Shown: one piece after another, positions 1 to 56,098 of the stretch
Numbering within the stretch: the first letter of the stretch is position 1
Layout of the letters: each line of letters opens with the position of its first letter
Origin: a virus
DNA: 56,098 nucleotides
Direction: 5' to 3' (one strand)
Virus record (IMG/VR): IMGVR_UViG_3300030102_007626
Span: 99,572-155,669 of that record
Made by a program: the position numbers and the translations under genes
The notes under the pieces: generated by a model
Told to the model about the DNA's origin: nothing
Seen by the model: only the letters and a program-made list of their open reading frames with translations
The model's database searches: none

Positions 1-1
1 A

Positions 2-25
2 TTCGTATATTATATCATATTTAAA
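2..25 (+). promoter_or_regulatory. early promoter-like motif, copy 1
   Basis: Starts TTCGTATATTATA and ends ATATTTAAA, a variant of the 24-bp element found about twenty times in this window. It lies 10 bp before the start codon at 36. Promoter function is inferred from its position and repetition. Confidence 0.7.
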
Positions 26-35
26 GAGAAAAATT

Positions 36-287
36 ATGACAAAAAAAGAAATACATAAAGAAATTAGAAGTAGATTCTACGAAGTGATAAACGAAAAGTT
101 TCCACAATACGAAATTGATAGTGATGGATTTGGTAGAGTGCAACTAGTAAATGGAAGAAACATGATAGAATATCACATGTCAAGACACACATTATGTGGA
201 TATAGTGATAATTCAAAACAATGTCATGATGATGAATTAGAAATGGAGGAGTTACTAAATGAAATAGTTGGACAATACGAGATCTAG
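36..287 (+). CDS. small early protein of unknown function
   Basis: An 83-residue charged protein that I do not recognise. It has no signal peptide or membrane segment; the N-terminus is Lys/Arg-rich and the C-terminus acidic (ELEMEELLNEI), suggesting a small soluble helical protein. The start is fixed by the early motif ending 10 bp upstream. Its C content is ordinary, unlike the genes after 2 kb. It belongs to the early array and probably acts soon after infection, but nothing in the sequence gives a function. Confidence 0.7.
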   Translation: MTKKEIHKEIRSRFYEVINEKFPQYEIDSDGFGRVQLVNGRNMIEYHMSRHTLCGYSDNSKQCHDDELEMEELLNEIVGQYEI

Positions 288-355
288 CTTTTTACTATAC
301 ACTACCCAGCAAACGAATACGTATATACTAGGGGAATAGTTTAATTTACTAGAAG

Positions 356-379
356 TTCGTATATTGTAGTATAAATAAA
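356..379 (+). promoter_or_regulatory. early promoter-like motif, copy 2
   Basis: Reads TTCGTATATTGTA followed by GTATAAATAAA, 10 bp before the start at 390. It drives the two-gene unit 390-1021. Confidence 0.75.
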
Positions 380-389
380 GAGAAAAATT

Positions 390-647
390 ATGAAGATTAC
401 AGACATATTAGATGCAAAACTAAATTTAGAAATGGATCATATGAGTTTAGAACATGACCAAAAATGTATTATAGAGGAGTTAAAGCAATTACATAGGGAA
501 ATGGAGGAAGATGCAGAACCAGAGGGTGGACCTATATGTGATCAATATGCAGATGCTATTCATAGAAAAGAACGTGAATTAGAAAAAATTACTAGAGAGA
601 TGCAGGTAATAAAGGGTAAAATTGATGAATTAGAAAATTTAATATAA
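390..647 (+). CDS. small early coiled-coil protein
   Basis: An 85-residue, highly charged protein with heptad-like Leu/Ile spacing through most of its length (residues 20-40 and 60-85), so probably an alpha-helical coiled coil. A Gly-Gly-Pro-Ile-Cys segment near residue 47 breaks the helix into a hairpin-like arrangement. It is the first gene of a two-gene unit behind an early motif, and its TAA shares one base with the ATG of the next gene, so the two are probably translationally coupled. Function unknown. Confidence 0.7.
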   Translation: MKITDILDAKLNLEMDHMSLEHDQKCIIEELKQLHREMEEDAEPEGGPICDQYADAIHRKERELEKITREMQVIKGKIDELENLI

Positions 648-1021
648 TGGAAGATAGAATTAAAATAAACGATGTGTGGTACGTGAGGGAAGATACCCAG
701 AAAAAACAATCATACAGGTTAGGTGATAAGTGGAGTATGGATTTTGATTATGATGGGATGCTGAATTGTGGGTTAGCCGTAAAGGCAAGTAGTCCTGTTA
801 ATTGGTTAGAGAAATTACTAGATAGTTTTGAGGACGTGAATTACCATAGGGAAGCAGCACCATTATATGATTTGATTGAACACATTAAGTACCAAAACGA
901 GTATGGAGAAAATGAGGTAACAAGAGAAAACATAGATGAATCATTACGTGCATTTAAAAAGGAATGTAAGGATACTATTGATGGTTTAAATTGGAAAACC
1001 GATGTTAAACCCGTGAGTTAA
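647..1021 (+). CDS. small early protein of unknown function
   Basis: A 124-residue soluble protein with no family I recognise. The N-terminal half is rich in aromatic residues and beta-prone (INDVWYVRED, KWSMDFDYDG); the C-terminal half is helical and charged. It starts on the last base of the preceding stop codon and has no early motif of its own, so it is probably co-expressed with the coiled-coil protein. The region behind it (1022-1442) has no convincing gene. Confidence 0.7.
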   Translation: MEDRIKINDVWYVREDTQKKQSYRLGDKWSMDFDYDGMLNCGLAVKASSPVNWLEKLLDSFEDVNYHREAAPLYDLIEHIKYQNEYGENEVTRENIDESLRAFKKECKDTIDGLNWKTDVKPVS

Positions 1022-1334
1022 ACAAAATAAAACGTGGATTACCAATGATTATTACCAAAACATCTATTACAATGATTATTACCAAAAATCGTTGATTACC
1101 ATGGATTGTGGATTACCAATATGTGGAATGAATGATAAAGTGTGGAAAACGATTATTACCAAAGAAAATGATTATTACAAGAATATTATATAGTGTGTGG
1201 AAAGTGTATTACACTGTGTTGGGGTTGGTTTTGATGTTCCCCTAACCCATCCATTGCCCAGACACGTCCTTTTAAGGTACTTCCAAAAGTATATACAAAA
1301 CCACGTGAAACACACGGTAAAACGTGGATTACCA

Positions 1335-1382
1335 CAATGTTTATTACAAGGTTTATTACAATGTTTATTACAATGTTTATTA
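1335..1382 (+). repeat. 12-bp tandem repeat, 4 units
   Basis: Units CAATGTTTATTA, CAAGGTTTATTA, CAATGTTTATTA and CAATGTTTATTA follow each other directly, with one difference among the four. They form the densest part of the ATTACCA zone. Confidence 0.85.
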
Positions 1383-1410
1383 CCAGGGGAAGAGGATTAT
1401 TAAAAGGTTT

Positions 1411-1434
1411 TTCGTATGTTACCGTATATTTAAA
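1411..1434 (+). promoter_or_regulatory. early promoter-like motif, copy 3 (divergent)
   Basis: Reads TTCGTATGTTACC then GTATATTTAAA, 8 bp before an ATG at 1443. It is one of the more divergent copies, but position and spacing match the others. Confidence 0.6.
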
Positions 1435-1442
1435 AAAAGGTT

Positions 1443-1601
1443 ATGAAAGAAGATGATATTTTAAAAGATTATATTAAATCACTAGGTTTAACTTACAACA
1501 TTAAAGAATCTATATCGATACTGAAACAAGAGGTTGCCACGTTCGGGTATGTACCTATTGAATATTTAAATCAGGAAGATAGATGTTCATGGATGAATTA
1601 A
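1443..1601 (+). CDS. very small early protein (52 residues)
   Basis: Found by looking behind the early motif at 1411. ATG at 1443 opens a 52-codon frame ending TAA at 1599-1601. The translation begins MKEDDILKDYIKSLGLTY and ends EDRCSWMN. It is helical and charged, with no recognisable domain. Motif-to-start spacing of 8 bp, like its neighbours, is the main reason to call it real. A non-coding stretch of about 145 bases follows. Confidence 0.55.
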   Translation: MKEDDILKDYIKSLGLTYNIKESISILKQEVATFGYVPIEYLNQEDRCSWMN

Positions 1602-1746
1602 AATAGTTTTTTACCCTACTAGCACGGGGATTACAATGTTTGCTAGCGGGTTACTGAGTAATGCAAGAGGTAACGGGATGGTTTTCAGGTTTGTACCCAA
1701 CCAAACAAACCTTTTATTACCCAGGAAGTTTATTACTAGAAAGATT
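1602..1746. other. intergenic stretch with residual ATTAC repeats
   Basis: No credible frame. It contains further ATTACAA, ATTACCC and ATTACTA words and a GCTAGC-containing segment near 1647, so it looks like a continuation of the repeat zone at 1022-1442. Nothing else is recognisable. Confidence 0.4.
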
Positions 1747-1770
1747 TTCGTATATTACAGTATAATTAAA
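1747..1770 (+). promoter_or_regulatory. early promoter-like motif, copy 4
   Basis: TTCGTATATTACA then GTATAATTAAA, 7 bp before the start at 1778. Confidence 0.75.
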
Positions 1771-1777
1771 AAGAAAA

Positions 1778-2008
1778 ATGGAAAAGATATTTAAAAGATT
1801 TTTACAAAACAATATATCGTTGATTAAAGAATTGATTACAGAGTACGGTACAGGAAATTTAAATGATGAATTATACGATACAAACGAATTTAAAAACATG
1901 GTTAATAAATGTAATTTTAATACTGAAGAAGAAAAAGGGTATTGTAATGGATGGACTGATAGTAAAGATGAATTGTTTAATAGTATGTTAAAGGAATATT
2001 ATAATTAA
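1778..2008 (+). CDS. small early protein of unknown function
   Basis: A 76-residue acidic soluble protein. The first 30 residues form a likely helix (IFKRFLQNNISLIKELI) and the rest is rich in Asn, Glu and Asp, with two Cys (residues 49 and 60). Single-gene unit between two copies of the early motif. No function can be assigned. Confidence 0.7.
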   Translation: MEKIFKRFLQNNISLIKELITEYGTGNLNDELYDTNEFKNMVNKCNFNTEEEKGYCNGWTDSKDELFNSMLKEYYN

Positions 2009-2015
2009 CTAGAAG

Positions 2016-2039
2016 TTTGTATATTATATTATAATTAAA
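2016..2039 (+). promoter_or_regulatory. early promoter-like motif, copy 5
   Basis: TTTGTATATTATA then TTATAATTAAA, 8 bp before the start at 2048; only 7 bp separate it from the previous stop codon. Confidence 0.8.
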
Positions 2040-2047
2040 AAGATAAT

Positions 2048-2269
2048 ATGAGTAAATTAAAATTTAGTGAGATAAAAAATATAATAAAATTTATATGTGA
2101 AGATTATATTGATGGAATTGAAGAAAATACTGATGATGAAGGTAATATAGTAGGTTTTACTGATAAAGAAGGTAATATATTAGGTTATGAAGATGAGAAT
2201 ATCTTAATAGAAGACTTTAAATTATTTGTTGATGTATATAAAGATTTTGATTTTAAAGGAATAAAATAA
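2048..2269 (+). CDS. small acidic early protein with a short internal repeat
   Basis: A 73-residue strongly acidic protein. The centre holds an imperfect duplication, DEGNIVGFTD followed by KEGNILGYED, about 12 residues apart. This may be a short beta-hairpin repeat. It has no known family or membrane segment. It is a single-gene unit in the cytosine-poor block, and its codons are nearly limited to A, T and G. Confidence 0.7.
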   Translation: MSKLKFSEIKNIIKFICEDYIDGIEENTDDEGNIVGFTDKEGNILGYEDENILIEDFKLFVDVYKDFDFKGIK

Positions 2270-2280
2270 TTAATTAGAAA

Positions 2281-2304
2281 TTTGTATATTATATTATAAT
2301 TAAA
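2281..2304 (+). promoter_or_regulatory. early promoter-like motif, copy 6
   Basis: TTTGTATATTATA then TTATAATTAAA, identical to copy 5, 9 bp before the start at 2314. Confidence 0.8.
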
Positions 2305-2313
2305 AAGAAAAAT

Positions 2314-2529
2314 ATGAAAAATTTAAATGAAATAGTTGAAAAAACTATTTATGATATTGATAAAGATGAAAATAGTTTATTAGACTATAAAAAGAAAATG
2401 GAAAAAGCAGTATTAAGTTTAAATGATGTATTAAAAGATACTGGATGGTATGTTTGTTATGGTGAAATGATTAATGAAGATAATAAAGATGTTGTATTTT
2501 TAACTATAAAAAAGGAATTTTATAATTAA
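2314..2529 (+). CDS. small early protein of unknown function
   Basis: A 71-residue charged protein: a likely N-terminal helix (residues 1-45), then a beta-prone tail (GWYVCYGEMI, VVFLTIKKEF). The coding strand has only about 5 C in 216 bases. Single-gene unit between early motifs; no recognisable family. Confidence 0.7.
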   Translation: MKNLNEIVEKTIYDIDKDENSLLDYKKKMEKAVLSLNDVLKDTGWYVCYGEMINEDNKDVVFLTIKKEFYN

Positions 2530-2536
2530 TTAGAAA

Positions 2537-2560
2537 TTTGTATATTGTATTATAATTAAA
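2537..2560 (+). promoter_or_regulatory. early promoter-like motif, copy 7
   Basis: TTTGTATATTGTA then TTATAATTAAA, 14 bp before the start at 2575. Confidence 0.8.
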
Positions 2561-2574
2561 AAAGATAAAAAAAA

Positions 2575-2928
2575 ATGGGAAGAAAATTTAGAGTTATTGA
2601 AAATGTATGTCAAGGAATTGTTGATTATAGAATTGATGAAGAATTTTTTATAGGTGATGAATATAAAGATTGTTTTAGTGATATATTTTATAAAGGTGAT
2701 GTTTATGAAGTAATGAATGAACATATTATGAATGAATTTGAATCTGATGAAAATGGTGAAATGATTGAACCTGAATTAATGTGTATTGAAGGAAAAAATA
2801 AAATTAGTATGGAAGAAGTATTAGATATGAATACTAGTGAAGATGATTTATATTATAGTACTGTAGGAATGGAATATAGTAATTTTTATTGGGAAGGTTT
2901 TAAAAGATTTGTTGAAGAGATAAAATAA
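2575..2928 (+). CDS. acidic early protein of unknown function
   Basis: A 117-residue, very acidic protein with many Tyr and Phe residues and almost no Pro, His or Ala. The high negative charge is typical of small phage proteins that bind host enzymes or mimic DNA, but that is only a general resemblance. The coding strand has about 7 C in 354 bases; the 604-base C-free stretch starts inside the gene, at 2862. Single-gene unit. Confidence 0.7.
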   Translation: MGRKFRVIENVCQGIVDYRIDEEFFIGDEYKDCFSDIFYKGDVYEVMNEHIMNEFESDENGEMIEPELMCIEGKNKISMEEVLDMNTSEDDLYYSTVGMEYSNFYWEGFKRFVEEIK

Positions 2929-2952
2929 AGGAATATTTATTTTAATAGAAAT

Positions 2953-2976
2953 TTTATATATTATATTATATTTAAA
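2953..2976 (+). promoter_or_regulatory. early promoter-like motif, copy 8 (divergent)
   Basis: TTTATATATTATA then TTATATTTAAA. It lies 48 bp before the start at 3025, unlike the usual 7-14 bp, because a tandem repeat sits in between. Confidence 0.6.
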
Positions 2977-2986
2977 AAGTTAAATT

Positions 2987-3014
2987 ATTAAAAATTAAAA
3001 ATTAAAAATTAAAA
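2987..3014 (+). repeat. 7-bp tandem repeat (ATTAAAA), 4 units
   Basis: Four exact ATTAAAA units between the early motif and the start at 3025. They lengthen the leader by about 30-40 bases compared with the other early genes, probably by replication slippage. Confidence 0.85.
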
Positions 3015-3024
3015 AAGGTAAATT

Positions 3025-3438
3025 ATGGGAAAATTAAGTAAAATTGAGTTAGATGTTGTTAGTAATGAAGTTTATAGTAGAGTTGTAAATGAAGTTAATG
3101 ATAAATGTTTAAAAATTGTTAATGAAAATGTTGATTTTAGTTTATTAAAGGAATTAAGAGAAGTAGAATTAAAAAAGGAAAAATTAGAAAGTGAATTAAG
3201 TGATTTTGTTAATAAGGTTAATGATGAATTTAATATTAGAATTAGTTATAATAGTGTAGGAAGATATGGTTATAAAGAAAATAAAAGTTTGTTTAATATT
3301 GTAGGAAGTGTTGATTATAATGTTAAAAGAAATATTGAAAAAGAATTAATATTAAATGGTATTGATAAAGGATTAGATATTAAAGAATTAATTAATAATA
3401 TGGTTAAGGAATTTGTAAGTAAAGAATTTAAGAGTTAA
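3025..3438 (+). CDS. early protein encoded without any cytosine
   Basis: A 137-residue protein whose reading frame contains no C at all. It therefore has no Ala, His, Pro, Gln or Thr (and also no Trp); Ser is always AGT, Leu only TTA/TTG, Arg only AGA/AGG. The middle (residues 40-75) looks like a helical coiled coil (LREVELKKEKLESEL) and the end is again helical. No family is recognisable, as expected with such restricted composition. It is followed by a hairpin terminator at 3461. It is long and intact, so a functional gene is likely. Confidence 0.75.
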   Translation: MGKLSKIELDVVSNEVYSRVVNEVNDKCLKIVNENVDFSLLKELREVELKKEKLESELSDFVNKVNDEFNIRISYNSVGRYGYKENKSLFNIVGSVDYNVKRNIEKELILNGIDKGLDIKELINNMVKEFVSKEFKS

Positions 3439-3460
3439 TTTTTAATTATATATAGTAATG

Positions 3461-3481
3461 GAAGTCCTTTTAAAGGACTTC
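3461..3481 (+). terminator. hairpin terminator
   Basis: GAAGTCCTT pairs with AAGGACTTC around a 3-base loop, a perfect 9-bp stem, followed by a weak T-rich tail. Its four Cs are the only ones between 2862 and 3890. Confidence 0.7.
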
Positions 3482-3497
3482 TGTTATTTAATAAAAA

Positions 3498-3521
3498 TTT
3501 GTATATTGTAGTATAATTAAA
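3498..3521 (+). promoter_or_regulatory. early promoter-like motif, copy 9
   Basis: TTTGTATATTGTA then GTATAATTAAA, 10 bp before the start at 3532 and just after a terminator, as expected of a new transcription unit. Confidence 0.8.
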
Positions 3522-3531
3522 AAGATAAAAT

Positions 3532-4116
3532 ATGTTAAAGGAAAATAGTAAATTAAAAGATTTAAAAAATATTAGGAAAGGTTTAATAAAAGAAAGTAAT
3601 GATTTTAAAAATAGTTTATTAAATAAAATATGGGAAGATTTAAATTTTGATTTTAGATTTAGGTTTAATGATTTATATAGTGTTAAAGGAGGAGAGTGTA
3701 GAAGGTTAAAAGGATGGATTAGTAATATAAATGATGATGTAATTGGAAGTTTAAGTGATAAAAATAAATTAATTAGAGAAAATGAAAAATTTAATAAATT
3801 AAAAGATTATTTAAATAGTAAGGATTGGGGTAAATATGAAGTTGATGTTTGTAAATTAAATGATTATAGTTGGTTTGATTATAGGAATTTCTTTATAAAA
3901 TATGAAAAAAATTGGGGTAAGAATTGGTTTGATTATAAAAATGAAATGTTAGAAAAGGAAACTACTTTAATTATTAAAATTAAATGGAAAGGAGTTAATA
4001 TGAATAGAGTATTAAATGAGTTTGATGGAGGATTTAGAAAAGTAGGTAAATATTGTAGTGTAACTAGGAAGTGGGTATTAACTGGGGAAGTTGTAGATTT
4101 AAAAAGAGTTGTTTAA
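3532..4116 (+). CDS. early protein, nearly C-free gene
   Basis: A 194-residue basic protein rich in Lys, Asn, Asp, Trp, Tyr and Phe. It contains a few Thr but no Ala, His, Pro or Gln. Its 585-bp frame has only five Cs, the first at 3891, so codon 120 is reached before any C appears. Two related segments (YSWFDYRNFF and KNWFDYKNEM, about residues 112-138) suggest a small internal repeat. The C-terminal third is beta-prone. No known family. It ends in front of a strong terminator at 4144. Confidence 0.75.
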   Translation: MLKENSKLKDLKNIRKGLIKESNDFKNSLLNKIWEDLNFDFRFRFNDLYSVKGGECRRLKGWISNINDDVIGSLSDKNKLIRENEKFNKLKDYLNSKDWGKYEVDVCKLNDYSWFDYRNFFIKYEKNWGKNWFDYKNEMLEKETTLIIKIKWKGVNMNRVLNEFDGGFRKVGKYCSVTRKWVLTGEVVDLKRVV

Positions 4117-4143
4117 ATAAAATAAAAATAAATATTATAAAGG

Positions 4144-4167
4144 ACCCCCTTATGTAGGGGGTTTTTT
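4144..4167 (+). terminator. intrinsic terminator fused to the next promoter
   Basis: ACCCCCT pairs with AGGGGGT around a 5-base loop, followed directly by a run of six T. The last three T are also the first bases of the next early motif (4165), so termination of one unit and initiation of the next share sequence. Confidence 0.85.
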
Positions 4168-4188
4168 GTATATTATATTATAATTAAA
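4165..4188 (+). promoter_or_regulatory. early promoter-like motif, copy 10
   Basis: TTTGTATATTATA then TTATAATTAAA, 8 bp before the start at 4197; its 5' T residues are the U-tract of the preceding terminator. Confidence 0.8.
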
Positions 4189-4196
4189 AAGATAAT

Positions 4197-4382
4197 ATGT
4201 TAAATAAAGAAAAGGTAAATAAAATTTATAATGACTTACATGAATTATATAATAGTGGTGAATTAGAACAAAGGTTAATTTTAAAAAGTGATGTTAAATT
4301 AAGAAGTTTGTTGGTTAATTTATGTGAAAATATTGGTGATGATTATAGTGTTTTTGTTGATTTAAGTTGTTTTGAGGAATAA
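4197..4382 (+). CDS. small early protein of unknown function
   Basis: A 61-residue charged protein. Likely helical N-terminus (KEKVNKIYNDLHELY), acidic C-terminus with two Cys. Only three Cs in 186 coding bases. Single-gene unit between a terminator-promoter element and the next early motif. Function unknown. Confidence 0.65.
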   Translation: MLNKEKVNKIYNDLHELYNSGELEQRLILKSDVKLRSLLVNLCENIGDDYSVFVDLSCFEE

Positions 4383-4398
4383 AATAATTAATAAATAA

Positions 4399-4422
4399 TT
4401 CGTATATTATAGTATAATTAAA
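4399..4422 (+). promoter_or_regulatory. early promoter-like motif, copy 11
   Basis: TTCGTATATTATA then GTATAATTAAA, 12 bp before the start at 4435. The flank AATAATTAATAAATAA in front of it recurs before the copies at 4874 and 5132, so the repeated block is nearly 45 bp. Confidence 0.8.
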
Positions 4423-4434
4423 AAGATAAAATAT

Positions 4435-4785
4435 ATGAAAAAGAAAGAAGTTTTTGTTAGTAAATATGATAGTAGAGAAAAATTTATAATTAATAATATA
4501 AATGAATATAAAGAACTTTTAAAAGATTGTAGTATTAATGAAGTTAATAGAAAAATGATGAGTTTTGATATTAAAATTGATAATATTATATATAAAATGA
4601 ATGAACATTATGATAGTAATAATGATGTGATATTTAAAGATATTCATAAGGATTATAAAATTAAGAAAGACGGAAGTATAAAAAGTTATAAAGTACAGGT
4701 ACAAATTGAAGATGATGTATTAAGAGAAAAAATAATAAATACATTTCCTAAAGACTTTGATTTTAATATTAGTAGATATAAATAA
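4435..4785 (+). CDS. early protein of unknown function
   Basis: A 116-residue Lys/Asp/Asn-rich soluble protein with mixed helix and strand predicted by eye; the last third (IKSYKVQVQIEDD) is beta-prone. C-poor gene (about 10 C in 351 bases). Single-gene unit ending in front of a terminator at 4807. No recognised domain. Confidence 0.7.
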   Translation: MKKKEVFVSKYDSREKFIINNINEYKELLKDCSINEVNRKMMSFDIKIDNIIYKMNEHYDSNNDVIFKDIHKDYKIKKDGSIKSYKVQVQIEDDVLREKIINTFPKDFDFNISRYK

Positions 4786-4806
4786 TAAGTGAATATAAAT
4801 TGTAAT

Positions 4807-4837
4807 AAAGTGATTCTAGTAATAGGATCACTTTTTT
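4807..4837 (+). terminator. intrinsic terminator
   Basis: AAAGTGATTCT pairs with AGGATCACTTT (one G-U pair) around a 6-base loop, and the 3' arm runs into a T tract ending at 4837. Confidence 0.8.
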
Positions 4838-4873
4838 AAATAGATAATTAGGAATAAAATAATTAATAAATAA

Positions 4874-4897
4874 TTCGTATATTATATTATAATTAAA
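4874..4897 (+). promoter_or_regulatory. early promoter-like motif, copy 12
   Basis: TTCGTATATTATA then TTATAATTAAA. It ends 1 bp before an ATG at 4899 but 10 bp before the ATG at 4908; the usual spacing is 7-14 bp, so it supports the second ATG. Confidence 0.8.
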
Positions 4898-4907
4898 AAT
4901 GATAAAA

Positions 4908-5120
4908 ATGGATATAGGAAAATTTCATGAAAGTGAATTGATAGATTTATTAAAAAATTTAAAATATGAATTAAATAGTTTTTATTCTTTTGAAACTTTG
5001 GATGAGGATGAAATTAAAGATATGAAACGAATTGAAGAATTGATATGGAAGGTGGAGTGTAAATTATATGGGTATGACGAAAATGATCCTTTAGATAAAT
5101 TCTATAAAGGAATAAAATAA
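4908..5120 (+). CDS. small early protein; start moved to second ATG
   Basis: A 70-residue acidic, helical protein (MDIGKFHESELIDLLKNLKY at the start). An ATG at 4899 is in frame, but it lies in the leader word AAAAATGATAAA. That word also occurs before the genes at 5168 and 5422, where its ATG leads quickly to a stop, so there it cannot be the start. Motif spacing also favours 4908. Single-gene unit; no family recognised. Confidence 0.65.
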   Translation: MDIGKFHESELIDLLKNLKYELNSFYSFETLDEDEIKDMKRIEELIWKVECKLYGYDENDPLDKFYKGIK

Positions 5121-5131
5121 TTAATAAATAA

Positions 5132-5155
5132 TTCGTATATTATAGTATAATTAAA
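5132..5155 (+). promoter_or_regulatory. early promoter-like motif, copy 13
   Basis: TTCGTATATTATA then GTATAATTAAA, 12 bp before the start at 5168, with the shared AATAATTAATAAATAA flank. Confidence 0.8.
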
Positions 5156-5167
5156 AATGATAAATAA

Positions 5168-5353
5168 ATGAATAAAATTAAATTAGAAAAAGACGCAGGA
5201 TTGAGATTCCCAGCTGAGGAAGGTTTTTATGGGATAATCGTTAGTGCACGTCCTCCAATGCATGTTTGGGGTGATAAAATTTATACAATTGAAGTGTATG
5301 ATAAAAATGATAAATATGTTGGTAAATGGAGTGGGAAACATGGTGATTTTTAA
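5168..5353 (+). CDS. small early protein with atypical base composition
   Basis: A 61-residue protein with a beta-prone core (EEGFYGIIVSARPPMHVW, KIYTIEVYD). It looks like a small single-domain fold with several Pro, Ala and His residues. Its coding strand has about 16 C in 186 bases, whereas neighbours have 0-3 percent. It is flanked by near-identical promoter blocks at 5132 and 5386, as if exchanged as a cassette. A 7-bp inverted repeat (GTGATTT / AAATCAC) spans its stop codon. Function unknown. Confidence 0.65.
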   Translation: MNKIKLEKDAGLRFPAEEGFYGIIVSARPPMHVWGDKIYTIEVYDKNDKYVGKWSGKHGDF

Positions 5354-5385
5354 ATCACTATAGGAATTTTAAAATTAATAAATAA

Positions 5386-5409
5386 TTCGTATATTATATT
5401 ATAATTAAA
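5386..5409 (+). promoter_or_regulatory. early promoter-like motif, copy 14
   Basis: TTCGTATATTATA then TTATAATTAAA, 12 bp before the start at 5422. Confidence 0.8.
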
Positions 5410-5421
5410 AATGATAAAAAT

Positions 5422-5673
5422 ATGTTTATAGTAAAATTATTTAATGTTGATCCTTCTTCTTTTAAGATTAAAGGATGTAAAGTTAGTGTTTTTAAAAGTT
5501 TGAATGAGTGTAAAGAATTTATTTTGAAAAAACATTGGGAAATAGATTATGATAATTGTAATAATGATTTAAGTTTTGATGAATTTAAGTTAGAAAATAG
5601 TTATGATAAGTTATATGAAAATGATTTATTTTATGATAATTTTGAATTTGAAATTGAGGAAGTAGTTAATTAA
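5422..5673 (+). CDS. acidic early protein of unknown function
   Basis: An 83-residue protein with a basic beta-prone N-terminal part (MFIVKLFNVDPSSFKIKG) and a very acidic C-terminal half. The upstream ATG at 5409 in the leader word reads into TAG after six codons, so 5422 is the start. C-poor gene, single-gene unit. No recognisable domain. Confidence 0.7.
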   Translation: MFIVKLFNVDPSSFKIKGCKVSVFKSLNECKEFILKKHWEIDYDNCNNDLSFDEFKLENSYDKLYENDLFYDNFEFEIEEVVN

Positions 5674-5680
5674 AATAAAA

Positions 5681-5704
5681 TTTGTATATTGTAATATAAT
5701 TAAA
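5681..5704 (+). promoter_or_regulatory. early promoter-like motif, copy 15
   Basis: TTTGTATATTGTA then ATATAATTAAA, 18 bp before the start at 5723, slightly longer than usual. Confidence 0.75.
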
Positions 5705-5722
5705 AATAAAAAAAGTTAAGTT

Positions 5723-6055
5723 ATGAAAAAAGTAAATGTAGTTAAATTAGGACGACCTGTTAATGTTAATAGTAAAAGACAAATTAGGTTGAGAGAATTA
5801 GAAGAAAAAAGAAAAAATGGAACTTTGAAAAGAGGACGACCTGTTAATGAAAATAGTGTTAGACAAAAGGAACTTGAAAGAAAAAAGTTTAATAGAGAAA
5901 ATGGAATTGAGTTAAGAGGTAGAAAAGTGAATCCTAATAGTGAAAGACAAATTAGGTTGAGAGAATTAGAAGAAAAAAGAAAAAATGGAACTTTAAAATT
6001 AGGACGACCTAAAAAAGTAAAGGTTGAAGATAGTAATGAAGTTGTAAATAAATAA
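5723..6055 (+). CDS. AT-hook-type repeat protein, candidate DNA binder
   Basis: A 110-residue very basic protein built from repeats. The AT-hook-like core occurs four times (LGRPVN, RGRPVN, RGRKVN, LGRPKK), separated by charged helices such as RQIRLRELEEKRKNGTLK. The GRP tripeptide inserts into the minor groove of AT-rich DNA in known AT-hook proteins. I infer a small DNA-binding protein, perhaps an early regulator or nucleoid-like protein acting on very AT-rich sequences such as the phage promoters. A 56-residue unit is duplicated (see the DNA repeat). The GRP codons keep their Cs (GGACGACCT) in an otherwise C-poor gene. Confidence 0.7.
   Translation: MKKVNVVKLGRPVNVNSKRQIRLRELEEKRKNGTLKRGRPVNENSVRQKELERKKFNRENGIELRGRKVNPNSERQIRLRELEEKRKNGTLKLGRPKKVKVEDSNEVVNK
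5775..5998 (+). repeat. direct repeat, 56 bp at 168-bp spacing, inside AT-hook gene
   Basis: Bases 5775-5830 recur at 5943-5998 with one mismatch (G at 5827, A at 5995). The 168-bp spacing equals 56 codons, so this is an in-frame duplication inside the AT-hook gene. Confidence 0.9.
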
Positions 6056-6069
6056 GTTAGGTTAGGTAG

Positions 6070-6099
6070 TAAGGTTAGTTTGTAAAAGGACTAACCTTA
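6070..6099 (+). terminator. hairpin, probable terminator
   Basis: TAAGGTTAGT pairs perfectly with ACTAACCTTA (10 bp) around a 10-base loop, followed by TTAATATTTATTTT. The U tract is imperfect but the position between two units fits a terminator. Confidence 0.65.
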
Positions 6100-6110
6100 T
6101 TAATATTTAT

Positions 6111-6134
6111 TTTGTATATTGTAGTATAATTAAA
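6111..6134 (+). promoter_or_regulatory. early promoter-like motif, copy 16
   Basis: TTTGTATATTGTA then GTATAATTAAA, 9 bp before an ATG at 6144. Confidence 0.8.
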
Positions 6135-6143
6135 AAAGATAGT

Positions 6144-6302
6144 ATGTTAGAAACAATGTTAAGAGGTTATTATTATAAGTCCTATAATTTAGTATTTGTA
6201 GATGATATTATTGGTTATGTAAGTGATGAATGGTGGTATAAATATGGTAAGAAGTATTTGGAACTTGAAGATAAGAGTAAATATAAAGAATTAGGAGTTT
6301 AG
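6144..6302 (+). CDS. very small early protein (52 residues)
   Basis: ATG at 6144, 9 bp behind a good early motif, opens a 52-codon frame ending TAG at 6300-6302. The product begins MLETMLRGYYYKSYNLVF and is rich in Tyr, Trp and Lys; a hydrophobic middle (NLVFVDDIIGYV) suggests a small beta/alpha protein. No family recognised. The next early motif starts 14 bp after the stop. Confidence 0.6.
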   Translation: MLETMLRGYYYKSYNLVFVDDIIGYVSDEWWYKYGKKYLELEDKSKYKELGV

Positions 6303-6316
6303 TAATTAAAAAATAA

Positions 6317-6340
6317 TTCGTATATTATATTATAATTAAA
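6317..6340 (+). promoter_or_regulatory. early promoter-like motif, copy 17
   Basis: TTCGTATATTATA then TTATAATTAAA, 9 bp before the start at 6350. Confidence 0.8.
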
Positions 6341-6349
6341 AAAGATAAT

Positions 6350-6535
6350 ATGAAAAAATTTAAAACTATTACTATTCAATTTAAGGACGAACCTTTAAAC
6401 TTTAATTATAAAAGTAAATCAGGAACGAAAAAAGAAAATATAAAATTAATAAAAAAAGTAAGTGAATTAATTAGTAAAGATATAAATTCTTATAGTGAAT
6501 TTCATGATAATGAAATAGTAATTAAGTTATTTTAA
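6350..6535 (+). CDS. small basic early protein
   Basis: A 61-residue Lys-rich protein. The start is beta-prone (FKTITIQFKDEPLNF), the middle carries a basic loop (KSKSGTKKENIK) and the end is helical, so it could be a compact single-domain fold. Single-gene unit; no recognised family. Confidence 0.65.
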   Translation: MKKFKTITIQFKDEPLNFNYKSKSGTKKENIKLIKKVSELISKDINSYSEFHDNEIVIKLF

Positions 6536-6561
6536 GTTGGAATATTAGTTTAAATAGATAG

Positions 6562-6585
6562 TTCGTATATTATAGTATAATTAAA
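6562..6585 (+). promoter_or_regulatory. early promoter-like motif, copy 18
   Basis: TTCGTATATTATA then GTATAATTAAA, 10 bp before the start at 6596. It would also transcribe the structured RNA at 6790. Confidence 0.8.
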
Positions 6586-6595
6586 AAAAAGAAAT

Positions 6596-6778
6596 ATGTT
6601 TGAGAAAAAAATGTTGTTAGGATTTAGTAAAGAGATAAAATTGGATTTGTTAGATAAAGCTAATAAACAAGGAGAACATGGTATAGTATTTCAGATGATG
6701 AAGATATTATTAGATGCACCTATAAGTGAAGGTGGTATTAGTACTGAGGAGATAAAAGAAATACTTGGTATGGAGTAA
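6596..6778 (+). CDS. small early protein upstream of a structured RNA
   Basis: A 60-residue protein, mostly helical (KEIKLDLLDKANKQ, VFQMMKILLDA, STEEIKEILGM), with no membrane segment. It is the last gene of the C-poor block. Its stop codon is only 11 bases before the start of a long inverted repeat at 6790, so the RNA element is probably on the same transcript. Function unknown. Confidence 0.65.
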   Translation: MFEKKMLLGFSKEIKLDLLDKANKQGEHGIVFQMMKILLDAPISEGGISTEEIKEILGME

Positions 6779-6789
6779 GAAATTGATAT

Positions 6790-6863
6790 TACTCACCTCG
6801 GAGAGTGGAATGACCAAGAAATGGTTGGGTTGCTAAAAAGAGAGGGTAGCAGCGAGGTGAGTA
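6790..6863 (+). ncRNA. candidate structured RNA, three-way junction
   Basis: An 11-bp perfect stem (TACTCACCTCG at 6790-6800 with CGAGGTGAGTA at 6853-6863) closes two smaller hairpins: GACCA/TGGTT with an AGAAA loop (6812-6826) and TGCTA/TAGCA (6831-6851). The base composition is much less AT-rich than the surroundings and no credible frame covers it. It is followed at once by an intrinsic terminator, so it may be the 3' end of the 6596 transcript or a separate small RNA. I do not recognise a known RNA family, and I looked for and did not find hammerhead core sequences. Confidence 0.5.
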
Positions 6864-6865
6864 TA

Positions 6866-6916
6866 GATATTTGGTTTTAGGGTTTTAGCCATCAAATTAA
6901 AACCCATATCTTTTTT
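6866..6916 (+). terminator. intrinsic terminator after the structured RNA
   Basis: GGGTTTTA (6880-6887) pairs with TAAAACCC (6898-6905). The helix continues after a 9-base bulge with GATAT (6866-6870) and ATATC (6906-6910), and six T follow directly (6911-6916). Confidence 0.75.
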
Positions 6917-6935
6917 AATTATACAATCGCCAACG

Positions 6936-6961
6936 GCTCTACATTAACCCAAGTGTAGAGC
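6936..6961 (+). other. hairpin in the 6779-6988 intergenic region
   Basis: GCTCTACA (6936-6943) pairs perfectly with TGTAGAGC (6954-6961) around a 10-base loop. It lies between the terminator and the next gene and has no T tract. It could be a leader structure for gene 6989 or part of the same RNA system. Confidence 0.5.
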
Positions 6962-6988
6962 TTTAGGTGACCAAAAAATAGAAAGTAT

Positions 6989-7240
6989 ATGGTAAAGAGA
7001 GGTATGGTAGCTACGATGCAAAAATTAGAGGCGCAATCATGGGTAGCTCAAGATGAGTGGAAAGAGTTATATGGTACAGATAGTAAACATTATCGCCACC
7101 TAGAAACACGTTGGAAAACATTGTACATGGTACTCAAAGCGTGTGGATACGATCCAGATTACGATCTACGTAATCAGATGCTCAGCCAAGATATCAAGGG
7201 TAGAGGTTTAGCGGGTGCTGGTTCGTATATTGTAGCATAA
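6989..7240 (+). CDS. early-region protein of unknown function
   Basis: An 83-residue protein with normal base composition and many Trp, Tyr and Arg residues (SWVAQDEWKELYG, HYRHLETRWKTLYMVLKACG), likely helical. It has no early motif of its own, so it is transcribed by read-through or from an unrecognised promoter. ATG at 7004 is an alternative start. Its last codons (GSYIVA) are formed by the next early motif (7222-7245), so coding sequence and promoter overlap. Confidence 0.6.
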   Translation: MVKRGMVATMQKLEAQSWVAQDEWKELYGTDSKHYRHLETRWKTLYMVLKACGYDPDYDLRNQMLSQDIKGRGLAGAGSYIVA

Positions 7241-7245
7241 TTAAA
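7222..7245 (+). promoter_or_regulatory. early promoter-like motif, copy 19, inside a gene end
   Basis: TTCGTATATTGTA then GCATAATTAAA, 10 bp before the start at 7256. It overlaps the last six codons and stop of the preceding gene. Confidence 0.75.
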
Positions 7246-7255
7246 AAGAAATAAC

Positions 7256-7492
7256 ATGAACATTTATAAAGTATACAGTACAGATGATTATGGTAGACCA
7301 GAAGATATTCTTGGTTATGTGAAAGCAGATAGTGAACATGATGCTAGAGTAAAGATGTCAATTGTGTTATATGGAGATGATGATACTGAGATTGTAACGA
7401 CTGGTTATTATGGAGCAAAGATGGTATCATCTGATGAGTATAACTTGGCACTCCAAACAGCTAAAATGGAGTTAGATAAATTTAATTTGTAG
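7256..7492 (+). CDS. last gene of the early array, unknown function
   Basis: A 78-residue acidic protein. An N-terminal beta-prone part (MNIYKVYSTDDYGRPED) is followed by a helix rich in Ala and charged residues (ADSEHDARVKMSIVL) and a C-terminal helix. The alternation resembles small phage proteins of an alpha/beta fold, but I cannot name a family. It is followed by about 400 bases without a gene. Confidence 0.7.
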   Translation: MNIYKVYSTDDYGRPEDILGYVKADSEHDARVKMSIVLYGDDDTEIVTTGYYGAKMVSSDEYNLALQTAKMELDKFNL

Positions 7493-7890
7493 ATAAGTAG
7501 AGTAGTAATACCCCTTTATGCCGTACCGCGTGCGGCGGTATATATATGGTATATGTATGGTAATACCGTACCACGCGCGCGGTCGTCAATACGCGGGTAT
7601 GTGGTAGAAGTCCATGGATTAGACACACTTATAAATCGTAAACGATCTACCAACCTCGATTAATATATACGAATATCCCCACGTTGTAAATCGCTTTTTC
7701 AACATGGAATTTTTGTGGTTTTTCCACGAGAATCAAATCTTTTTTCTTTAAAAATTTTTTGCATCGACGCAAGTATATACCTATATTTCTTTTGTTTTTA
7801 CCCAGATTGAAACCTAAATTTTTTCCCACATATGTATAGATACAGTTACAGATAATAGTTATACTTTCACTAACTAAAAACACATAAAAG
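7493..7890. other. intergenic region with GC-rich hairpin island
   Basis: About 400 bases without a credible + strand gene between the early array and the next cluster. Positions 7511-7600 are unusually GC- and CpG-rich for this genome. They contain TACCGC/GCGGTA, a 6-bp stem with a 5-base loop at 7524-7540, and a second CG-rich segment at 7565-7597. The rest is T-rich. It could hold an origin, a host-type promoter for 7891, or a structured leader; none can be proven here. A 78-residue open frame on the minus strand (7883-7647) is probably chance. Confidence 0.5.
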
Positions 7891-8406
7891 ATGAAAAAGA
7901 TATTGCTATTATTATTGCTATTGCCTACTATACTTCTAAGTCAGACACGACAATTCCGTCCCGATAACCAAATATACCTTGAGGCAAACACCGGTGTAGG
8001 TGTCACTGGAGGAGGACCAATTATTCCTAACTTTAGTACTAAGGATTGGAAAGTTAGTAATCTCCCATTTGCATCATTATCTCTAGGGTATATATGTGAT
8101 TTTGGTGATTATAGTTTAATAGATATGTCCGCTGGTGTTTCTTTCCCCGATGTATGGACTGCTAAATTTGGTTTAGGGTCTTATTATGATATGGGTGGAC
8201 ATGAAAACGCTAGTATTATTTTGGGTGTAAGACTTAACCCTGGTATGGTTTATGCTCAATATAATATTAAAGTTAAGGATTTAGGTTTCTTTACTTGTAG
8301 TGTTGAAATGGGTACTGGGTATTGGGGTAGAGGTGAGTATATACATATTCTTAATGCGGGGTGGAGATGGCAGTTAACTTTTTGGGATAAAAAAGATAGA
8401 AAATGA
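7891..8406 (+). CDS. exported beta-rich protein, outer-membrane-like
   Basis: A 171-residue protein with a clear signal peptide (MKKILLLLLLLPTILLSQ, residues 1-18). Ending in SQ is common for flavobacterial secreted proteins. The mature part alternates polar and apolar residues and is rich in Gly and aromatics (LSLGYICDFGDYSL, GLGSYYDMGG, AGWRWQLTFW), as in small beta-barrel or outer-membrane-associated proteins. It is the first gene after the 400-base gap and overlaps the next gene by 4 bp (ATGA). A role in altering the infected cell envelope, for example blocking other phages, is inference. Confidence 0.65.
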   Translation: MKKILLLLLLLPTILLSQTRQFRPDNQIYLEANTGVGVTGGGPIIPNFSTKDWKVSNLPFASLSLGYICDFGDYSLIDMSAGVSFPDVWTAKFGLGSYYDMGGHENASIILGVRLNPGMVYAQYNIKVKDLGFFTCSVEMGTGYWGRGEYIHILNAGWRWQLTFWDKKDRK

Positions 8407-8957
8407 AAAAATTAAAATTAGTTATTATAGTTGTTATATTAAGTTTAGTTTCTTGTAATAAATTTGATGATGATGGGTTTAGAATTTATAAGATTAAAGA
8501 AGGAAAACATCGTTCTACTTTTAAAATAAAATATACTAAAGAAAACTCTTTTGATATTCAAGTAAAATTTGATGAATCTGCAAGATATACTTCTTATTTT
8601 CCTGGAAATCAACTAGATGTTAATAAACTTTGGGGTGTTAGTGATTGTGGAACTAACCATAGTGAAAATTCTATAAGGTTTGGTTGGAGATGGGATTTAA
8701 ACCAAGAACAAATTGAAATTTTAATGTATCGTCGTTTATCAAGTGGATTTGATTTTAAATCATTAGGGTATACTAATCCTGGGGATATTAATTATATGTC
8801 GTTAAAAATAACTGATAGTCATTATTATATGACATTAAATGGTGTTGAAGATTCTATAGGTAGAGATTGTTCTAATCCTTGTAGAAGATATTTTTTATAC
8901 CCATATTTTGGTGGGGATGAAAAAGCTCCTCATGATATTACTATAAAAATAAAATAG
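8403..8957 (+). CDS. putative surface lipoprotein
   Basis: A 184-residue protein with a lipoprotein signal: MKKLKLVIIVVILSLVSC with Cys18 as the acylated residue. The residues after the Cys (NKFDDDG) are acidic, resembling the lipoprotein export signal that sends lipoproteins to the cell surface in Bacteroidota. The mature domain is beta-prone (TFKIKYTKENSFDIQVKF) with four Cys near the end. It is coupled by a 4-bp overlap to the exported protein before it, so the two likely act together in the host envelope. Superinfection exclusion is a plausible but unproven role. Confidence 0.65.
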   Translation: MKKLKLVIIVVILSLVSCNKFDDDGFRIYKIKEGKHRSTFKIKYTKENSFDIQVKFDESARYTSYFPGNQLDVNKLWGVSDCGTNHSENSIRFGWRWDLNQEQIEILMYRRLSSGFDFKSLGYTNPGDINYMSLKITDSHYYMTLNGVEDSIGRDCSNPCRRYFLYPYFGGDEKAPHDITIKIK

Positions 8958-8964
8958 TTAGTTA

Positions 8965-8975
8965 TATATTTATAA
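8965..8975 (+). promoter_or_regulatory. TATATTTATAA motif (candidate late element)
   Basis: TATATTTATAA, 11 bp before the start at 8987. The same word precedes many structural genes in this window. Confidence 0.55.
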
Positions 8976-8986
8976 TAAAATAAATA

Positions 8987-9274
8987 ATGTCTGCAACTTT
9001 TACATTTCATAATCCTTCTGGGTCTGCTTATTTTGTTATGGAGACAACAAGGTCTTTAGATACGGGTACTTATCTTACTGGTACTCCTAAATATGCATCA
9101 GGCTCATTTTCTGAATTTACTGGATCTAATTCTATTGTTCAATCTGATTTTATTTTTGGTCAGGTAGTACCTCCTGGTACTTCTTCTTTTAAATTTAATA
9201 ATACTATTACTATTCCGGTTGAGAATGTGTTTTTTAGAGGAACAGGGGAATATAATTTAATTGTAGAAATATAA
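8987..9274 (+). CDS. small putative virion protein
   Basis: A 95-residue Ser/Thr/Gly/Phe-rich protein with no charge clusters, typical of beta-structured virion components. It follows a candidate late motif and precedes a larger protein of the same character (9284), so a tail-fibre or decoration role is likely. No specific family is recognised. Confidence 0.6.
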   Translation: MSATFTFHNPSGSAYFVMETTRSLDTGTYLTGTPKYASGSFSEFTGSNSIVQSDFIFGQVVPPGTSSFKFNNTITIPVENVFFRGTGEYNLIVEI

Positions 9275-9283
9275 TATATACAT

Positions 9284-10093
9284 ATGGCAATCTATAATAT
9301 AACATCTCAACAATTAGAAGGAAAAGGGATTTTAAATTCATTTGAAATACCTACTGCTGGTGGAGTAACTACTACAAGTTCCATTAGATTATTAACTTAT
9401 GGACAAACTAATTCTGTAGGTCCTAATCCTGCTTATACTGATTGGCTAGTAACAACTGGTTCAACAGGCACCCCAGGTAGTGTATTTGAACAATTCCACA
9501 CCAGTCAAGGGATGACAAATTGGGGAATGCAAAGAGTAGCACAGACTGGTAGAGGTTCTATAACTTTTGGTCTTCAAAGAGGATATGGACAATTAAGACT
9601 TAATAATCTCCCATATGCTGGTATAAGTGGGAACCAAGTTATTCCCGGAACTATTACAGCTGTTGATTTAACATTCCGTATAGGGGTGGTGAACAGCAGC
9701 ACTGGAAATGATAGATTAGGTGTTTTTTCTGCAGGTACTGGGAGTCAATTAGCAACTTCATCATTAGCAGGTTTCCCTAGTTATATTCTTGCGGGTAATA
9801 GAACAGCTTACTCAGATTTTATAACTATTAGTTCATCTATGTCTCCAAACCCTAAAGAAATAACTTTTAGTTTAAATTCAACAGCTATAGCAGTAATGAA
9901 TAATCAAAATAAAAATGATGGGGAATTAATTAATTTTGCTTTTATTTGGGAAAAAGATTTTACTGGAACTGCGCCTTCTGGTGGAGATGGTTTAGACATA
10001 AAATTAGCTAGTGGAAGTAATGCAGATCCATCAACAGGAGCCCCTGCTGATTATTTTATTCCTAAATTTAATATTACGTATATTCCAGATTAA
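9284..10093 (+). CDS. putative tail fibre or virion surface protein
   Basis: A 269-residue protein rich in Gly, Ser, Thr and Asn, with beta-strand patterns throughout and no signal peptide. The composition resembles receptor-binding or fibre-tip proteins. It sits 9 bp behind the small virion protein and in front of a methyltransferase. I cannot name a family; structural assignment is by composition and context. Confidence 0.55.
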   Translation: MAIYNITSQQLEGKGILNSFEIPTAGGVTTTSSIRLLTYGQTNSVGPNPAYTDWLVTTGSTGTPGSVFEQFHTSQGMTNWGMQRVAQTGRGSITFGLQRGYGQLRLNNLPYAGISGNQVIPGTITAVDLTFRIGVVNSSTGNDRLGVFSAGTGSQLATSSLAGFPSYILAGNRTAYSDFITISSSMSPNPKEITFSLNSTAIAVMNNQNKNDGELINFAFIWEKDFTGTAPSGGDGLDIKLASGSNADPSTGAPADYFIPKFNITYIPD

Positions 10094-10105
10094 AAAAATA
10101 ATATA

Positions 10106-10672
10106 ATGAAACAATATACTTTAGATATTACAGATTCACAAATAACGTTTAATACTACTGATGATCCTAACACTATTCAACAAGTTATGATGGATTGGGA
10201 AGATGATCTAATGAAAGCACATGCTGATTTAGTATGTCATAATAAAGGGGATATTTTAGAATTTGGTTTTGGATTAGGTATATCTGCTACATACATTCAA
10301 TCTCATAATCCAAAATCTCATACTATAATAGAAACTCACCCTCAAATTATTGAAAAAGCTAAATTATGGGCTCAAGGAAAATCTAATGTTATAATTATAG
10401 AAGATGATTGGATTGAATACTTTGATCAATTAGGTACATATGATGGTATATTTTTTGATACCTATGGGGATAATAATTTTTTAAAATTTGGTGAAAAAGC
10501 AGAAGCATTAGCTAAACCAGGAGCTCATGTTACTTGGTGGAATGCTTTATCTGAAGAAAATAATGTGTATGGGTTTAAAAATGTTACATACACAAAATAC
10601 GATGTAGATCCACCTGAAAATAACTATTTTATAGCTAAAGAATATTATCTTCCTTTAAAAATATTTACATAA
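10106..10672 (+). CDS. SAM-dependent methyltransferase, guanidinoacetate/arginine type
   Basis: A 188-residue Rossmann-type methyltransferase. The SAM-binding motif I is ILEFGFGLGIS (residues 50-60), the acidic residue ending strand 2 is Glu76 (TIIETHP), and motif post-II is DGIFFDTYG (113-121). These features and the C-terminal NNYFIAKEYYLPL match the guanidinoacetate N-methyltransferase / Rmt2 arginine methyltransferase group rather than DNA methylases. I infer methylation of a guanidino nitrogen in a small molecule or protein arginine. It sits between fibre-like genes and a zinc-ribbon protein; the substrate is unknown. Confidence 0.75.
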   Translation: MKQYTLDITDSQITFNTTDDPNTIQQVMMDWEDDLMKAHADLVCHNKGDILEFGFGLGISATYIQSHNPKSHTIIETHPQIIEKAKLWAQGKSNVIIIEDDWIEYFDQLGTYDGIFFDTYGDNNFLKFGEKAEALAKPGAHVTWWNALSEENNVYGFKNVTYTKYDVDPPENNYFIAKEYYLPLKIFT

Positions 10673-10681
10673 TATTTATAA
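10671..10681 (+). promoter_or_regulatory. AATATTTATAA motif (candidate late element)
   Basis: AATATTTATAA, overlapping the methyltransferase stop and ending 4 bp before the start at 10686. Confidence 0.45.
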
Positions 10682-10685
10682 GAAA

Positions 10686-10874
10686 ATGGCACATAAAGTA
10701 TTTATTAGGCACACTTACATCTATAAATGTAGTGATACTAAATGTAAGGGAGAGTGGAAAATAAATGAAGCCGAAAATATTGAAAAGTTAGGTTGCCCAC
10801 ATTGTGGAAAACAAGATTATGTAGAATACGTTAGAGTAGATCAACGTGAAAAATACAATAAAAAGTGGGAATAA
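10686..10874 (+). CDS. small zinc-ribbon protein
   Basis: A 62-residue protein with two cysteine pairs, CSDTKC (residues 15-20) and CPHC (37-40), the pattern of a zinc ribbon. Basic residues at both ends would fit nucleic-acid or protein binding. It ends before a copy of the early motif (10897), so it is the last gene of the fibre-like group. Function unknown. Confidence 0.65.
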   Translation: MAHKVFIRHTYIYKCSDTKCKGEWKINEAENIEKLGCPHCGKQDYVEYVRVDQREKYNKKWE

Positions 10875-10896
10875 AGCTTGGATATTATAAAAATAT

Positions 10897-10921
10897 TTCG
10901 TATATTATAGCATAAATTTAA
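10897..10921 (+). promoter_or_regulatory. early promoter-like motif, copy 20, driving the sigma-factor operon
   Basis: TTCGTATATTATA then GCATAAATTTAAA, 12 bp before the start at 10934. It is the only good copy after 7.3 kb and precedes an operon that ends with the late sigma factor. Confidence 0.75.
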
Positions 10922-10933
10922 AAAATAAAAGTT

Positions 10934-11116
10934 ATGTTAAAATTAATTAAAATGAAAAAAGAAAAAGTAAATAGTATTATAATTGCTACAATAGCAATAG
11001 GATTAATTGTTTCTTTCTTTTTTACAGGTTTTCTTGCACTTCCATTTGTGGCAGGGTTATTTATAGGTGAAAGATTTATTAACCCAGTACTTTTCCCAAC
11101 ACAAGATGGAGAATAA
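10934..11116 (+). CDS. small membrane protein
   Basis: A 60-residue protein with a basic N-terminus (LKLIKMKKEK) and one or two hydrophobic segments (residues 14-46, IIIATIAIGLIVSFFFTGFL and the following stretch), so an inner-membrane protein. First gene behind the early motif. An in-frame ATG at 10952 is an alternative start. Function unknown. Confidence 0.65.
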   Translation: MLKLIKMKKEKVNSIIIATIAIGLIVSFFFTGFLALPFVAGLFIGERFINPVLFPTQDGE

Positions 11117-11345
11117 AGAATTTAAATCAAGAAAAATTACAACTTCAGACGGAACAATAATGTATATGTTTAATGGAAAATTACATAATTGGGAAGGACC
11201 AGCATTAATTCCAGAAGGTAATATGAGAAAAAGAGAATATTATTTAAATGGAATTAAAATGTCAGAATCAGAATATAAAGATGCTTTAAGAAGACGTGAA
11301 GGATTACCATGGTATAAAGGTTCTAGTGCTAATGCAAGATTTTAA
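11106..11345 (+). CDS. small soluble protein; start trimmed
   Basis: A 79-residue protein starting MENKEFKSRK. An upstream in-frame ATG at 11067 would overlap the previous gene by 50 bp; 11106 gives an 11-bp overlap and is preferred. The middle (SDGTIMYMFNGKLHNWEGPA, EYYLNGIKMSESEY) resembles short beta repeats of the type YxxGxxh seen in MORN-like toxin-antitoxin repeat proteins, but with only two units. Part of the 10934-14134 operon. Confidence 0.6.
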   Translation: MENKEFKSRKITTSDGTIMYMFNGKLHNWEGPALIPEGNMRKREYYLNGIKMSESEYKDALRRREGLPWYKGSSANARF

Positions 11346-11353
11346 AATAAAAT

Positions 11354-11602
11354 ATGGAAAATACTTACGAAAGAAAACATAAAGAAGAATTAACTGATTT
11401 ACAGGATCAATTAATAAATTTACAAAATAATTTAATTAGTATGTGTAGTATTAGAGATGATATTTGGAGATATCACCCTAATAATGATGATTTTGTAAAT
11501 CCTATTGCTGAGTATGATAATATTGTTAATGAAATTGATGAATTACAAAAAACAATTAGTAAAACAGAATTAAAAATTATTCATTTAAATTCAACAAATT
11601 AG
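11354..11602 (+). CDS. small coiled-coil protein
   Basis: An 82-residue protein with heptad-like Leu/Ile spacing at both ends (ELTDLQDQLINLQNNLISM, VNEIDELQKTISKTELKII), forming a probable helical hairpin. No further domain. In the operon between a small membrane-gene pair and gene 11607. Confidence 0.65.
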   Translation: MENTYERKHKEELTDLQDQLINLQNNLISMCSIRDDIWRYHPNNDDFVNPIAEYDNIVNEIDELQKTISKTELKIIHLNSTN

Positions 11603-11606
11603 TAAT

Positions 11607-12068
11607 ATGACAATAGATATAGATAACGTATTTGGGTTATTTGGATTTGGAAAAGATAAAGGTAAGAATAAAAAACTTGAAACTGATTATTTTGAAGATT
11701 TTAAAAATACTCCTAAATTTAAAGTAGGAATGTTTTATAAAATGATTTGGGAAGGAAATAGTTTTCGTGATCAAATTTCTAACTTTTTTCTTAATTCTAA
11801 TTTAGGAGATGTTCCTTCTGGGTTGGATGAAGCGGGTGATTATGTTATGTATACAAGAGCTTATTATTGGATACAAGAATGTAATTTACAAGATAAAGAA
11901 TGGGAAGAAGCATTAAATTATTATCTTGATAGAGAACTTATAAACTGTATAAAATTATCTATAAAGTATTTTGAAGAAATAGAGGAGTTTGAAAAATGTG
12001 CTTTCCTTAAAAAATTACAAACATACTCGGAAAAACAAGAAGTTTTAAATAAGTTAAAAGAAACTTGA
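11607..12068 (+). CDS. conserved-looking phage protein of unknown function
   Basis: A 153-residue, mostly helical protein with many aromatic residues (VGMFYKMIWEGNSFRDQI, YTRAYYWIQECN). Its N-terminus (VFGLFGFGKDKGKNKK) is a Gly/Lys-rich tail. I recall similar short proteins from marine T4-like phages but cannot name a function. It lies in the early-motif operon upstream of the phosphohydrolase. Confidence 0.65.
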   Translation: MTIDIDNVFGLFGFGKDKGKNKKLETDYFEDFKNTPKFKVGMFYKMIWEGNSFRDQISNFFLNSNLGDVPSGLDEAGDYVMYTRAYYWIQECNLQDKEWEEALNYYLDRELINCIKLSIKYFEEIEEFEKCAFLKKLQTYSEKQEVLNKLKET

Positions 12069-12157
12069 TTTCTTAAAATATTGTTATTACCTTAAATTTA
12101 TATTTAAATTATTAAATAAAAAAGTTTAATAAAAATAAATAAATAATTAAATAAAAA

Positions 12158-12325
12158 ATGAAAAATAAAGAGTTATTATTAAGACGCATGCAAACTTTAG
12201 AAGGACTACTTAAACGAACCAGAGTATACCTTAGTGAAAATCGTGTACAAGACGCTAAAAAAGTAATTGAAGAAATTCTTGAATTAAGACAGGATATGGA
12301 ATCAATAGTAGAAAGAGAAAATTAA
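12158..12325 (+). CDS. very small helical protein (55 residues)
   Basis: ATG at 12158 opens a 55-codon frame ending TAA at 12323-12325; the product begins MKNKELLLRRMQTLEGLLKR. It is a continuous amphipathic, charged helix (VQDAKKVIEEILELRQDM), probably a small coiled-coil protein. It has an A-rich leader and ends 15 bp before the phosphohydrolase start. No function is evident. Confidence 0.6.
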   Translation: MKNKELLLRRMQTLEGLLKRTRVYLSENRVQDAKKVIEEILELRQDMESIVEREN

Positions 12326-12340
12326 ATCAAAATAAAAGTT

Positions 12341-13135
12341 ATGAAATTAAAACCAGAACATATCCAAGCAAATTGGGAAATATTTTTAACTAATATTGAA
12401 GAACATATTTCATCTCCCAGAAAAGAAAAATTATTAGATTTTTATAAAAAATATGAAGAGCGTATTATGTTAATGCCTGCTGCTCATAAAAAAGAATACC
12501 ATAATGCATTTCCAGGAGGATATGTTGAACATGTAAATCGTGTTGTTGCGGCATCACTTAGAATTTATGACGTGTGGTGTGAATTTGAAATGGACAGGTC
12601 TACATTTACTATTGAAGAGTTAGTATTTTCAGCTATTAATCATGATTTAGGTAAAATGGGTGATGAAGAAAATGAATCTTACATTCCACAGACTGATAAA
12701 TGGAGACGTGATAAGTTAGGTGAAGATTATATGTTTAATAAAAAAGTCCCATTTGCTTCAGTTCCTGATAGAGGATTATTTTTACTCCAATCACATGGTA
12801 TACAATATTCATTTAATGAAATGTTAACCATCCAGACACACGATGGTTTATATGATGAAGCAAATAAAAAATATCTATTTGCATACATGCCAGAACAAAA
12901 ACCACGTACATCTTTACCTTTTATAGTACATCAAGCTGATTTAATGGCAGCTCGTGTTGAATTTGAACGTGAATGGTTACCAAAATTAAATGGAGAACAA
13001 GGATCCTTGGATAAGCTAAAGGAAAATTATACATTAGGGACAACACCAAACACATCAAAAAAATTATCTACTAAAACAAAAGCTCTAGGTTCGATAAAAA
13101 GTGATGGTTTGAAAAATATGTTAGATAACTTATGA
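12341..13135 (+). CDS. HD-domain metal-dependent phosphohydrolase
   Basis: A 264-residue HD-superfamily protein. Metal-ligand candidates are His64 in GGYVEH, the doublet His101-Asp102 in INHDLGK, His153, His168 in IQTHDG, and His198/Asp201 in HQADLMA, in the usual order. HD enzymes of this kind hydrolyse phosphate esters, often nucleotides or cyclic nucleotides. Similar proteins are common in marine T4-like phages. Cytosolic; perhaps nucleotide-pool or signal-nucleotide control. It overlaps the following membrane-anchored gene by 4 bp (ATGA). The substrate cannot be told from sequence. Confidence 0.8.
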   Translation: MKLKPEHIQANWEIFLTNIEEHISSPRKEKLLDFYKKYEERIMLMPAAHKKEYHNAFPGGYVEHVNRVVAASLRIYDVWCEFEMDRSTFTIEELVFSAINHDLGKMGDEENESYIPQTDKWRRDKLGEDYMFNKKVPFASVPDRGLFLLQSHGIQYSFNEMLTIQTHDGLYDEANKKYLFAYMPEQKPRTSLPFIVHQADLMAARVEFEREWLPKLNGEQGSLDKLKENYTLGTTPNTSKKLSTKTKALGSIKSDGLKNMLDNL

Positions 13136-13419
13136 TACCTTTAATAGTAACAGTTTGTATCTTATCTGTTTTATCTGTAATTTTAGGATGGACAACCTAT
13201 AATTTAATGAAAAAACAAGAAAAATCAGAAGATATTCTTTTAGGTTATATAGAATATTTAGATAAATTTTCTAGAGTAATTGAAATTTCTAATAAAAAAT
13301 TAAAAGAAGTAGATAACAGAAAAATATTTGAAAAAGATGATGATGTAGGGGTTATATTTGATTCAATTTTACAAATTCAAGAAATATTAAATGAATTTAC
13401 AGTAAAAAAAGTTAAATAA
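13132..13419 (+). CDS. membrane-anchored coiled-coil protein
   Basis: A 95-residue protein with one N-terminal hydrophobic segment (residues 2-24, LIVTVCILSVLSVILGWTTY) and a charged helical tail. It overlaps the phosphohydrolase by 4 bp and ends 1 bp before the sigma-factor start, so the three are one translational unit. Function unknown. Confidence 0.7.
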   Translation: MIPLIVTVCILSVLSVILGWTTYNLMKKQEKSEDILLGYIEYLDKFSRVIEISNKKLKEVDNRKIFEKDDDVGVIFDSILQIQEILNEFTVKKVK

Positions 13420-13420
13420 T

Positions 13421-14134
13421 ATGCCGCCTATTAAAAAAAAAAGAAGAAAAAAAAGTAAAAATTATTTTACCCAAGAAACAGAAGATGCTATTGTTTTGTA
13501 TAATAGCACTTCTGATTCTGAATTAAGAAGTAAAATATATGAGGATAAAATTCATTATCCTTTTTTTAAATTAACACAGAATATTATTCATACTTTTAAG
13601 TTTTACCATACTGAAGTTGATAATTTAGAGCATTTACAACATGAAATTATAGTTTTTTTATTATCAAAAATACATTTATTTGATCCTTCAAAAGGAGCTA
13701 AAGCTTATTCATATTTTGGTACTATTGTAAAAAGATGGTGTATATTATATAATGATAAAAACTACAAAAAGAAAATAGCAACTCTTCCAGTAGGAGAATT
13801 AGAAAAAGATGATTCACATTCTTATAATTTAGAATTATCAAATTCACAAGAAAGATTATCTATATTTATGGATGAGTATATAGAATATGTTTCTGAAAAT
13901 ATATATACATTATTTCCAAAATCATTTGATGCTCGAATAGCAGACTCAATTTTAGAATTATTTAGAAAAAGAGAAGGTATTGATGTTTTTAATAAAAAAG
14001 CATTATACATTTATATTCATGAAATGATACCTGAAGTAAAAACTCCAAAAATTACTAAAATTGCTAAACAATTATATGCAATATTTAAAAAATATTATAT
14101 ATTTTATTTAGAAAACGGGTATACTAATTTCTAA
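13421..14134 (+). CDS. late-transcription sigma factor, T4 gp55-like
   Basis: A 237-residue protein with a very basic N-terminus (PPIKKKRRKKSKN). Its central segment, LFDPSKGAKAYSYFGTIVKR (residues 87-106), is the hallmark of phage gp55-type sigma factors and resembles sigma region 2. In T4, gp55 directs host RNA polymerase to late promoters with a TATAAATA core. Here it would switch on virion genes. It is transcribed from an early-type motif (10897) and lies just before the first late cluster. The C-terminal region 165-237 is helical. Family assignment is by pattern recognition and context. Confidence 0.75.
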   Translation: MPPIKKKRRKKSKNYFTQETEDAIVLYNSTSDSELRSKIYEDKIHYPFFKLTQNIIHTFKFYHTEVDNLEHLQHEIIVFLLSKIHLFDPSKGAKAYSYFGTIVKRWCILYNDKNYKKKIATLPVGELEKDDSHSYNLELSNSQERLSIFMDEYIEYVSENIYTLFPKSFDARIADSILELFRKREGIDVFNKKALYIYIHEMIPEVKTPKITKIAKQLYAIFKKYYIFYLENGYTNF

Positions 14135-14148
14135 TTTTTTTAATTTTT

Positions 14149-14159
14149 CATATTTATAC
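14149..14159 (+). promoter_or_regulatory. CATATTTATAC motif (candidate late element)
   Basis: Variant of the TATATTTATAA word, 13 bp before the start at 14173, at the head of the baseplate cluster. Confidence 0.5.
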
Positions 14160-14172
14160 CCAAATAAAACGT

Positions 14173-14511
14173 ATGGGAAATCTAGAATCAAACATTTTTG
14201 GTAAAAAGAAATTTTCTGATATTCTAAAAGAAATTTACGACAATCAAAAGAAAAAAGAAGTCCAAATATCAGCATTAATAGGTGAATTAAAACCCTTAAT
14301 TAATGATATTGGTGATGCTACTTTAGTAGTTCCTTTAATTAAAGAATATATGGAACTAGGCATTAAAAATGATGAACAATTAATTAAAATGTCTACTATT
14401 ATTCAACGTGCTTTATCCTCAAATAAATCAGAAGAAGAAGGATTTGGCATGACTGAAGATGAAAAAAAACAACTTTTACAGGAAATAGAAAAATTTAAAC
14501 CTAAAGGATAA
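14173..14511 (+). CDS. small baseplate-cluster protein
   Basis: A 112-residue, mostly helical protein (FSDILKEIYDNQKKKEV, LVVPLIKEYMELGIKND). Its stop shares a base with the start of the spike/hub gene (TAATG), so the two are coupled. Proteins of this size and pattern sit next to gp5-type genes in marine T4-like phages. Probably a baseplate component or chaperone; this is from context. Confidence 0.65.
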   Translation: MGNLESNIFGKKKFSDILKEIYDNQKKKEVQISALIGELKPLINDIGDATLVVPLIKEYMELGIKNDEQLIKMSTIIQRALSSNKSEEEGFGMTEDEKKQLLQEIEKFKPKG

Positions 14512-15779
14512 TGGCTATTTTTCAACAAGGTGTAGTAAACTCTTCAAAATCAACTTTAAATTTATCAACTTCTAATCAAGATAAATTAAATAAAATTTTA
14601 AAAGAATTAAATAGTAATAATGTTATAGTAAGAGTTACTGATATAGTATTAAATGAATCACATCCTAGATTTAATGAAGTAGGTAAATTTAGTGGTATAG
14701 GAGCTATATTTTTTGAAAGTTATACTGCTAATCAACCTATTGAACCTGTTAGTAATTTTGCTTTACCTGGTTCTTCTATTACAAAATACCCTCTTGTAAA
14801 TGAAATAGTTTCTCTAACAAAATCCCCAGGAAAAGGATTTTCTAGTAATAGTTCTGATAATCAATATTATTATTCTTCTCCTATTCAGATATGGAATACT
14901 CCAAATCAAAATTCAAATCCTCGAATGACTTCAAAGTCAAAAACAAAAAATAATAGTTATTTATCTAATAATAATGGAGAAATAATAGAAGAAAATGAAG
15001 AACTTTTTCAAGCTAATTTAAATAGTCCATTAGATAATTCTCAAGAAAAGTTTGTTGAACAGGCTAATATTAGAAGTTTAATACCTCAAGCGGGAGATAC
15101 TATAATAGAAGGAAGAAATGGTAATAGTATAAGATTTAGCAATAATAATGGTAATCCTATTACTTTGATTAGAAATGGTCAAGATAAAACTCTTCCATCT
15201 AAAGGATTTGAAAGTGTAAAAGAAAATATTAGAAATGATGGGTCTTCAATCTATTTATCTTCAACCCAACAACTTGAAGACTTTAAAGTTGCAGGTAATG
15301 AAAATTATAGTGCTTTCCCTACAGATTCTCAACCTATAGTCCCTAGTCAATATGCTTCTCATCAAATAGCTATTAATTCAAATAGAATAGTAATTGATGC
15401 TCAAGAAGATAGTATTTTGTTAAGTGCTAAAAATGTACTATCAGTCTCTGTTGAAGGTAGTGTTGGTATAACTACCCCTGCTTTTTATGTTGATTCAAAT
15501 AAAATTAGATTAGGAGGTAATGATGCTAAAGAACCTATTTTAAAGGGTAATGTTACTGTTAGTTTACTTAAAAGTTTAGTTGAATCTGTAAAAAAATTAG
15601 CTGGAATATTAGAAGTTGAAAAAAATTGGCCAAAAGGAGAATTAATTACTTCTAATAACTCTGTAGCTGCAAATACTAAATCTATATTAACAGATTTATT
15701 AGATCAATTAAATTTAAACGAAACTGACCCTGAAACATCATCAAATTGTTTAAAATCAAATACTTCTAAAGTTAAATAA
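14511..15779 (+). CDS. baseplate hub/spike protein, gp5-like
   Basis: A 422-residue structural protein. The N-terminal part has an OB-like beta pattern (VRVTDIVLNESHPRF and GIGAIFFE, about residues 39-73). The central segment LIPQAGDTIIEGRNGNSIRF (196-215) and the SIYLSS box near 252 are typical of gp5-type central-spike proteins in T4-like marine phages. The lysozyme domain of T4 gp5 is absent. In the baseplate it would form the membrane-puncturing device. Coupled by TAATG junctions to both neighbours. The family call rests on recognisable patterns. Confidence 0.65.
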   Translation: MAIFQQGVVNSSKSTLNLSTSNQDKLNKILKELNSNNVIVRVTDIVLNESHPRFNEVGKFSGIGAIFFESYTANQPIEPVSNFALPGSSITKYPLVNEIVSLTKSPGKGFSSNSSDNQYYYSSPIQIWNTPNQNSNPRMTSKSKTKNNSYLSNNNGEIIEENEELFQANLNSPLDNSQEKFVEQANIRSLIPQAGDTIIEGRNGNSIRFSNNNGNPITLIRNGQDKTLPSKGFESVKENIRNDGSSIYLSSTQQLEDFKVAGNENYSAFPTDSQPIVPSQYASHQIAINSNRIVIDAQEDSILLSAKNVLSVSVEGSVGITTPAFYVDSNKIRLGGNDAKEPILKGNVTVSLLKSLVESVKKLAGILEVEKNWPKGELITSNNSVAANTKSILTDLLDQLNLNETDPETSSNCLKSNTSKVK

Positions 15780-17146
15780 TGGCTGATTCAGATTTGTTTG
15801 AAGATAAAGCACGAATTGAAATAACATCTTCAATTGAAATAACATCATCAATTGATTTATCTAAAGTTTTAGATATTTTAGGTGTACCTCCCACAGATCT
15901 TTTATCATCAACCCCACAAACAGGTTCATCTCCAATTCCTGAATCTATTGAATTTGTCCCTATAAAAGGTATAATAGTAGATTCTGAAACTCTTGCACCT
16001 ATAAAAGGAGTAACTGTTACAAATGTTTTAAAAGTACCTAAAAGAACCAATAAAAAAGGAGAATTTGAAATAAAAATTCCTTCAATATTAGACACCCCTT
16101 TTGACCCTACTAAATTCCCATTAAATGTTATTAAAAGAAAATATTCTCCTTTAACAATTATTCCTTATACATCAACATCAGATGTTAAAAAGAATTTAGG
16201 AATTATTAAATTAGATTCAACTGAAATATCTTTACTTGAAGATATAAGAGAATTTTTTAAATTTGGAGATAAAGAAACTAAGGAATACGTAGAAAAAGAT
16301 ATAACTTTTGAATTTAATATAGAAAAAGAATTAAATATATCTATAGATGATTTAAAAAAACTAGTTATTCCTTTATTACTTGGATTATTAGCACAATATG
16401 GTATTTCTAAAGTTAAACAATTAATAGAAGAAAATAAAAATGGTATAACAGATGAACTAAAACAACTTATAACTTGCCCTCCAAAAGAAGATTTAAATAA
16501 AATAATAGAAACTAAAAATAAACTTGTAAAACAAATTAATAATGTCTTTAAAGTTATAGATAGAACAACAAAATCACTTGAATTTACAGATAAAATTTTA
16601 ACCCCAGCTTCAGTTACACTCCCAATTTTGGAAATGCTCCCTTTACCAACGTCTATCCCCCCAGGTGTAGGTATCCCTGTTAATGTAATTAATGGTATAC
16701 AAAAAACTATAAGATTTTTAAATGAATTAATTAAAAAATTAAACTTTGCTAATTCTTCATTATTATCTATTTTAAGATTATTAAGGAACGTATTACAACA
16801 AGTTTTAGATATATTAAAATTTTTAGATTTAGTAACTCAATATTGTTCTTCTTTAGATGGGAGTTCTTCTTTAGAATTAACTCAAGAACAAATATCATCA
16901 GAACTATTAAATTTTACTCAAGAACAATCTCAACAATTATCACCCGTGGTAACAAATGTAAATGGATTTGAAATGGGAGTGGAAACTGAAAAAACAAATA
17001 ATACATTAAAACGTAGAAGAGCTATAGCTCGAAATAAACAAGGAGTAATAATGTTAAAAGGAGAATATTCTTTTAGCTCAATTGACCAAATACTTATTGA
17101 TGAACTAGTATTTTATATACAACAAAATAATTTAAAAGCAGATTAA
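15779..17146 (+). CDS. baseplate-cluster protein with carboxypeptidase-regulatory-like domain
   Basis: A 455-residue protein. Residues about 62-100 (VPIKGIIVDSETLAPIKGVT, then TNKKGEFEIKIP) match the carboxypeptidase-regulatory-like beta sandwich common in Bacteroidota surface proteins. The rest is strongly helical, with hydrophobic stretches (LVIPLLLGLLAQYG; LPILEMLPLPTSIPPGVGIP) and a Gln/Ser-rich tail. An in-frame duplication IEITSSIEITSSI lies at residues 13-25. It sits between the spike and gp25, so a baseplate or hub role is likely. The combination is unusual and its precise position in the virion is unknown. Confidence 0.65.
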   Translation: MADSDLFEDKARIEITSSIEITSSIDLSKVLDILGVPPTDLLSSTPQTGSSPIPESIEFVPIKGIIVDSETLAPIKGVTVTNVLKVPKRTNKKGEFEIKIPSILDTPFDPTKFPLNVIKRKYSPLTIIPYTSTSDVKKNLGIIKLDSTEISLLEDIREFFKFGDKETKEYVEKDITFEFNIEKELNISIDDLKKLVIPLLLGLLAQYGISKVKQLIEENKNGITDELKQLITCPPKEDLNKIIETKNKLVKQINNVFKVIDRTTKSLEFTDKILTPASVTLPILEMLPLPTSIPPGVGIPVNVINGIQKTIRFLNELIKKLNFANSSLLSILRLLRNVLQQVLDILKFLDLVTQYCSSLDGSSSLELTQEQISSELLNFTQEQSQQLSPVVTNVNGFEMGVETEKTNNTLKRRRAIARNKQGVIMLKGEYSFSSIDQILIDELVFYIQQNNLKAD

Positions 17147-17149
17147 CCC

Positions 17150-17160
17150 TATATTTATAA
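17150..17160 (+). promoter_or_regulatory. TATATTTATAA motif (candidate late element)
   Basis: Exact TATATTTATAA, 6 bp before the start at 17167. Confidence 0.5.
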
Positions 17161-17166
17161 ACATAT

Positions 17167-17514
17167 ATGAAAACCGAAGTACTTAAAAAATTAATTAAAG
17201 AAGCAGTAAAAGAAGCAATTCAAGATGAATTAAAGGATATTTTATTAGAAGCTGTTAAAGCTCCTAAAACACAAGTTGTAAGAGAATCTATACAACCTGT
17301 TACATCCCCTCCCCCATCTCCAAAACCTACTTACACAGAACCTACTATGGATGTAAAACAAAAATATGCGAATATAATAGGTGAAACTGCTATAAGTATG
17401 ACTAGTAAAGATGTTTCTTCTTTTAATCCACAAGGAGTAGATCCTATAAATGGAGATTTAGGTAGTGGAGAAGTTAAAATGAATACAATAATGGGACTTT
17501 TAAATTCTAAATAA
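17167..17514 (+). CDS. small baseplate-cluster protein with LIKE-type N-terminus
   Basis: A 115-residue protein. Residues 1-30 form a long amphipathic helix (KTEVLKKLIKEAVKEAIQDE), followed by a Pro-rich linker (VTSPPPSPKPTYTEP) and a Gly/Asn-rich tail. The N-terminal peptide resembles the (L/I)xE leaders found on many proteins from 32 kb onward, although this gene is in the baseplate cluster. Coupled to the gp25 gene by TAATG. Probably a small baseplate component. Confidence 0.65.
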   Translation: MKTEVLKKLIKEAVKEAIQDELKDILLEAVKAPKTQVVRESIQPVTSPPPSPKPTYTEPTMDVKQKYANIIGETAISMTSKDVSSFNPQGVDPINGDLGSGEVKMNTIMGLLNSK

Positions 17515-17918
17515 TGGCATTTAATCCAAAACAAATATACCCTAATGATTTAAACCCTAATAAAACTATTGGAATAAATCTTCCATTAAATGGTAATGCT
17601 GTTTTTAAGCCTAATTTTCAAACTAAAGATGCTATAAAAAATAATTTAATAAATTTCTTTTTAACTAATCCTGGGGAAAGATATTTAAATCCTAATTTTG
17701 GAGCAGGTTTAAGAACATATATATTTGAACAAATAGAAGATAATAATACTAATTCTTTAATAAATACTATTAATTCTTTATTAGAACAGTATTTTACTAA
17801 TATTAATGTAGAATCTTTAGATGTATTAAAACAAGAAGATAATAATACTATAGTAGTAGTTTTAAAATATTCTATTCTAAACACAGGTATTAATGATACT
17901 ATAAATATTCAATATTAA
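17514..17918 (+). CDS. baseplate wedge protein, gp25-like
   Basis: A 134-residue protein, the usual gp25 length. The characteristic core is present: an N-terminal section with two short strands, then AIKNNLINFFLTNPGERYLN (about residues 40-59) and the acidic PNFGAGLRTYIFEQ. gp25 (LysM/GPW-gp25 family) is the conserved wedge protein that binds the sheath initiator in contractile tails. Immediate neighbour of the gp6-like gene, as in many contractile-tail clusters. Confidence 0.85.
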   Translation: MAFNPKQIYPNDLNPNKTIGINLPLNGNAVFKPNFQTKDAIKNNLINFFLTNPGERYLNPNFGAGLRTYIFEQIEDNNTNSLINTINSLLEQYFTNINVESLDVLKQEDNNTIVVVLKYSILNTGINDTINIQY

Positions 17919-17921
17919 AAA

Positions 17922-19763
17922 ATGGAAAAATTAAATAGAGATATAAAATATATAAATCGTGATTTTAATGATTTTAGATCTAGATTAATAGATTATTCTA
18001 AAGTTTATTTTCCTAACACTTTTAATAATTTTTCTATATCTTCTTTAGGAATGATGTTTATGGAACAAGCATCATATGTAGGTGATGTTTTAAGTTTTTA
18101 TTTAGATAACCAACTTCAAGAAAATTTTATTCAATATACTAGGCAAACTAATAATCTTTTTGAATTAGCTTATATGTTTGGTTATAAACCTAAAACTACA
18201 GGAACTTCCCAAGTAGAATTAGAAATATTTCAACAATTGCCTGCTAAATCTGTAGGAAGTGATTTTGTTCCTGATTATGAATATGCTTTAGAAATTTCTT
18301 CTAATTCTACAATAAGTGGAAATGGGCAAAATTTTTTAATCCAAGAATCAGTTGATTTTTCAAGGTCTAGTTCATTAGACCCTACAGAAGTATCTATTTA
18401 TCAAACAACAGGAAATCAACCCGCTTATTTTCTTTTAAAGAAAAAAAGAACTGCTATTTCTTCTACTATTGTTACAAAATCTTTCCCTATAACTACCCCT
18501 GAACCTTTTTTAACTTTAAATATCTCAGATAATAACATTATTAAAATTTTAGATATTACAGATTTAGATGGTAATATATGGTATGAAGTAGATAATTTAG
18601 GACAAGAAATGGTTTTTAAAACTGTAAAAAATACAAATATTAATGATCCTAATAGAAGTAATGATGCTCCTTATATTTTAAAACTTTTAAAATCACAGTA
18701 TAGATTTGTTTCCCGTTTTACATCTTTAAATAATCTTCAACTTCAATTTGGAGTAGGTTCTCCTAGTGATAATGATGAAGAAATTACCCCTAATCCTAAT
18801 AATGTAGGTATAGGATTACCTTTTAAACAAGAAAAGTTAACTGCTGCTTATTCCCCAACTAATTTTTTATATACAGGAACATATGGGATATCACCTTCTA
18901 ATACTACTTTAAGAGTAAGATATTTAGTAGGTGGAGGGGCTTCTACAAATGTTGCAGCTAATACTTTAACTAATATAGATAATATTAGTGCTAAATTTCA
19001 ATCAGTAAATATTAATCCTTCAACTTCTAATTATATAAGAAATTCTATAGGTGTAAATAACCCACAACCTGCTACAGGAGGTAAAGGAGGAGATACAATT
19101 GAAGAAATTAGGCAAAATACTTTAGCTTTAATTTCTTCCCAAAAAAGATCAGTTACATCAGAAGATTACTTAATTAGAGCTTTAAGTATGCCCTCAGATT
19201 TTGGTTCTATTTCTAAAGCTTATATTGAAAAACCTAAACTAACTGATAACCAAATTTCAACTTCTGAAACTTTGTGTTTATATGTTTTATCTTTAAATGG
19301 TGCTGGAAAGTTAGATTATGCTGGAGATGTTTTAAAACAAAATTTAAGAACTTATTTATCTCAGTATAGAATGATAGGAGATAGTATTGAAATTAAAGAT
19401 GCTTATATTGTAAATATAGGTATTGAGTTTGAAATTATAGTACTACCTAATTACAATAATAATGATGTTTTAACTAAATGTATTACTTCTATTCAATCTC
19501 ATTTTTCTATAGAAAATTGGGATTTAAATCAACCGATATTCATAAGAGATTTATATATTAAACTAGATAAAATAGAAGGAGTACAAACAGTAAAAAATGT
19601 ATTAATTCAAAATAAAGTAGGAACAACTTTAGGTTATTCTCAATATGCTTATGATATAGATGGAGCTACTCAAAACCAAGTAATTTACCCTTCTTTAGAT
19701 CCTAGTATATTTGAAATAAGATATCCTAACCAAGATATTAAAGGCAGGGTAGTTCCTTTGTAA
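17922..19763 (+). CDS. baseplate wedge protein, gp6/J-like
   Basis: A 613-residue protein (T4 gp6 is about 660). The N-terminal section (INRDFNDFRSRLIDYSKVYF; SLGMMFMEQASYVGDVLSFY) and the central GGDTIEEIRQNTLALISSQK followed by RSVTSEDYLIRAL are the recognisable boxes of gp6/J-type wedge proteins. It forms the iris-like ring of the baseplate with gp25. The C-terminal part carries an alpha/beta domain ending in DIKGRVVPL. Three bases after gp25; a single tail operon. Confidence 0.85.
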   Translation: MEKLNRDIKYINRDFNDFRSRLIDYSKVYFPNTFNNFSISSLGMMFMEQASYVGDVLSFYLDNQLQENFIQYTRQTNNLFELAYMFGYKPKTTGTSQVELEIFQQLPAKSVGSDFVPDYEYALEISSNSTISGNGQNFLIQESVDFSRSSSLDPTEVSIYQTTGNQPAYFLLKKKRTAISSTIVTKSFPITTPEPFLTLNISDNNIIKILDITDLDGNIWYEVDNLGQEMVFKTVKNTNINDPNRSNDAPYILKLLKSQYRFVSRFTSLNNLQLQFGVGSPSDNDEEITPNPNNVGIGLPFKQEKLTAAYSPTNFLYTGTYGISPSNTTLRVRYLVGGGASTNVAANTLTNIDNISAKFQSVNINPSTSNYIRNSIGVNNPQPATGGKGGDTIEEIRQNTLALISSQKRSVTSEDYLIRALSMPSDFGSISKAYIEKPKLTDNQISTSETLCLYVLSLNGAGKLDYAGDVLKQNLRTYLSQYRMIGDSIEIKDAYIVNIGIEFEIIVLPNYNNNDVLTKCITSIQSHFSIENWDLNQPIFIRDLYIKLDKIEGVQTVKNVLIQNKVGTTLGYSQYAYDIDGATQNQVIYPSLDPSIFEIRYPNQDIKGRVVPL

Positions 19764-19766
19764 CTG

Positions 19767-19777
19767 TATATTTATAA
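19767..19777 (+). promoter_or_regulatory. TATATTTATAA motif (candidate late element)
   Basis: Exact TATATTTATAA, 13 bp before the start at 19791. Confidence 0.55.
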
Positions 19778-19790
19778 TAAAACATTATAA

Positions 19791-20915
19791 ATGGCCGTTT
19801 ATAAAATCTTTCCTACTAAAGATGCTACTCTTTATTCCTTATACCCCTCAATGAATACAGGGTTAGATGCTATACTTGAAGTTTCTAATATTAGAAATAT
19901 AGATCTTAAACCTGATGTTGCAAGATATTTAATTGAATTTGATACAGATGAAATTAAAGATACTATAAATAATAAAATTTCGAACAGCACATTTGATGTA
20001 TTTTTAAGAAATTATATTTCAACAGCCCAAGGTATAAATGCAGATGTTGAATTAGAAATATTTGCTGTAGCACAGTCTTGGAATAATGGTACAGGTCATT
20101 ATTTAGATATACCTGAAGTTAATGATGGTGTTTCATGGAAATTTAGAGATTTTCTTTCTGGATCTAGTTGGGATATGAGTGGAAGTGTAGGAGGATATGG
20201 TTTTACTGGTTCTTTTGATCCATTAAATTCTCCATTAGGAGGTGGTAGTTTTTTTACTTCTTCTAATTTAATTCCTCAAGTAACTGAATCTTTTGGGTTA
20301 AGATCTAATAAAGATTTAGAATTAAATGTTAAAGAATTTACAAAATTATGGTATAGTGGATCTATTCCTAACTATGGGTTTTTAACTAAATTAAGTTCTA
20401 GTACTGAATTTCATCCTAGTAGTAGTATACAACCTATTTTAAAATACTATAGTGTAGATACTAATACTATTTACCCTCCTTTACTTGAATTTAGATGGAG
20501 AGATTATTCTTTATTTTCTCCTTCTACTGCTTCAATAGTTTCAACCTCACAACTAAAATTGTCATTAGACGATAATCCAGGAGAATTTTTTCCTAGTAGT
20601 GTAAATAGATTTTATATAAATGTAAGTCCTTTATATCCAACTCGAACATATCAAACTAGTTCTTTATTTACTAATATTAATTATTTACCAACTTCTTCAT
20701 TTTATGCAATAAAAGACTTGGCTACTAATGAATTTGTTATTAATTTCGATACTCAATATACACAAATTAGTTCTGATAGTAGAGGAAACTATTTTGATGT
20801 TTATATGAATGGTTTAGAGCCTGAAAGGTATTATAAAGTTTTAATTAAAACTGAAATTAATAATTCTACTTTAATACTTGATGATGATTATTATTTTAAA
20901 GTTATTAATGGATGA
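19791..20915 (+). CDS. tail or baseplate structural protein with DNRLRE-like start
   Basis: A 374-residue beta-rich protein. The N-terminus (FPTKDATLYSLYPSMNTG and RYLIEFD) resembles the DNRLRE/disaggregatase-type beta domain, which in other proteins is an adhesion or scaffold module. The remainder is Ser/Thr/Asn-rich. It follows gp6 and overlaps the next coiled-coil gene by 4 bp. I infer a wedge- or fibre-associated protein; an exact T4 counterpart is not clear. Confidence 0.6.
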   Translation: MAVYKIFPTKDATLYSLYPSMNTGLDAILEVSNIRNIDLKPDVARYLIEFDTDEIKDTINNKISNSTFDVFLRNYISTAQGINADVELEIFAVAQSWNNGTGHYLDIPEVNDGVSWKFRDFLSGSSWDMSGSVGGYGFTGSFDPLNSPLGGGSFFTSSNLIPQVTESFGLRSNKDLELNVKEFTKLWYSGSIPNYGFLTKLSSSTEFHPSSSIQPILKYYSVDTNTIYPPLLEFRWRDYSLFSPSTASIVSTSQLKLSLDDNPGEFFPSSVNRFYINVSPLYPTRTYQTSSLFTNINYLPTSSFYAIKDLATNEFVINFDTQYTQISSDSRGNYFDVYMNGLEPERYYKVLIKTEINNSTLILDDDYYFKVING

Positions 20916-21361
20916 GTGAAAATATAGAATTTAGTAAACAAGTATTTAATAAAAAACAATATGAAAAAGTTATTGATACTTCTTTTAAACAATTAGGAGT
21001 TGAATCTGTTGAAGAAATCCTTCAACAACAACCAACAGTAACAGAATTCTTTCAATTGTATAATGAATTATTTTATAATATAAATGAATTAGGGGAAAAT
21101 AATTCTCATGAATTTTTAATTAAAAAAAGCAGTGAGTATATTAAGTTTGAAGAAAAAAATGAAATTATAGAAGCTTTACAAAATGAAATAGCACAATTAA
21201 GAACTGAATTATTAGATACTCAAAAACAATTAATAGAATCTCAAACTGAAATGAGTTTAGATGAAAATAATTCTTCTATAACAACTCCTATTACTACTTC
21301 ACCAACAGTTTCACCCACAGCAGGATCAAATAGTGGAGGAAACAGTAGTAGTGGGTATTAA
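20912..21361 (+). CDS. coiled-coil tail protein with Ser/Thr/Gly tail
   Basis: A 149-residue protein: helical N-terminal part, a coiled coil at about residues 82-115 (EIIEALQNEIAQLRTELL) and a low-complexity tail (TTPITTSPTVSPTAGSNSGG). It overlaps the preceding gene by 4 bp. Probably an accessory tail or fibre-attachment protein, judged by context. Confidence 0.6.
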   Translation: MSENIEFSKQVFNKKQYEKVIDTSFKQLGVESVEEILQQQPTVTEFFQLYNELFYNINELGENNSHEFLIKKSSEYIKFEEKNEIIEALQNEIAQLRTELLDTQKQLIESQTEMSLDENNSSITTPITTSPTVSPTAGSNSGGNSSSGY

Positions 21362-21371
21362 TACATAAAAA

Positions 21372-24300
21372 ATGGCAACAGAAGTTAATATAGTAGACAC
21401 TGATAGTTTTGATCCACAAGGGTATAAAGATCAAGATAATAATTTAATTTCTTCCCAAGAAATTAATACTTCTTTTTCAATTAAAAGCTACATAGAATTA
21501 AATGTGTATAATTCTAATAATGAATTATTATTAAATGACCCATCTTTTTCTCAATACCGTATTATAAATGATGGACAATCTGCTTTAACTAATGAAGTAT
21601 CTAAAATTGAATTAGACCCTGAAAATGCTCTAATTAGTCTTGGCCTTAACCAGGGAGAATTTATAACATATTTTAATTTTCTTAATAAACAAATAGGATC
21701 AGAGTTTAAAAACTTATATATATCTGAGATATCTTCTGATAGAACAGAAATTAGATTAGATAGTAATGATCTTTCTAATGAAGACTTAACTAACCAAACT
21801 CTTGAACTTATACAACAAAGGGAAAATAGTGATTATTTTTTAGATTTTTATATAAATTTTGGTAGTAATCAACTTTATGTAGCTAATAATATTAGATTAG
21901 ATAATAGTGACCTATCAAACCCAACAATATTAATTAAATTATATAATCCTTTACCTTTAAATTTTAATTTAAAAGATGTTTTATGGATTGTAACTTTATT
22001 AGAAGAATCTAGAGCTTATAAAGTAAAATTTGAAGAAGAAGAAATAGAAATTAATAATAATAATGTAATAATTAGTGGGCCTAATTTTAATTTAGATATA
22101 AAAAATCAAGTAAATAATTCAACAGATTTACTTTCTTATACTAATTTAATTTCTACTAAACAATCAAGTTCTTTAGACCAAATAAATAATTTATTAAATA
22201 AAAAAGAAATTAGTATAAATGTAGATTATACACAATTTAAAGAATTTATACATTTTAGTTCAGCTCAAACTCGTTTAGAAAATTTTTATTATAAAATAGG
22301 ACTAATAGAAAATTATTCTTCCTCATTAGCTCTTTTAAATAATATAACCTCTTCAGTTAATACAAGTGGAAGTAAAGCGGTTTTTGAAAGTAAAATTAGT
22401 GATATAATTAAAAATTTTGATGGGTATGATTATTTTTTGTATTATGAAAGTAGTTCTATAGCATGGCCAAAAACAACTTCTACTAAACCTTACCAATTAG
22501 CTAAAATTAATAGTACAGCTGTAAATAATTGGTTTGGAAGTATAAATGAAAATAGTCCTTTATATGGTGGTTTAATACTTTCAGCTTCACTATTTGATAA
22601 TGAAAATAAAGATAACCTTAAATTTTCAATTCCTGAATATTTAAGAGATGATCCTGATAATACGCAATATGAATTATTTGTTGATATGGTTGCCCAACAT
22701 TATGATAATATTTGGATTTATTATAAAGAACTAACCCAAAAATATAATACTGATAATAGATTAAATCAAGGTATTTCAAAAGATATAGTTGCTGATGCTA
22801 TTAAAGAATTTGGAGTTAAATTATATCAAAATAATTTTTCAAATAATGACTTATATACAGCATTTTTAGGATTAACTCCAGATGGAGGATTATTTCCTTT
22901 CCCAAATATAACAGGTTCATTACCTACCCCATCAGGGTTTGAATATATAGATCAATTTATATCTGCTTCTAATGATAATATACCGTTAGATGATGTAAAT
23001 AAATCGTTATATAAACGAATTTATCACAACATACCATATTTATTAAAATCAAAGGGTACTTTACCTGGTTTGCGCGCTCTTATAACTTCTTATGGTATTC
23101 CTGATACTATATTAAGGATAAATGAATATGGAGGTAAAGATAAAATTAATGTAAATGATTGGGACCATTGGCAAAGGGAATTTAATTATGCTTTTTCAAC
23201 AACTGGAAGTAATTATATATCTTCTTCATGGGGAATAAATTCTTCTTTTACTCGTCCTTCTCCTTATAGTGCTCCAAGTGTTCCAAATCAAATAATGTTT
23301 AGATTTAAAACTAATGGGTTGCCTACTTCAAATATTCCACGATCACAAAGTTTATGGAGTGTAAGTGGGGCTCTTGGAGAAACCGCTTTAACTTTAAGAT
23401 ATACAAACTCAGCTTATATTAGTGGTTCTTATTCAGGTTCGATAATAGATCCTTATTACCAATATGCTCATTTAGATTTTTATCCTAATACAAATGATAC
23501 AACTCAAACAGCTAGTGTTTATTTACCCTTTTTTGATGGAGATTGGTGGTCTGTAGCTATAAGTAGAGATGATGATACATCAAGAAATTATACTTTAAAA
23601 TCAGCTAATAATATATATAAAGATGGAAATAATGGAACTACCTTAGGGTTTTACTCTAGTAGTGTTGTTAATTTTACAGGCACCCAACCTCAGGGATGGA
23701 GAAGAAATAATCATACAAGCCATTTTCCACCTCCTACTAATATATTGTCTAATTATACCCCTCTTTCGGGTTCTTATCAAGAAATTAGATATTATATGTC
23801 TCCTATAAATGATGAGGTATTTAGGGATTATGTAATGAATCCTTATTCAACTGAAGGTAATACTATAAATAGTTCACCTGAACAATTAGTTTTTAGAGCC
23901 CCATTAGGAGGAGAACTTTATACAGGATCAGTTTCAATCCACCCTAAAGTTACAGGATCATGGATTGCAACTCAATCATTTGCTAGTGATAGTAACTTTT
24001 ATTATAATACAACTCCTACATTTATACCTAATGTAGAAACATTTTTTGTTGATCAACCAATAGTAGGTATAAAAAATATAGTTGGAGATAAAATTAGAAT
24101 TGAAAATAATGTAATACCTGAGGGTAATACTTTATCACCTTATATGTCATTATCTCAAATGGCTAATATATCTCAAAGTTATACTCCTAACTTAAATTAT
24201 TTAGAAGTAGCATTTTCTCCACAAAATGAAGTAAATGAAGATATAATGAGTCAAATTGGATTTTTTGATATAGGAGAATATATTGGTGATCCAAGATTAA

Positions 24301-25106
24301 GATCTTCATCAGCTACTTCATATCCTGATTTAGATAATTTAAGAGATGAGTATTTTGAAAAATATACTAAAAATTATAATTTAAAAGATTTTGTACGTTT
24401 AATAAAGTTTTTTGATAATTCATTATTTAAAATGATTAAAGATTTTGTACCTGCACGTACAAGTCTTGCTTCGGGTATAGTTGTAAAACAACATTTACTT
24501 GAAAGAAATAAATATCCTCAACCACAATTATCATTTTCAAATCTTGAAATTAGTGGTACAATTAAACCTCAATGGGACAATTATAAAACAGGAAGTAAAA
24601 TAGTTAATGCTGTAGGAGGAACAGGAGGGGTATTTGATGTAGTTAATGGAACTCAATTCCATCCCTTAGGATCTTTAGGTAATGGCCCTAATAATAAGTT
24701 TAATATAACACAAAGTTGGAGTGAAACTGTTCCTACTTTATCTGGGTCTGCTATAAAAACTTACACAAACCAAGATGAATTTTATGATGGAATTTTTAGT
24801 GGATCTCAAATTACAGTATCAACTCAAGATTTAAATGCACATTGTAATAAATATAAAAAAGTTAGTTCAACAGGAATAATATATGCTGGAGTAAGAATAT
24901 ATAGTGGTAGTGATTATTTATATAGTGAATGGAGTAAAGATACTAACCATCCTACTAATGGGTATATTTCAATGTGGTATCAAAATAATAATGATACAAC
25001 TGTTCCACCTTTACCACCACAACCAATAGATGATTTTGTACCTGGATATGGATCAGGAGGAGAACCACCTGCAGACCCAACATCAGAAGAAGATACCAGA
25101 AATTAA
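21372..25106 (+). CDS. large tail structural protein with lectin-like domain
   Basis: A 1244-residue protein, the largest in the window. The N-terminal half mixes helix and strand. The segment LLKSKGTLPGLRALITSYGI (about residues 557-576) followed by PDTILRINEYGG is a box I recall from tail proteins of marine phages. It is followed by a region with LamG/concanavalin-like features (about 640-780: LRYTNSAYISGSYSG, WWSVAISRDDD). The C-terminus is Gly/Pro-rich. Likely a baseplate-attached fibre or wedge protein (gp7/gp10-like position) able to bind glycans. Confidence 0.6.
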   Translation: MATEVNIVDTDSFDPQGYKDQDNNLISSQEINTSFSIKSYIELNVYNSNNELLLNDPSFSQYRIINDGQSALTNEVSKIELDPENALISLGLNQGEFITYFNFLNKQIGSEFKNLYISEISSDRTEIRLDSNDLSNEDLTNQTLELIQQRENSDYFLDFYINFGSNQLYVANNIRLDNSDLSNPTILIKLYNPLPLNFNLKDVLWIVTLLEESRAYKVKFEEEEIEINNNNVIISGPNFNLDIKNQVNNSTDLLSYTNLISTKQSSSLDQINNLLNKKEISINVDYTQFKEFIHFSSAQTRLENFYYKIGLIENYSSSLALLNNITSSVNTSGSKAVFESKISDIIKNFDGYDYFLYYESSSIAWPKTTSTKPYQLAKINSTAVNNWFGSINENSPLYGGLILSASLFDNENKDNLKFSIPEYLRDDPDNTQYELFVDMVAQHYDNIWIYYKELTQKYNTDNRLNQGISKDIVADAIKEFGVKLYQNNFSNNDLYTAFLGLTPDGGLFPFPNITGSLPTPSGFEYIDQFISASNDNIPLDDVNKSLYKRIYHNIPYLLKSKGTLPGLRALITSYGIPDTILRINEYGGKDKINVNDWDHWQREFNYAFSTTGSNYISSSWGINSSFTRPSPYSAPSVPNQIMFRFKTNGLPTSNIPRSQSLWSVSGALGETALTLRYTNSAYISGSYSGSIIDPYYQYAHLDFYPNTNDTTQTASVYLPFFDGDWWSVAISRDDDTSRNYTLKSANNIYKDGNNGTTLGFYSSSVVNFTGTQPQGWRRNNHTSHFPPPTNILSNYTPLSGSYQEIRYYMSPINDEVFRDYVMNPYSTEGNTINSSPEQLVFRAPLGGELYTGSVSIHPKVTGSWIATQSFASDSNFYYNTTPTFIPNVETFFVDQPIVGIKNIVGDKIRIENNVIPEGNTLSPYMSLSQMANISQSYTPNLNYLEVAFSPQNEVNEDIMSQIGFFDIGEYIGDPRLRSSSATSYPDLDNLRDEYFEKYTKNYNLKDFVRLIKFFDNSLFKMIKDFVPARTSLASGIVVKQHLLERNKYPQPQLSFSNLEISGTIKPQWDNYKTGSKIVNAVGGTGGVFDVVNGTQFHPLGSLGNGPNNKFNITQSWSETVPTLSGSAIKTYTNQDEFYDGIFSGSQITVSTQDLNAHCNKYKKVSSTGIIYAGVRIYSGSDYLYSEWSKDTNHPTNGYISMWYQNNNDTTVPPLPPQPIDDFVPGYGSGGEPPADPTSEEDTRN

Positions 25107-25118
25107 AATTTTAAAATT

Positions 25119-27611
25119 ATGGCTACAGAAGGAGTTAGATATATAAAAATAGCTAAAATTGATAGAAGTGGAATAGACCAAACTAATATTCTCCAATCTT
25201 TAACAGAAATTACTATACCTTTTAGTACTGGTGATATTACTTATAATGTTATAACTATAACCGAAAAACCAACATTCTTTTTATATAGTGTCCCTTATAC
25301 AAATGTTGAATGGGCAGATAGAGCAGACTTAAAATATAATTTTACTGGATCAATTACTACTTCATCTCTTGAACTTACACCTGTTGGTGTTACCACCCCA
25401 TCGGGTCTTGGAATAGGAATTGTACCTATTGTTTCTGCCGAAACAGACCCTCAAAATTTTTATAATAGTACTACCGAAGAATTAGTTTTAAAAACTTACC
25501 CACAAAAACCCCTTCATATTATAGTAACTGGAAGTTACTCTAACTCAGGAGGAACAAGTCAAAAGGTAGCAATATTTGTAAACGAATCTCCTCTTGTTAA
25601 CCCAAACAATAGTATATTTTTAGAGGGAATGCATAAACTAGATGAACAAACTATTTCAGGTGGTTCTATAGGAGCAAATTTAAATTTAAGATGTGATTAT
25701 ACCTCTTCAATACCTGGTACTAGAATTATTGTACATGCAAGAAATGCAAGTTTTAGTACTACAATAGGATCATTTACAGGCTCTCAAATTTTTATAACTT
25801 CTTCAGATGCTATAGGTTCTAATGTAGGAACTGTTCCTGAACCAAATTTTGGTTCAAATGATTTCTTTAGAGATATAGATTGTCAACCATTATATAATAA
25901 TGTAGATACAAACAGAAGACATAATAAATTTATGGATATAGATTATTCTTCTGGTATAACAGAACCTTCTAATTTTGAATTATTAATAAGCGGTAGTGCA
26001 CTTAGAGCAGAAGTTCAAATATCAAATTATACAACACGAAGACATGTAATACCACGTTATGAAGGTTCTAAATCAACTTCCCAAAAATTAAATACTTGGT
26101 CAAAAGGTGATGAAGGTACTTATGGTAAATCACCAACTGCTGAAAGTTTAAAAAGAATGGTTATTTATACTAATGAAGAAACTTTTGGAATATCAGGTTG
26201 GCCCCCAGAAAGAATGAATGCTTCTACTGTTGCTATTAAATACTTAATTGATGAAAATGGAGACGTAAAAATACCAAATACATCACAAAATTCATTAGAA
26301 GATGTACAGGGTACATTTCAAACAGGTGAAAGAGTTTTAATTAGTTCTAGAAAACCTGGAAGTGGAGAAGAAACAGCTTATAGAAAAATAATTAGAGGTG
26401 GAGCAAGAATTGAACCAATTTTATATACTCAAAGTGGTAGTTTACCTAACGTTCATTGGGAAACAGGAAATAATGTAATACAATTTGATAATATTGACCC
26501 ATCAAACCCAGGATCCTTTACTAATGTTGAAGGAAGGTATAATAAAGCAGATACTCAAGCATTTAGTTTAAGTATTACTAATGCTCAAAATGCTGTTGAA
26601 TTTTCTTCAACTGTTTTAGGTACAAATTTATCAACTTTTGCAGGAATTGGCTCTTCAGCATATACTGTTACATCTGCTGTAGTAAATGAGGGTTTAGATT
26701 TAATTATAGGAACTAAAATAATTTTTAGACAAACCAATCAAGACCCTACAGATAGTGTAAATATGAATGTTTCTATAAAAAAAGTAGACTCTTCAGGAAA
26801 TAATGAAGAAATTCTTTATGCTAAAAACTATCTTGGAGGAATAAGTAATAATACTTATACTATTTATGCTCCTAAAATAGATGATACTTTTGTTGAACTA
26901 GAATCATTTTCTAATGGCACAGGAACAGGGCAGGGTTTTATAACTATTTCATCTGCTAATCTTGAAGTTGGAGATAAAATTTTTATTTTTGTAGGCTCTA
27001 GTTTATTTGGATCAGATACTTACACCGTATTTCCAAATTCTCAATTTATTGTTCAACAAAATCCTCCATCCTTACCTTCTATTAATATTCCATCCCCTTT
27101 TAATCAAAATCAATTATGGGAGTTTTATTATGAAAATAATACTCGAAATGTAATAACATCTTCAAATGCAGGTTTAATACAAAGTTTTGAAAACTTAAAA
27201 ATAAAACAAAAACATCTTACAAATTCAGGATTTAATACAGTTGCTTTACCTTTTACTATTAAAAAGGGAGATGAATTTAGATTTGAAGGAGATGAAAGAT
27301 TTACTTTTATGGTAAAAAAAGTATATGGACCTTCTACTGATGGAAATGGTAGACTAACTCAAACAGGATCAATTGAAGTACATTTAAATTCCCCTTTACC
27401 TATAAGTGCAAGTTTAAATAATCAATTTAATTTAGATCATTTTCTTATTAGAAGATATGTTGATGATGCCTCACAAGTTATTATAGAAGGTTTTAAACCT
27501 ATAGGATCAGAAGGACCACATATTGTCACCCCAGAATTTTCAGTTCCAAAACTAAACAAAAGTATAGATGAATATATTACGATTCTTACTGAAAAGAACT
27601 TGCTTTCGTAA
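25119..27611 (+). CDS. large tail/fibre structural protein
   Basis: An 830-residue, Ser/Thr/Asn/Gly-rich beta protein without signal peptide or coiled coil. Its pattern of many short strands fits a fibre or baseplate-periphery protein. It directly follows the 1244-residue protein in the same operon. No specific family is recognised; structural assignment is from composition and context. Confidence 0.6.
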   Translation: MATEGVRYIKIAKIDRSGIDQTNILQSLTEITIPFSTGDITYNVITITEKPTFFLYSVPYTNVEWADRADLKYNFTGSITTSSLELTPVGVTTPSGLGIGIVPIVSAETDPQNFYNSTTEELVLKTYPQKPLHIIVTGSYSNSGGTSQKVAIFVNESPLVNPNNSIFLEGMHKLDEQTISGGSIGANLNLRCDYTSSIPGTRIIVHARNASFSTTIGSFTGSQIFITSSDAIGSNVGTVPEPNFGSNDFFRDIDCQPLYNNVDTNRRHNKFMDIDYSSGITEPSNFELLISGSALRAEVQISNYTTRRHVIPRYEGSKSTSQKLNTWSKGDEGTYGKSPTAESLKRMVIYTNEETFGISGWPPERMNASTVAIKYLIDENGDVKIPNTSQNSLEDVQGTFQTGERVLISSRKPGSGEETAYRKIIRGGARIEPILYTQSGSLPNVHWETGNNVIQFDNIDPSNPGSFTNVEGRYNKADTQAFSLSITNAQNAVEFSSTVLGTNLSTFAGIGSSAYTVTSAVVNEGLDLIIGTKIIFRQTNQDPTDSVNMNVSIKKVDSSGNNEEILYAKNYLGGISNNTYTIYAPKIDDTFVELESFSNGTGTGQGFITISSANLEVGDKIFIFVGSSLFGSDTYTVFPNSQFIVQQNPPSLPSINIPSPFNQNQLWEFYYENNTRNVITSSNAGLIQSFENLKIKQKHLTNSGFNTVALPFTIKKGDEFRFEGDERFTFMVKKVYGPSTDGNGRLTQTGSIEVHLNSPLPISASLNNQFNLDHFLIRRYVDDASQVIIEGFKPIGSEGPHIVTPEFSVPKLNKSIDEYITILTEKNLLS

Positions 27612-27643
27612 TATTTATTAGTATATTGCAATAATAATTAAAA
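27610..27643 (+). promoter_or_regulatory. composite AATATTTATTA plus early-like element
   Basis: An AATATTTATTA word overlapping the previous stop is followed by AGTATATTGCAATAAT and AATTAAAA, a diverged copy of the early motif, 6 bp before the start at 27650. It may be active in two phases; this is only a resemblance. Confidence 0.35.
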
Positions 27644-27649
27644 CATAAA

Positions 27650-28312
27650 ATGGGATATTTAAATAACCAAGTCATAACAGTTGACGCTATATTAACAAAA
27701 AAAGGAAGAGAACTATTAGCTAAAAATGATGGCTCTTTTCAGATTACACAATTTGCTTTAGCAGATGATGAAATAGATTATACTCTTTATAACCCAACAC
27801 ACCCTTCAGGATCAACATTTTATGGAGAAGCAATTGAAAATATGCCATTACTTGAGGCATTTCCAATTGAAACTCAAATAATGAAATATAAGTTAGCTAC
27901 TTTACCTCGTGGAACAGCTAAATTACCTGTACTTGATTTAGGTTATTCTGGCATTACATTAAAACAAGGTGCTTCACTTGCGATAACACCTCAAACATTA
28001 AACTTTTTAGGAAATGCTACTGCATTTGAAACTAGTGGATATTCAGCTACAATTTCAGATGTAAGATTAATGTCTACATTTAATGGTATTGGAATTAATA
28101 CAGACGCAGCCCAATCAGCAAATACCTCTACTACTACATTAGGAACTAACGTTTCAAGAACAGTAATTGGTTCTCAAATAAATTTAAGAGCAACAACTGT
28201 AAATACTTTATTTGGAACTAATTCTACATTATCTACAACAATTACATTTGTAGGTTTAGACAGTGGGGCAAGATTAACTATTCCTGTAACTATTAATAAA
28301 ATAAATACTTAA
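27650..28312 (+). CDS. virion structural protein of T4-like marine phages
   Basis: A 220-residue protein. The N-terminus (VDAILTKKGRELLAKNDGSF, then FALADDEIDY) is a box I recognise from structural proteins near the tail genes of marine T4-like phages. The C-terminal two-thirds is Thr/Asn/Gly-rich and beta-structured. Likely a fibre, collar or baseplate component. Member of the 27650-30274 group with the two paralogues that follow. Confidence 0.65.
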   Translation: MGYLNNQVITVDAILTKKGRELLAKNDGSFQITQFALADDEIDYTLYNPTHPSGSTFYGEAIENMPLLEAFPIETQIMKYKLATLPRGTAKLPVLDLGYSGITLKQGASLAITPQTLNFLGNATAFETSGYSATISDVRLMSTFNGIGINTDAAQSANTSTTTLGTNVSRTVIGSQINLRATTVNTLFGTNSTLSTTITFVGLDSGARLTIPVTINKINT

Positions 28313-28322
28313 AAAATAAATT

Positions 28323-29336
28323 ATGTCATTTAAAAGACTTGACGCAGAAGATTTTGTAGTAAGTAGTGATTCAATTACTTCTACTTTATGGTCAACAGAG
28401 TCACCTACATTATCTCAATTTTTTACATCTTCTACTCAAATTGCCGGATCATCAGGTGATTATTATTTATCAGTTTACCAAGCCGATGTTACTAGTGCAA
28501 CATCACAAACTCAATTTGAAATTGCTTATGCCGATTCTAAAGGAAGTGGTAGTATATTGTATAATAGTGCCGTTCCATCTAAATCCCCTTCATTAACTAA
28601 TTTTGGTCAATATAGATCAATGATATTAGAAGATGAAAATAAAAATTTTATTTTTGGTTCTAGTACTAATATACATACAGCAGATAATTACTGGGTAATT
28701 AGTATTGACAGAGCAAGATATAAAGAACAACTATTTGCTGGATCCTTAAACTTAAAATTATCAGGTTCAAATGGTGAAATTAATTTAACAGATGATTCAA
28801 AAGATAACCCTATTAATAGATTTTTAGGATCTTCTAAATTTTACCAACTAATTTCAGGATCAAACGGTACAGCAGGTACATTAGCAAATAGTGGATATGT
28901 ACCAGGGTCTGGATCTTATGGACTAGTATTTCCTGAATTAGGAACAATTTTATTAAATCCTCAAGCAATTTCCCAATCTATTCATGTAGATGCAGTAAGA
29001 ACTTCTACTGCAATATCAGTAAATAATAAAAAATTAGTTGACTCCATAATTCTAGGAAAATCTTTCCAATTAAATTCAGAGGAAACTATTACTTCTGATT
29101 ATATATTTGTTAGGTCTAGAAATAGTGAATTTAATTATTCTGAAAACCCTTCTTTTATATCAGGATCAACTGGAGAAGTAATATACAATGAATTTATTAA
29201 TCACCCTCAAGTATATGCTACTACTGTAGGAATGTATAATGACAGTAATGAATTATTAGCTGTAGCTAAATTATCAAGACCTTTATTAAAGGATTTTACA
29301 AAAGAGTCTCTTGTTAGAGTTAAATTAGATTTTTAA
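28323..29336 (+). CDS. virion structural protein, paralogue A
   Basis: A 337-residue beta-rich protein. Its end (SEFNYSENPSFISGSTGEV, YATTVGMYNDSNELLAVAKL) is clearly related to the end of the next gene's product, so the two are paralogues. They end within hydrophobic strands typical of virion subunits. It probably assembles with 27650 and 29342. Confidence 0.65.
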   Translation: MSFKRLDAEDFVVSSDSITSTLWSTESPTLSQFFTSSTQIAGSSGDYYLSVYQADVTSATSQTQFEIAYADSKGSGSILYNSAVPSKSPSLTNFGQYRSMILEDENKNFIFGSSTNIHTADNYWVISIDRARYKEQLFAGSLNLKLSGSNGEINLTDDSKDNPINRFLGSSKFYQLISGSNGTAGTLANSGYVPGSGSYGLVFPELGTILLNPQAISQSIHVDAVRTSTAISVNNKKLVDSIILGKSFQLNSEETITSDYIFVRSRNSEFNYSENPSFISGSTGEVIYNEFINHPQVYATTVGMYNDSNELLAVAKLSRPLLKDFTKESLVRVKLDF

Positions 29337-29341
29337 GATGA

Positions 29342-30274
29342 ATGAGTATTTACAAACCATTTACCACCTCAGATATAATTGTTACTCCATTTGAAGTAAA
29401 TAAATCTTTTACTTTTAAAGGAAATTCTGAATTTACAGCATCTAATGTTGGAATAGATAGATATATAGGAAGAGATCGTGGGGTACTTTTTCAAACCTCT
29501 AGCTTTAGTTTCCCTACAGGTTTAGTTTCAACCCAATATGAATCATTAGTATATAATTCTATAAAAAATCTATATTATTCTAATTTTCTAGGAAATATAT
29601 CAGGTTCTTTAGCAAATACTGCTTCTTTTAATATTGATGGAACTATAACAGGTCCTGCTTCTACACCAAATTATTATAATTATTTATCTACTACTTTAAC
29701 CCAATCTAGATTTTTCCCCACATCACCATCGACTAAAGTATTAGTTTTTTCTATTCCATCTAATTTATATGGTGAGCATATTAAACCTGGATCTTTTATT
29801 TTAGAATGTAATGAAGATGCTTCAAGTTGGGAAACAAATGCTACTGTAACTGATGATGGAAATGGTAATCTACTCTCAGCTAGCATTAATGTAGGTAATA
29901 TAATTTATGAACATGGTATGGTGATATTAACCCAACAAGAATGGGGGGTTAATGCTAATGATTTAGAAAATATGAGGGATGGATTAAATACAACCTGTTC
30001 ATTTACAAGTACAACTACCATCTATGAATCACAATATAAATGCACATTACGCCAAAATGAATTTAACTTTACACAAAACCCTACAATAATATCAGGAAGT
30101 TCTTCAGATAGTACTTTATATGATTTTGCTACAGGTTCATATTTTACTCCATATATAACTACAGTAGGACTATATAATAATGCTAAAGAGTTAATTGCGG
30201 TAGCAAAATTAGCCCAACCCCTCCCAATTTCCCAAGTTACGGATACATCAATTCTTGTTAACTTAGACTTATAA
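29342..30274 (+). CDS. virion structural protein, paralogue B
   Basis: A 310-residue protein, 5 bp behind its paralogue. The shared C-terminal region reads NEFNFTQNPTIISGSSSDS, YITTVGLYNNAKELIAVAKL here, against the matching segment of paralogue A. N-terminal parts differ more, as expected when two related subunits occupy different places in one structure. Role inferred as neck, fibre or baseplate periphery. Confidence 0.65.
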   Translation: MSIYKPFTTSDIIVTPFEVNKSFTFKGNSEFTASNVGIDRYIGRDRGVLFQTSSFSFPTGLVSTQYESLVYNSIKNLYYSNFLGNISGSLANTASFNIDGTITGPASTPNYYNYLSTTLTQSRFFPTSPSTKVLVFSIPSNLYGEHIKPGSFILECNEDASSWETNATVTDDGNGNLLSASINVGNIIYEHGMVILTQQEWGVNANDLENMRDGLNTTCSFTSTTTIYESQYKCTLRQNEFNFTQNPTIISGSSSDSTLYDFATGSYFTPYITTVGLYNNAKELIAVAKLAQPLPISQVTDTSILVNLDL

Positions 30275-30278
30275 AATC

Positions 30279-30725
30279 ATGAACTGGACATACAATAAAA
30301 AACAAATTGAGGATCTTTCTCATTTTCCAAATAATACTTACGGATTTATTTATAAAATAACTCATATTCCTACCAATAAATCTTATATTGGTAAAAAAGT
30401 ACTATTTCATAATCGTAAAGTAAAACTAACTAAAAAAGATTTAGCCCTATACGAAGGTGTAGTAGGTAGAAAACCTGCCTATAAAATTGCTACTAAAGAA
30501 TCAGACTGGAAAACATATTGGGGATCAAACAAACCACTTTTAGAAATATTAAAATCAGAACCTCAAGAAAATTTTACTAGAGAAATTTTAAAATTTGCAT
30601 CAACAAAAAAATTATTAACATATTACGAAACACAAGTTTTATTTGTATATAGAGTTTTAGAAGAACCTGAAATGTATTATAATGATAATATTTTAGGTAA
30701 GTTTTTTAGAAAAGATTTTGAGTAG
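30279..30725 (+). CDS. GIY-YIG-type nuclease-like protein
   Basis: A 148-residue protein. GFIYKITHIPTNKSYIGKK (residues 23-41) corresponds to the GIY...YIG core, with the usual following Lys/Arg-rich stretch. Further on, TYWGSNKPLLEIL, ENFTREILKFAST and the Glu of TYYETQV fit the later GIY-YIG elements, including the catalytic Glu. No DNA-binding module is attached, so it is more like a stand-alone phage nuclease than a typical homing enzyme. It starts 4 bp after the structural genes and before the primase. Confidence 0.65.
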   Translation: MNWTYNKKQIEDLSHFPNNTYGFIYKITHIPTNKSYIGKKVLFHNRKVKLTKKDLALYEGVVGRKPAYKIATKESDWKTYWGSNKPLLEILKSEPQENFTREILKFASTKKLLTYYETQVLFVYRVLEEPEMYYNDNILGKFFRKDFE

Positions 30726-30752
30726 TCAAATCTATTTCATACATTATCTAAT

Positions 30753-31682
30753 ATGGTAAATGAACTACTAGTTAATCTAGTAAATAAGGTTTTAGGTCGA
30801 GGAAAACGTACTGCAAGAGGTAATCAAGCTTATACTTGTCCCTTTTGCCATCATCATAAACCAAAATTAGAAGTTAATTTTACTGAAAATAAAAAAGGAA
30901 TTAATTTATGGCAATGTTGGGTATGTGGTAAAAAAGGTAAAACTGTAAAAAGTTTATTTAAGCAATTAAAAGTATCATCTGATTATTATCAACAACTAGG
31001 TAAATTAGTAAAAAATATATCTGATGAAAATTTTATTTCTACAAAAGTTGAACAATTAAAACTACCTAAAGAATTTAAAAAATTTGTAAATAATAAAGAT
31101 ATTATAGCAAAACATGCTTATTCTTATTTAAAAAAAAGAAATATAACAACACAAGATATTTTAAAATATAATATAGGATATTGTGATTATGGACGATATT
31201 CAAATATGATTATTATACCTTCATATGATGAATATGGTAAATTAAATTATTTTACCGCAAGATCATTTGAAAAAGATCCTTATATAAAATACCGTAATCC
31301 TGATGCTTCACGCGATATTATACCGTTTGAATTATTTATTAATTGGGATTTACCTATTATATTATGTGAAGGACCTTTTGATGCTATAGCTATTAAACGT
31401 AATGTTATACCATTATTTGGTAAAAACATACAACCTAGTTTAATGAAAAAACTAGTTGAATCTAAAGTAGAAAAAATATATATTGCTTTAGATAATGACG
31501 CAATAAAACAAGCTTTAAAGTTTTGTGAACAACTTTTAAATGTTGGAAAAGAAGTTTATTTTGTTGAATTACAAGGGAAAGACCCAAGTGAGTTAGGTTT
31601 TAAAAAATTCACTAAATTAATACAAACAGTTACTCCATTAACTCAATATTCACTTATGGAGAAAAAATTATCTCTAATATGA
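30753..31682 (+). CDS. DNA primase, gp61/DnaG-like
   Basis: A 309-residue primase. The N-terminal zinc-binding domain has CPFC (Cys29, Cys32) and CWVC (Cys55, Cys58). The TOPRIM domain has CEGPFDAIA (Glu206) and ALDND (Asp247, Asp249), the metal-binding acidic residues. It would synthesise RNA primers for lagging-strand replication in complex with the replicative helicase. Typical gp61-class length. It overlaps the next gene by 4 bp. Its position between tail and internal-protein genes is unusual compared with T4. Confidence 0.85.
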   Translation: MVNELLVNLVNKVLGRGKRTARGNQAYTCPFCHHHKPKLEVNFTENKKGINLWQCWVCGKKGKTVKSLFKQLKVSSDYYQQLGKLVKNISDENFISTKVEQLKLPKEFKKFVNNKDIIAKHAYSYLKKRNITTQDILKYNIGYCDYGRYSNMIIIPSYDEYGKLNYFTARSFEKDPYIKYRNPDASRDIIPFELFINWDLPIILCEGPFDAIAIKRNVIPLFGKNIQPSLMKKLVESKVEKIYIALDNDAIKQALKFCEQLLNVGKEVYFVELQGKDPSELGFKKFTKLIQTVTPLTQYSLMEKKLSLI

Positions 31683-32452
31683 AAAAGAGAAACATTAAAA
31701 AATCTTACAACCGAATTTTAGAAATTTCAGAAGATGCTCAACAGATAACTCTACCTGACTCTAGATATTATCGTAGAAATGGTAAATATTATCCTTCTGT
31801 AACATATGTTTTAGGTTATTACCCTAAAGGTAAATTTTTTGAAGATTGGCTTAAAAAGGTAGGGTATAGTGCTGACTATATTGTTAAAAAAGCAGGTGAA
31901 GAAGGTACTCAAACACATGAAATGATTGAAGCATATCTAAATGGAGAAGAATTAAATTTTTTAGATAAAAACGGACGCCCACAACACCATCCTGATGTTT
32001 GGCAAATGTTTTTAAGATTTGTTGAGTGGTGGGAAGAATATAACCCTACACTTATAGAAACAGAAGTGCATTTATTTTCGGATAAACTTAAAGTAGCGGG
32101 TACTTGTGATATGGTTTGTGAAATAGATGGTGAATTATGGGTTATAGATTTTAAAACATCTAATAATTTACAAACAACTTATGATTTACAAACTGCAGTC
32201 TATGGTCAAATGTATAAAGAATGCTTTGGTAAAGAAGCAAACCGTTATGGTATTTTATGGTTAAAATCTAGTAAAAGAAAAAATTCAAAAGATAAAATGC
32301 AAGGTAAAGGATGGGAAATGTATGAATCAAAACGTTCTCAAGAAGAAAATTTAGATATATTTAAAACTGTAAAAAAACTATTTGATTTAGAAAACCCCAC
32401 ACATTCTCCTAAGTTTACTGAATTTAAAACAACAGCTAAGAGAAACTTATAA
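31679..32452 (+). CDS. PD-(D/E)XK exonuclease, RecB/Cas4-like
   Basis: A 257-residue nuclease. GTQTH (His80) is the N-terminal His of RecB-type nucleases; the active-site pattern follows with VAGTCDMV (Asp144), WVIDFKT (Asp157, Lys159) and the Q171xxxYG motif. Such enzymes process DNA ends in recombination, repair or host-DNA degradation. No Cys cluster for an iron-sulfur centre is visible, unlike classical Cas4. Coupled to the primase by a 4-bp overlap, so likely a replication or recombination factor. Confidence 0.8.
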   Translation: MKKRNIKKSYNRILEISEDAQQITLPDSRYYRRNGKYYPSVTYVLGYYPKGKFFEDWLKKVGYSADYIVKKAGEEGTQTHEMIEAYLNGEELNFLDKNGRPQHHPDVWQMFLRFVEWWEEYNPTLIETEVHLFSDKLKVAGTCDMVCEIDGELWVIDFKTSNNLQTTYDLQTAVYGQMYKECFGKEANRYGILWLKSSKRKNSKDKMQGKGWEMYESKRSQEENLDIFKTVKKLFDLENPTHSPKFTEFKTTAKRNL

Positions 32453-32461
32453 TATTTATAA
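32451..32461 (+). promoter_or_regulatory. AATATTTATAA motif inside a palindrome
   Basis: AATATTTATAA, 2 bp before the start at 32464. With the next bases it forms the perfect palindrome ATATTTATAAATAT. The short distance to the ATG makes a simple promoter reading doubtful. Confidence 0.4.
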
Positions 32462-32463
32462 AT

Positions 32464-33213
32464 ATGATAAGTCTTGTTCAATTACTAAAAGAGTCTCAAA
32501 AAACCCCTAAAGTTATATTTATGGCTGGGCCTGCAGGAGCAGGTAAAACATATATATTAAATCAGTTAGGATTACAAAATTTTAAGGTAATTAATGTAGA
32601 TGATGTATATGAAAAATTACTTAAAGATACTTTAGGTAAAGAAGATTTTGGCTCTATGTCACCTGAAGAATTATCAACAGCGGGTAAATTAATGGGTAAA
32701 GCTAGGGTTGCTACTAAAGAAAAAGAAGCTCAAGCATTAGAAAATCTTGAAAGCATAATAATTGATGGTACAGGTGCTGCCTCAAGACCCTTACTTAAGA
32801 AAAAACAACAGTTAGAAGATTTAGGATATGATACATTTATGGTTTTAATTTATGTATCTCCTATGGTATCTTTAAAAAGAAATGCTCAAAGAGGTAGAAG
32901 TTTACCTACCTCAGCTGTTTTAGCTAGTTGGGATGGTGTAATGAAAAATATAAATTTATATAAACAAGAATTTGGTAATAATATTACTTTAATAAATAAT
33001 GATCCTGAAAATGCTGATAAGTCTTTTGATCCTAATTCTATTATAAAATTATTCCCACAACCTAAAGGCAAACCTAAAACACCAGAGGAAATGGCTAAAT
33101 CAAAAGCTAAAAAAGAACAAATAAACCAAAATATAAAAGCTCTTTTAAATGCAGAACGTGAATTTGATACTTTAAATGTAGCAAAACAAAAAATTAATGG
33201 ATTCGTTAACTAG
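32464..33213 (+). CDS. P-loop kinase, zeta-toxin-like, with (L/I)xE leader
   Basis: A 249-residue protein. Residues 1-11 (MISLVQLLKES) match the short leader shared by many genes in this cluster. A P-loop follows at GPAGAGKT (22-29). Then come a DDVYEKL segment like the substrate Asp region of zeta-type kinases, IIIDGTG (about 99-105) and RNAQRGRSLP with the sensor Arg residues. Zeta-type kinases phosphorylate small metabolites or nucleotides. The leader suggests it may be packaged in the head and delivered with DNA. It overlaps the next gene by 17 bp. Confidence 0.65.
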   Translation: MISLVQLLKESQKTPKVIFMAGPAGAGKTYILNQLGLQNFKVINVDDVYEKLLKDTLGKEDFGSMSPEELSTAGKLMGKARVATKEKEAQALENLESIIIDGTGAASRPLLKKKQQLEDLGYDTFMVLIYVSPMVSLKRNAQRGRSLPTSAVLASWDGVMKNINLYKQEFGNNITLINNDPENADKSFDPNSIIKLFPQPKGKPKTPEEMAKSKAKKEQINQNIKALLNAEREFDTLNVAKQKINGFVN

Positions 33214-36200
33214 ATCACTTATTAAAGATCTTTTACCTGAAAGTATAGAAGGTAAAGAGGTTACTGCTGTTTTTGGTGGTGGGTTTAAACCTCCTACTGC
33301 AGGCCATTTAGCTGTAATTCAAAATGCCTTAAAAGATAATCCTGAAATAGATAATATTATAATTTATGTTGGGAGTAAAGTAAGAGATGGGATTACACAA
33401 GATCAAGCATATAAAATTTGGAATGAACATTATAAACCTTTAATTGATAAACCAGTTAGAGTAGAAAAATCAGTTTCCCCAATTGGAGATATTTATAGAT
33501 ATGCTAAAGACAACCCTGAAGATTCTATATATTGGATTATAGGAGCAAGAGAAGGTAGAGAAGATGACTTACAAGATATATCAGCTAGATCAGTATCTAT
33601 AAATAAATACCCTAATTTAAATCTAAAAACAATATCTACCCCAGATGGTGGTATGAGTGGTACTAACGCTAGACAGGCATTAATAAATAATGATAAAGAA
33701 GTTTTTAAATTTTTTATACCTATTAATGCTAATCTAGATGAAATTTGGAATATTTTAACTTCAACTCCTTTAAATGAATCTGTTAAAATAGATATGAGTA
33801 AAGTTAACAAAGCTTTATTAAAGGGAATTGGAAAAGAAGATGAAACTGATGAAAATATATTATCCCTTATTGATTCACACCCACAAGGAAAAGTTTCACA
33901 TAAAGTTTTTTTAAATTTTTATGCTAAATTTGATAAATATTTTGGTGAAAAAGATGATAATAGAATTTTAGATGAAATTGGTTTAGAATATCTTCTTACT
34001 CGTGTACTAAATTTATCTCCTGAGGAAATAAGAACAGTAATGAATGATTATCAAAAAGGAAATCGTGATTTAGAAGATATAAGTTGGTTTGAAAAATATG
34101 ATACTGTACATCAAAAAGATGAAGAATGGAATCCTACTAAAGGAGAAAAATTTGATGATACCCAAGATAATGAAGCTGCTGTAAATCGTTATTTATCTAA
34201 AAATAAAAGATTACATGAAGGTGACCCTAAAAAAGGCACAGGTAAAAAACCTAAAGGATCAGGTAGACGTTTGTATACAGATGAAAATCCAAAAGATACT
34301 GTTAAAGTTAAATTTTCTACAAGACAAGATATAATAGATACTTTAAATAAAACTTCATTTAAATCTAAATCACATGCTCGACAATCTCAAATAATTAATT
34401 TAATACATCAAAGAGTAAGAGCTGCCTTAAGTAGAACAAAAGACCCCCAAAAGAAAGCTAAATTACGTTCTGCTTTTGAATATATTAAAAAACGTAAAGA
34501 AGCATCTAAGAAAAAAACTCAACGTTTAAAAAAACAAAAAACTAATGAAGCTATAGATACTAATTTTGATAAAATTAAATTCTATTATGATTATTATACT
34601 AATGTTTCTCCCTCTACTTTTGGAATTACTATAGAAGAAAACGATATTAAAATAAGTAATATTATAGAATCTTATCCTACTAATTTTGGTCCTAAAAATG
34701 TAAGACAAATTCCTGTAAACCCAAATTTAGAAGAAAACATAGACCCAAAAGCTCAAGCTAAACATAAAGGTAAAGCTGCCCCTTTTGGCTCAGCATATAA
34801 ACCTGTTAAAGAAGGTGATACTTATGAAAAAATGGCTGCTAAAGGAAAAAAAGCAGGTAGTTTAAAACAAGGTACAGTTAGAAAAAGGTTAAATATACCT
34901 AAAGATAAAAAAATCCCATTATCACTAATTAATAAAGAATTAGCCCGTTTAAGAAAAATGGATAAAGATAAAAAGAAAAAAGGGGTACAATTAGGAGATA
35001 AAAATCAAAAATATTATAAAGCACTTCAATTAGCTAAAACATTAAAAACTACAACTAATGTAAATGAAACTGGTTTAGAAATAGCTAAAAAAAATATGGA
35101 TGATTATAAAAGATCTAATCAACTAAATGAAAATGCTACATATTCTAATCATATAGACTATAAACAAGAAATTGTAGATTTAACAAAACATATGTTAAAA
35201 AAGGGCATGAATATTAAACCTTTACCTAAAGTAATATTTAAACATAATGATAAAGAAAATGCTCAAGAATTTTTAGGTAGAACTGCTTATTATAATCCTA
35301 ATAGTATGACAATAGTTTTATATACCGAAGGTAGACATCCTAAAGATATAGCTAGATCATTTGCTCATGAAATGATTCATCATATTCAAAAACTAGAAGA
35401 TAGATTAGAAAATATTACTACTACTAATACTCTTGAAGATGATCATTTAAATAATATAGAAAGAGAAGCATATACAAGAGGTAATATGGTCTTTAGAAAC
35501 TATACAGATGGAAAAGATGGAGAAGAAGTTACTAGTTTAAATGAAAATACAGGTGATTCAAACCCACTAAATTTACCACATATTGATACTTGGCATAAGG
35601 GTCAATATAAAGTAGAAGATGGAAATATTAAAGATGGAATCAAATTAATGACCCAAGCAGCAAATGAAGCTAAAAAATTAGCAAGAGAGAAACAAGATGG
35701 GGGAATTGCAGGTGAGGCAAATTATTATAAGGGCACTATTGCGTGGTTAAAAAAAGATTATAATACTGTTAAAAAATATATTAGTGATAAATTTGTTAAA
35801 TTAACAGGTAATGATGAAGTATTAAGTCGCCTTTTAAAAAATAAAGATAAATCTTATAAAGAAGCATATCATTTAAAGGAAGATAATAGTTTAAATGAAA
35901 AAGAAAAACCTTATAAACATAAACATGGATTTGATAAAAATTTAGGTAAAGACCCTTTTGGATTAAACCAGTTTGCTAGAGAATTAGCTAGTTTAGAAGA
36001 AAATGAAGATAATGAAGGTTTTCGTTCTTATAAAAGCATATTTGCTCCTCAAGTTAATATTACAATAGTTTTTAAAGAATATGATAAATATAAAGATTTA
36101 AAATCTTTATTTAAAGAATATGGGTATGGTTTTTATTCACCTAAAACTAAAACTATAATAATAGATGGTGAAGTTTTTATAGACTCTAATTTAACTTTTA

Positions 36201-36418
36201 ATGATTTAAAATTTGTTGAAGCTCATGAAATATCTCATTTAATAATGAACCATTCAGGTCCTCGTTCTGATAAGGATGAATTAGATGCGGATTTAGGAGC
36301 CTATATTTTATTAAAAAGTCAAAATTTACCTGTGGATAACTTAAAAAAACAATTTAAATTTAGACATGGAATAGAATTTAATGAAAAATTACTTGATCGT
36401 GTTAAAGATAAATTTTAA
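33197..36418 (+). CDS. multidomain polyprotein: nucleotidyltransferase plus two metallopeptidase-like domains
   Basis: A 1073-residue protein. Residues 1-15 are a leader-like helix. Residues 21-180 are a nucleotidyltransferase of the NMN/cytidylyltransferase fold, with GGFKPPTAGH (28-37) and MSGTNAR (153-159). Residues 345-445 carry the GTGKKPKGSGRRLYTDENP box and a basic helix; 515-620 a second basic module. A metallopeptidase-like domain has HEMIH (724-728) with a likely third ligand in EREAY; 790-882 look TPR-like; a second has HEISH (1010-1014) and DELDAD, ImmA/IrrE-like. (L/I)xE sites separate modules: LNE 192, LHE 339, LEE 511, LNE 643, LNE 781, LNE 899, LEE 933. I infer processing by the prohead protease. 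Confidence 0.7.
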   Translation: MDSLTRSLIKDLLPESIEGKEVTAVFGGGFKPPTAGHLAVIQNALKDNPEIDNIIIYVGSKVRDGITQDQAYKIWNEHYKPLIDKPVRVEKSVSPIGDIYRYAKDNPEDSIYWIIGAREGREDDLQDISARSVSINKYPNLNLKTISTPDGGMSGTNARQALINNDKEVFKFFIPINANLDEIWNILTSTPLNESVKIDMSKVNKALLKGIGKEDETDENILSLIDSHPQGKVSHKVFLNFYAKFDKYFGEKDDNRILDEIGLEYLLTRVLNLSPEEIRTVMNDYQKGNRDLEDISWFEKYDTVHQKDEEWNPTKGEKFDDTQDNEAAVNRYLSKNKRLHEGDPKKGTGKKPKGSGRRLYTDENPKDTVKVKFSTRQDIIDTLNKTSFKSKSHARQSQIINLIHQRVRAALSRTKDPQKKAKLRSAFEYIKKRKEASKKKTQRLKKQKTNEAIDTNFDKIKFYYDYYTNVSPSTFGITIEENDIKISNIIESYPTNFGPKNVRQIPVNPNLEENIDPKAQAKHKGKAAPFGSAYKPVKEGDTYEKMAAKGKKAGSLKQGTVRKRLNIPKDKKIPLSLINKELARLRKMDKDKKKKGVQLGDKNQKYYKALQLAKTLKTTTNVNETGLEIAKKNMDDYKRSNQLNENATYSNHIDYKQEIVDLTKHMLKKGMNIKPLPKVIFKHNDKENAQEFLGRTAYYNPNSMTIVLYTEGRHPKDIARSFAHEMIHHIQKLEDRLENITTTNTLEDDHLNNIEREAYTRGNMVFRNYTDGKDGEEVTSLNENTGDSNPLNLPHIDTWHKGQYKVEDGNIKDGIKLMTQAANEAKKLAREKQDGGIAGEANYYKGTIAWLKKDYNTVKKYISDKFVKLTGNDEVLSRLLKNKDKSYKEAYHLKEDNSLNEKEKPYKHKHGFDKNLGKDPFGLNQFARELASLEENEDNEGFRSYKSIFAPQVNITIVFKEYDKYKDLKSLFKEYGYGFYSPKTKTIIIDGEVFIDSNLTFNDLKFVEAHEISHLIMNHSGPRSDKDELDADLGAYILLKSQNLPVDNLKKQFKFRHGIEFNEKLLDRVKDKF

Positions 36419-36420
36419 TT

Positions 36421-36966
36421 ATGGCTAATTTATTTGATCTATATAAACTAATTAAAGAAAATGATGTATCTGCGTATACTATCTATTTAGATATGGATGG
36501 TGTAATAGCTGATTTTGATCAACGATTTTTAGATTTATCTGGAATGACCCCAAACGAATATAGAGATAAATATGGTATGAACCAATTTTGGGATTTTATA
36601 GATGAAGAAAATAAAGTCAGATTTTGGGCAGGCATACCTGTAATGCCTGGGGCTAAAAAATTAATAGATTACGTTTCACAATATGATTATGAGATACTAA
36701 CTGCCCCTTCTATTAAAAAACAATCTAGGTTAGGAAAAATGGTATGGTTGCGTAAAATTCATTCTAATTTATTTCCTGATACACCAAAAGTAAATTTTAA
36801 ATTTGCTAAAGAAAAACATCAAGTAAAACCAACTCTTACTAAAACAGATATTCTTATAGATGATAGAGCAAGTACTATAGATACTTGGAATTCTTCTGGT
36901 GGAACAGGAATATTATATACATCAGCAGATGATGCTATTCAACAACTAAAAAAATTAGGATTATAA
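36421..36966 (+). CDS. HAD-type deoxynucleotidase-like protein with leader
   Basis: A 181-residue protein. Residues 1-13 (MANLFDLYKLIKE) are the (L/I)xE leader. The HAD core follows: DMDGVIAD (24-31, nucleophile Asp24), ILTAPS (92-97, motif II), Lys-containing segment RLGKMVWLR, and LIDDRASTIDTW (145-156, motif III). This matches the 5'(3')-deoxyribonucleotidase group, which dephosphorylates nucleoside monophosphates. It could recycle host nucleotides or adjust pools. It shares one base with the next gene (TAATG). The leader suggests delivery with the virion. Confidence 0.75.
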   Translation: MANLFDLYKLIKENDVSAYTIYLDMDGVIADFDQRFLDLSGMTPNEYRDKYGMNQFWDFIDEENKVRFWAGIPVMPGAKKLIDYVSQYDYEILTAPSIKKQSRLGKMVWLRKIHSNLFPDTPKVNFKFAKEKHQVKPTLTKTDILIDDRASTIDTWNSSGGTGILYTSADDAIQQLKKLGL

Positions 36967-37538
36967 TGTCAGATTCAGTATTAAAAAAACAATTCCAAAA
37001 ACGTGATGTAGAACGCCTTAGAAACCTAATAAAAGGTAAATCAGGCAATAAAACTACTACAGGTATAGGTTATAAAGGTGAAGAATCCATTAGTTATAAA
37101 GAAGGTGATATTTGGGAAGAAAATGGAAAAAAATGGACTATACGTGATGGTATAAAAGAAAACATTACTAAATTAGATAAATTTAAAAAAGTTTCGGTTC
37201 CTATTTTTTGTCCTAAGTGTAAACAAAATATGGATGGACAATTAGATTCTCATTATTATAAAGCTTACGGTGAATGTGTTAATTGTAGAGCAGCTACTGA
37301 AACTAAATTAAAAACAGAAGGTAAGTGGAAAGAATATATTACTACTACATTTAATAAAGAAATAGATATTAATATAGAAGAATATAAAAACTTTATGGAA
37401 GATATGCTTTCTGAAAGCAATAATAATTATGTTACTGAAGCTGGTGATGTTCAAAAATGGGTAGGTGGTATTGATAAAAAACGTGCTAAAAAAGCAATGA
37501 AAGAAGGAATTGAATATCTAAAAAATCTAAAAAAATAA
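36966..37538 (+). CDS. zinc-ribbon protein of the internal-protein cluster
   Basis: A 190-residue protein. The N-terminal helix (LKKQFQKRDVERLRNLIKGK) is followed by a strand-rich segment (YKEGDIWEENGKKWTIRDG) and a zinc ribbon with CPKC and CVNC about 31 residues apart (near 79-113). A conserved-looking Lys-rich C-terminus follows (GGIDKKRAKKAMKEG). I recall similar proteins in marine T4-like phages, without a known function. Coupled by TAATG to the nucleotidase. Confidence 0.65.
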   Translation: MSDSVLKKQFQKRDVERLRNLIKGKSGNKTTTGIGYKGEESISYKEGDIWEENGKKWTIRDGIKENITKLDKFKKVSVPIFCPKCKQNMDGQLDSHYYKAYGECVNCRAATETKLKTEGKWKEYITTTFNKEIDINIEEYKNFMEDMLSESNNNYVTEAGDVQKWVGGIDKKRAKKAMKEGIEYLKNLKK

Positions 37539-37569
37539 TATTACTTTCCTGTAATATGTATTAGTCTTA

Positions 37570-37580
37570 TATATTTATAA
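37570..37580 (+). promoter_or_regulatory. TATATTTATAA motif (candidate late element)
   Basis: Exact TATATTTATAA, 14 bp before the start at 37595. Confidence 0.55.
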
Positions 37581-37594
37581 TAAAATATTTTAAA

Positions 37595-38374
37595 ATGAAA
37601 GATAACTTTAATTTAAAGAAATTTTTAAAGGAAAATAAAACCATTGAAAATTCAAATCCTTATTTAAAAGAAGAAAAAGAAATATCAAAAAAAGAAGAAA
37701 AATCTCTTAAAAAAATTTCTAAACAATTAAAAAAATCAGTTAAAGCACATGGAGTGCAAGCTAAAACTATTGATAAAGCTTTAAAAGAAGAATCAACAGA
37801 CCTTAAATCTAAAATTCGTGAAATGATTATTAACGAATTAAGTGAAGAAATGGATCCTGAACTAGATTATGAAGGTACAAGTGAAGAAGAAATGTACGGT
37901 GATTATATAGATGATGAAGAATCTTACTACCCACATTTAGAAGAAATGGGAGAGCCTGAAGATGAAGAATCCCCTGAAATGGATGAATATGAAGATTCAT
38001 TATCACAACAAATGGATGCAGATGAATATGAAACATATGCTGATGCTTTTAGTAGCATGCCATTTGAAGAATCTTTAGACGAAGCTAAAGAAGATGAAGA
38101 TGAAATAGAAACTGATGAACCCGAAGACACAGAAGAAGTACCTGAAGAAGAAGAAACTGAAGAAACTGAAGAAACAGAAACTGAAGAAGAACCTAAAACT
38201 GGAGGTGGATTAGAAGATATAGCTGCTGATATGGAAGGTGATGAAGGTGATCTTATGGACCACTTAATATCAGCTTTAAAAGTATCTAAAGGAATGGACA
38301 ACGAAAAACTTACTACTCAAATAGGAAACACCTTAAAATTCTTTGTAGGTGAGTATATTGGAGGAGAAGAATAA
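37595..38374 (+). CDS. very acidic protein, possible prohead core component
   Basis: A 259-residue protein. Residues 1-14 (MKDNFNLKKFLKEN) are the leader type; a Lys-rich helical part follows (40-75), then a long Glu/Asp tract (about 85-200, including EEVPEEEETEETEETETEEE) and a helical end (DHLISALKVSKGMDNEKL). Highly acidic, protease-degraded core proteins are a feature of T4 proheads (gp67/gp68 type), which fits the context, but homology is not claimed. Starts a new unit behind a late-type motif. Confidence 0.6.
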   Translation: MKDNFNLKKFLKENKTIENSNPYLKEEKEISKKEEKSLKKISKQLKKSVKAHGVQAKTIDKALKEESTDLKSKIREMIINELSEEMDPELDYEGTSEEEMYGDYIDDEESYYPHLEEMGEPEDEESPEMDEYEDSLSQQMDADEYETYADAFSSMPFEESLDEAKEDEDEIETDEPEDTEEVPEEEETEETEETETEEEPKTGGGLEDIAADMEGDEGDLMDHLISALKVSKGMDNEKLTTQIGNTLKFFVGEYIGGEE

Positions 38375-38399
38375 AATAAAATCTATAAAAATAAAAACT

Positions 38400-38570
38400 A
38401 TGAATTTAAATGAAATTATTGAAGCTATTAAAGAACAAGTAGTAGCTTTAGAAGCTGAAAACGAAAAAACAACAAAAGTCTCACGTACACGTGCACGTAG
38501 AGCAGCTAATAAAATTAAAAAATTAGCAGCTGAGTTTAAAAGAACTTCAACTGCTGAAGATAAAGCTTAA
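38400..38570 (+). CDS. small basic protein, histone-like
   Basis: A 56-residue protein starting MNLNEIIEAIKEQ. An in-frame ATG at 38349 overlaps the preceding gene by 26 bp and is less likely. After the (L/I)xE-like N-terminal helix comes a basic helix (KVSRTRARRAANKIKKLAAE) like those of small histone H1-type proteins of bacteria. It could bind packaged DNA. Followed 1 bp later by the next gene. Confidence 0.6.
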   Translation: MNLNEIIEAIKEQVVALEAENEKTTKVSRTRARRAANKIKKLAAEFKRTSTAEDKA

Positions 38571-38571
38571 T

Positions 38572-39450
38572 ATGAAGCAATTAACCAATGAAGCGTTCTC
38601 TCCTGAGGAATCCAAAAAAATATATGACAATTTTTTGGCTATAATTGGAACTCGGAGAGATAAATTGGTTAAAGACCATGGCCCTGAAGCCGAAAACGTA
38701 GCATATGCTACAGCTGTTAACCAAGTTAAAAAACAAGCAGAAAAAAAACCTATGGAAAAAGAAATTGAAGAAGGCACTTGTGGGTATGGAATAGATGGTA
38801 AAATAGGGAATAAACCAGCTGGTCCAGATATGTTAGTAATTAGACTTAAAGAAATGGTCAAAGACGCCTTAAAAAAACCATTAAAAGAAAAAATGGATCC
38901 TGTTGGAAAAGAGGATAAAGACATTAATAATGATGGAAAGGTAGATAAAACTGATGATTATTTAATGAATAGAAGAAAAGCTATTGGAAAAGCAATGCAA
39001 AAAGAAGATGTTGATGTAGGCCACACAGACGATGAACCAGGTATGTTAAAAGCAGATTTATATCGTATTGGAAAATATGCTATGGAGCTTTATAAAATGG
39101 TTGATAAGTTTGATGAAATGGATAGTGAAGTAGACTTTCCACATTGGTGGCAATCAAAAATTACTAAGTCAAAAGGTATGTTAGTTTCTGCAAAACATTA
39201 TCTTGATTTTGAAATGAAAGAACCTCAAATTGATGCAATGGTAGATGTCGCGAGTGAGGAAGGAATAATTGATGAAAAACTTAAACCATCTATGGGTGTA
39301 GGAGCATATATAGATGATTTTAAAGATTCTAAAGCACCACAATTTAAAGGTAAATCTAAAAAGAAAAAACAAGAAATGGCTGTAGCAGCTTATTTATCTA
39401 CGAAAGATAAAAAAAAAGTAGCTGAAGCTATATTTAATAAACTTAGATAA
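38572..39450 (+). CDS. virion-type protein with dockerin/EF-hand-like loop
   Basis: A 292-residue protein assembled from boxes seen in many marine T4-like phages. There is an N-terminal helix, then an EF-hand-like calcium loop DINNDGKVDKTD (117-128) followed by DYLMNRRKAIGKAM. Next comes VGHTDDEPGMLKADLYRIGK (about 147-166) with FPHWWQSKITKSKGM, and a final APQFKGKSKKKKQEMAVAAY (264-283). These mosaic boxes suggest a virion-associated, protease-processed protein. Coupled by TAATG to the next gene. The function of each box is not known to me. Confidence 0.65.
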   Translation: MKQLTNEAFSPEESKKIYDNFLAIIGTRRDKLVKDHGPEAENVAYATAVNQVKKQAEKKPMEKEIEEGTCGYGIDGKIGNKPAGPDMLVIRLKEMVKDALKKPLKEKMDPVGKEDKDINNDGKVDKTDDYLMNRRKAIGKAMQKEDVDVGHTDDEPGMLKADLYRIGKYAMELYKMVDKFDEMDSEVDFPHWWQSKITKSKGMLVSAKHYLDFEMKEPQIDAMVDVASEEGIIDEKLKPSMGVGAYIDDFKDSKAPQFKGKSKKKKQEMAVAAYLSTKDKKKVAEAIFNKLR

Positions 39451-39923
39451 TGACTAAAGAAGCACTACAAAGTAGATTAAAGATTTTAATTAAACAGGTG
39501 TATGCTAATAAAACCATTACACCTGAGGAAGCTGTTCAATATGATGAACTAACTAAGTTTCCTGAATTAAAAGCTGTTATTGTAGATCTTTTAACACCTG
39601 AATATGATAACTTTGTAGCTTCAATTGATTGGGTTGCACCACGTCCTTCTACATTTAGAATTAATCTAAAAAATGATCAACTGTTTTACTTAATTTATGG
39701 TAAAAGAAGTTTTATAGCTCAAATTGAAGGTAAAAAATATTACCTATTAAACCTCCCAGAAGAACAACACGCTGCTGAAGCAATAGCTCGTATTTTAAGA
39801 TTTGGAGTTAAACCTGAAAAAGGAGCAGAAGATGACATGAGTGGAGATTTAGCAACTGAAGAACCACCAGCTGAAGAACCAGCAGCTGAAGAACCAGCAG
39901 GAGAAGAAGACACAACGGCTTAA
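39450..39923 (+). CDS. internal-cluster protein with acidic Pro/Ala tail
   Basis: A 157-residue protein. A helical N-terminal part (LQSRLKILIKQVYANK) precedes a compact alpha/beta domain (SIDWVAPRPSTFRINLKND, FYLIYGKRSFIAQIEGKKYY). It ends with a repetitive tail (EEPPAEEPAAEEPAGEED). I recall the domain from marine T4-like phages near head genes; function unknown. Confidence 0.65.
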   Translation: MTKEALQSRLKILIKQVYANKTITPEEAVQYDELTKFPELKAVIVDLLTPEYDNFVASIDWVAPRPSTFRINLKNDQLFYLIYGKRSFIAQIEGKKYYLLNLPEEQHAAEAIARILRFGVKPEKGAEDDMSGDLATEEPPAEEPAAEEPAGEEDTTA

Positions 39924-39927
39924 TAAT

Positions 39928-40653
39928 ATGAAATTAACTATAAAACATATTAATAATACTTTAGGAGTAGATACTATTTTTTTAAATGAAAATAACTATA
40001 CTTCTATAGAAACAATTCAATTAATAAAAGAAGAACAATTATTATATGAAACTTTTTTAAAAACTGTTAAAAGTTTTGCAAAAGAAAAACTTAATAAAGC
40101 TGTTGATACTATAAAAGATTGGAAAGATGCTGCTGTTGTTTTTTCTAAAATTTTATCTAATGGAGAACTTTTAAATGATTTTTTATACCCATTAGAACGT
40201 TTAGTACAAAAACAACTTAAAAAATTATATGACGTACTTGAAAAAATAAAATTAAATTCTATAGTTACAAAAATAAAAGGATTTTTTAAAAAAATAGCAA
40301 GTCTTAAAGGATGGAAAAAATTATTTACTTTAATAGCTTTGGGTGGAGTAGCTTTTTATGCCTCTACAAAACTTCCTTTAGATGGTGTAAAAAAATGGAT
40401 AACAGATACTGTTGGACCTGATTTTATTGAAACTATTACCTCTAAATTAGTAGATTGGAAATCTTATATAGGATTTATAGGTCCTATAGTAGGGGGAGGA
40501 GCTATAATATTTAAACTTTTAGAACCTTTATTAACTAAATTTAAAGAAGCATTAAAAAGTAGTAGTTATTTTGCTACTAAAATAATTAAAGAAAATAAAA
40601 AAAGAATTTTAAAACAGCTTATTCGAGAAGAAATATTTAAAACTTTATCATAA
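39928..40653 (+). CDS. membrane-interacting protein with C-terminal LIREE tag
   Basis: A 241-residue basic, helical protein. Two hydrophobic segments lie at about 130-147 (LFTLIALGGVAFYAS) and 180-199 (YIGFIGPIVGGGAIIFKLL). The C-terminus KENKKRILKQLIREEIFKTL is a match to the leader peptides that other proteins of the cluster carry at the N-terminus, so here the tag seems to be C-terminal. If packaged, it could act on the host membrane during DNA entry; this is inference. Confidence 0.55.
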   Translation: MKLTIKHINNTLGVDTIFLNENNYTSIETIQLIKEEQLLYETFLKTVKSFAKEKLNKAVDTIKDWKDAAVVFSKILSNGELLNDFLYPLERLVQKQLKKLYDVLEKIKLNSIVTKIKGFFKKIASLKGWKKLFTLIALGGVAFYASTKLPLDGVKKWITDTVGPDFIETITSKLVDWKSYIGFIGPIVGGGAIIFKLLEPLLTKFKEALKSSSYFATKIIKENKKRILKQLIREEIFKTLS

Positions 40654-40654
40654 C

Positions 40655-41098
40655 ATGGAAAATTTTGATTTAAAAAAGTTTATAACAGAAGGTAGATTAT
40701 ATGAGGCAGCAATGGCTTGTCCTACTGCTACTCAAAACCTTGAATTAAATACCAAAAATAGAGATGCTTCTATCCAAGCAGAATACATTCAATATGGTCC
40801 ATTAAATGTAGATGAACCAGGTGACTATTGGAAAGATATAGCTGAATATTGGAATACAACAGAAGAAGCAGCTAAAAAATCATTATGTGGTAATTGTGTT
40901 GCATTTGATATTTCTCCTAGAATGGATGAATGTATGCCTGGCCAAACATCAGATGAAGATGGGAGATTAGGATATTGTTGGATGCACCATTTTAAATGTC
41001 ATTCTGCAAGAAGTTGTAGAACTTGGGCTAAAGGTGGTCCTATCACAAAAGATAGTGTATCTTATGATTGGCAAGAAAGAAATGCAGACAAAGTATAA
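40655..41098 (+). CDS. cysteine-rich protein with leader, marine-phage family
   Basis: A 147-residue protein. Residues 1-12 (MENFDLKKFITE) are the leader. It has seven Cys (22, 78, 81, 93, 108, 115, 121), and the pattern CGNCVAFD, GYCWMHHFKCHSARSC is conserved in proteins I recall from cyanophages and other marine T4-like phages. The spacing suits a metal or iron-sulfur site, but no cofactor is proven. It overlaps the next start by one base. Confidence 0.65.
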   Translation: MENFDLKKFITEGRLYEAAMACPTATQNLELNTKNRDASIQAEYIQYGPLNVDEPGDYWKDIAEYWNTTEEAAKKSLCGNCVAFDISPRMDECMPGQTSDEDGRLGYCWMHHFKCHSARSCRTWAKGGPITKDSVSYDWQERNADKV

Positions 41099-42594
41099 TG
41101 GACGTTTTAGATAAATTTTTATATAGTATAGCTTATAAGTTTCCTAAAGGATATCCTGACATGAACAATGAACAGGATATTTTAATGTTAGAAAACATAT
41201 TAAAGGAAAAATTTGACATTATACTTGAAGTTAGCAATTTAACTAAAAGTGAATTAATAAAATATAAAAACAATCCCTCAAAAGATAGAATTTCAATACT
41301 AATAAAAAAAATTCAAAGTAATGAAGAATTAGAATTAGTAAATGGAGATACTTTTATAGTAGATAATAAAGAAGAAGCTATTAAAAATCTTCAGGGTGAA
41401 ATACCTTCATTAGGTGTAGAACTAATTGATAAAGATGGGAATAAAATTAAAACATCAAAATTAAGAAAAACAAAAGAATTTGGAGGAAAAGATGCGGTTA
41501 GTACAGACGCTAAAAAACCAGTAGTAGATACTGAAGTTAAAGAAAGTTTAGTTATTGTATTTTATAACATTTTAAAAGAAGGAGGTAATTTAAAACCTTT
41601 TGATGTTGAAAATTATACTAACAATTTTAAAATAATAAATTCTTCCTCAAATAAATTCAATGATGTAGAAAGTAGTGCCCAAGAAAAAATAAATCAATTA
41701 TTTAATTTAATAGGTGATACTACAACCCCTTTATCTAAAGTTAGAAGTGTTTTAAATAATCCTTACTCAATTGCTTTAGAATTATATGAAGATTACCCCA
41801 ACGCTAAAGCTAATAGAGGAGAATTATTTGATAGTATTAGATCAACATGTTCTAAAATAACAAACCTCCCAGCTGATAAGTGGAATCCAGGTGATATTTA
41901 TTTAGTAAATTCAACACCAAAATTACCAACGGAAACAGATTCAATTGTACCTTGGAATGAATTATTTGTAAATGAATGGGGTAACACAGATGCTCCTTTA
42001 GTTTCTATTTCATTAAAAGAAGAAAAATACCAACCAGGAAGAGCAAAATCATACCTAGAAAAATTCGGGGATGTAATTGATTATAATATGTCATCTGAAG
42101 AATTTGAATACACAGATAAACAATATAAAGAAGCTATTAGAAATTATAGAAAGAACATAATTGATTATTTTGATAATAGTCAACCTGTAAAACTTGAAGG
42201 AGATGGTTGGGAAAATTTACCATCAGATAAAAAACAATTACAAGCTAAATATGGTGCTTACAAATTGTTAAATTTATTAGCAAGAAAAAATGATGCTTCT
42301 CTTTCAGGTTTATTTTCATATGGTTTATCTATTGATCAAGATGCTAAAGCTAACCCCACTTTTTGGAAATTGATAGGTAAAAATAATGGCAGTAAAGCAG
42401 GAAAAATAAAATATCCATCAGGAGTTAATACTGAAATGGCTAAAGGAGAAGATATAGTAATAACAGACAGTTCTAAATCTGGAGGTTTTACAATTAAAGG
42501 TGTTTTAGCCAAAACAGATGGAGACAGTATTGATACAGAACCAGTCAAATTATCATTTAGAACCTCAGGGACTGGGCAGGTTCAAATTGTTTAA
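41098..42594 (+). CDS. large internal-cluster protein with nuclease-like motif
   Basis: A 498-residue protein starting MDVLDKFLYS. An earlier in-frame ATG at 41068 overlaps the previous gene by 31 bp; 41098 gives the one-base overlap usual here. The segment KWNPGDIYLV (261-270), then VSISLKEEKYQPGRAK (302-317), resembles the D...(E/S)xK arrangement of some PD-(D/E)XK nucleases and of phage proteins with a KWxPxDI...SLK signature. A nuclease fold is therefore possible but unproven. The start lacks a clear (L/I)xE leader. Confidence 0.6.
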   Translation: MDVLDKFLYSIAYKFPKGYPDMNNEQDILMLENILKEKFDIILEVSNLTKSELIKYKNNPSKDRISILIKKIQSNEELELVNGDTFIVDNKEEAIKNLQGEIPSLGVELIDKDGNKIKTSKLRKTKEFGGKDAVSTDAKKPVVDTEVKESLVIVFYNILKEGGNLKPFDVENYTNNFKIINSSSNKFNDVESSAQEKINQLFNLIGDTTTPLSKVRSVLNNPYSIALELYEDYPNAKANRGELFDSIRSTCSKITNLPADKWNPGDIYLVNSTPKLPTETDSIVPWNELFVNEWGNTDAPLVSISLKEEKYQPGRAKSYLEKFGDVIDYNMSSEEFEYTDKQYKEAIRNYRKNIIDYFDNSQPVKLEGDGWENLPSDKKQLQAKYGAYKLLNLLARKNDASLSGLFSYGLSIDQDAKANPTFWKLIGKNNGSKAGKIKYPSGVNTEMAKGEDIVITDSSKSGGFTIKGVLAKTDGDSIDTEPVKLSFRTSGTGQVQIV

Positions 42595-42604
42595 ATATTT
42601 ATAA
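42594..42604 (+). promoter_or_regulatory. AATATTTATAA motif next to a start codon
   Basis: AATATTTATAA overlaps the previous stop codon and ends 2 bp before the ATG at 42607. The spacing is too short for an ordinary -10 element. Confidence 0.4.
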
Positions 42605-42606
42605 AC

Positions 42607-43287
42607 ATGTCACGATTAACAAATTTAATAAAAGAAGTATTATCTACTAAACCAAAAGAAAAGGAAGGTTGTGATTGTGGATGTGGAGGATGTAGTAAAC
42701 CAACTTTTAAAGGTGTAATGCTAAATGAAAGTAAAGCTCCTAAACAAATACTATCGGAAAATCTGCAATATCACGTGCAAAATAAATTACCACTAACCGA
42801 AAACACATTCCGTTATGGTTCCGAATCTTTCCTTAATTTATGGCAAGAAGCACGTTATTTATATTTACGTGAAATTATTCATGTAAATGATGATGATAAA
42901 GAAATTTTAGAAGAAACTGATTTAGGTAACTATGGAATGTATGAAGGTAAAAAAGTACCTTTAGGTTTACCTATGGAAAATATAGTTAATGAAGCAGCTA
43001 AAACAAAAAAGAAAAAAGACCCACCAATTGGTAAACCAAAACGTGGTGGACCTAAGGCATATTATGTTTATGTTAGAGACCCTAAAACCAAACGTATTAA
43101 AAAAGTTACATTTGGTTCTGGTGGACTAAAAGCAAAAATTAATAACCCTAAAGCAAGACGAGCTTTTTCAAAAAGACACAATTGCCCTAATAAAAAAGAT
43201 AGAACAAAAGCATCATATTGGTCTTGTAGACTACCTCGCTATGCTAAATTGTTAGGTTTAAAATCATCCTTTAGTGGATTTTGGTAA
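42607..43287 (+). CDS. leader-bearing protein with Cys cluster and basic marine-phage domain
   Basis: A 226-residue protein. Residues 1-12 (MSRLTNLIKEVL) are the leader. A Cys cluster CDCGCGGC (22-29) and (L/I)xE sites LNE 39, LSE 49 and LTE 63 follow. The C-terminal domain (from about 140: KPKRGGPKAYYVYVRDP, KKVTFGSGGLKAKI, FSKRHNCPNKKDRTKASYWS) is a basic module I recall in many marine T4-like phages and presume to be virion-associated. The layout suggests removal of the N-terminal part by the prohead protease. Confidence 0.65.
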   Translation: MSRLTNLIKEVLSTKPKEKEGCDCGCGGCSKPTFKGVMLNESKAPKQILSENLQYHVQNKLPLTENTFRYGSESFLNLWQEARYLYLREIIHVNDDDKEILEETDLGNYGMYEGKKVPLGLPMENIVNEAAKTKKKKDPPIGKPKRGGPKAYYVYVRDPKTKRIKKVTFGSGGLKAKINNPKARRAFSKRHNCPNKKDRTKASYWSCRLPRYAKLLGLKSSFSGFW

Positions 43288-43288
43288 A

Positions 43289-43597
43289 ATGGAAAGATTA
43301 AAATTAAAACAACTTATTAAAGAAGAAGTTTATAAAGTATTAAATGAAGGAATATTTTCAAAAAAAGAATATCCTCTTTATACAATAGAAGATTCTAATG
43401 ACAGTTTTTTTAGATATGTTAAGAATAAACATGGGCTTGAAACTAATATAAATTATATTACAATAAACCCTCTTTCTTATGATAGTTTTACAGATCGTAA
43501 AAAATTAAAAGGGTATTATTCTATTCATACTAAAAAAGGAGTAAATGTTTATAAAATTCCTTCTGAATTTAAAGAATATGCCCATAAAGAAATGTAA
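43289..43597 (+). CDS. small leader-bearing protein
   Basis: A 102-residue protein. The start at 43289 (MERLKLKQLIKEEVYKVLNE) is preferred to an in-frame ATG at 43274, because it restores the leader and avoids overlap. The rest is a small beta-prone domain (YPLYTIEDSNDSFFRYV, LKGYYSIHTKKGVNVYK). The leader ends with LNE at residue 17-19, a candidate cleavage site. It is followed directly by another gene with nearly the same first residues. Confidence 0.65.
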   Translation: MERLKLKQLIKEEVYKVLNEGIFSKKEYPLYTIEDSNDSFFRYVKNKHGLETNINYITINPLSYDSFTDRKKLKGYYSIHTKKGVNVYKIPSEFKEYAHKEM

Positions 43598-44032
43598 ATG
43601 GAAAGATTAAAAAAAATAATTAAAGAAGTTCTTACTGAAAAGAAGAAAAAACGAGACCGATGTTTACGTATTGCTGATCGTAAATTTGACAAACCCTCTG
43701 CCTACAAATCAGGTGCTGTAGTTAGATGTAGAAAAGGTAAAATTTGGAAAGGTATAAAAGAAGAACAAATACACGAAATTATTAAAGAATCTTTACGTGA
43801 TTGGTTTAAAAAAGAAAAATGGGTACGTATTAACACCTCAGGTAATATAACTGGACCTTGTGGTACAATGAAAAAAGGTAAAGCTACAACCCGTTGTTTA
43901 CCTAAAGCCAAAGCTCAATCTTTAACTAAAGCTGAAAGAAAATCTACTGTAGCTAAAAAAGTTAGAGGAGGTAAAAAAGGTAAACAGTTTGTAAAAAATA
44001 CTAAAAAAGCTCAATATAAAAAAAAGTCTTGA
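43598..44032 (+). CDS. small very basic protein with leader, probable DNA-associated virion protein
   Basis: A 144-residue protein with pI clearly basic. The leader MERLKKIIKEVLTE is followed by a Cys/Arg/Lys-rich domain (DRCLRIADRKFDK), a second leader-like segment (EIIKESLRDWFKKEKW) and a basic tail (RGGKKGKQFVKNTKKA). The WFKKEKWVRI-type box is one I remember from marine phages. It could bind packaged DNA. The stop TGA overlaps the TTG start of the next gene. Confidence 0.65.
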   Translation: MERLKKIIKEVLTEKKKKRDRCLRIADRKFDKPSAYKSGAVVRCRKGKIWKGIKEEQIHEIIKESLRDWFKKEKWVRINTSGNITGPCGTMKKGKATTRCLPKAKAQSLTKAERKSTVAKKVRGGKKGKQFVKNTKKAQYKKKS

Positions 44033-44289
44033 AACCCTACACTGATATAAAAGTTACAGATTCCTATATTATTCGTGAATTTTCTGAAAATATAGATCCA
44101 ATAGAATTGTTATGGCATCGTGATGATGAAGATCGAACTTTAGAAATCCTTGGAAAAACAAATTGGAAAATACAACTTGATAATGAATTGCCAACTTCAT
44201 TAAATGGTCCTATATTTATACCAAGACACCATTGGCATCGTGTTATAAAAGGAGATAATAAATTAAAATTAAAAATATATAAAAAATGA
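44029..44289 (+). CDS. small cupin-like protein, TTG start
   Basis: An 86-residue protein that appears to start with TTG at 44029, coupled to the previous stop (TTGA). No ATG lies nearby in frame. ELLWHRDDEDRTLEIL and GPIFIPRHHWHRVIKGD look like the two metal-binding halves of a small cupin, with His residues in both. Small cupins often bind a metal and a small ligand. Similar short proteins occur in marine phages as I recall. It overlaps the next gene by 4 bp. Confidence 0.65.
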   Translation: MKPYTDIKVTDSYIIREFSENIDPIELLWHRDDEDRTLEILGKTNWKIQLDNELPTSLNGPIFIPRHHWHRVIKGDNKLKLKIYKK

Positions 44290-46466
44290 TATTAGATTGG
44301 AAAAATTTTGTATTACGAAGTGATATAAAAAACTTACCTTTAGAAGAACAGAGAAGAAAATTTTTAAAAGAACAGTTGTATCATGATAATCTTTTAAGTG
44401 AGCAAAAGCAGAGACAATATGAATTTTATATGTCTCAAATGCAACCTAAAGGAGGGGCTAGTGGAGCTGGTTTTTCAGGTATAGGTGTTGATGGTCCTAT
44501 AGTAGGAGCAACAGTAGTTTCAAATGTAGGAACTACAATCACAAATACAGCAGGAGAATTTACATTTGTATCTACACCAACTGGTCCTATAACATTGACA
44601 GGTGGAAAAGATGCAATAACCGGAGTAGATTTCGAAGGAGAACTAGTAGGATTCCCACAATATAAAACCATATCTCCCATCACAACATTTGCACATTATC
44701 TTCAACAAGCTGATGCAGAAATAAATAAATCACCAATGACTATTGATGAAGCTATTACAAAAACTTTTGAAAGTTCATCTGTATTTTTTGGTGTTGAAAT
44801 ACCTTTAGAAAAAAAAGATGTTATTCTTCAAAAAGATTTCGTACGAGAAGCAATTGAAAACAACAACAAAGTAGGAATATCGGCTCAAGCAGTAACAACA
44901 CAAATTGAAGCAATAGCTGAAACCGTTGGAGCAAGTTTAGCAGGATCATTTACACAACAAGATTTTACTAAAAAATTCGGTAAAGCTGGTGAAATACCTC
45001 AATTTAGACCAGAAAACAGAAAACGAACTGCGTACGCTGCACTAGGCCGATCTGTTTTAGATAGAGGGGATATAAACATAGAAAAAGTAGTAGACAAAAT
45101 TAAATATGTTAATCCAATTACTGGAAACGACAAAAATGATACGATTAGATTTGGTAATCTTAAAAGACTACAAGATCAATTAACATCAACAATTGCTGAA
45201 ACTAGAACATTAGCTAGATCAGAACAATTTACTAATAATTATCTTACCACAAGAATACAAGCGCTGAACAGAGCACAAAAAACTACTATTAAAAATGAAG
45301 CAGCTACAGCTGTAGCAGGTGGAACAGCTTTTTCTAATATACAAACAGTATCAACATCTACAGCAAATTTCAATGGATTATCAAGAATTGAAAAAGGTAA
45401 AGCCAATGAAACCACAGAGCAACTTGATAAACCAAATGATTGGCCAAGCGCTGGTACATTTACCCAAGAACGATTTAATACTTACGAAAAAACAACTTTT
45501 CAAGAAAAATTAAGATTTAGAGAAGGCGCTATAGTATCTAATTACAAATATTTTGGTGATGTTAAAGACAACCCAATGTTGCAAAAAGAGGGACTTAAAA
45601 ACACATTTATACCAGCCTCTTTTGACGCAGCTGCAAATAATGAGTTTGGACCACTTAACTCAGACAGAATATTTGCAAAATCTCCATTAACACATACTAC
45701 AGAAAGTGTAGATGATGCTACTGGTCGTGTTACAACACAGACTACAATATTTAGACCATTTGTTCTCGAACAAGAACGTGGTGAAACACCTACTAAAGTA
45801 GGATTACGCCTATCAAGTCTAACTACTTCAGTTACACAACCTAAAAACACAGTAGAACATTTAGTACAACTAGGCGGAGACTATACAGGTACTCTTACAA
45901 CAAATGGTAAAACAGAAACTATATTCGCAATTGAAAGTGGTCTTACTGGTCCTAAAGCAAATCCAATTATACATTTAGATGTAATAATGGCAAAAGGTGC
46001 CACAGCTGCATTTCGATTACAGCCGGCTAAACGATCAGGAACTTTTGAGTTAGTAGATCTTAATGATAGTAATAAAATTGTGGCAACAAATCTTAGTTTT
46101 GTAAGTGATAGACTGACTGCAAAATTCAGCGGCCCTAAAGGAGCCAATAAAGAATTATTTATTAAATTTGCCTTAACTCAACATATCGATGCAACAAAAA
46201 CATATGTTATATCTACATTAGGTATTGCTTCAAAAACTATTACTCCTCAAATAGGAAAAGGTGGTCAAGTCTCACTCCCGAAATTTGAATATAACAAATT
46301 AGACATTGAGATTGGATACCGAGTTAATGATGGTGCTAACTCAACATTTGACGTAGTAAATGGCGGTAAGTTTCCTCCAGTAGCTACTGGTATACAATTT
46401 ATCAATGACCGATTAACGTTTACTATTGACGGAAAAGAATACGTCGTTACTGTTAATCCTATATAA
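44286..46466 (+). CDS. large structural-type protein with carboxypeptidase-regulatory-like domain
   Basis: A 726-residue protein. A charged N-terminal helix (LEEQRRKFLKEQLYHDNLLS) is followed by a Gly-rich hinge and a beta domain, VDGPIVGATVVSNVG with NTAGEFTFVST (about 68-100). This matches the carboxypeptidase-regulatory/SpaA-like type. The middle is helical and the C-terminal third is beta-rich. Codon choice differs by eye from its neighbours (more C-ending and CGA codons). It could be a virion surface or internal scaffold protein. It has no leader. Family unknown. Confidence 0.6.
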   Translation: MILDWKNFVLRSDIKNLPLEEQRRKFLKEQLYHDNLLSEQKQRQYEFYMSQMQPKGGASGAGFSGIGVDGPIVGATVVSNVGTTITNTAGEFTFVSTPTGPITLTGGKDAITGVDFEGELVGFPQYKTISPITTFAHYLQQADAEINKSPMTIDEAITKTFESSSVFFGVEIPLEKKDVILQKDFVREAIENNNKVGISAQAVTTQIEAIAETVGASLAGSFTQQDFTKKFGKAGEIPQFRPENRKRTAYAALGRSVLDRGDINIEKVVDKIKYVNPITGNDKNDTIRFGNLKRLQDQLTSTIAETRTLARSEQFTNNYLTTRIQALNRAQKTTIKNEAATAVAGGTAFSNIQTVSTSTANFNGLSRIEKGKANETTEQLDKPNDWPSAGTFTQERFNTYEKTTFQEKLRFREGAIVSNYKYFGDVKDNPMLQKEGLKNTFIPASFDAAANNEFGPLNSDRIFAKSPLTHTTESVDDATGRVTTQTTIFRPFVLEQERGETPTKVGLRLSSLTTSVTQPKNTVEHLVQLGGDYTGTLTTNGKTETIFAIESGLTGPKANPIIHLDVIMAKGATAAFRLQPAKRSGTFELVDLNDSNKIVATNLSFVSDRLTAKFSGPKGANKELFIKFALTQHIDATKTYVISTLGIASKTITPQIGKGGQVSLPKFEYNKLDIEIGYRVNDGANSTFDVVNGGKFPPVATGIQFINDRLTFTIDGKEYVVTVNPI

Positions 46467-46489
46467 AATTTGAATAATACAAAATAATT

Positions 46490-47221
46490 ATGAAAAATTT
46501 AAAACAAATAATTAAAGAAGAAATTAAACGTATCTTAAGTGAAGATATTGAAGAGGCATACCAGCTATTTAATTTAAACCCTAAACAACCTGAAATAGAC
46601 CCGGATAGGGGAGAAAGGGACCCACAAGATAGTTATATTTATTTAAAACCAAGTACTGAAAAATTACTTAAAAGAAACCAACATATAAGAGTTTTAAGAA
46701 AACCTGAAACACCTGATGTAATTTCTGGGGTTGCTATCCGTTCTACTTTATTAGAACCCCAAAACATGAAAAGATTACCTTATGATATTAATCCAATGTT
46801 TAAAAGATTTTTAAGTACTGCTAATAATATTGGAGGGAAAATAACTTTACCTACAAGAGATACAGGTCCTGAGGATTATACAATTCTTAATAATGTTAAT
46901 ATTGGTAGAGAAGGAAGACTTTCATTTTTTGTCCCAAATCCTAAAAAAAAATTAAATGAACATGGAGCAGGAAGAACTCCTGCAATTAGAGGTATGGTAA
47001 ATATGTTATTTAAAGATGAAAGAATGACTGATGCTCCTTTAGCATTAGTTAAAGCATTAAATCTTTTAGATGATAAAACAGCTCAAGAACTTAATTTTAA
47101 AGTAGCAGAATATCTAAAACCTACTTTTAGTTCAGACCCTAACTCTCCTTCAAACACTGCTGCTATTAAAGCAATGATTGATATGGATAAAGAAAAAGGT
47201 AGAAGACCTAGTTTAGACTAA
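46490..47221 (+). CDS. leader-bearing internal-cluster protein
   Basis: A 243-residue protein. Residues 1-19 (MKNLKQIIKEEIKRILSED) are the best match to the consensus leader, with IKE and LSE sites. The rest is alpha/beta, without recognisable motifs; a Pro/Asp/Arg-rich stretch (PEIDPDRGERDPQD) follows the leader, and a potential LNE site sits at KKKLNEHGAG. It ends before a strong terminator at 47274, closing the transcription unit. Confidence 0.6.
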   Translation: MKNLKQIIKEEIKRILSEDIEEAYQLFNLNPKQPEIDPDRGERDPQDSYIYLKPSTEKLLKRNQHIRVLRKPETPDVISGVAIRSTLLEPQNMKRLPYDINPMFKRFLSTANNIGGKITLPTRDTGPEDYTILNNVNIGREGRLSFFVPNPKKKLNEHGAGRTPAIRGMVNMLFKDERMTDAPLALVKALNLLDDKTAQELNFKVAEYLKPTFSSDPNSPSNTAAIKAMIDMDKEKGRRPSLD

Positions 47222-47273
47222 CATACAGACTGATTCATAGCCAGTCGAATTTAAATAAAAATTTTTTAGAGCT

Positions 47274-47307
47274 GTGGCCTAATCTTTGGATTAGGTCACT
47301 TTTTTTA
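47274..47307 (+). terminator. strong intrinsic terminator
   Basis: GTGGCCTAATC (47274-47284) pairs with GATTAGGTCAC (47289-47299), 11 bp with one G-U pair and a 4-base loop, followed by eight T. Confidence 0.85.
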
Positions 47308-47333
47308 TTATATTAATGTATTAAAATTTATAA

Positions 47334-48623
47334 ATGGATAAAATAGTAATTGTAGGAGCAGGTGTAGCAGGTATTAATGCTGCAACTAAATTAGTAGATA
47401 ATGGATATCCTGGTGATAAAATCACTATAATTGATATGGGTAAAGACCCATATAACAGATTACCTGAAGAAGTAATGACAGGAATGTTAGGTGCAGGTGG
47501 TTGGAGTGATGGTAAATTAACTTATCATACTGAAGTAGGAGGTCAATTATCAAAATATTGTGGTAAAGATAAAGCAATGGAATTGTTTGATCAAATTATA
47601 GCTAATTTTAAACGATTTCACCCCAAACCAGAAGAAGTACAATGTTCTGATCCTCAAGCAGAACCTGATTTTATTAAACCATATTTTGGTTTAAAATTGT
47701 TTCCTGTTTGGCATGTTGGTACAGATTATTTACACGAAATAGGTAAAAACTGGTATGATTATTTAGTTAGTAAAGGTGTTGAATTTATTTGGGAAACTAA
47801 AGTTACTAATATTGATTTTAAAGATCAAATGGTATCTATAGGAGCAGTAGATGAAATGCAATATGATAAACTTATCTTTGGAGTAGGTAAATCAGGGATT
47901 GATTTTGGTAAAGCATTAGCTGAAGAATATAACTTACCAACCGAACCAAAAGCAGTACAAATAGGTGTACGATTTGAAGCTCCACAAAAACATTTTCAAA
48001 AATTAATAGATATTAGTTATGATTTTAAATTATATAAAAAGTTTGAAGATAAAGGTGTATCATTACGTTCATTCTGTACAAACAATAACGCCGCTTATGT
48101 TGCTGCGGAACATACTTATGGCGATGTAAGTTATAATGGACATGCTAAAAAAGATGAAGCATATCGAAATGATATGACTAATTTTGGTATACTAATGGAA
48201 ATTAGAGGTATAGATAAACCATTTGATTGGTCAAGAGAAGCAGTTAAAAAATTACAGATTGATGGTGTAGGTACATATTATTCACCAAGCAACAGAACAC
48301 CATCTAAAACCTCAGAAGGTGACTCTGTTAAATGTATTACAGTAGGTAGTATGGAACCTTTATTTGATGCATTAGGAGAATATGCCCAATACATAGAAGA
48401 TTTTATTACAGAAATGGAAATTGTATTTCCTACACTTGGAGATGATTGGGGTATTTATATGCCTGAAGTAAAATATTTGTCACCTGAACCATTAGTAAAT
48501 TATCAAGATCTTAGTCTAAATGATTATCCTAACGTATATTTCGTAGGAGATGCTTTAAGTGCAAGAGGTATAACAGTTTCAGGAGCACAAGGTACTTATG
48601 TTGCTGAATCAATTTTAAAATAA
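47334..48623 (+). CDS. FAD-dependent oxidoreductase, COG2509-like
   Basis: A 429-residue flavoprotein. The N-terminal dinucleotide-binding motif is IVIVGAGVAGINAA (GxGxxG at 8-13); then GAGGWSDGKL (53-62) matches the GAGxxSDGKL signature of the uncharacterised COG2509 FAD-dependent dehydrogenases. The C-terminal NVYFVGDALSARGITVSGAQ completes FAD binding. The substrate is unknown. It sits alone after a terminator, with AAATTTATAA just before the ATG, and is followed by a kinase, so the pair may be auxiliary metabolic genes. Confidence 0.8.
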   Translation: MDKIVIVGAGVAGINAATKLVDNGYPGDKITIIDMGKDPYNRLPEEVMTGMLGAGGWSDGKLTYHTEVGGQLSKYCGKDKAMELFDQIIANFKRFHPKPEEVQCSDPQAEPDFIKPYFGLKLFPVWHVGTDYLHEIGKNWYDYLVSKGVEFIWETKVTNIDFKDQMVSIGAVDEMQYDKLIFGVGKSGIDFGKALAEEYNLPTEPKAVQIGVRFEAPQKHFQKLIDISYDFKLYKKFEDKGVSLRSFCTNNNAAYVAAEHTYGDVSYNGHAKKDEAYRNDMTNFGILMEIRGIDKPFDWSREAVKKLQIDGVGTYYSPSNRTPSKTSEGDSVKCITVGSMEPLFDALGEYAQYIEDFITEMEIVFPTLGDDWGIYMPEVKYLSPEPLVNYQDLSLNDYPNVYFVGDALSARGITVSGAQGTYVAESILK

Positions 48624-48628
48624 AAAAT

Positions 48629-49159
48629 ATGAAAATAGGGTTTTGTGGTACAATGAGTGTAGGTAAAACAACGTTAGTTAATGCGTTAAAAGAATTACCT
48701 GAATTTAAAGGTTATAAATTTGCTACTGAGCGTAGTGAATATTTAAGGGATTTAGGTATTCCTTTAAATACTGACTCTACAATTAAGGGTCAATTAATAT
48801 TTTTAGCAGAACGATCTTCTGAATTATTACAAGAAAATATTATAACAGATAGAACAGTAATAGATGTTATAGCATTTACTAAATCAGCTAAATCAATTTC
48901 ATGGACTGAGGCAAAACAATTTCAATCATTAGCTGAAAATTTAATTAATGATTATGACTATTTATTTTATGTTTCTCCTAAAGGGGTAGAATTAGAAGAT
49001 AATGGGGTTAGAACAATAGACATAGAATATCGAAAAGAAATTGATAACACAATAAAATATATAATTGGAGATAAATTAGGTAAACATCCTAAATATACAG
49101 AAATATCGGGTTCTACCGAGGAAAGAATAAAAAAAATCAAACAAACAATATTTCATTAA
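48629..49159 (+). CDS. P-loop nucleotide/NadR-type kinase
   Basis: A 176-residue ATPase with P-loop GTMSVGKT (7-14). Further features are RSEYLRDLGIPLNTD, the Asp-Arg of IITDRTVIDVIAFT (about 72-85) and a DYDYLFYVSP segment, all typical of the AAA_28/NadR-like kinases that phosphorylate nucleosides or ribosyl-nicotinamide. The polyprotein at 33197 carries a nucleotidyltransferase of the same NAD-salvage type, so the two might cooperate; this is inference. Coupled to the FAD gene with a 5-bp gap. Confidence 0.75.
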   Translation: MKIGFCGTMSVGKTTLVNALKELPEFKGYKFATERSEYLRDLGIPLNTDSTIKGQLIFLAERSSELLQENIITDRTVIDVIAFTKSAKSISWTEAKQFQSLAENLINDYDYLFYVSPKGVELEDNGVRTIDIEYRKEIDNTIKYIIGDKLGKHPKYTEISGSTEERIKKIKQTIFH

Positions 49160-49168
49160 TATTTATAA
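49158..49168 (+). promoter_or_regulatory. AATATTTATAA motif (candidate late element)
   Basis: AATATTTATAA overlaps the previous stop and lies 18 bp before the start at 49187; the next bases also create TATAAATA on the + strand. Confidence 0.5.
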
Positions 49169-49186
49169 ATAAATAAAAATATACAA

Positions 49187-49987
49187 ATGAAAAAGACTCG
49201 TTTACTTGAAATTATTAGAGAAGAAATTGCTGATGCATTAAATGAAATCCCTTTTATAGGACCTAAAAGTCAATATGATTTAGCATATGATAAAGAAACA
49301 GGTGAAGTTCAAAAAAATATTTTAGGAAGTGCTATAAAAAATGCTGTTGATGTAATTAAGGGTATGGGAGTTGAATCTACCCCAGAAATAGCTAAAATAA
49401 TAGTTGGTAAAAAAGCTAGAACTAGTCCTAATTCTCCCCCTGAACTTGTTTCAGCTTTAGTTGCTGTAGATGATGCTGTAGCAAAACAAAGAGACACTTT
49501 TGATGAACCTAAAATTCTTCAAATAGTTAGTAAAATGGCTAATGAACCAAAATCTGGAATCCCCGATATGGGCAAATACATTTCAGGTGAAAAAACTTTT
49601 GCAGATAAATTACAATTCCCCCAAACAGAAAAAGCTGTAGATAGAATTTTAAATCCAAAAGCTCCAAAACCCCCAAAACCAACACCAACTGGATCAGGTA
49701 AAAGAGGACGCCCTGCAGGAAGTACTAAAACAGCTACTCGTACAACAGGAGATGATGGGTTTGATGATGTAAGTTATTCTGATACAAGTGATGAAGGACC
49801 ATCTTCTGCTGATATTTCAAGTGATGAAACAGCTAAATCTTTAGGAGCTAAAGCAGAAAGAATGGCACAAGTTCAAAAATTCACAGCTAAGATGAAAGAT
49901 GAAGGTGTTGTAGGAGATGATAATAAAATATTAGATGCTAAAAAATATAAAGAAGAATTTGCTAAATTTAAAGCAAAATTAAAATAA
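49187..49987 (+). CDS. leader-bearing protein with AT-hook
   Basis: A 266-residue protein. The leader MKKTRLLEIIREEIADALNE carries IRE and LNE sites. An alpha-helical domain follows (about 25-155), then a Pro/Lys linker, an AT-hook KRGRPAGSTK (172-181), an acidic linker (DDGFDDVSYSDTSDEG) and a helical Lys-rich end. The AT-hook suggests contact with AT-rich DNA, fitting a packaged DNA-binding protein. It has no known family. Confidence 0.65.
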   Translation: MKKTRLLEIIREEIADALNEIPFIGPKSQYDLAYDKETGEVQKNILGSAIKNAVDVIKGMGVESTPEIAKIIVGKKARTSPNSPPELVSALVAVDDAVAKQRDTFDEPKILQIVSKMANEPKSGIPDMGKYISGEKTFADKLQFPQTEKAVDRILNPKAPKPPKPTPTGSGKRGRPAGSTKTATRTTGDDGFDDVSYSDTSDEGPSSADISSDETAKSLGAKAERMAQVQKFTAKMKDEGVVGDDNKILDAKKYKEEFAKFKAKLK

Positions 49988-49988
49988 T

Positions 49989-50351
49989 TTGAAAGATAAA
50001 GTAATACAATTAAAGTTATGGCATGTTATGATATTCATAACAGTTTTTGCACTTTTATTATTTTCTGTCATTGTTACAGCCATATCACCAGTTGAGGTAG
50101 GTGATTACACTAAACAAGAACAAAAAATAGATAGTTTAAATAATGTCATATTGGTATTAGAAGATAAACAATTAGAATTAAATAATTCTATTACATATCA
50201 ACAAAATGAAATTATTAGTTTGAACAAACAAATTGACAGTACAAACACAAAAATAGTAAAAGTAAAAGAATATTATGGTAAAAAAATTAAGAATATTACT
50301 ACCTATACTCCTACTCAACTCGATAAGTTTTTCTCAGAAAGATACCAATAA
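49989..50351 (+). CDS. membrane-anchored coiled-coil protein, possible inner-membrane spanin
   Basis: A 120-residue protein that seems to start with TTG at 49989, right after the previous stop; ATG at 50025 lies inside the hydrophobic segment. It has one N-terminal membrane segment (VMIFITVFALLLFSVIVTA), then a periplasmic coiled coil (KIDSLNNVILVLEDKQLEL). This is the layout of an i-spanin. The next gene starts inside it, in another frame, as in many Rz/Rz1 pairs. The spanin role is inferred from layout only. Confidence 0.5.
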   Translation: MKDKVIQLKLWHVMIFITVFALLLFSVIVTAISPVEVGDYTKQEQKIDSLNNVILVLEDKQLELNNSITYQQNEIISLNKQIDSTNTKIVKVKEYYGKKIKNITTYTPTQLDKFFSERYQ

Positions 50352-50706
50352 AATATGTTTTGACTATGATATTGCTAAAAAAATAGCAGTTGATTTAGTT
50401 AAAGGTGATTCTGCAATAGCTGAACTTGATCAAACAAACCAATTAATTTTAGAATTAAATGAAAAATCTATTAGACAAGATAGTGTTATAAAAGACTTTG
50501 AAGCTAAAGACCATAATTATGTTCTTCAAATTAATAATTATGTTAAAATAGATGAACAAAGATCTTTAATTATTGATGGTTTAAAAAATGATGTTACTAA
50601 ACTGCAAAAATCAAATAAAAGATTAAAAAAAGGTCTTAAATGGTTAGGTGGGGGATTTTTAGCTACCCTAACCCCTTTAATTATATTATTATTAATCCCA
50701 GGATAA
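50275..50706 (+). CDS. exported coiled-coil protein with C-terminal membrane anchor, possible spanin partner
   Basis: A 143-residue protein overlapping the previous gene by 77 bp in a different frame. It has a signal peptide (MVKKLRILLPILLLNSISFS) ending before SQK, a long coiled coil (residues 35-115) and a C-terminal hydrophobic segment (WLGGGFLATLTPLIILLLIP). No lipobox is visible. The two ends could bridge membranes, as spanins do at lysis, but the topology is only predicted by eye. Confidence 0.5.
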   Translation: MVKKLRILLPILLLNSISFSQKDTNKICFDYDIAKKIAVDLVKGDSAIAELDQTNQLILELNEKSIRQDSVIKDFEAKDHNYVLQINNYVKIDEQRSLIIDGLKNDVTKLQKSNKRLKKGLKWLGGGFLATLTPLIILLLIPG

Positions 50707-50707
50707 T

Positions 50708-52291
50708 ATGAGCCAAGACCTTAAAAAGAAAATACGAGAAGAATATGTAAGATGTGCTGCATCCCCTGCATATTTTATGCGTAAATATTGTTATATACAA
50801 CATCCAAAACGAGGTCGAATCCAATTTAATTTATATCCATTTCAAGATAAAGTATTAACTTTATTTCAAGAAAACCCATATTCAATTGTTTTAAAATCTA
50901 GACAGTTAGGTATATCTACTTTAACAGCGGGTTATTCTTTATGGATGATGTTATTTCATCAAGATAAAAATATACTTTGTATAGCAACAAAACAAGAAAC
51001 AGCTAAAAACATGGTTACTAAGGTTAAGTTTATGTATGATAACTTACCTACATGGCTTAAAGAAAAACAAAAACCATCTGAAGACAATAAACTAACCCTT
51101 AGATTAAATAATGGTTCTCAAATAAAAGCAACATCAGCAAGTTCTGATGCTGGCCGATCAGAAGCAGTTTCTTTATTAATAATTGATGAAGCTGCCTTTA
51201 TTAATAATATAGGTGAAATATGGGCCTCAGCACAACAAACATTAGCAACAGGTGGTGGTTGTATTGCACTATCTACTCCTTATGGTACTGGAAATTGGTT
51301 TCATAAAACATGGGTTGCGGCTGAAATGGGGGATAATAGTTTTTTACCTATACGTTTACCTTGGGAAGTACATCCTGAACGAGATCAAAATTGGAGAGAT
51401 CAACAAGATGCTGATTTAGGAGCAAGAATGGCAGCACAAGAATGTGACTGTGATTTTTCAACTTCTGGTGATACTGTTTTTTATCCTGAAAATATAGATT
51501 ATTATGAAAAAGAATGTATTAAAGAACCATTAGAAAAACGTGGATTAGATAAAAATTTATGGATATGGGAACCGGCAGATTATTCAAGAGATTATTTAGT
51601 TGTAGCTGATGTTGCTCGTGGAGATGGAAAAGATAATTCTACACTTCATGTATTTGATGTTGAAACTTTTACTCAAGTTGCTGAATATAAAGGTCAAATG
51701 GGTACAAAAGATTTTGGTAATTTATTAGTTGGTATAGCAACTGAATATAATAATGCTTTACTTGCACCTGAAAATTCAAGCATAGGATGGTCAACTATTC
51801 AAACTATCCTTGATAGAGGTTATCAAAATTTGTATCATTCACCTAAAGGTAATAGTATGTCTGTAGATAATTATTTTGATCCTTATATGGATTATAGTAA
51901 AATGACACCTGGTTTTACAATGGCTTCAAATACTAGACCAATAGCAATTGGTAAATTTCAAGAAGCTGTACGAGATAAAGGAGTTACATTTCGATCTGTG
52001 CGACTATTAGAAGAAATGAAAGTATTTATATGGAGAAATGGTAGAGCTGAAGCCCAAACAGGGTATAATGATGATTTAGTTATGGCATTTTCTATAGGCT
52101 GTTATTTAAGAGAAACAGCATTTAAATTAAGACAACAAGGAATGGATATGACTAAAAGTATGTTAAATAATGTTAGTAATAATACCTCAAAATATTCGGG
52201 TGGTTATTCAAGCAATGGTACTTTTAAAAATCCCTACAAAATAAATAACCCTTATTCAAACGGCGAAGAAGATATTTCTTGGCTATTATAA
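50708..52291 (+). CDS. terminase large subunit, gp17-like
   Basis: A 527-residue packaging motor and nuclease. The ATPase domain has the Walker A-like SRQLGIST (64-71) and Walker B LLIIDEAAF (156-164, Asp160-Glu161), with the coupling motif ALSTPYGTGN after it. The nuclease domain has VVADVARGDGKDNST (Asp301), LLAPENSSIG (Glu355) and YNDDLVMAF (Asp455/456). It cuts and pumps DNA into proheads through the portal. The portal gene follows 10 bp later; the small subunit is not recognised in this window. Confidence 0.93.
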   Translation: MSQDLKKKIREEYVRCAASPAYFMRKYCYIQHPKRGRIQFNLYPFQDKVLTLFQENPYSIVLKSRQLGISTLTAGYSLWMMLFHQDKNILCIATKQETAKNMVTKVKFMYDNLPTWLKEKQKPSEDNKLTLRLNNGSQIKATSASSDAGRSEAVSLLIIDEAAFINNIGEIWASAQQTLATGGGCIALSTPYGTGNWFHKTWVAAEMGDNSFLPIRLPWEVHPERDQNWRDQQDADLGARMAAQECDCDFSTSGDTVFYPENIDYYEKECIKEPLEKRGLDKNLWIWEPADYSRDYLVVADVARGDGKDNSTLHVFDVETFTQVAEYKGQMGTKDFGNLLVGIATEYNNALLAPENSSIGWSTIQTILDRGYQNLYHSPKGNSMSVDNYFDPYMDYSKMTPGFTMASNTRPIAIGKFQEAVRDKGVTFRSVRLLEEMKVFIWRNGRAEAQTGYNDDLVMAFSIGCYLRETAFKLRQQGMDMTKSMLNNVSNNTSKYSGGYSSNGTFKNPYKINNPYSNGEEDISWLL

Positions 52292-52301
52292 AAAATAAAA
52301 A

Positions 52302-54209
52302 ATGGCAGATACTGGATTATTTGGAAGATTAAGAAGATTATTTTCAACTGATGTAATTATTAGAAATGATGGAGAAGATCAATTAAAAGTAATTGATATA
52401 AATAAAATTCAAGTTTCAGGTGAATATGAAACTAATGCTTTAGTAGATAGATTTAATAGAATTTATACTAATGCTAACACATCAATTTATGGATACCAGA
52501 GTAGTTATAACTACTTAATGCTAAGACCTCAATTATATTCTGAATATGATGCAATGGATACAGATGCAATTATAGCTTCTGCTTTAGATATTATTTCTGA
52601 TGAATGTACTTTAAAAAATGATATGGGAGAAGTACTTCAAATTAAAAGCTCTGATGAAGATGTGCAAAAAATATTATATAATTTATTTTATGATATATTA
52701 AATATAGAATTTAATTTATGGCCTTGGATTAGAAACATGTGTAAATATGGGGATTTCTTTTTAAAACTAGAAATTTCTGAAAAATTTGGTGTTTATAATG
52801 TTATACCATACAATGCATTTCATATAGAAAGACAAGATGGTTTCAACCCAGATAGACCAGCTGATGTAAGATATAGATTTGATCCAGATGGTATTAATCA
52901 ATCATATGGACAATACTCAGTTCCTAATTCTAGTTATCAAACTAATGACAATGATAAAGCTATTTATTTTGATAATTATGAAGTAGCACATTTTAGATTA
53001 CTTTCAGATACTAATTTTTTACCTTATGGTAGGTCATATCTAGAACCAGGACGTAAACTATTTAAACAATATACAATGATGGAAGACGCTATGTTAATTC
53101 ATAGAATTGTTCGTGCTCCTGAAAAACGTATTTATTATATAAATGTTGGAAATATTGCACCTGCTGAAGTTGAAAACTTTATGCAAAAAACAATATCAAA
53201 AATGAAACGTACTCCTTATATTGATCAAGAAACAGGAGATTATAACTTAAAATATAATATGCAAAACCTGCTAGAGGATTATTATATTCCTGTAAGAGGT
53301 AATGATCAAGCAACCAAAATAGATAATTTAGGTGGATTACAATATGATGGAATTCAAGATGTAGAATATTTAAGAGATAAATTATTTGCTGCTCTTAAAG
53401 TACCTAAAGCATTTATGGGTTATGAAAAGGATTTAACTGGTAAAGCTACACTAGCAGCTGAAGATATTAGATTTGCTCGTACAATTGAACGTATACAAAG
53501 AATCATAGTTTCAGAACTTACTAAAATTGCATTAGTTCATTTATATGCACAAGGTTATAAAGATGATGCTTTAGTAAATTTTGAACTTTCATTAACTAAT
53601 CCTTCTGTAATTTATGACCAAGAAAGAGTAACATTAATGAAAGAAAAAGTTGATTTAGCTAATCAAATTTTAGATAATAAATTAATGCCTACTGATTTTG
53701 TGTATGAACATATATTCCATTTAAGTGAAGATGATTATAGTGAATATAGAGATTTAATTGCTCAAGATGCTAAACGTAAATTCCGTATTAATCAAATTGA
53801 AAATGAAGGTAATGATCCACTTGAAACAGGTAAATCATATGGTACACCCCATGATTTAGCTTCATTATATGGTAGAAATAGATATGATAATGGAGAAGTA
53901 CCTGAGGGATATGATGAAGATAAAGAACCATTAGGTAGACCAAAAGAAAAAGTATCTAATAAAAATACACAAGATAATGCTCTTGGTAAAGATAGAATAG
54001 GAGCAATTGGAATGAAAACGGATAATGATGCATCTGATTCAATAAAACCCAACTATAAAGGTGGTTCCCCTTTAGCACTTGAAACAAAAAATAAACGAAA
54101 TAAAAATAAAAAAATGTTTAATGATTTAAAAAATCAGAAAAAACAGATGATTTTTGAAAAAGAAATTAAAGGAAGTTCTTTATTAGATGAAAATCAAATA
54201 AAACAATAA
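52302..54209 (+). CDS. portal vertex protein, gp20-like
   Basis: A 635-residue protein. LMLRPQLYSEYDAMDTDAII (about residues 67-86) with SALDIISDECTLKN, and later EDAMLIHRIVRAPEKRIYYI (about 261-280), are the classical gp20 boxes. It forms the dodecameric ring through which DNA enters. The C-terminal tail is charged and longer than in T4 gp20 (about 524 residues) and ends in acidic and Lys-rich low complexity. It directly follows terminase, as in T4. Confidence 0.92.
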   Translation: MADTGLFGRLRRLFSTDVIIRNDGEDQLKVIDINKIQVSGEYETNALVDRFNRIYTNANTSIYGYQSSYNYLMLRPQLYSEYDAMDTDAIIASALDIISDECTLKNDMGEVLQIKSSDEDVQKILYNLFYDILNIEFNLWPWIRNMCKYGDFFLKLEISEKFGVYNVIPYNAFHIERQDGFNPDRPADVRYRFDPDGINQSYGQYSVPNSSYQTNDNDKAIYFDNYEVAHFRLLSDTNFLPYGRSYLEPGRKLFKQYTMMEDAMLIHRIVRAPEKRIYYINVGNIAPAEVENFMQKTISKMKRTPYIDQETGDYNLKYNMQNLLEDYYIPVRGNDQATKIDNLGGLQYDGIQDVEYLRDKLFAALKVPKAFMGYEKDLTGKATLAAEDIRFARTIERIQRIIVSELTKIALVHLYAQGYKDDALVNFELSLTNPSVIYDQERVTLMKEKVDLANQILDNKLMPTDFVYEHIFHLSEDDYSEYRDLIAQDAKRKFRINQIENEGNDPLETGKSYGTPHDLASLYGRNRYDNGEVPEGYDEDKEPLGRPKEKVSNKNTQDNALGKDRIGAIGMKTDNDASDSIKPNYKGGSPLALETKNKRNKNKKMFNDLKNQKKQMIFEKEIKGSSLLDENQIKQ

Positions 54210-54219
54210 TAAATTTTTA

Positions 54220-54230
54220 TATATTTATAA
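54220..54230 (+). promoter_or_regulatory. TATATTTATAA motif (candidate late element)
   Basis: Exact TATATTTATAA, 19 bp before the start at 54250. Confidence 0.55.
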
Positions 54231-54249
54231 CTAAACAAACTTATTAAGA

Positions 54250-55104
54250 ATGCAAGTTAAACATTCAAAGTACAAAAATACTGGTATACTATTTGAATTA
54301 TTAGTACGCCAAATTACTACTGATACTTTAGAAAATAAAACTTCACCTGCTAAAGATATATTACAAAAATATTTTGTAAAATCTGAGTTGGGAAGAGAGT
54401 ATAAATTGTATGAATCTCTTTTAAAAAGAACTTCATTAACTGAAGCTAAAGCTTCTATTACAATTTCTACTTTAATTGAATCATCAAAATCTTTAAATAG
54501 GGGAGCTATTAAAAGACAAAAGTATAATCTTATTAATGAAATAAAAAAACATTATGATTTAACTCATTTTTTTAATCATAAACTCCCTAACTATAAACCT
54601 TTTGCTGCATTTTATACTTTATTAGAATTAAACAATTCTACCGTTTCAAACCCAGAACAACTAATCCAAAATAAAATTACTATTTTAGAACATTTAACTG
54701 TTGCTTCTATTAAAGAAAGTAAGGTTAGAGATGAAGTAATGGAAGAAGTAAATAAATCTGATAAAGATACTAAATTACTTACTTATAAGATTTTAATGGA
54801 AAAATTTAATGGTAAATATGATAATTTAGCAAAAAAACAAAAATTAATTCTTAAAGAGTATATTAATTCAATTGATAATGCTCCTCGTTTAAAAAAGTTT
54901 TATACAGATAAAATACATGAAATTAAAACAGAATTAATAGGTTTAAATAAAAATACTAAAAATAAAGTTACTAAAATAAAAATTGCTGAGGTTGTTTCTT
55001 TAATTAAAGTTCCATCAAAAAATTACAAACTTAAAGATAAAGATTTAGTTGATTTACTACAATATTGTGATTTAGTAGATGAATTAGAAACAGCTAATGG
55101 ATAG
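54250..55104 (+). CDS. helical head-cluster protein of unknown function
   Basis: A 284-residue, Lys-rich, mostly helical protein starting MQVKHSKYKNTGILFELL. It sits between portal and the next head genes, where T4 carries prohead-core genes 67/68. No motif is recognised and it has no leader. It overlaps the next gene by 8 bp. I recall similar proteins after the portal in marine T4-like phages. Confidence 0.65.
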   Translation: MQVKHSKYKNTGILFELLVRQITTDTLENKTSPAKDILQKYFVKSELGREYKLYESLLKRTSLTEAKASITISTLIESSKSLNRGAIKRQKYNLINEIKKHYDLTHFFNHKLPNYKPFAAFYTLLELNNSTVSNPEQLIQNKITILEHLTVASIKESKVRDEVMEEVNKSDKDTKLLTYKILMEKFNGKYDNLAKKQKLILKEYINSIDNAPRLKKFYTDKIHEIKTELIGLNKNTKNKVTKIKIAEVVSLIKVPSKNYKLKDKDLVDLLQYCDLVDELETANG

Positions 55105-55546
55105 AATTAAAGAAATAGTAAGAAAAAAATTAAAAGAGTTATCCGCTACTAACCAAGGTGGTGCTTCTTTTACCCCAGGACAAGGGGCTAACTATGCTAC
55201 TCCAACAGCTTTTAATAAAAATAAAAAAGCTAAAGGAGCTAAAAATATTTATTATTATAAATTAGGATTTAAGCCTGTACCTAAAATTAAGCCTAAATCT
55301 TATGATATAAAAAAATTATTTGAAGAAGAAAAGTTAAACGAAATGAATGATTTTCAAAAACGTCGTTTAGCTGGGTTAGATGAAATTGAGAGATTAATGA
55401 ATGAAATAACACCATTAGTTTCTAATGCAAAAAATGATACAATTGAATTATATGGTGGAAACGCTGGTTCATATGATATCACACAACCAATAGAAATAGT
55501 ATTAAACTATTTAAAAGAAATAAAAGAACTGTTAACAGAAAAATAA
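55097..55546 (+). CDS. leader-bearing head-cluster protein
   Basis: A 149-residue protein. The N-terminus MDRIKEIVRKKLKELSATN resembles the leaders. It continues with a Gly-rich segment (GGASFTPGQGANYATPTAF), the box KAKGAKNIYYYKLGFK (about 43-58) and a helical C-terminus ending YLKEIKELLTEK. These boxes are known to me from post-portal genes of marine T4-like phages. Probably a prohead or internal protein. Confidence 0.65.
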   Translation: MDRIKEIVRKKLKELSATNQGGASFTPGQGANYATPTAFNKNKKAKGAKNIYYYKLGFKPVPKIKPKSYDIKKLFEEEKLNEMNDFQKRRLAGLDEIERLMNEITPLVSNAKNDTIELYGGNAGSYDITQPIEIVLNYLKEIKELLTEK

Positions 55547-56098
55547 ATGAAAAAGACATTACAAGACCAGTATTTGTTAATTAAAGAAGGTAAAGGACAT
55601 AAAGATATCTTTATTAAGGAAGCTAAACGACAGTTTCCTGGTTTAATTCGTAACGCTGCTACATATACAGAAGTAGCAAATGTACTTAAAACTAAAAATC
55701 TTATTAATGAAAACGTTGTTGGTTTAGAACCAATTAACCAATTACAACCTTCTAAAAAAGAATCATTTGAAGTAGCATTTGAAAATTTTTTAGCTGAAGC
55801 AAAGAAAGAACATTTTGATGATGAAAAAGCTGAACTTAAAAAAACTTCAAAACAAGTAGAAGAAGATGCTGAAAAGAATTTTGACTATGAGGATAAGAAA
55901 AATCCTGATAATTTAATTTTTGATCAAATCATGAAAGGATACTACACTGAAATGAAGGATCCTAAAAATGAAAGTAAAACAATGGAACAATTAAAAGCCA
56001 TTGTAATTAAAAATCTTGAAAAAAATCCTACATATTACACTGAAAAAGGTCAGTTTGGTGTAAAAGATTTAGGATATACAATGGATGCACCTGGTTTA
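55547..56098 (+). CDS. head-cluster protein, 3' end outside the window
   Basis: An open frame starts at ATG 55547, directly after the previous stop, and runs 184 codons without a stop to the window edge, so it is partial. It begins MKKTLQDQYLLIKEGKGHKD, which contains an IKE site, and includes FLAEAKKEHFDD and the box KGYYTEMKDPKNESKTMEQL, followed by YTEKGQFGVKDLGY. These segments recur in marine T4-like phages near capsid genes. Probably a prohead-core or scaffold-type protein. Confidence 0.65.
   Translation, partial: MKKTLQDQYLLIKEGKGHKDIFIKEAKRQFPGLIRNAATYTEVANVLKTKNLINENVVGLEPINQLQPSKKESFEVAFENFLAEAKKEHFDDEKAELKKTSKQVEEDAEKNFDYEDKKNPDNLIFDQIMKGYYTEMKDPKNESKTMEQLKAIVIKNLEKNPTYYTEKGQFGVKDLGYTMDAPGL

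Follow-up and report, generated by a model that had tools for sequence, protein, structure and literature searches.

The DNA analysed here (the window) comprises the final 56,098 nucleotides of a viral record of 155,669 bases. Its genes include those for a gp6-like baseplate wedge protein, a large terminase and a portal protein. The portal shares 59% identity with its counterpart in Flavobacterium phage vB_FspM_immuto, a cultured 160-kb phage from the Baltic Sea, and this identity, taken with the gene set, points to a large myovirus that probably infects a marine Flavobacteriia host. At the locus of interest, a promoter-like motif, a 60-aa ORF, a 74-nt three-way junction, an intrinsic terminator, a strong leader hairpin and an 83-aa ORF follow one another on the + strand (Table 1).

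Table 1. Coordinates of the junction, its parts and the neighbouring elements in the window.
Feature	Position	Strand	Remarks
Promoter-like motif TTCGTATATTATAGTATAATTAAAAAA	6562–6595	+	Presumed start of the transcript carrying the RNA; putative function
60-aa ORF, outside the RNA module	6596–6778	+	Directly 5′ of the RNA, on the same presumed transcript
Exchanged segment, 96 nt	6773–6868	+	In L004, 107 nt that include a tRNA-Gly(TCC) gene
Structured RNA, three-way junction, 74 nt	6790–6863	+	z score, paired changes, model R1
Closing stem, 5′ arm (10–11 bp with 6853–6863)	6790–6800	+	3 pairs changed on both sides, 1 U-A to U-G
Purine-rich linker, conserved, ends GGAAU/GGAUAG	6801–6811	+	
Hairpin 1, GACCA-AGAAA-UGGUU	6812–6826	+	Stem 6812–6816 with 6822–6826
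Hairpin 2, 7 bp, 11-nt purine-rich loop	6829–6853	+	Stem 6829–6835 with 6847–6853
Closing stem, 3′ arm	6853–6863	+	
Intrinsic terminator	6880–6916	+	Kept in four relatives
Strong leader hairpin, separate module	6926–6970	+	5′ of the 83-aa ORF; near-identical in four relatives
83-aa ORF, coding, mostly helical, no known family	6989–7240	+	88–92% amino acid identity in four relatives

A sequence-only reading had described positions 6790–6961 as one candidate structured RNA of 172 nt, free of genes and distinct in base composition. The elements that it named are all present: the perfect 11-bp closing stem, the two inner hairpins, the terminator and a further perfect 8-bp hairpin (6936–6943 with 6954–6961). 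No ORF of at least 40 aa covers the junction. The difference in composition holds against the 1.2 kb upstream (G+C of ~0.34–0.39 versus ~0.15–0.3), but extends to about position 7650 and is not specific to the RNA.

The promoter-like motif, TTYGTATATTRTAKTATAATTAAAAA, recurs in 13 near-identical copies between positions 2016 and 7246 of the window. The copies lie mostly directly 5′ of small ORFs, and most end ~10 nt before the start codon. The 60-aa ORF has homologues in two related contigs (L002 and L004) and no match in Pfam or PHROG; the junction begins 12 nt past its stop codon. Further upstream, a 110-aa ORF (5723–6055) is built of repeats (RQIRLRELEEKRKNGTLKRGRPVN) whose extent varies among relatives. 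The terminator pairs GGGUUUUA (6880–6887) with UAAAACCC (6898–6905) ahead of a U-run (6911–6916), and its z score of −2.0 is ordinary. In the leader hairpin (z −6.24), the 8 bp fold into 11 bp plus an outer 5-bp stem; this hairpin is nearly invariant in the four relatives, with no covariation support of its own.

Differences among copies of the 83-aa ORF are biased to third codon positions, and its AlphaFold model consists of helices (pLDDT 78). No relative was found among GenBank phages at E 0.1. The last codons of the ORF (SYIVA) are read from the promoter motif of the next gene; L005 lacks that promoter, and its copy of the ORF has another ending. In L004 (L004:1426–1489), a second copy of the end of the ORF and its overlapping promoter follows downstream, probably left by cassette recombination. 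Beyond this ORF, a non-coding stretch of ~180 nt (7505–7690) contains GC-rich inverted repeats and the strongest fold of the window (−31 kcal/mol). It is nearly invariant in L002, L004 and L005, and lies at a turn in the cumulative GC skew, between small early-type ORFs and structural genes.

Fold and homologues of the junction RNA

The junction (6790–6863) has a folding energy of −25.6 kcal/mol and a z score of −5.07, with 0 of 200 shuffles as stable; the whole 206 nt fold with a z score of −4.5. For the window sequence alone, the reverse complement of the junction folds nearly as well (z −6.14). Among 75-nt segments taken in steps of 15 nt, the one that folds most strongly lies away from the junction, at 7516, and therefore energy by itself would not pick out this locus. 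In a search of the window for perfect inverted repeats of at least 11 bp with at least 5 G/C and within 70 nt, the closing stem was the sole example, and order-1 Markov sequences averaged 0.23. This stem is 10 or 11 bp long, because C6853 is able to pair with either G6800 or G6829. In L002 and L005, the linker (6801–6811) may pair weakly with CCUC/CCUG to give an alternative hairpin; this pairing is broken in the window.

A homologue search with the downstream 83-aa ORF recovered four viral contigs (L002, L003, L004 and L005). The junction is present in L002 (156 kb) and L005 (10 kb) and missing from L004, while L003 begins inside the later-hairpin region and so is uninformative. In a sequence-only MAFFT alignment of the window, L002 and L005, five of the 17 pairs in two stems changed on both sides, a count reached in 1 of 500 shuffles. 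Three of the five lie in the closing stem, which also has the U-A to U-G change, and two in hairpin 2, where two further pairs changed on one side. Across the 17 pairs, 100% of cells are paired, compared with 33–62% when the partners are slid by 1–3 columns, and RNAalifold arrives independently at the same junction. The individual members contain 2, 3 and 3 G-U wobble pairs, which would become A-C mismatches if read on the other strand; wobble pairs in all three thus favour the + strand as the functional RNA.

Conservation extends to the unpaired positions. The linker and loop sequence GGAAU..GACCA.GAAAUGG is retained across a 5-nt difference in junction length in L005, and phages with 11–23% difference at nearby positions have kept the loops. 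The loop of hairpin 1 is AGAAA in the window and GAGAAA in L005. The length difference in L005 excludes a conserved reading frame.

From these alignments, the junction is a structured RNA supported by covariation, and the compensatory changes bear out that part of the sequence-only reading. The support is good rather than overwhelming for three sequences, and comes essentially from one divergent sequence because two of the three members are close. The covariance model R1 retrieved one copy each in G000, G001 and G004, and none in the cultured relative immuto. The clear members are thus only three, all in related Flavobacteriia-type myoviruses.

No RNA family was thought to fit, and Rfam 15 indeed returned none at or above its gathering threshold across the whole window. 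Matches to Rfam snoRNA and csRNA families fell far below gathering scores. The tRNA families of Rfam gave none between 6500 and 7300 at E up to 5, and ARAGORN called no tRNA at the junction. Against GenBank phages, blastn found no match for 6560–7260 at its default limit, and weak chance matches only for 6800–6985 at E up to 10. In the genome contigs and 299 Flavobacteriaceae genomes, a sequence scan turned up no credible homologue, with one match at E 0.27 over 51 nt. Among the matches listed for a loose pattern, GACCAN{0,2}GAAATGGTNGG, most were chance matches and coding; besides chance matches, tighter core patterns found only L002, L005 and a further contig, L124. A search of the published literature found nothing on point for this RNA.

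The slot shared with tRNA-Gly and the question of tRNA likeness

In L004, the slot of the junction is occupied by a tRNA-Gly(TCC) gene (L004:739–812) of equal size, 74 nt versus 74 nt. The blastn alignment with L004 breaks into two blocks at this site: 6530–6772 matches L004 469–707 and 6869–7270 matches L004 815–1219. Identity in these flanks is 84% upstream (the 60-aa ORF) and 92% downstream (the terminator, hairpin and 83-aa ORF), and the same terminator serves the junction RNA in the window and tRNA-Gly in L004. Conversely, L005 has other small ORFs upstream and keeps the junction, terminator and 83-aa ORF. As L004 replaces the junction only and leaves the flanks intact, the junction, terminator and later hairpin are separate modules, and the proposal of a single 172-nt RNA does not stand. 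Together with the change of upstream ORFs in L005, the swap also indicates that the junction is tied to neither neighbour as a cis-regulator. On this comparison of related contigs, the junction is an RNA gene in its own right, which occupies a ‘stable-RNA slot’ and can be exchanged there for a tRNA. Elsewhere in these records, ARAGORN identified five tRNAs (Ala, Gln, Asp, Glu and Leu) in that of L002, tRNA-Gly alone in the 57-kb record of L004, and only a tRNA-Ser in the remainder of the record containing the window.

The junction RNA resembles phage tRNA genes such as this tRNA-Gly(TCC) in slot, strand, terminator, length and closure by a long terminal stem. It differs from them in having three helices, with no cloverleaf and no anticodon loop; in hairpin 1, the 7-nt anticodon loop with U33 is absent, the loop being AGAAA, GAGAAA or GAAA and variable in length. 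The three clear members also have no T-loop, and ARAGORN and the Rfam tRNA models are negative. A cloverleaf with the linker as D-arm fits L002 and L005 and was rejected since it is broken in the window sequence. Likewise, an anti-Shine–Dalgarno reading of the stem sequence CACCUC was discarded, as L005 has UUUACC.

A fourth phage contig, L124, contains a 33-nt stretch that resembles the junction core inside a tRNA-like scaffold. A pattern search located it, as ACCUGUGGCUAGGAAUGACCAGAAAUGGUUGGG, in an unrelated phage, where it has a gene on either side. This core, close to that of the window and with a GAAA loop, sits within a 9-bp terminal stem and a canonical T-arm (AUUGG-UUCGAAU-CCAAU). ARAGORN finds no tRNA in the L124 RNA, and the tRNA-Sec model scores 14 bits only. 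Since model R1 does not recover L124 (no match at E up to 10), it is not counted as a member. The shorter core pattern gave 15 chance matches; the longer was estimated to give ~0.1, and far fewer when ACCU is required at the same 12-nt distance, figures that are optimistic because L124 was already known when the pattern was refined. L124 is best treated as a lead, a single case linked to the family by its core sequence alone.

The L124 RNA lies directly 5′ of a DUF3127/ssb gene, and the same position in Tenacibaculum phage Gundel_1 holds an annotated tRNA-Tyr (68787–68896; L326:1064–1173), which is 110 nt long, has two T-arms and is ARAGORN-negative. Flavobacterium phage immuto has an 86-nt annotated tRNA-Cys (L273:20246–20331), also ARAGORN-negative, with a normal acceptor stem and T-arm and an odd core. 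Such aberrant tRNA-like RNAs may be a habit of these phages. Like the junction RNA, they have a long terminal stem into which a non-standard core is inserted. Their T-arm is still canonical (GGUUCGAAUCC), where the window RNA instead has a 7-bp arm with an 11-nt loop, and neither the Gundel_1 nor the immuto core has any sequence in common with it. An origin of the junction by derivation from, or mimicry of, a tRNA is possible, given the slot, the length and one divergent relative.

Candidate roles of the junction RNA

The favoured reading, at a probability of roughly 0.5, is that in this large Flavobacteriia-type myophage the junction encodes a small non-coding RNA, which is trimmed and acts in trans. 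The transcription, trimming and trans action of this RNA are inferred as follows. A transcript would start at the phage promoter near 6562, pass through the 60-aa ORF and the 74-nt junction RNA, and end at the terminator. Host RNases would presumably trim the RNA at both ends, as for a tRNA in the same slot, and the trimmed product would persist as a stable RNA. Contacts would probably be made through the parts that are both exposed and conserved: the purine-rich linker and the loops of hairpin 1 (GAAA type) and hairpin 2 (11 nt). In phage T4, the tRNA clusters encode stable small RNAs of unknown function, such as RNA C and RNA D, which are transcribed with the tRNAs. The junction is likened to them by description, not by sequence, and T4 infects other hosts.

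The position of the junction, 12 nt past a stop codon and just before a terminator, would also suit a 3′-UTR stability element with no separate life, in which the junction and terminator shield the small upstream mRNA from 3′ exonucleases. This explanation is unlikely, as the RNA is kept in L005 despite different upstream ORFs, a tRNA that is itself cut from its transcript can substitute for it, and a shield would not need a linker and loop conserved across a change in length.

The shared slot and length and the canonical T-arm of the L124 relative could instead mark a former tRNA gene that is decaying or drifting neutrally. However, compensatory changes that maintain the stems, and loops conserved despite 11–23% nearby difference, would be unexpected under neutral decay, and neither Rfam nor ARAGORN detects similarity to a tRNA; this origin for the present-day sequence is improbable.

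A riboswitch or attenuator, with the junction as ligand domain and the terminator as output controlling the 83-aa ORF, would account for the order of the three elements, and in the 206-nt fold UUUGGU (6870–6875) can pair with ACCAAA just 5′ of the ORF. Control of this kind is more improbable still: L004 has a tRNA in place of the junction and keeps the terminator, leader hairpin and ORF at ~92% identity, the junction and terminator arms were not seen to overlap in a way that would make an antiterminator, and Rfam gives no match. Finally, a DNA-level element (a cruciform, origin or recombination site) is very improbable despite the perfect 11-bp inverted repeat, the exchange of the segment between phages and the start of contig L003 beside it, as the G-U pairs of all three members and the U-A to U-G change between relatives would be mismatches in DNA or on the other strand, and the loops are conserved as well as the arms.

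Returning to a trans-acting RNA, a broader and rather doubtful proposal is that of a Flavobacteriia-phage RNA class with a shared core (roughly ACCU..GGAAU-GACCA-(N)GAAA-UGGUU-GGG) on different terminal scaffolds, tRNA-like in L124 and not so in the window. Its members might replace tRNA genes as tRNA mimics or decoys, directed against host tRNA-handling enzymes or tRNA-cutting defence systems.

The locus thus presents a covariation-supported RNA outside Rfam, and between close phages its gene and a tRNA gene replace each other one for one. Provided that it is transcribed, this RNA would be a concrete candidate, simple to delete, for a phage RNA of tRNA size with a role outside translation. 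Annotation of phage ‘tRNA’ regions usually relies on nothing but tRNA finders, and therefore stable RNAs in them that are not tRNAs would be systematically missed.

Follow-up and report, generated by a model that had tools for sequence, protein, structure and literature searches.

In the T4 capsid-targeting sequence (CTS)/gp21 system, which includes the internal proteins and Alt, proteins packed in the head have a short leader with (L/I)xE at their N-terminus, the prohead protease is of the S77 family, and leader-style sites also occur in gp23, gp24 and gp21. SPN3US/phiKZ-type phages are alike in that a prohead protease removes N-terminal propeptides from several head or ejection proteins (PMC10052503, PMC7411985); these are 20–254 residues, mostly long, and have an AxE motif (PMC10052503, PMC7411985). 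Polyvalent proteins (PMC5512222) are multidomain products of unrelated domains, including zincin metallopeptidases, for which packaging and injection are predicted and processing via their own zincin domain is proposed (PMC5512222). An NMNAT/cytidylyltransferase, a kinase and a SAM hydrolase are virion-associated in T4-like cyanophages, which are S77-type phages (PMC10665884, PMC9602691, PMC9146016); read from the genomes, such enzymes have T4-style leaders.

Here we describe the window, a stretch of 56,098 nucleotides forming the terminal 56 kb of the 155.7-kb genome of a far-T4 phage, whose nearest isolate is a cultured relative, Flavobacterium phage immuto (host Flavobacterium sp. LMO8). 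The features of T4-type CTS systems that can be read from sequence are matched: an S77 protease with a gp23-type capsid protein, (L/I)xE leaders on several proteins and a capsid site inferred by position. Unlike in T4, roughly 18 diverse proteins of one genome are tagged, their leaders fall into three classes that swap between proteins, one class copies the scaffold tail, and there are polyproteins with internal sites. Compared with the cyanophages, its leaders are more numerous, of another style and mainly of classes A and B. The AxE motif of SPN3US does not apply, as leaders and junctions have predominantly L, I or V at P3, and in contrast to the SPN3US/phiKZ propeptides the LxE leaders here are short and common to unrelated proteins. 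The locus is probably best read as a great expansion of a known T4-kind system through classes, swaps and polyproteins, with packaging, cleavage and injection inferred.

Leader classes, conservation and head genes

The first-pass annotation suggested T4-style capsid targeting with gp21-type cleavage and proposed looking downstream for a prohead protease gene. A gp21-type gene lies directly downstream of the window end (S77 match, E 5.8e-26), adjoining the scaffold gene and the gp23 capsid gene (Gp23 match, E 2.2e-73), both also just beyond the window. The capsid protein has a conserved (V/I)xE↓A site, in the forms LVTE↓A, IVSE↓A and LISE↓A, in which E and A are invariant; these sites are inferred by position and not experimentally. 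The leaders have the same style of site as T4 gp21, gp23, gp24 and gp67.

Genome-wide, about 15–18 proteins, several of them enzymes, begin with a short leader whose last residues are (L/I/V/F)xE. Every N-terminus proposed initially was found in place with an (L/I)xE-like site within its first ~20 residues, and a motif search of the complete genome added seven leaders outside the window. The proposal of a single MxxLxxLIKEExxxxLxE type failed; one consensus for all leaders was rejected and three classes fit instead. Class A (LxxLIKEExxxxLNE) is an amphipathic helix with LIKEE, similar to part of T4 gp67, class B (FDLKKFLxE) is in the style of T4 internal proteins (FxLKKFLxE or LxxLLKE), and class C (RMQKLAGIxxE) copies the tail at the C-terminus of the scaffold protein itself. 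The proposed membership held in part (Table 1, genes named by first position): 17167, 38400 and perhaps 55097 are doubtful. The 55097 product may possibly be a core protein, and a core protein is the likelier identity, rather than cargo, for the 55547 product, which spans the record ends and reaches the protease gene.

The leaders exceed expectation by several measures. A regex for the hydrophobic pattern plus E matched 19 of the genome's 196 N-termini, compared with 7.5 ± 2.7 after shuffling of the N-termini. A class A profile (score ≥14), seeded from this phage and immuto and not from the relatives' loci, matched 9/200 N-termini here (0.3 expected from internal stretches), 83/818 in the loci of 80 relatives (1.7 expected) and 0/240 in three control Bacteroidetes phages. 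Within the first 25 residues, a T4-style regex gave 12 matches in this phage (1.9 expected), 67 in relatives (9.4 expected) and 4 in controls (1.6 expected). The 85 clusters of tagged bodies are only a rough guide, as single-linkage clustering merged families via shared modules. An effect at the DNA level or on translation start is disfavoured: where residues are identical, 27% of codon comparisons show a synonymous difference, and control phages that infect related hosts have no class A leaders. The genome is rich in AT, and a Shine-Dalgarno sequence is missing at most of its starts.

Conservation of the leaders is shown at the level of orthologues, with the leader kept in 21/23 distinct orthologue N-termini of the 32464 protein, 27/28 for 37595 and 27/27 for 40655. 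The leader is absent from all 59 portal orthologue N-termini, and the 54250, primase and exonuclease families likewise score 0 in orthologue N-termini. The end point is equally plain: conservation stops at xE, the 49187 protein being constant up to E20 and variable beyond in 28 relatives, and P3 and P1 are the conserved leader positions. Homologous bodies also carry different classes in different phages; the 37595 orthologue in locus L137 has a class C leader in place of B, and the 43598 (DUF5872) orthologue in L076 has class B, versus class A here. These swaps are seen in the sequences, and lend indirect support to the idea that a leader suffices to target a foreign protein. Confinement of class A to the head is rejected as an absolute rule. 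Since the terminase N-terminus (MSQDLKQIIREEY in relatives) and two genes among the tail genes (17167, whose immuto homologue occupies the corresponding place, and record 21826) match class A, this class alone does not prove cargo.

Table 1. Coordinates of leaders, modules and neighbouring genes (window positions unless marked as record positions)
Feature	Position	Strand	Sequence	Remarks
N-terminus, gene in baseplate cluster	17167..17250	+		class A-like; doubtful member
Leader, zeta-toxin/P-loop kinase-like protein (32464-33213)	32464..32493	+	MISLVQLLKE	class B (B-like)
Leader, NMNAT-like polyprotein (33197-36418)	33197..33241	+	MDSLTRSLIKDLLPE	looser leader
Nucleotidyltransferase (NMNAT/cytidylyltransferase-like) module of 33197	33254..33766	+
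Basic module of 33197	34217..34606	+	DPKKGTGKKPKGSGRRLYT	behind RLHE↓G
HExxH metallopeptidase-like module of 33197	35117..35542	+	HEMIH	behind QLNE↓N
Second HExxH module of 33197, IrrE/M78-like	36002..36415	+	HEISH	near SLEE↓N
Leader, NT5C 5'-deoxyribonucleotidase (36421-36966)	36421..36459	+	MANLFDLYKLIKE	class B
Leader, acidic protein (37595-38374)	37595..37633	+	MKDNFNLKKFLKE	class B
Small basic protein	38400..38570	+	MNLNEIIEAIKE...	looser, weak; doubtful leader
EF-hand-like module in 38572 product	38896..39024	+	DPVGKEDKDINNDGKVDKTDDYL	behind LKE
C-terminal tail of 39928 product	40603..40650	+	RILKQLIREEIFKTLS	class A
Leader, cysteine-rich protein (40655-41098)	40655..40690	+	MENFDLKKFITE	class B
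Leader, 42607 product	42607..42636	+	MSRLTNLIKE	class A
Leader, 43289 product	43289..43348	+	MERLKLKQLIKEEVYKVLNE	class A
Leader, DUF5872 protein (43598-44032)	43598..43639	+	MERLKKIIKEVLTE	class A
Leader, 46490 product	46490..46543	+	MKNLKQIIKEEIKRILSE	class A
Leader, fast-changing protein (49187-49987)	49187..49246	+	MKKTRLLEIIREEIADALNE	class A
Large terminase	50708..52291	+		class A-like helix at N-terminus; not cargo
Portal protein	52302..54209	+		no leader; immuto and T4-type portal in synteny
N-terminus, gene between portal and protease	55097..55138	+	MDRIKEIVRKKLKE	class A-like; perhaps doubtful
N-terminus, core-like protein	55547..55588	+	MKKTLQDQYLLIKE	looser (YLLIKE)
Leaders outside the window	record 21826, 62728, 63995, 64744, 65331, 67470, 88726

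Tagged products and the 33197 polyprotein

The claim that the tagged set includes enzymes held, with kinase-like, NT5C and NMNAT-like products behind leaders. The 32464 protein matches Pfam Zeta_toxin (E 5e-11), and the 36421 protein matches NT5C (E 1.4e-7) and phrog_2643 (E 1.4e-27), the latter beginning at residue 18; in L154, L170, L175, L176 and L180, NT5C forms one segment of a polyprotein. The immuto counterparts of NT5C and the DUF5872 protein are immuto26A_184 and 187. LxE occurs several times in the 42607 protein, whose C-terminal domain is basic (phrog_7595), and the 43598 protein matches DUF5872 (E 2.8e-7) and the virion-detected gp160 of the T4-like cyanophage S-CREM2 (E 2e-6). The 38400 leader was missed by the class tests. 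The EF-hand-like module shares 66% identity over 41 aa (E 2e-13) with ORF92 of cyanophage S-SCSM1, an annotated virion protein, and stands behind xE in 4/5 cases, too few to weigh. The proposed C-terminal tag of the 39928 product was confirmed, the chain ending in RILKQLIREEIFKTLS; S-SCSM1 ORF93 has a different C-terminal tag-like end, RTFKEFLEYIE. Homology of 41068 to the virion protein S-SCSM1 ORF90 is not claimed, resting on a single comparison at E 0.001.

The 33197 product, proposed as a nucleotidyltransferase/peptidase polyprotein, held as a multi-module polyprotein with weak domain matches. Its orthologues begin MNSLVKSLIQPLLE and similar, directly ahead of the domain. The nucleotidyltransferase module has a GGGFKPPTAGH motif and a weak PF01467 match (E 0.0024, below cut-off), and the immuto homologue is annotated as an NMN adenylyltransferase. 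The HEMIH module weakly matches Peptidase_M91/PipA, below cut-off, and the HEISH module matches Peptidase_M78 (E 0.001, below cut-off) and the phrog_87 metallo-protease (E 4e-6). An NMNAT-like domain with two HExxH modules is a layout shared with polyvalent proteins (PMC5512222), whose features 33197 meets, location beside head genes included, although its domain matches fall below Pfam cut-offs; whereas self-processing by the zincin domain is proposed for those proteins, the junctions here are (L/I)xE and leader-like. The module junctions and their link to S77 are shown. In other phages the basic module occurs in internal, leader-tagged and bare forms; among records >50 kb, its xE-junction form is present in 7/8 with S77 and in 0/6 in which S77 was not found, and in phages of the latter kind it is a stand-alone gene. 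An AlphaFold model of the 1073-aa polyprotein (mean pLDDT 43) has some confidence only in parts of residues ~20–190 (nucleotidyltransferase) and a few helical stretches. It was not used as evidence: low confidence marks the stretches that hold the junctions, but equally most of the chain.

Leader-bearing proteins in cyanophage virions

Leader-bearing proteins have been detected in virions of relatives, the cyanophages. The published virion proteome of S-CREM2 includes 5/5 of its proteins that have a T4-style leader, the SAM hydrolase, kinase and cytidylyltransferase among them. The tight pattern (2e-5) was set after viewing these data, and tests with looser regexes gave p 0.002–0.003. Applied unchanged to S-SCSM1, the same pattern had a sole match in 1186 ORFs, the virion-detected NMNAT. 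A T4-style leader is missing from most virion-detected S-CREM2 proteins of unknown function, and is therefore not the sole way onto that virion list. The authors of both proteome papers leave co-purification open, and leaders are unmentioned in the passages of the cyanophage papers considered here (PMC10665884, PMC9602691, PMC9146016).

Proposed mechanism and rival explanations

The leaders are likely to be T4-kind capsid-targeting sequences of an expanded, protease-cleaved cargo system, although no virion data were at hand for this phage or immuto. In this model, the leader would recruit each tagged protein into the assembling prohead core, and the gp21-type S77 protease would cut after (L/I/V/F)xE to free it. 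The freed cargo would remain in the head and presumably be ejected into the host along with the DNA. The phage would use A, B and C as three interchangeable leader cassettes, and several cargo modules would be strung into polyproteins via cut sites of the leader kind. The protease, capsid site, leader end point, junctions and cyanophage proteomes support T4-style targeting and cleavage, and the initial suggestion of a large enzymatic payload injected with the DNA is also supported. For this phage itself, core binding, cleavage, packaging and injection are nevertheless inferred, without direct data. In SPN3US, ~80% of head proteins are uncleaved (PMC10052503), a point against a cleaved-cargo reading.

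On a bolder reading, for which the evidence is evenly poised, delivery in far-T4 phages would be modular: gaining one of the three leader cassettes would turn a gene into head cargo, class C would mimic the scaffold for recruitment, and the protease would split cargo polyproteins in the head. The leaders provide a sequence rule to predict proteins carried in T4-type phage heads, covering cyanophage virion enzymes whose authors could not exclude contamination. They also suggest that infection by common uncultured phages starts with the injection of a sizeable number of DNA-binding proteins and of proteins related to nucleotides or NAD, and they are candidates for cassettes that would load proteins into phage heads.

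The best-surviving rival, which we consider unlikely, is that the tagged proteins are parts of the prohead core or scaffold that the protease degrades or trims, few being injected as working enzymes. In its favour, 37595 and 55547 are acidic or repetitive with many sites, like scaffold, and T4 core proteins have sites of similar style. Against it, the kinase, NT5C and NMNAT-like domains are intact behind a single leader, and leader-bearing enzymes are found in mature cyanophage virions.

Less plausible still is that the leader serves generally as a helix for docking to some other phage partner (a replication site, a chaperonin or the tail, for example), with its likeness to LxE secondary. The terminase and the two tail-cluster genes do have similar helices, the phage encodes GroEL- and GroES-like proteins, and the N-terminus of T4 gp23 directs proteins to GroEL (reference 29 of PMC10052503). 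However, the conserved positions are P3 and P1, class C is the scaffold tail, and LxE is present, tracking S77, even at polyprotein junctions, where no helix for docking is needed.

Coincidence, by which K-, I- and E-rich N-terminal helices would arise from the AT-rich genome and Bacteroidetes translation starts, mostly without Shine-Dalgarno sequences, can be all but dismissed, as the pattern is unreproduced by shuffles, internal windows or control phages, the four untagged families score 0, and T4-style leaders occur on virion enzymes of cyanophages even though S-CREM2 is ~48% G+C.

Interchangeable leaders that end at xE

The short N-terminal leaders that the first-pass annotation had proposed as capsid-targeting tags were all found in their places. 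Class A reads LxxLIKEExxxxL(N/S/T)E, class B F(D/N)L(K/R)K(F/Y)(L/I)xE together with a shorter LxxLLKE, and class C RMQKLAGIxxE. T4 head proteins show the same style (gp24 MAKINELLRES, gp21 QLLIET, gp23 FLTEAE, gp67 DLIKEEKIAIARNFLIE). A class A profile recovers 9 of 200 N-termini in this phage, where 0.3 would be expected; in eighty related loci it recovers 83 of 818 (1.7 expected), and none among the 240 N-termini of the controls (Flavobacterium phages 6H and FCL-2, crAss-like phi14:2). With a T4-style regular expression the matches are 12 here (1.9 expected), 67 in the relatives (9.4) and 4 in the controls (1.6). The excess is large relative to shuffled N-termini, internal stretches and other Bacteroidetes phages. 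Genome-wide there are about 18 credible leaders, seven of these outside the window, and Flavobacterium phage immuto carries about 15, many of which sit on syntenic genes.

At the level of sequence the leader is a separate unit stopping at xE. Over 28 relatives of the 49187 product, residues 1–20 average 0.77 in column conservation, and the rest of the chain 0.31; both L18 and E20 reach 93%, but positions 15, 16 and 19 vary freely. As this family was chosen on residues 1–14, the conservation of L18 and E20 was not built in by selection. Codons differ synonymously at 27% of identical-residue comparisons, and conservation therefore acts on the peptide. Orthologues keep the leader in 21 of 23 distinct N-termini of the kinase (32464), 27 of 27 of the cysteine-rich protein (40655), 27 of 28 of the acidic protein and 42 of 50 of the DUF5872 protein; about half of the NMNAT and NT5C (5'-deoxyribonucleotidase, 36421) families score with the same expression. 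Among untagged neighbours it matches no portal (0/59), 54250 (0/24), primase (0/10) or exonuclease (0/16) N-terminus. The terminase is the main false-positive family (31 of 83), and for the 48629 NTPase a looser pattern also matches N-termini without a leader. Terminase, the 17167 product and that of record 21826 show that a class A helix alone is insufficient as proof of cargo.

Leaders are interchangeable between bodies. In most relatives the DUF5872 protein has a class A leader, and in one locus, L076, a class B one (MDNFDLRKYLAESKLDASLSEE followed by SKKRDRC). The acidic 37595 product has homologues with either class B or class C, and in one further family, with bodies 68–69% identical, the leader is of class A or of class C. 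The same leader also stands on different bodies within one genome (record 62728, 63995 and 64744; three genes in related locus L059). A scan of 412,597 residues returns the class C core 25 times: 20 times at the extreme C-terminus of a protein, three times as a leader and twice internally. Further class C leaders, such as those of L120 and L137, add to these. Alignment identifies the C-terminal cores of this phage, immuto and Mel-JY01 as belonging to the scaffold protein. The remainder are probably scaffold too, judging by position and ending, with L086 a conceivable exception.

Polyprotein junctions and the S77 protease

In the 33197 product, (L/I)xE junctions link a nucleotidyltransferase-like domain, a basic module (DPKKGTGKKPKGSGRRLYT) and two HExxH metallopeptidase-like modules; AlphaFold on this polyprotein was uninformative. 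The basic module has 85 distinct occurrences, about 24 of them bare genes beginning M(A/K/R)nDPK and most others behind a leader or within a longer protein. In 46 of some 59 leader-tagged or internal cases, (L/I/V/M/F)xE lies no more than two residues from the module start, against 6.6% at random positions, a rate taken from a different set of cargo proteins. Since the module follows an xE junction here and is a bare gene elsewhere, cutting would yield a protein like the free-standing form of other phages. Among records longer than 50 kb, the gp21-type S77 prohead protease was found in 7 of the 8 that have the xE form and in 0 of the 6 whose module is bare or lacks xE (Fisher p 0.005), some of these records being fragments. 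NT5C, a tagged gene here, is a polyprotein segment in L154, L170, L175, L176 and L180, and in immuto 192 a single chain combines segments similar to the 38572 product and to the 39450 product. When all 128 proteins of at least 120 aa were ranked by excess of site-like motifs, 42607, record 64744, the 55547 product, the scaffold and 33197 came top; the chance of all five falling among the 19 head or tagged proteins, a set we defined ourselves, is 4e-5.

A spacer-like cassette, DDPQSGKAAPYGSGY, recurs in the relatives, where unrelated cargo proteins have it flanked by LxE sites, and a variant, DPKAQAKHKGKAAPFGSAY, is present in the 33197 product. Another, probably smaller phage (L246:2983-3816) has three adjacent stand-alone basic genes; they correspond to the 33197 DPK module and are similar to portions of the products of 43598 and 42607. 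The 268,739-base record containing L195, G010, holds two S77 proteases.

Cyanophage virion proteins and a proposed course of delivery

The virion proteome of cyanophage S-CREM2 (PMC10665884, Table 3; N-termini from OR473000) includes a SAM hydrolase (MKDFDSFLEE), an APH/ChoK-like kinase ((V)KRFDAFLTE), a cytidylyltransferase (MKNFSSFLTE) and hypothetical proteins, with MKDLHSFLTE in gp13 and MQTFSMFFSE in gp136. Its Cas9-like nuclease, gp12 (OR473000 7704-10313), has a T4-style LRFASFMAE about 25 residues in. The start pattern M(K/R/Q)x(F/Y/L)xxF(L/I/V/F)xE, fixed after these N-termini had been read, matches five S-CREM2 proteins, all virion-detected and non-structural (p 2e-5). Applied unchanged to all 1186 ORFs of S-SCSM1, it has a single match, the NMNAT of that virion proteome (MKSFLQFLKE; PMC9602691). 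A 41-aa module of the 38572 product recurs in virion-detected S-SCSM1 ORF92 (66% identity, E 2e-13), and the DUF5872 product (43598) matches virion-detected S-CREM2 gp160 (E 2e-6). Both papers leave co-purification open, and their relevant sections do not mention leaders (PMC10665884, PMC9602691). We argue from the leaders that they favour the enzymes of cyanophage virions being true head contents.

In the most likely course, the leader would bind cargo to the assembling core, class C by scaffold mimicry; the S77 protease would cut after xE; and cargo would be retained in the DNA-filled head and ejected with the DNA, as the first-pass annotation had supposed. Of these steps, only those at sequence level are shown. 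Among the listed products, 55547 and 37595 may instead be core proteins that are degraded, not injected. T4 capsid-targeting sequences (Mullaney and Black, cited in PMC10052503), propeptides with AxE sites on SPN3US head and ejection proteins (PMC10052503) and polyvalent injected proteins (PMC5512222) are already known; SPN3US differs in its cleavage motif, AxE. In the literature searched, which excludes most subscription journals, no paper connected capsid targeting with the cargo of cyanophages or far-T4 phages. As far as we know, the scale, the three swappable classes, the copy of the scaffold tail and the polyprotein junctions that track with the protease are new.

Genome ends, head genes and relatives

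The window occupies positions 99572–155669 of a 155,669-base record whose ends overlap by 312 bases at 96.5% identity; the genome is therefore probably complete and circularly permuted, with the window end adjoining the record start. Head genes run over this joint, from terminase, portal, 54250, 55097 and the 55547 product to protease, scaffold-like protein and capsid. The nearest isolate is immuto (capsid identity 58.6%); next come Microcystis phage Mel-JY01 and Rhodothermus phage RM378. From the RM378 relationship we infer a place among the Far-T4 phages, uncultivated members of which were described by Roux et al. (PMC4360716).

Positions of head genes, the spacer-like cassette and other features
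Feature	Position	Remarks
Large terminase	window 50708	
Portal	window 52302	
S77 prohead protease	record start	S77 E 5.8e-26; phrog_207 E 1e-48
Acidic scaffold-like protein	record start, after S77 protease	
gp23-type capsid protein	record start, after scaffold-like gene	
DDPQSGKAAPYGSGY cassette	window 38572-39450, 43598-44032	also L008, L019, L023, L064, L115
FAD-dependent oxidoreductase-like gene	window 47334-48623	no leader; retained in cargo cluster across about 100 related sequences
Low-G+C stretch	window 2001-6000	G+C only 19-21%; extreme GC skew (0.87 and 0.66); run of small ORFs
Two tail-sheath-like genes in succession	record 17061-21186	
QueC/QueD/QueE-like run	record 51082-53293	by sequence
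GroES- and GroEL-like genes	record 59679-61560	by sequence; annotated in immuto

The N-terminus of T4 gp23 directs proteins to GroEL. The immuto genome has annotated queuosine-type genes (QueC, QueD, QueE, FolE, DpdA), and together with the Que-type genes here these hint, from sequence alone, at a possible 7-deazaguanine DNA modification.

Follow-up and report, generated by a model that had tools for sequence, protein, structure and literature searches.

A phage open reading frame assembled from cassettes that meet at putative prohead-protease sites

In tailed phages, prohead proteases are known to act in propeptide trimming and scaffold clearance, and RNA-virus polyproteins usually encode the processing protease inside the polyprotein. 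A 1073-residue open reading frame in the 56,098-nucleotide stretch of viral DNA analysed here (the window) raises the question of whether a tailed phage, a T4-like virus probably of Bacteroidota bacteria, may make several proteins by cutting one chain. A preliminary description of the window had located this frame at 33197-36418 and proposed that (L/I)xE sites separate its modules. We recovered the frame on the plus strand with an ATG start and divided it as follows (a slash marks a border).

33197..36418, +: polyprotein ORF, 1073 aa
33197..33241, +: N-terminal leader MDSLTRSLIKDLLPE/S, residues 1-15, with LPE13; capsid-targeting-sequence-like
33242..33778, +: module A, residues 16-194, nucleotidyltransferase-like, motif GGFKPPTAGH; ends LNE/S
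33779..34219, +: module B, residues 195-341, no assigned function; ends LHE/G
34220..34549, +: module C, residues 342-451, basic; ends TNE/A, a weak site or non-site
34550..34735, +: module D, residues 452-513; ends LEE/N
34736..34813, +: module F, residues 514-539, 26-residue basic peptide; ends VKE/G, the junction to module H
34814..35068, +: module H, residues 540-624, basic; ends VNE/T
35069..35131, +: module I, residues 625-645, 21-residue peptide; ends LNE/N
35132..35545, +: module J, residues 646-783, first HExxH zincin-like domain (HEMIHH ... ExEA); ends LNE/N
35546..35899, +: module K, residues 784-901, previously called TPR-like; contains LKE893, ends LNE/K
35900..36001, +: module L, residues 902-935, 34-residue peptide; ends LEE/N
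36002..36415, +: module M, residues 936-1073, second HExxH domain (HEISH)

The chain unites disparate domains (nucleotidyltransferase-like, basic and zincin-like), and relatives add plastocyanin, nucleotidase, kinase and Zn ribbon domains. Each of 50 complete relatives contains one to four HExxH motifs. The domain names given previously held up unevenly. The nucleotidyltransferase stood in part: module A matched PF01467 at a sub-threshold E of 0.021 in the HMM search, its closest relative, in L006, matched the phrog_3041 cytidyltransferase (9e-12), and a PDB search with the module gave no match. The second HExxH domain was likewise partly upheld (phrog_87 metalloprotease, 4e-6; PF06114, 0.0022, sub-threshold). 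The first showed weak zincin matches only (M91/M76/MPTase-PolyVal); of 55 J modules, 13 gave a weak PF18818 (MPTase-PolyVal) match, with E 0.0072 at best, and a PDB profile search with module J returned chance matches only. The TPR label of module K was without HMM support. Some predicted products are just 21-34 residues long, which counts against reading the frame as a polyprotein.

The frame contains 13 occurrences of (L/I)xE: LPE13, LDE180, LNE192, LDE258, LHE339, IEE479, IIE489, LEE511, LNE643, LNE781, LKE893, LNE899 and LEE933. All seven sites named previously (192, 339, 511, 643, 781, 899 and 933) exist, and the four LNE lie at borders as claimed. That account omitted the leader site at 13, the non-border sites at 180, 258, 479 and 489 and the border-adjacent site at 893, and it missed the borders TNE449, VKE537 and VNE622. 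Its (L/I)xE rule therefore fits most borders but fails at these three, which have V or T at P3; V and M must be admitted. In shuffles of the 1073-residue protein, the (L/I)xE total was at chance (13 vs 11.6 expected, p 0.37), which counts against a polyprotein; plain counting was rejected as evidence. LNE exceeded chance (4 vs 0.47, p 0.0005), as did [LI]xE followed by a small or polar residue (9 vs 3.4, p 0.0045).

To place the motif relative to domains, we defined borders by homology alone (n=813) and took the expectation from 1000 circular shifts. [LIVM]xE was present at 310 of the 813 borders against 113±9.5 expected (maximum of the 1000 shifts, 145), and LxE at 187 against 51. The controls [LIVM]xD, [LIVM]xK, [LIVM]xS and [FYWAG]xE were at or near expectation; that is, Asp, Lys or Ser at P1 was not enriched at these borders. 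P3 (L/I/V/M) and P1 (E) were conserved and P2 and P4-P6 varied; at module H junctions, P3 was I/V/L and P1 was E in 15 of 15. P3 was encoded by TTA, CTT, CTA, ATA, GTA, ATT or GTT, and TTA-AAT-GAA was the commonest border spelling. The residues at P3 and P1 are kept and the P3 codons vary, indicating that selection acts on amino acids. Inside modules, [LI]xE fell to 0.43 of expectation (controls, 1.13-1.26), an average over few modules to which the NTase, NT5C and E modules contribute little or no depletion. Fixed module cores were used here because an HSP-based estimate was biased by excluding borders. In the phage's tail and metabolic proteins, LxE stands at 1.1-1.2 of expectation.

The same sites delimit what relatives exchange. 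The 50 complete relatives show 46 different module orders drawn from about 20 cassettes. For seven modules, the cassette started directly after [L/I/V/M]-x-E in 51 of 52 unrelated upstream contexts (C 9/9, H 7/7, J 17/17, N 4/4, O 5/5, S 2/2, E 7/8), and in a second, unseen set the motif preceded module J in 36/36 junctions. Loss also ran from site to site: L006 and L010 lack residues 195-341 with a single LNE left, and L002, L006 and L010 lack module K (residues 784-901), LNE781 and LNE899 merging into one LNE. Module B was absent as a whole unit in L006, L010 and L011 (alignment A3), and module M was swapped for module N in L002 and L010. The preliminary description would have been contradicted by relatives that keep the domains and lose the sites; the sites are conserved. 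Its border at 511 fared differently: LEE occurs only in the window protein and relatives mostly have KxE; therefore, this border may stay uncut. Three observations count against the polyprotein reading: module F had [LIVM]xE upstream in 0/5 contexts and KxE in all five, C/D joints are often TNE, and only 25 of 47 NT5C fusions show the motif a short way upstream.

A protease of matching type is encoded in the same genome, as a separate gene outside the polyprotein and unlike the usual RNA-virus arrangement. It is a gp21-type (S77) prohead protease (PF03420, E 6e-26) with ELDHP and SSRG motifs, and homologues were found in 15 of 22 relatives, including every record >62 kb.

50708..54209, +: large terminase and portal genes
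G000 1402-2034: gp21 protease, just past the contig joint
G000 3833-5521: major capsid protein, just past the contig joint

In T4, gp21 cleaves behind L/I-x-E, an Asp at P1 prevents processing, and the enzyme works in the prohead before DNA packaging (PMC9026906). We propose that the frame is quite probably a cassette polyprotein, an internal head cargo that would be cut by gp21 at its module borders. The N-terminal leader would direct the entire chain to the prohead core, like T4 capsid-targeting sequences, and the phage's protease would then cut after the Glu of [L/I/V]-x-E. Predicted cuts are LPE13, LNE192, LHE339, VKE537, VNE622, LNE643, LNE781, LNE899 and LEE933, with LEE511 and TNE449 less sure. 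About ten products are expected: one nucleotidyltransferase-like enzyme, the basic modules, both zincin-like HExxH domains and the short peptides. Cutting would precede DNA packaging, as T4 gp21 does, rather than follow it as previously suggested. The products would remain with the DNA and presumably be ejected into the host, a transfer that we infer from leaders and gp21-type sites only.

Several genes around the frame carry leaders of their own.

32464..33213, +: Zeta-like P-loop kinase gene (PF06414, 5e-11), leader MISLVQLLKE/S
36421..36966, +: NT5C-type nucleotidase gene (phrog_2643, 1e-27; PF06941, 1e-7), leader MANLFDLYKLIKE/N
37595..50351, +: run of ORFs, of which many have short leaders that end in LxE and resemble T4 capsid-targeting sequences

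The kinase, its own gene here, is the fused first module in L022 and L030, where its leader ELTQFLVDSILNE is kept complete inside the chain; the L061 homologue has another leader, MKDFDYKKYISEG. Similarly, the nucleotidase is a separate gene in the window and a C-terminal polyprotein cassette in most relatives. In the ORF run, leaders include MKDNFNLKKFLKE/N at 37595, MENFDLKKFITE/G at 40655 and MKNLKQIIKE/E at 46490, and these ORFs are candidate head cargo and core proteins. Genome-wide, N-terminal LxE was only 41% vs 24.5%; therefore, leaders were judged by common leader type. One LxE-ending leader, MxNFDLKKYLAEN, is common to 18 unrelated cargo clusters. The polyprotein leader takes forms such as MNQLTKFLVDGILNE/G in relatives and is missing from 9 of 44 complete relatives, and thus leader-based targeting cannot be universal. 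This absence counts against a polyprotein cargo, as do the interiors of neighbouring leader-bearing genes, where LxE is not depleted. A T4-type late promoter was not found for the polyprotein gene; TATAAATA was rejected as one because the kinase start follows about 7 bases later, too short a spacing.

Could the chain work uncut, or be cut by itself? A polyvalent protein, a multi-domain effector packaged or ejected as one chain with any processing by its own zincin domains, would account for the disparate domains, for HExxH motifs in all 50 complete relatives and for the weak MPTase-PolyVal (13/55 J modules) and ART-PolyVal matches, and zincin self-processing was proposed by Iyer et al. (PMC5512222). 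However, LxE borders also occur in HExxH-free multi-module neighbours (L052_7545-9746, L026_7252-9027, L012_9408-10244), LxE also ends leaders of single-domain genes, and the borders fit gp21 specificity and not any known zincin specificity; we consider this explanation unlikely. The joints might instead be relics of gene fusion, old leaders that serve as linkers and are no longer cut, as the complete leaders inside the L022 and L030 fusions with neighbour genes would suggest. Relics would decay, yet LxE is avoided in module interiors, and P3 and P1 are conserved amid variable surroundings although the leader has otherwise usually disappeared. This makes uncut relics quite improbable.

The borders could also be DNA recombination sites, with LNE merely encoded by a common DNA word. 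Cassettes do swap exactly at borders and TTA-AAT-GAA is the most frequent spelling, but with seven P3 spellings and a free P2, only the class of residue at P3 and P1 is constrained, and we give this explanation almost no credence. A multi-enzyme that stays unpackaged in the cytoplasm and uses LxE habitually in flexible linkers would suit both the 9/44 relatives without a leader and the position of the gene beside primase-, exonuclease- and kinase-like genes. Such a habit leaves the Glu specificity at P1, the interior avoidance and the gp21 match unexplained, and we regard it as very unlikely.

The proposed gp21-cut polyprotein has partial precedents. The T4 internal head proteins IPI, IPII, IPIII and Alt have capsid targeting sequences and are cut by gp21 (PMC9026906). 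The window protein shares their short N-terminal propeptide ending in L/I-x-E, a gp21-type protease encoded in the genome, a single leader type that recurs on unrelated cargo, and a plastic cargo repertoire; each T4 cargo gene yields one mature protein, whereas here one leader would precede up to ten predicted modules with internal sites between them. T4 gp22, gp67 and gp68 also have many gp21-type sites per chain, but their cuts yield mostly debris leaving the head (PMC9026906), whereas the sites here separate conserved enzyme-like domains, whose interiors avoid them. Polyvalent proteins similarly bring together many disparate domains in a single protein of injected type, including zincins, ART and Pol-beta-type NTase, with free domain shuffling (Iyer et al. 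2017, PMC5512222). Their MPTase-PolyVal zincin is not obligatory (~36% of the set), and processing by embedded zincins was proposed (PMC5512222), whereas the borders here bear a motif that belongs to a prohead protease encoded separately. In phiKZ and SPN3US, the prohead protease cleaves many head and inner-body proteins behind short x-x-E motifs, but the cuts remove N-terminal propeptides, sometimes in several pieces, and do not release several mature proteins from one chain (PMC10052503). Among the named phages searched, only Flavobacterium phage vB_FspM_immuto has the module assembly; phiM12 and Melnitz carry single modules whose borders are not clean. Its immuto26A_183 (MW353175 / NC_055915; 907 aa) is a homologue that shares the Pol-beta-like, NTase, HExxH J and HExxH N domains and xxE at several joints; it differs in its module set (U-A-J-N) and is annotated as a single enzyme, NMN adenylyltransferase. 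We found no report of a phage prohead-protease polyprotein in the open-access papers searched.

Because most joints have a likely protease site and relatives shuffle modules at those joints, a cuttable polyprotein is suggested as a way of packing cargo. On balance it is likely that one leader would load many modules, that the prohead protease would free them as separate functional proteins, and that the sites would serve as universal exchange joints for nearly phage-specific payloads. At these joints, cassettes would be added, dropped, fused and reordered, and neighbouring leader-bearing genes may have turned into modules over evolution. These observations suggest a modular route for loading proteins into phage heads. 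If this is true, prohead proteases would gain the role of the proteases in polyprotein viruses, the fast variation of injected cargo in T4-like phages would be explained, and the rule of cutting after [LIVM]xE at a border would resolve hundreds of giant ORFs, now misnamed or called 'hypothetical', into real proteins.

The window spans positions 99,572-155,669 of G000, a virus record of 155,669 bases. It derives from a T4-like phage, and, judged by the polyprotein, the nearest named relative is Flavobacterium phage immuto. Window 33197-36418 is an uninterrupted reading frame of 1073 codons. The preliminary description placed (L/I)xE sites between its modules (residues 192, 339, 511, 643, 781, 899 and 933), with LNE four times at borders; all seven sites are present, and the four LNE counted all lie at border positions. 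The polyprotein contains 13 (L/I)xE in total and the shuffled protein 11.6; therefore, the raw count is uninformative. LNE itself is over-represented (4 vs 0.47 expected), and [LI]xE followed by a small or polar residue is in excess (9 vs 3.4 expected). The products below are predicted; the C/D joint, TNE449, is uncertain, and the module functions are tentative, being based on weak profile matches except in relatives.

Predicted products of the polyprotein (window 33197-36418, plus strand)
Residues 1-15, leader
Residues 16-194, A (NTase-like)
Residues 195-341, B
Residues 342-451, C
Residues 452-513, D
Residues 514-539, F
Residues 540-624, H
Residues 625-645, I
Residues 646-783, J (first HExxH module)
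Residues 784-901, K
Residues 902-935, L
Residues 936-1073, M (second HExxH module)

We scanned IMG/VR for relatives, confirming 228 stretches and retaining 80 loci (L002-L081); a second scan with module J as the query confirmed at least 586. Colinearity was absent among the relatives, and 50 complete ORFs showed 46 distinct orders of approximately 20 module types. In the nearest relatives, whole modules were dropped from site to site: LNE192 directly adjoins the module that here follows LHE339 (L006, L010), and LNE781 the module that here follows LNE899 (L002, L006, L010), a single LNE being left in each case. Cassettes beyond the window set include a zinc ribbon, a nucleotidase, a Pol-beta-type NTase and, flanked by LxE joints, a plastocyanin/azurin-type copper-binding domain (L006, L020, L027 and L029; PF00127 E 2e-17 in L006). 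ART-like cassettes (GPQFGVLYHFTQ...) in the polyproteins of L014, L028, L007, L064 and L049 (ART-PolyVal 1e-4 in L049) suggest host-modifying cargo. The immuto protein immuto26A_183 (MW353175.1; L001 14164-16887) is labelled nicotinamide mononucleotide adenylyltransferase, although it comprises four or more modules, with that domain as just one.

The joints were subjected to four tests, with controls in each. When borders were set solely by the start or stop of homology among 65 non-redundant proteins, [LIVM]xE lay within 4 residues of 310 of the 813 borders (113±9.5 expected), and controls (Asp, Lys or Ser ending; non-aliphatic P3) were at or near expectation; a looser version was also run. 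The motif directly preceded the module start in 51/52 unrelated upstream contexts of seven modules, and in 36/36 previously unused junctions of module J among the matches listed from the second scan. In the joint columns, P1 is Glu and P3 is L, I, V or M; P2 and P4-P6 vary, and P3 is encoded by many different codons. These columns show a pattern of protease type in the protein sequence, rather than a DNA repeat. Inside modules, [LI]xE fell to 0.43 of expectation (average over modules) and [VM]xE to 0.65, vs 1.13-1.26 for controls and 1.1-1.2 for non-head proteins of the same phage; avoidance of the site inside modules is what exposure of the chain to a protease of this kind would be expected to produce.

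The polyprotein begins with MDSLTRSLIKDLLPE, followed across the predicted cut by S, and this start resembles a capsid-targeting sequence. Numerous surrounding ORFs carry short leaders ending in LxE. One type, M-x-NFDLKKYLAEN, is shared, in this phage and its relatives, by 18 cargo clusters that are unrelated to one another, much as leaders in T4 occur on internal proteins of unrelated kinds. The upstream kinase gene (leader MISLVQLLKE) and the downstream nucleotidase gene (leader MANLFDLYKLIKE) are separate in the window. In L022/L030 the kinase is joined to the polyprotein, and in many relatives the nucleotidase is; the kinase fusions retain the NTase leader inside the chain as ELTQFLVDSILNE. 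LxE is the point of interconversion between gene and cassette. Outside the polyprotein, two adjoining genes (window 38572-39450 and 39450-39923) likewise correspond to one 841-aa immuto gene (L001 21039-23564), joined at LQE/VLE motifs. In a kinase homologue (L061 3317-4138), a FDYKKYISEG-type leader replaces the usual MISLVQLLKE, a case of leader swapping. A possible promoter element, TATATATTTATAA, is common to window 37525-37594 and 54180-54249, each of which precedes a leader-bearing or head gene.

Several observations run against a uniform rule. Module F is preceded by KxE in 5/5 contexts, indicating that LEE511 is a local feature; NT5C (nucleotidase) fusions have the motif close upstream in only 25/47; and the leader is absent in 9/44 complete relatives. 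We found no interior motif depletion in adjacent leader-bearing genes, some of which may encode core proteins destined for shredding.

A separate gp21-type (S77) gene (G000 1402-2034, E 6e-26), directly upstream of the scaffold and capsid genes, is the candidate protease. It is found in 15/22 relative records, including all those >62 kb. In T4, cleavage by gp21 follows L/I-x-E, and processing is blocked when P1 is Asp (PMC9026906). Alternatively, the embedded HExxH domains could be the processing enzyme, as proposed for polyvalent proteins (PMC5512222); however, adjacent multi-module proteins without HExxH have the identical border type. The core protein 5' of gp21 (window 55547-56098, continuing into L083 1-1392) shows an apparent 118-aa tandem duplication beginning at LAE, which may be an assembly overlap, as the boundary between the copies falls where the contigs end.

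The comparison supports the polyprotein as putative head cargo processed at [LIVM]xE borders. The proposal of protease processing is supported by comparison, but cutting would occur in the prohead, ahead of DNA packaging, rather than after it; sites do lie at borders, but P3 must also admit V/M and some borders are not sites. A search of open-access literature for such a polyprotein found no description. The predicted products depart from the T4 internal-protein kind, in which there is one product per gene, and the chain may belong among the polyvalent proteins; in its working, the system would resemble the targeting of internal proteins in T4 and their processing by gp21, here arranged as a polyprotein.
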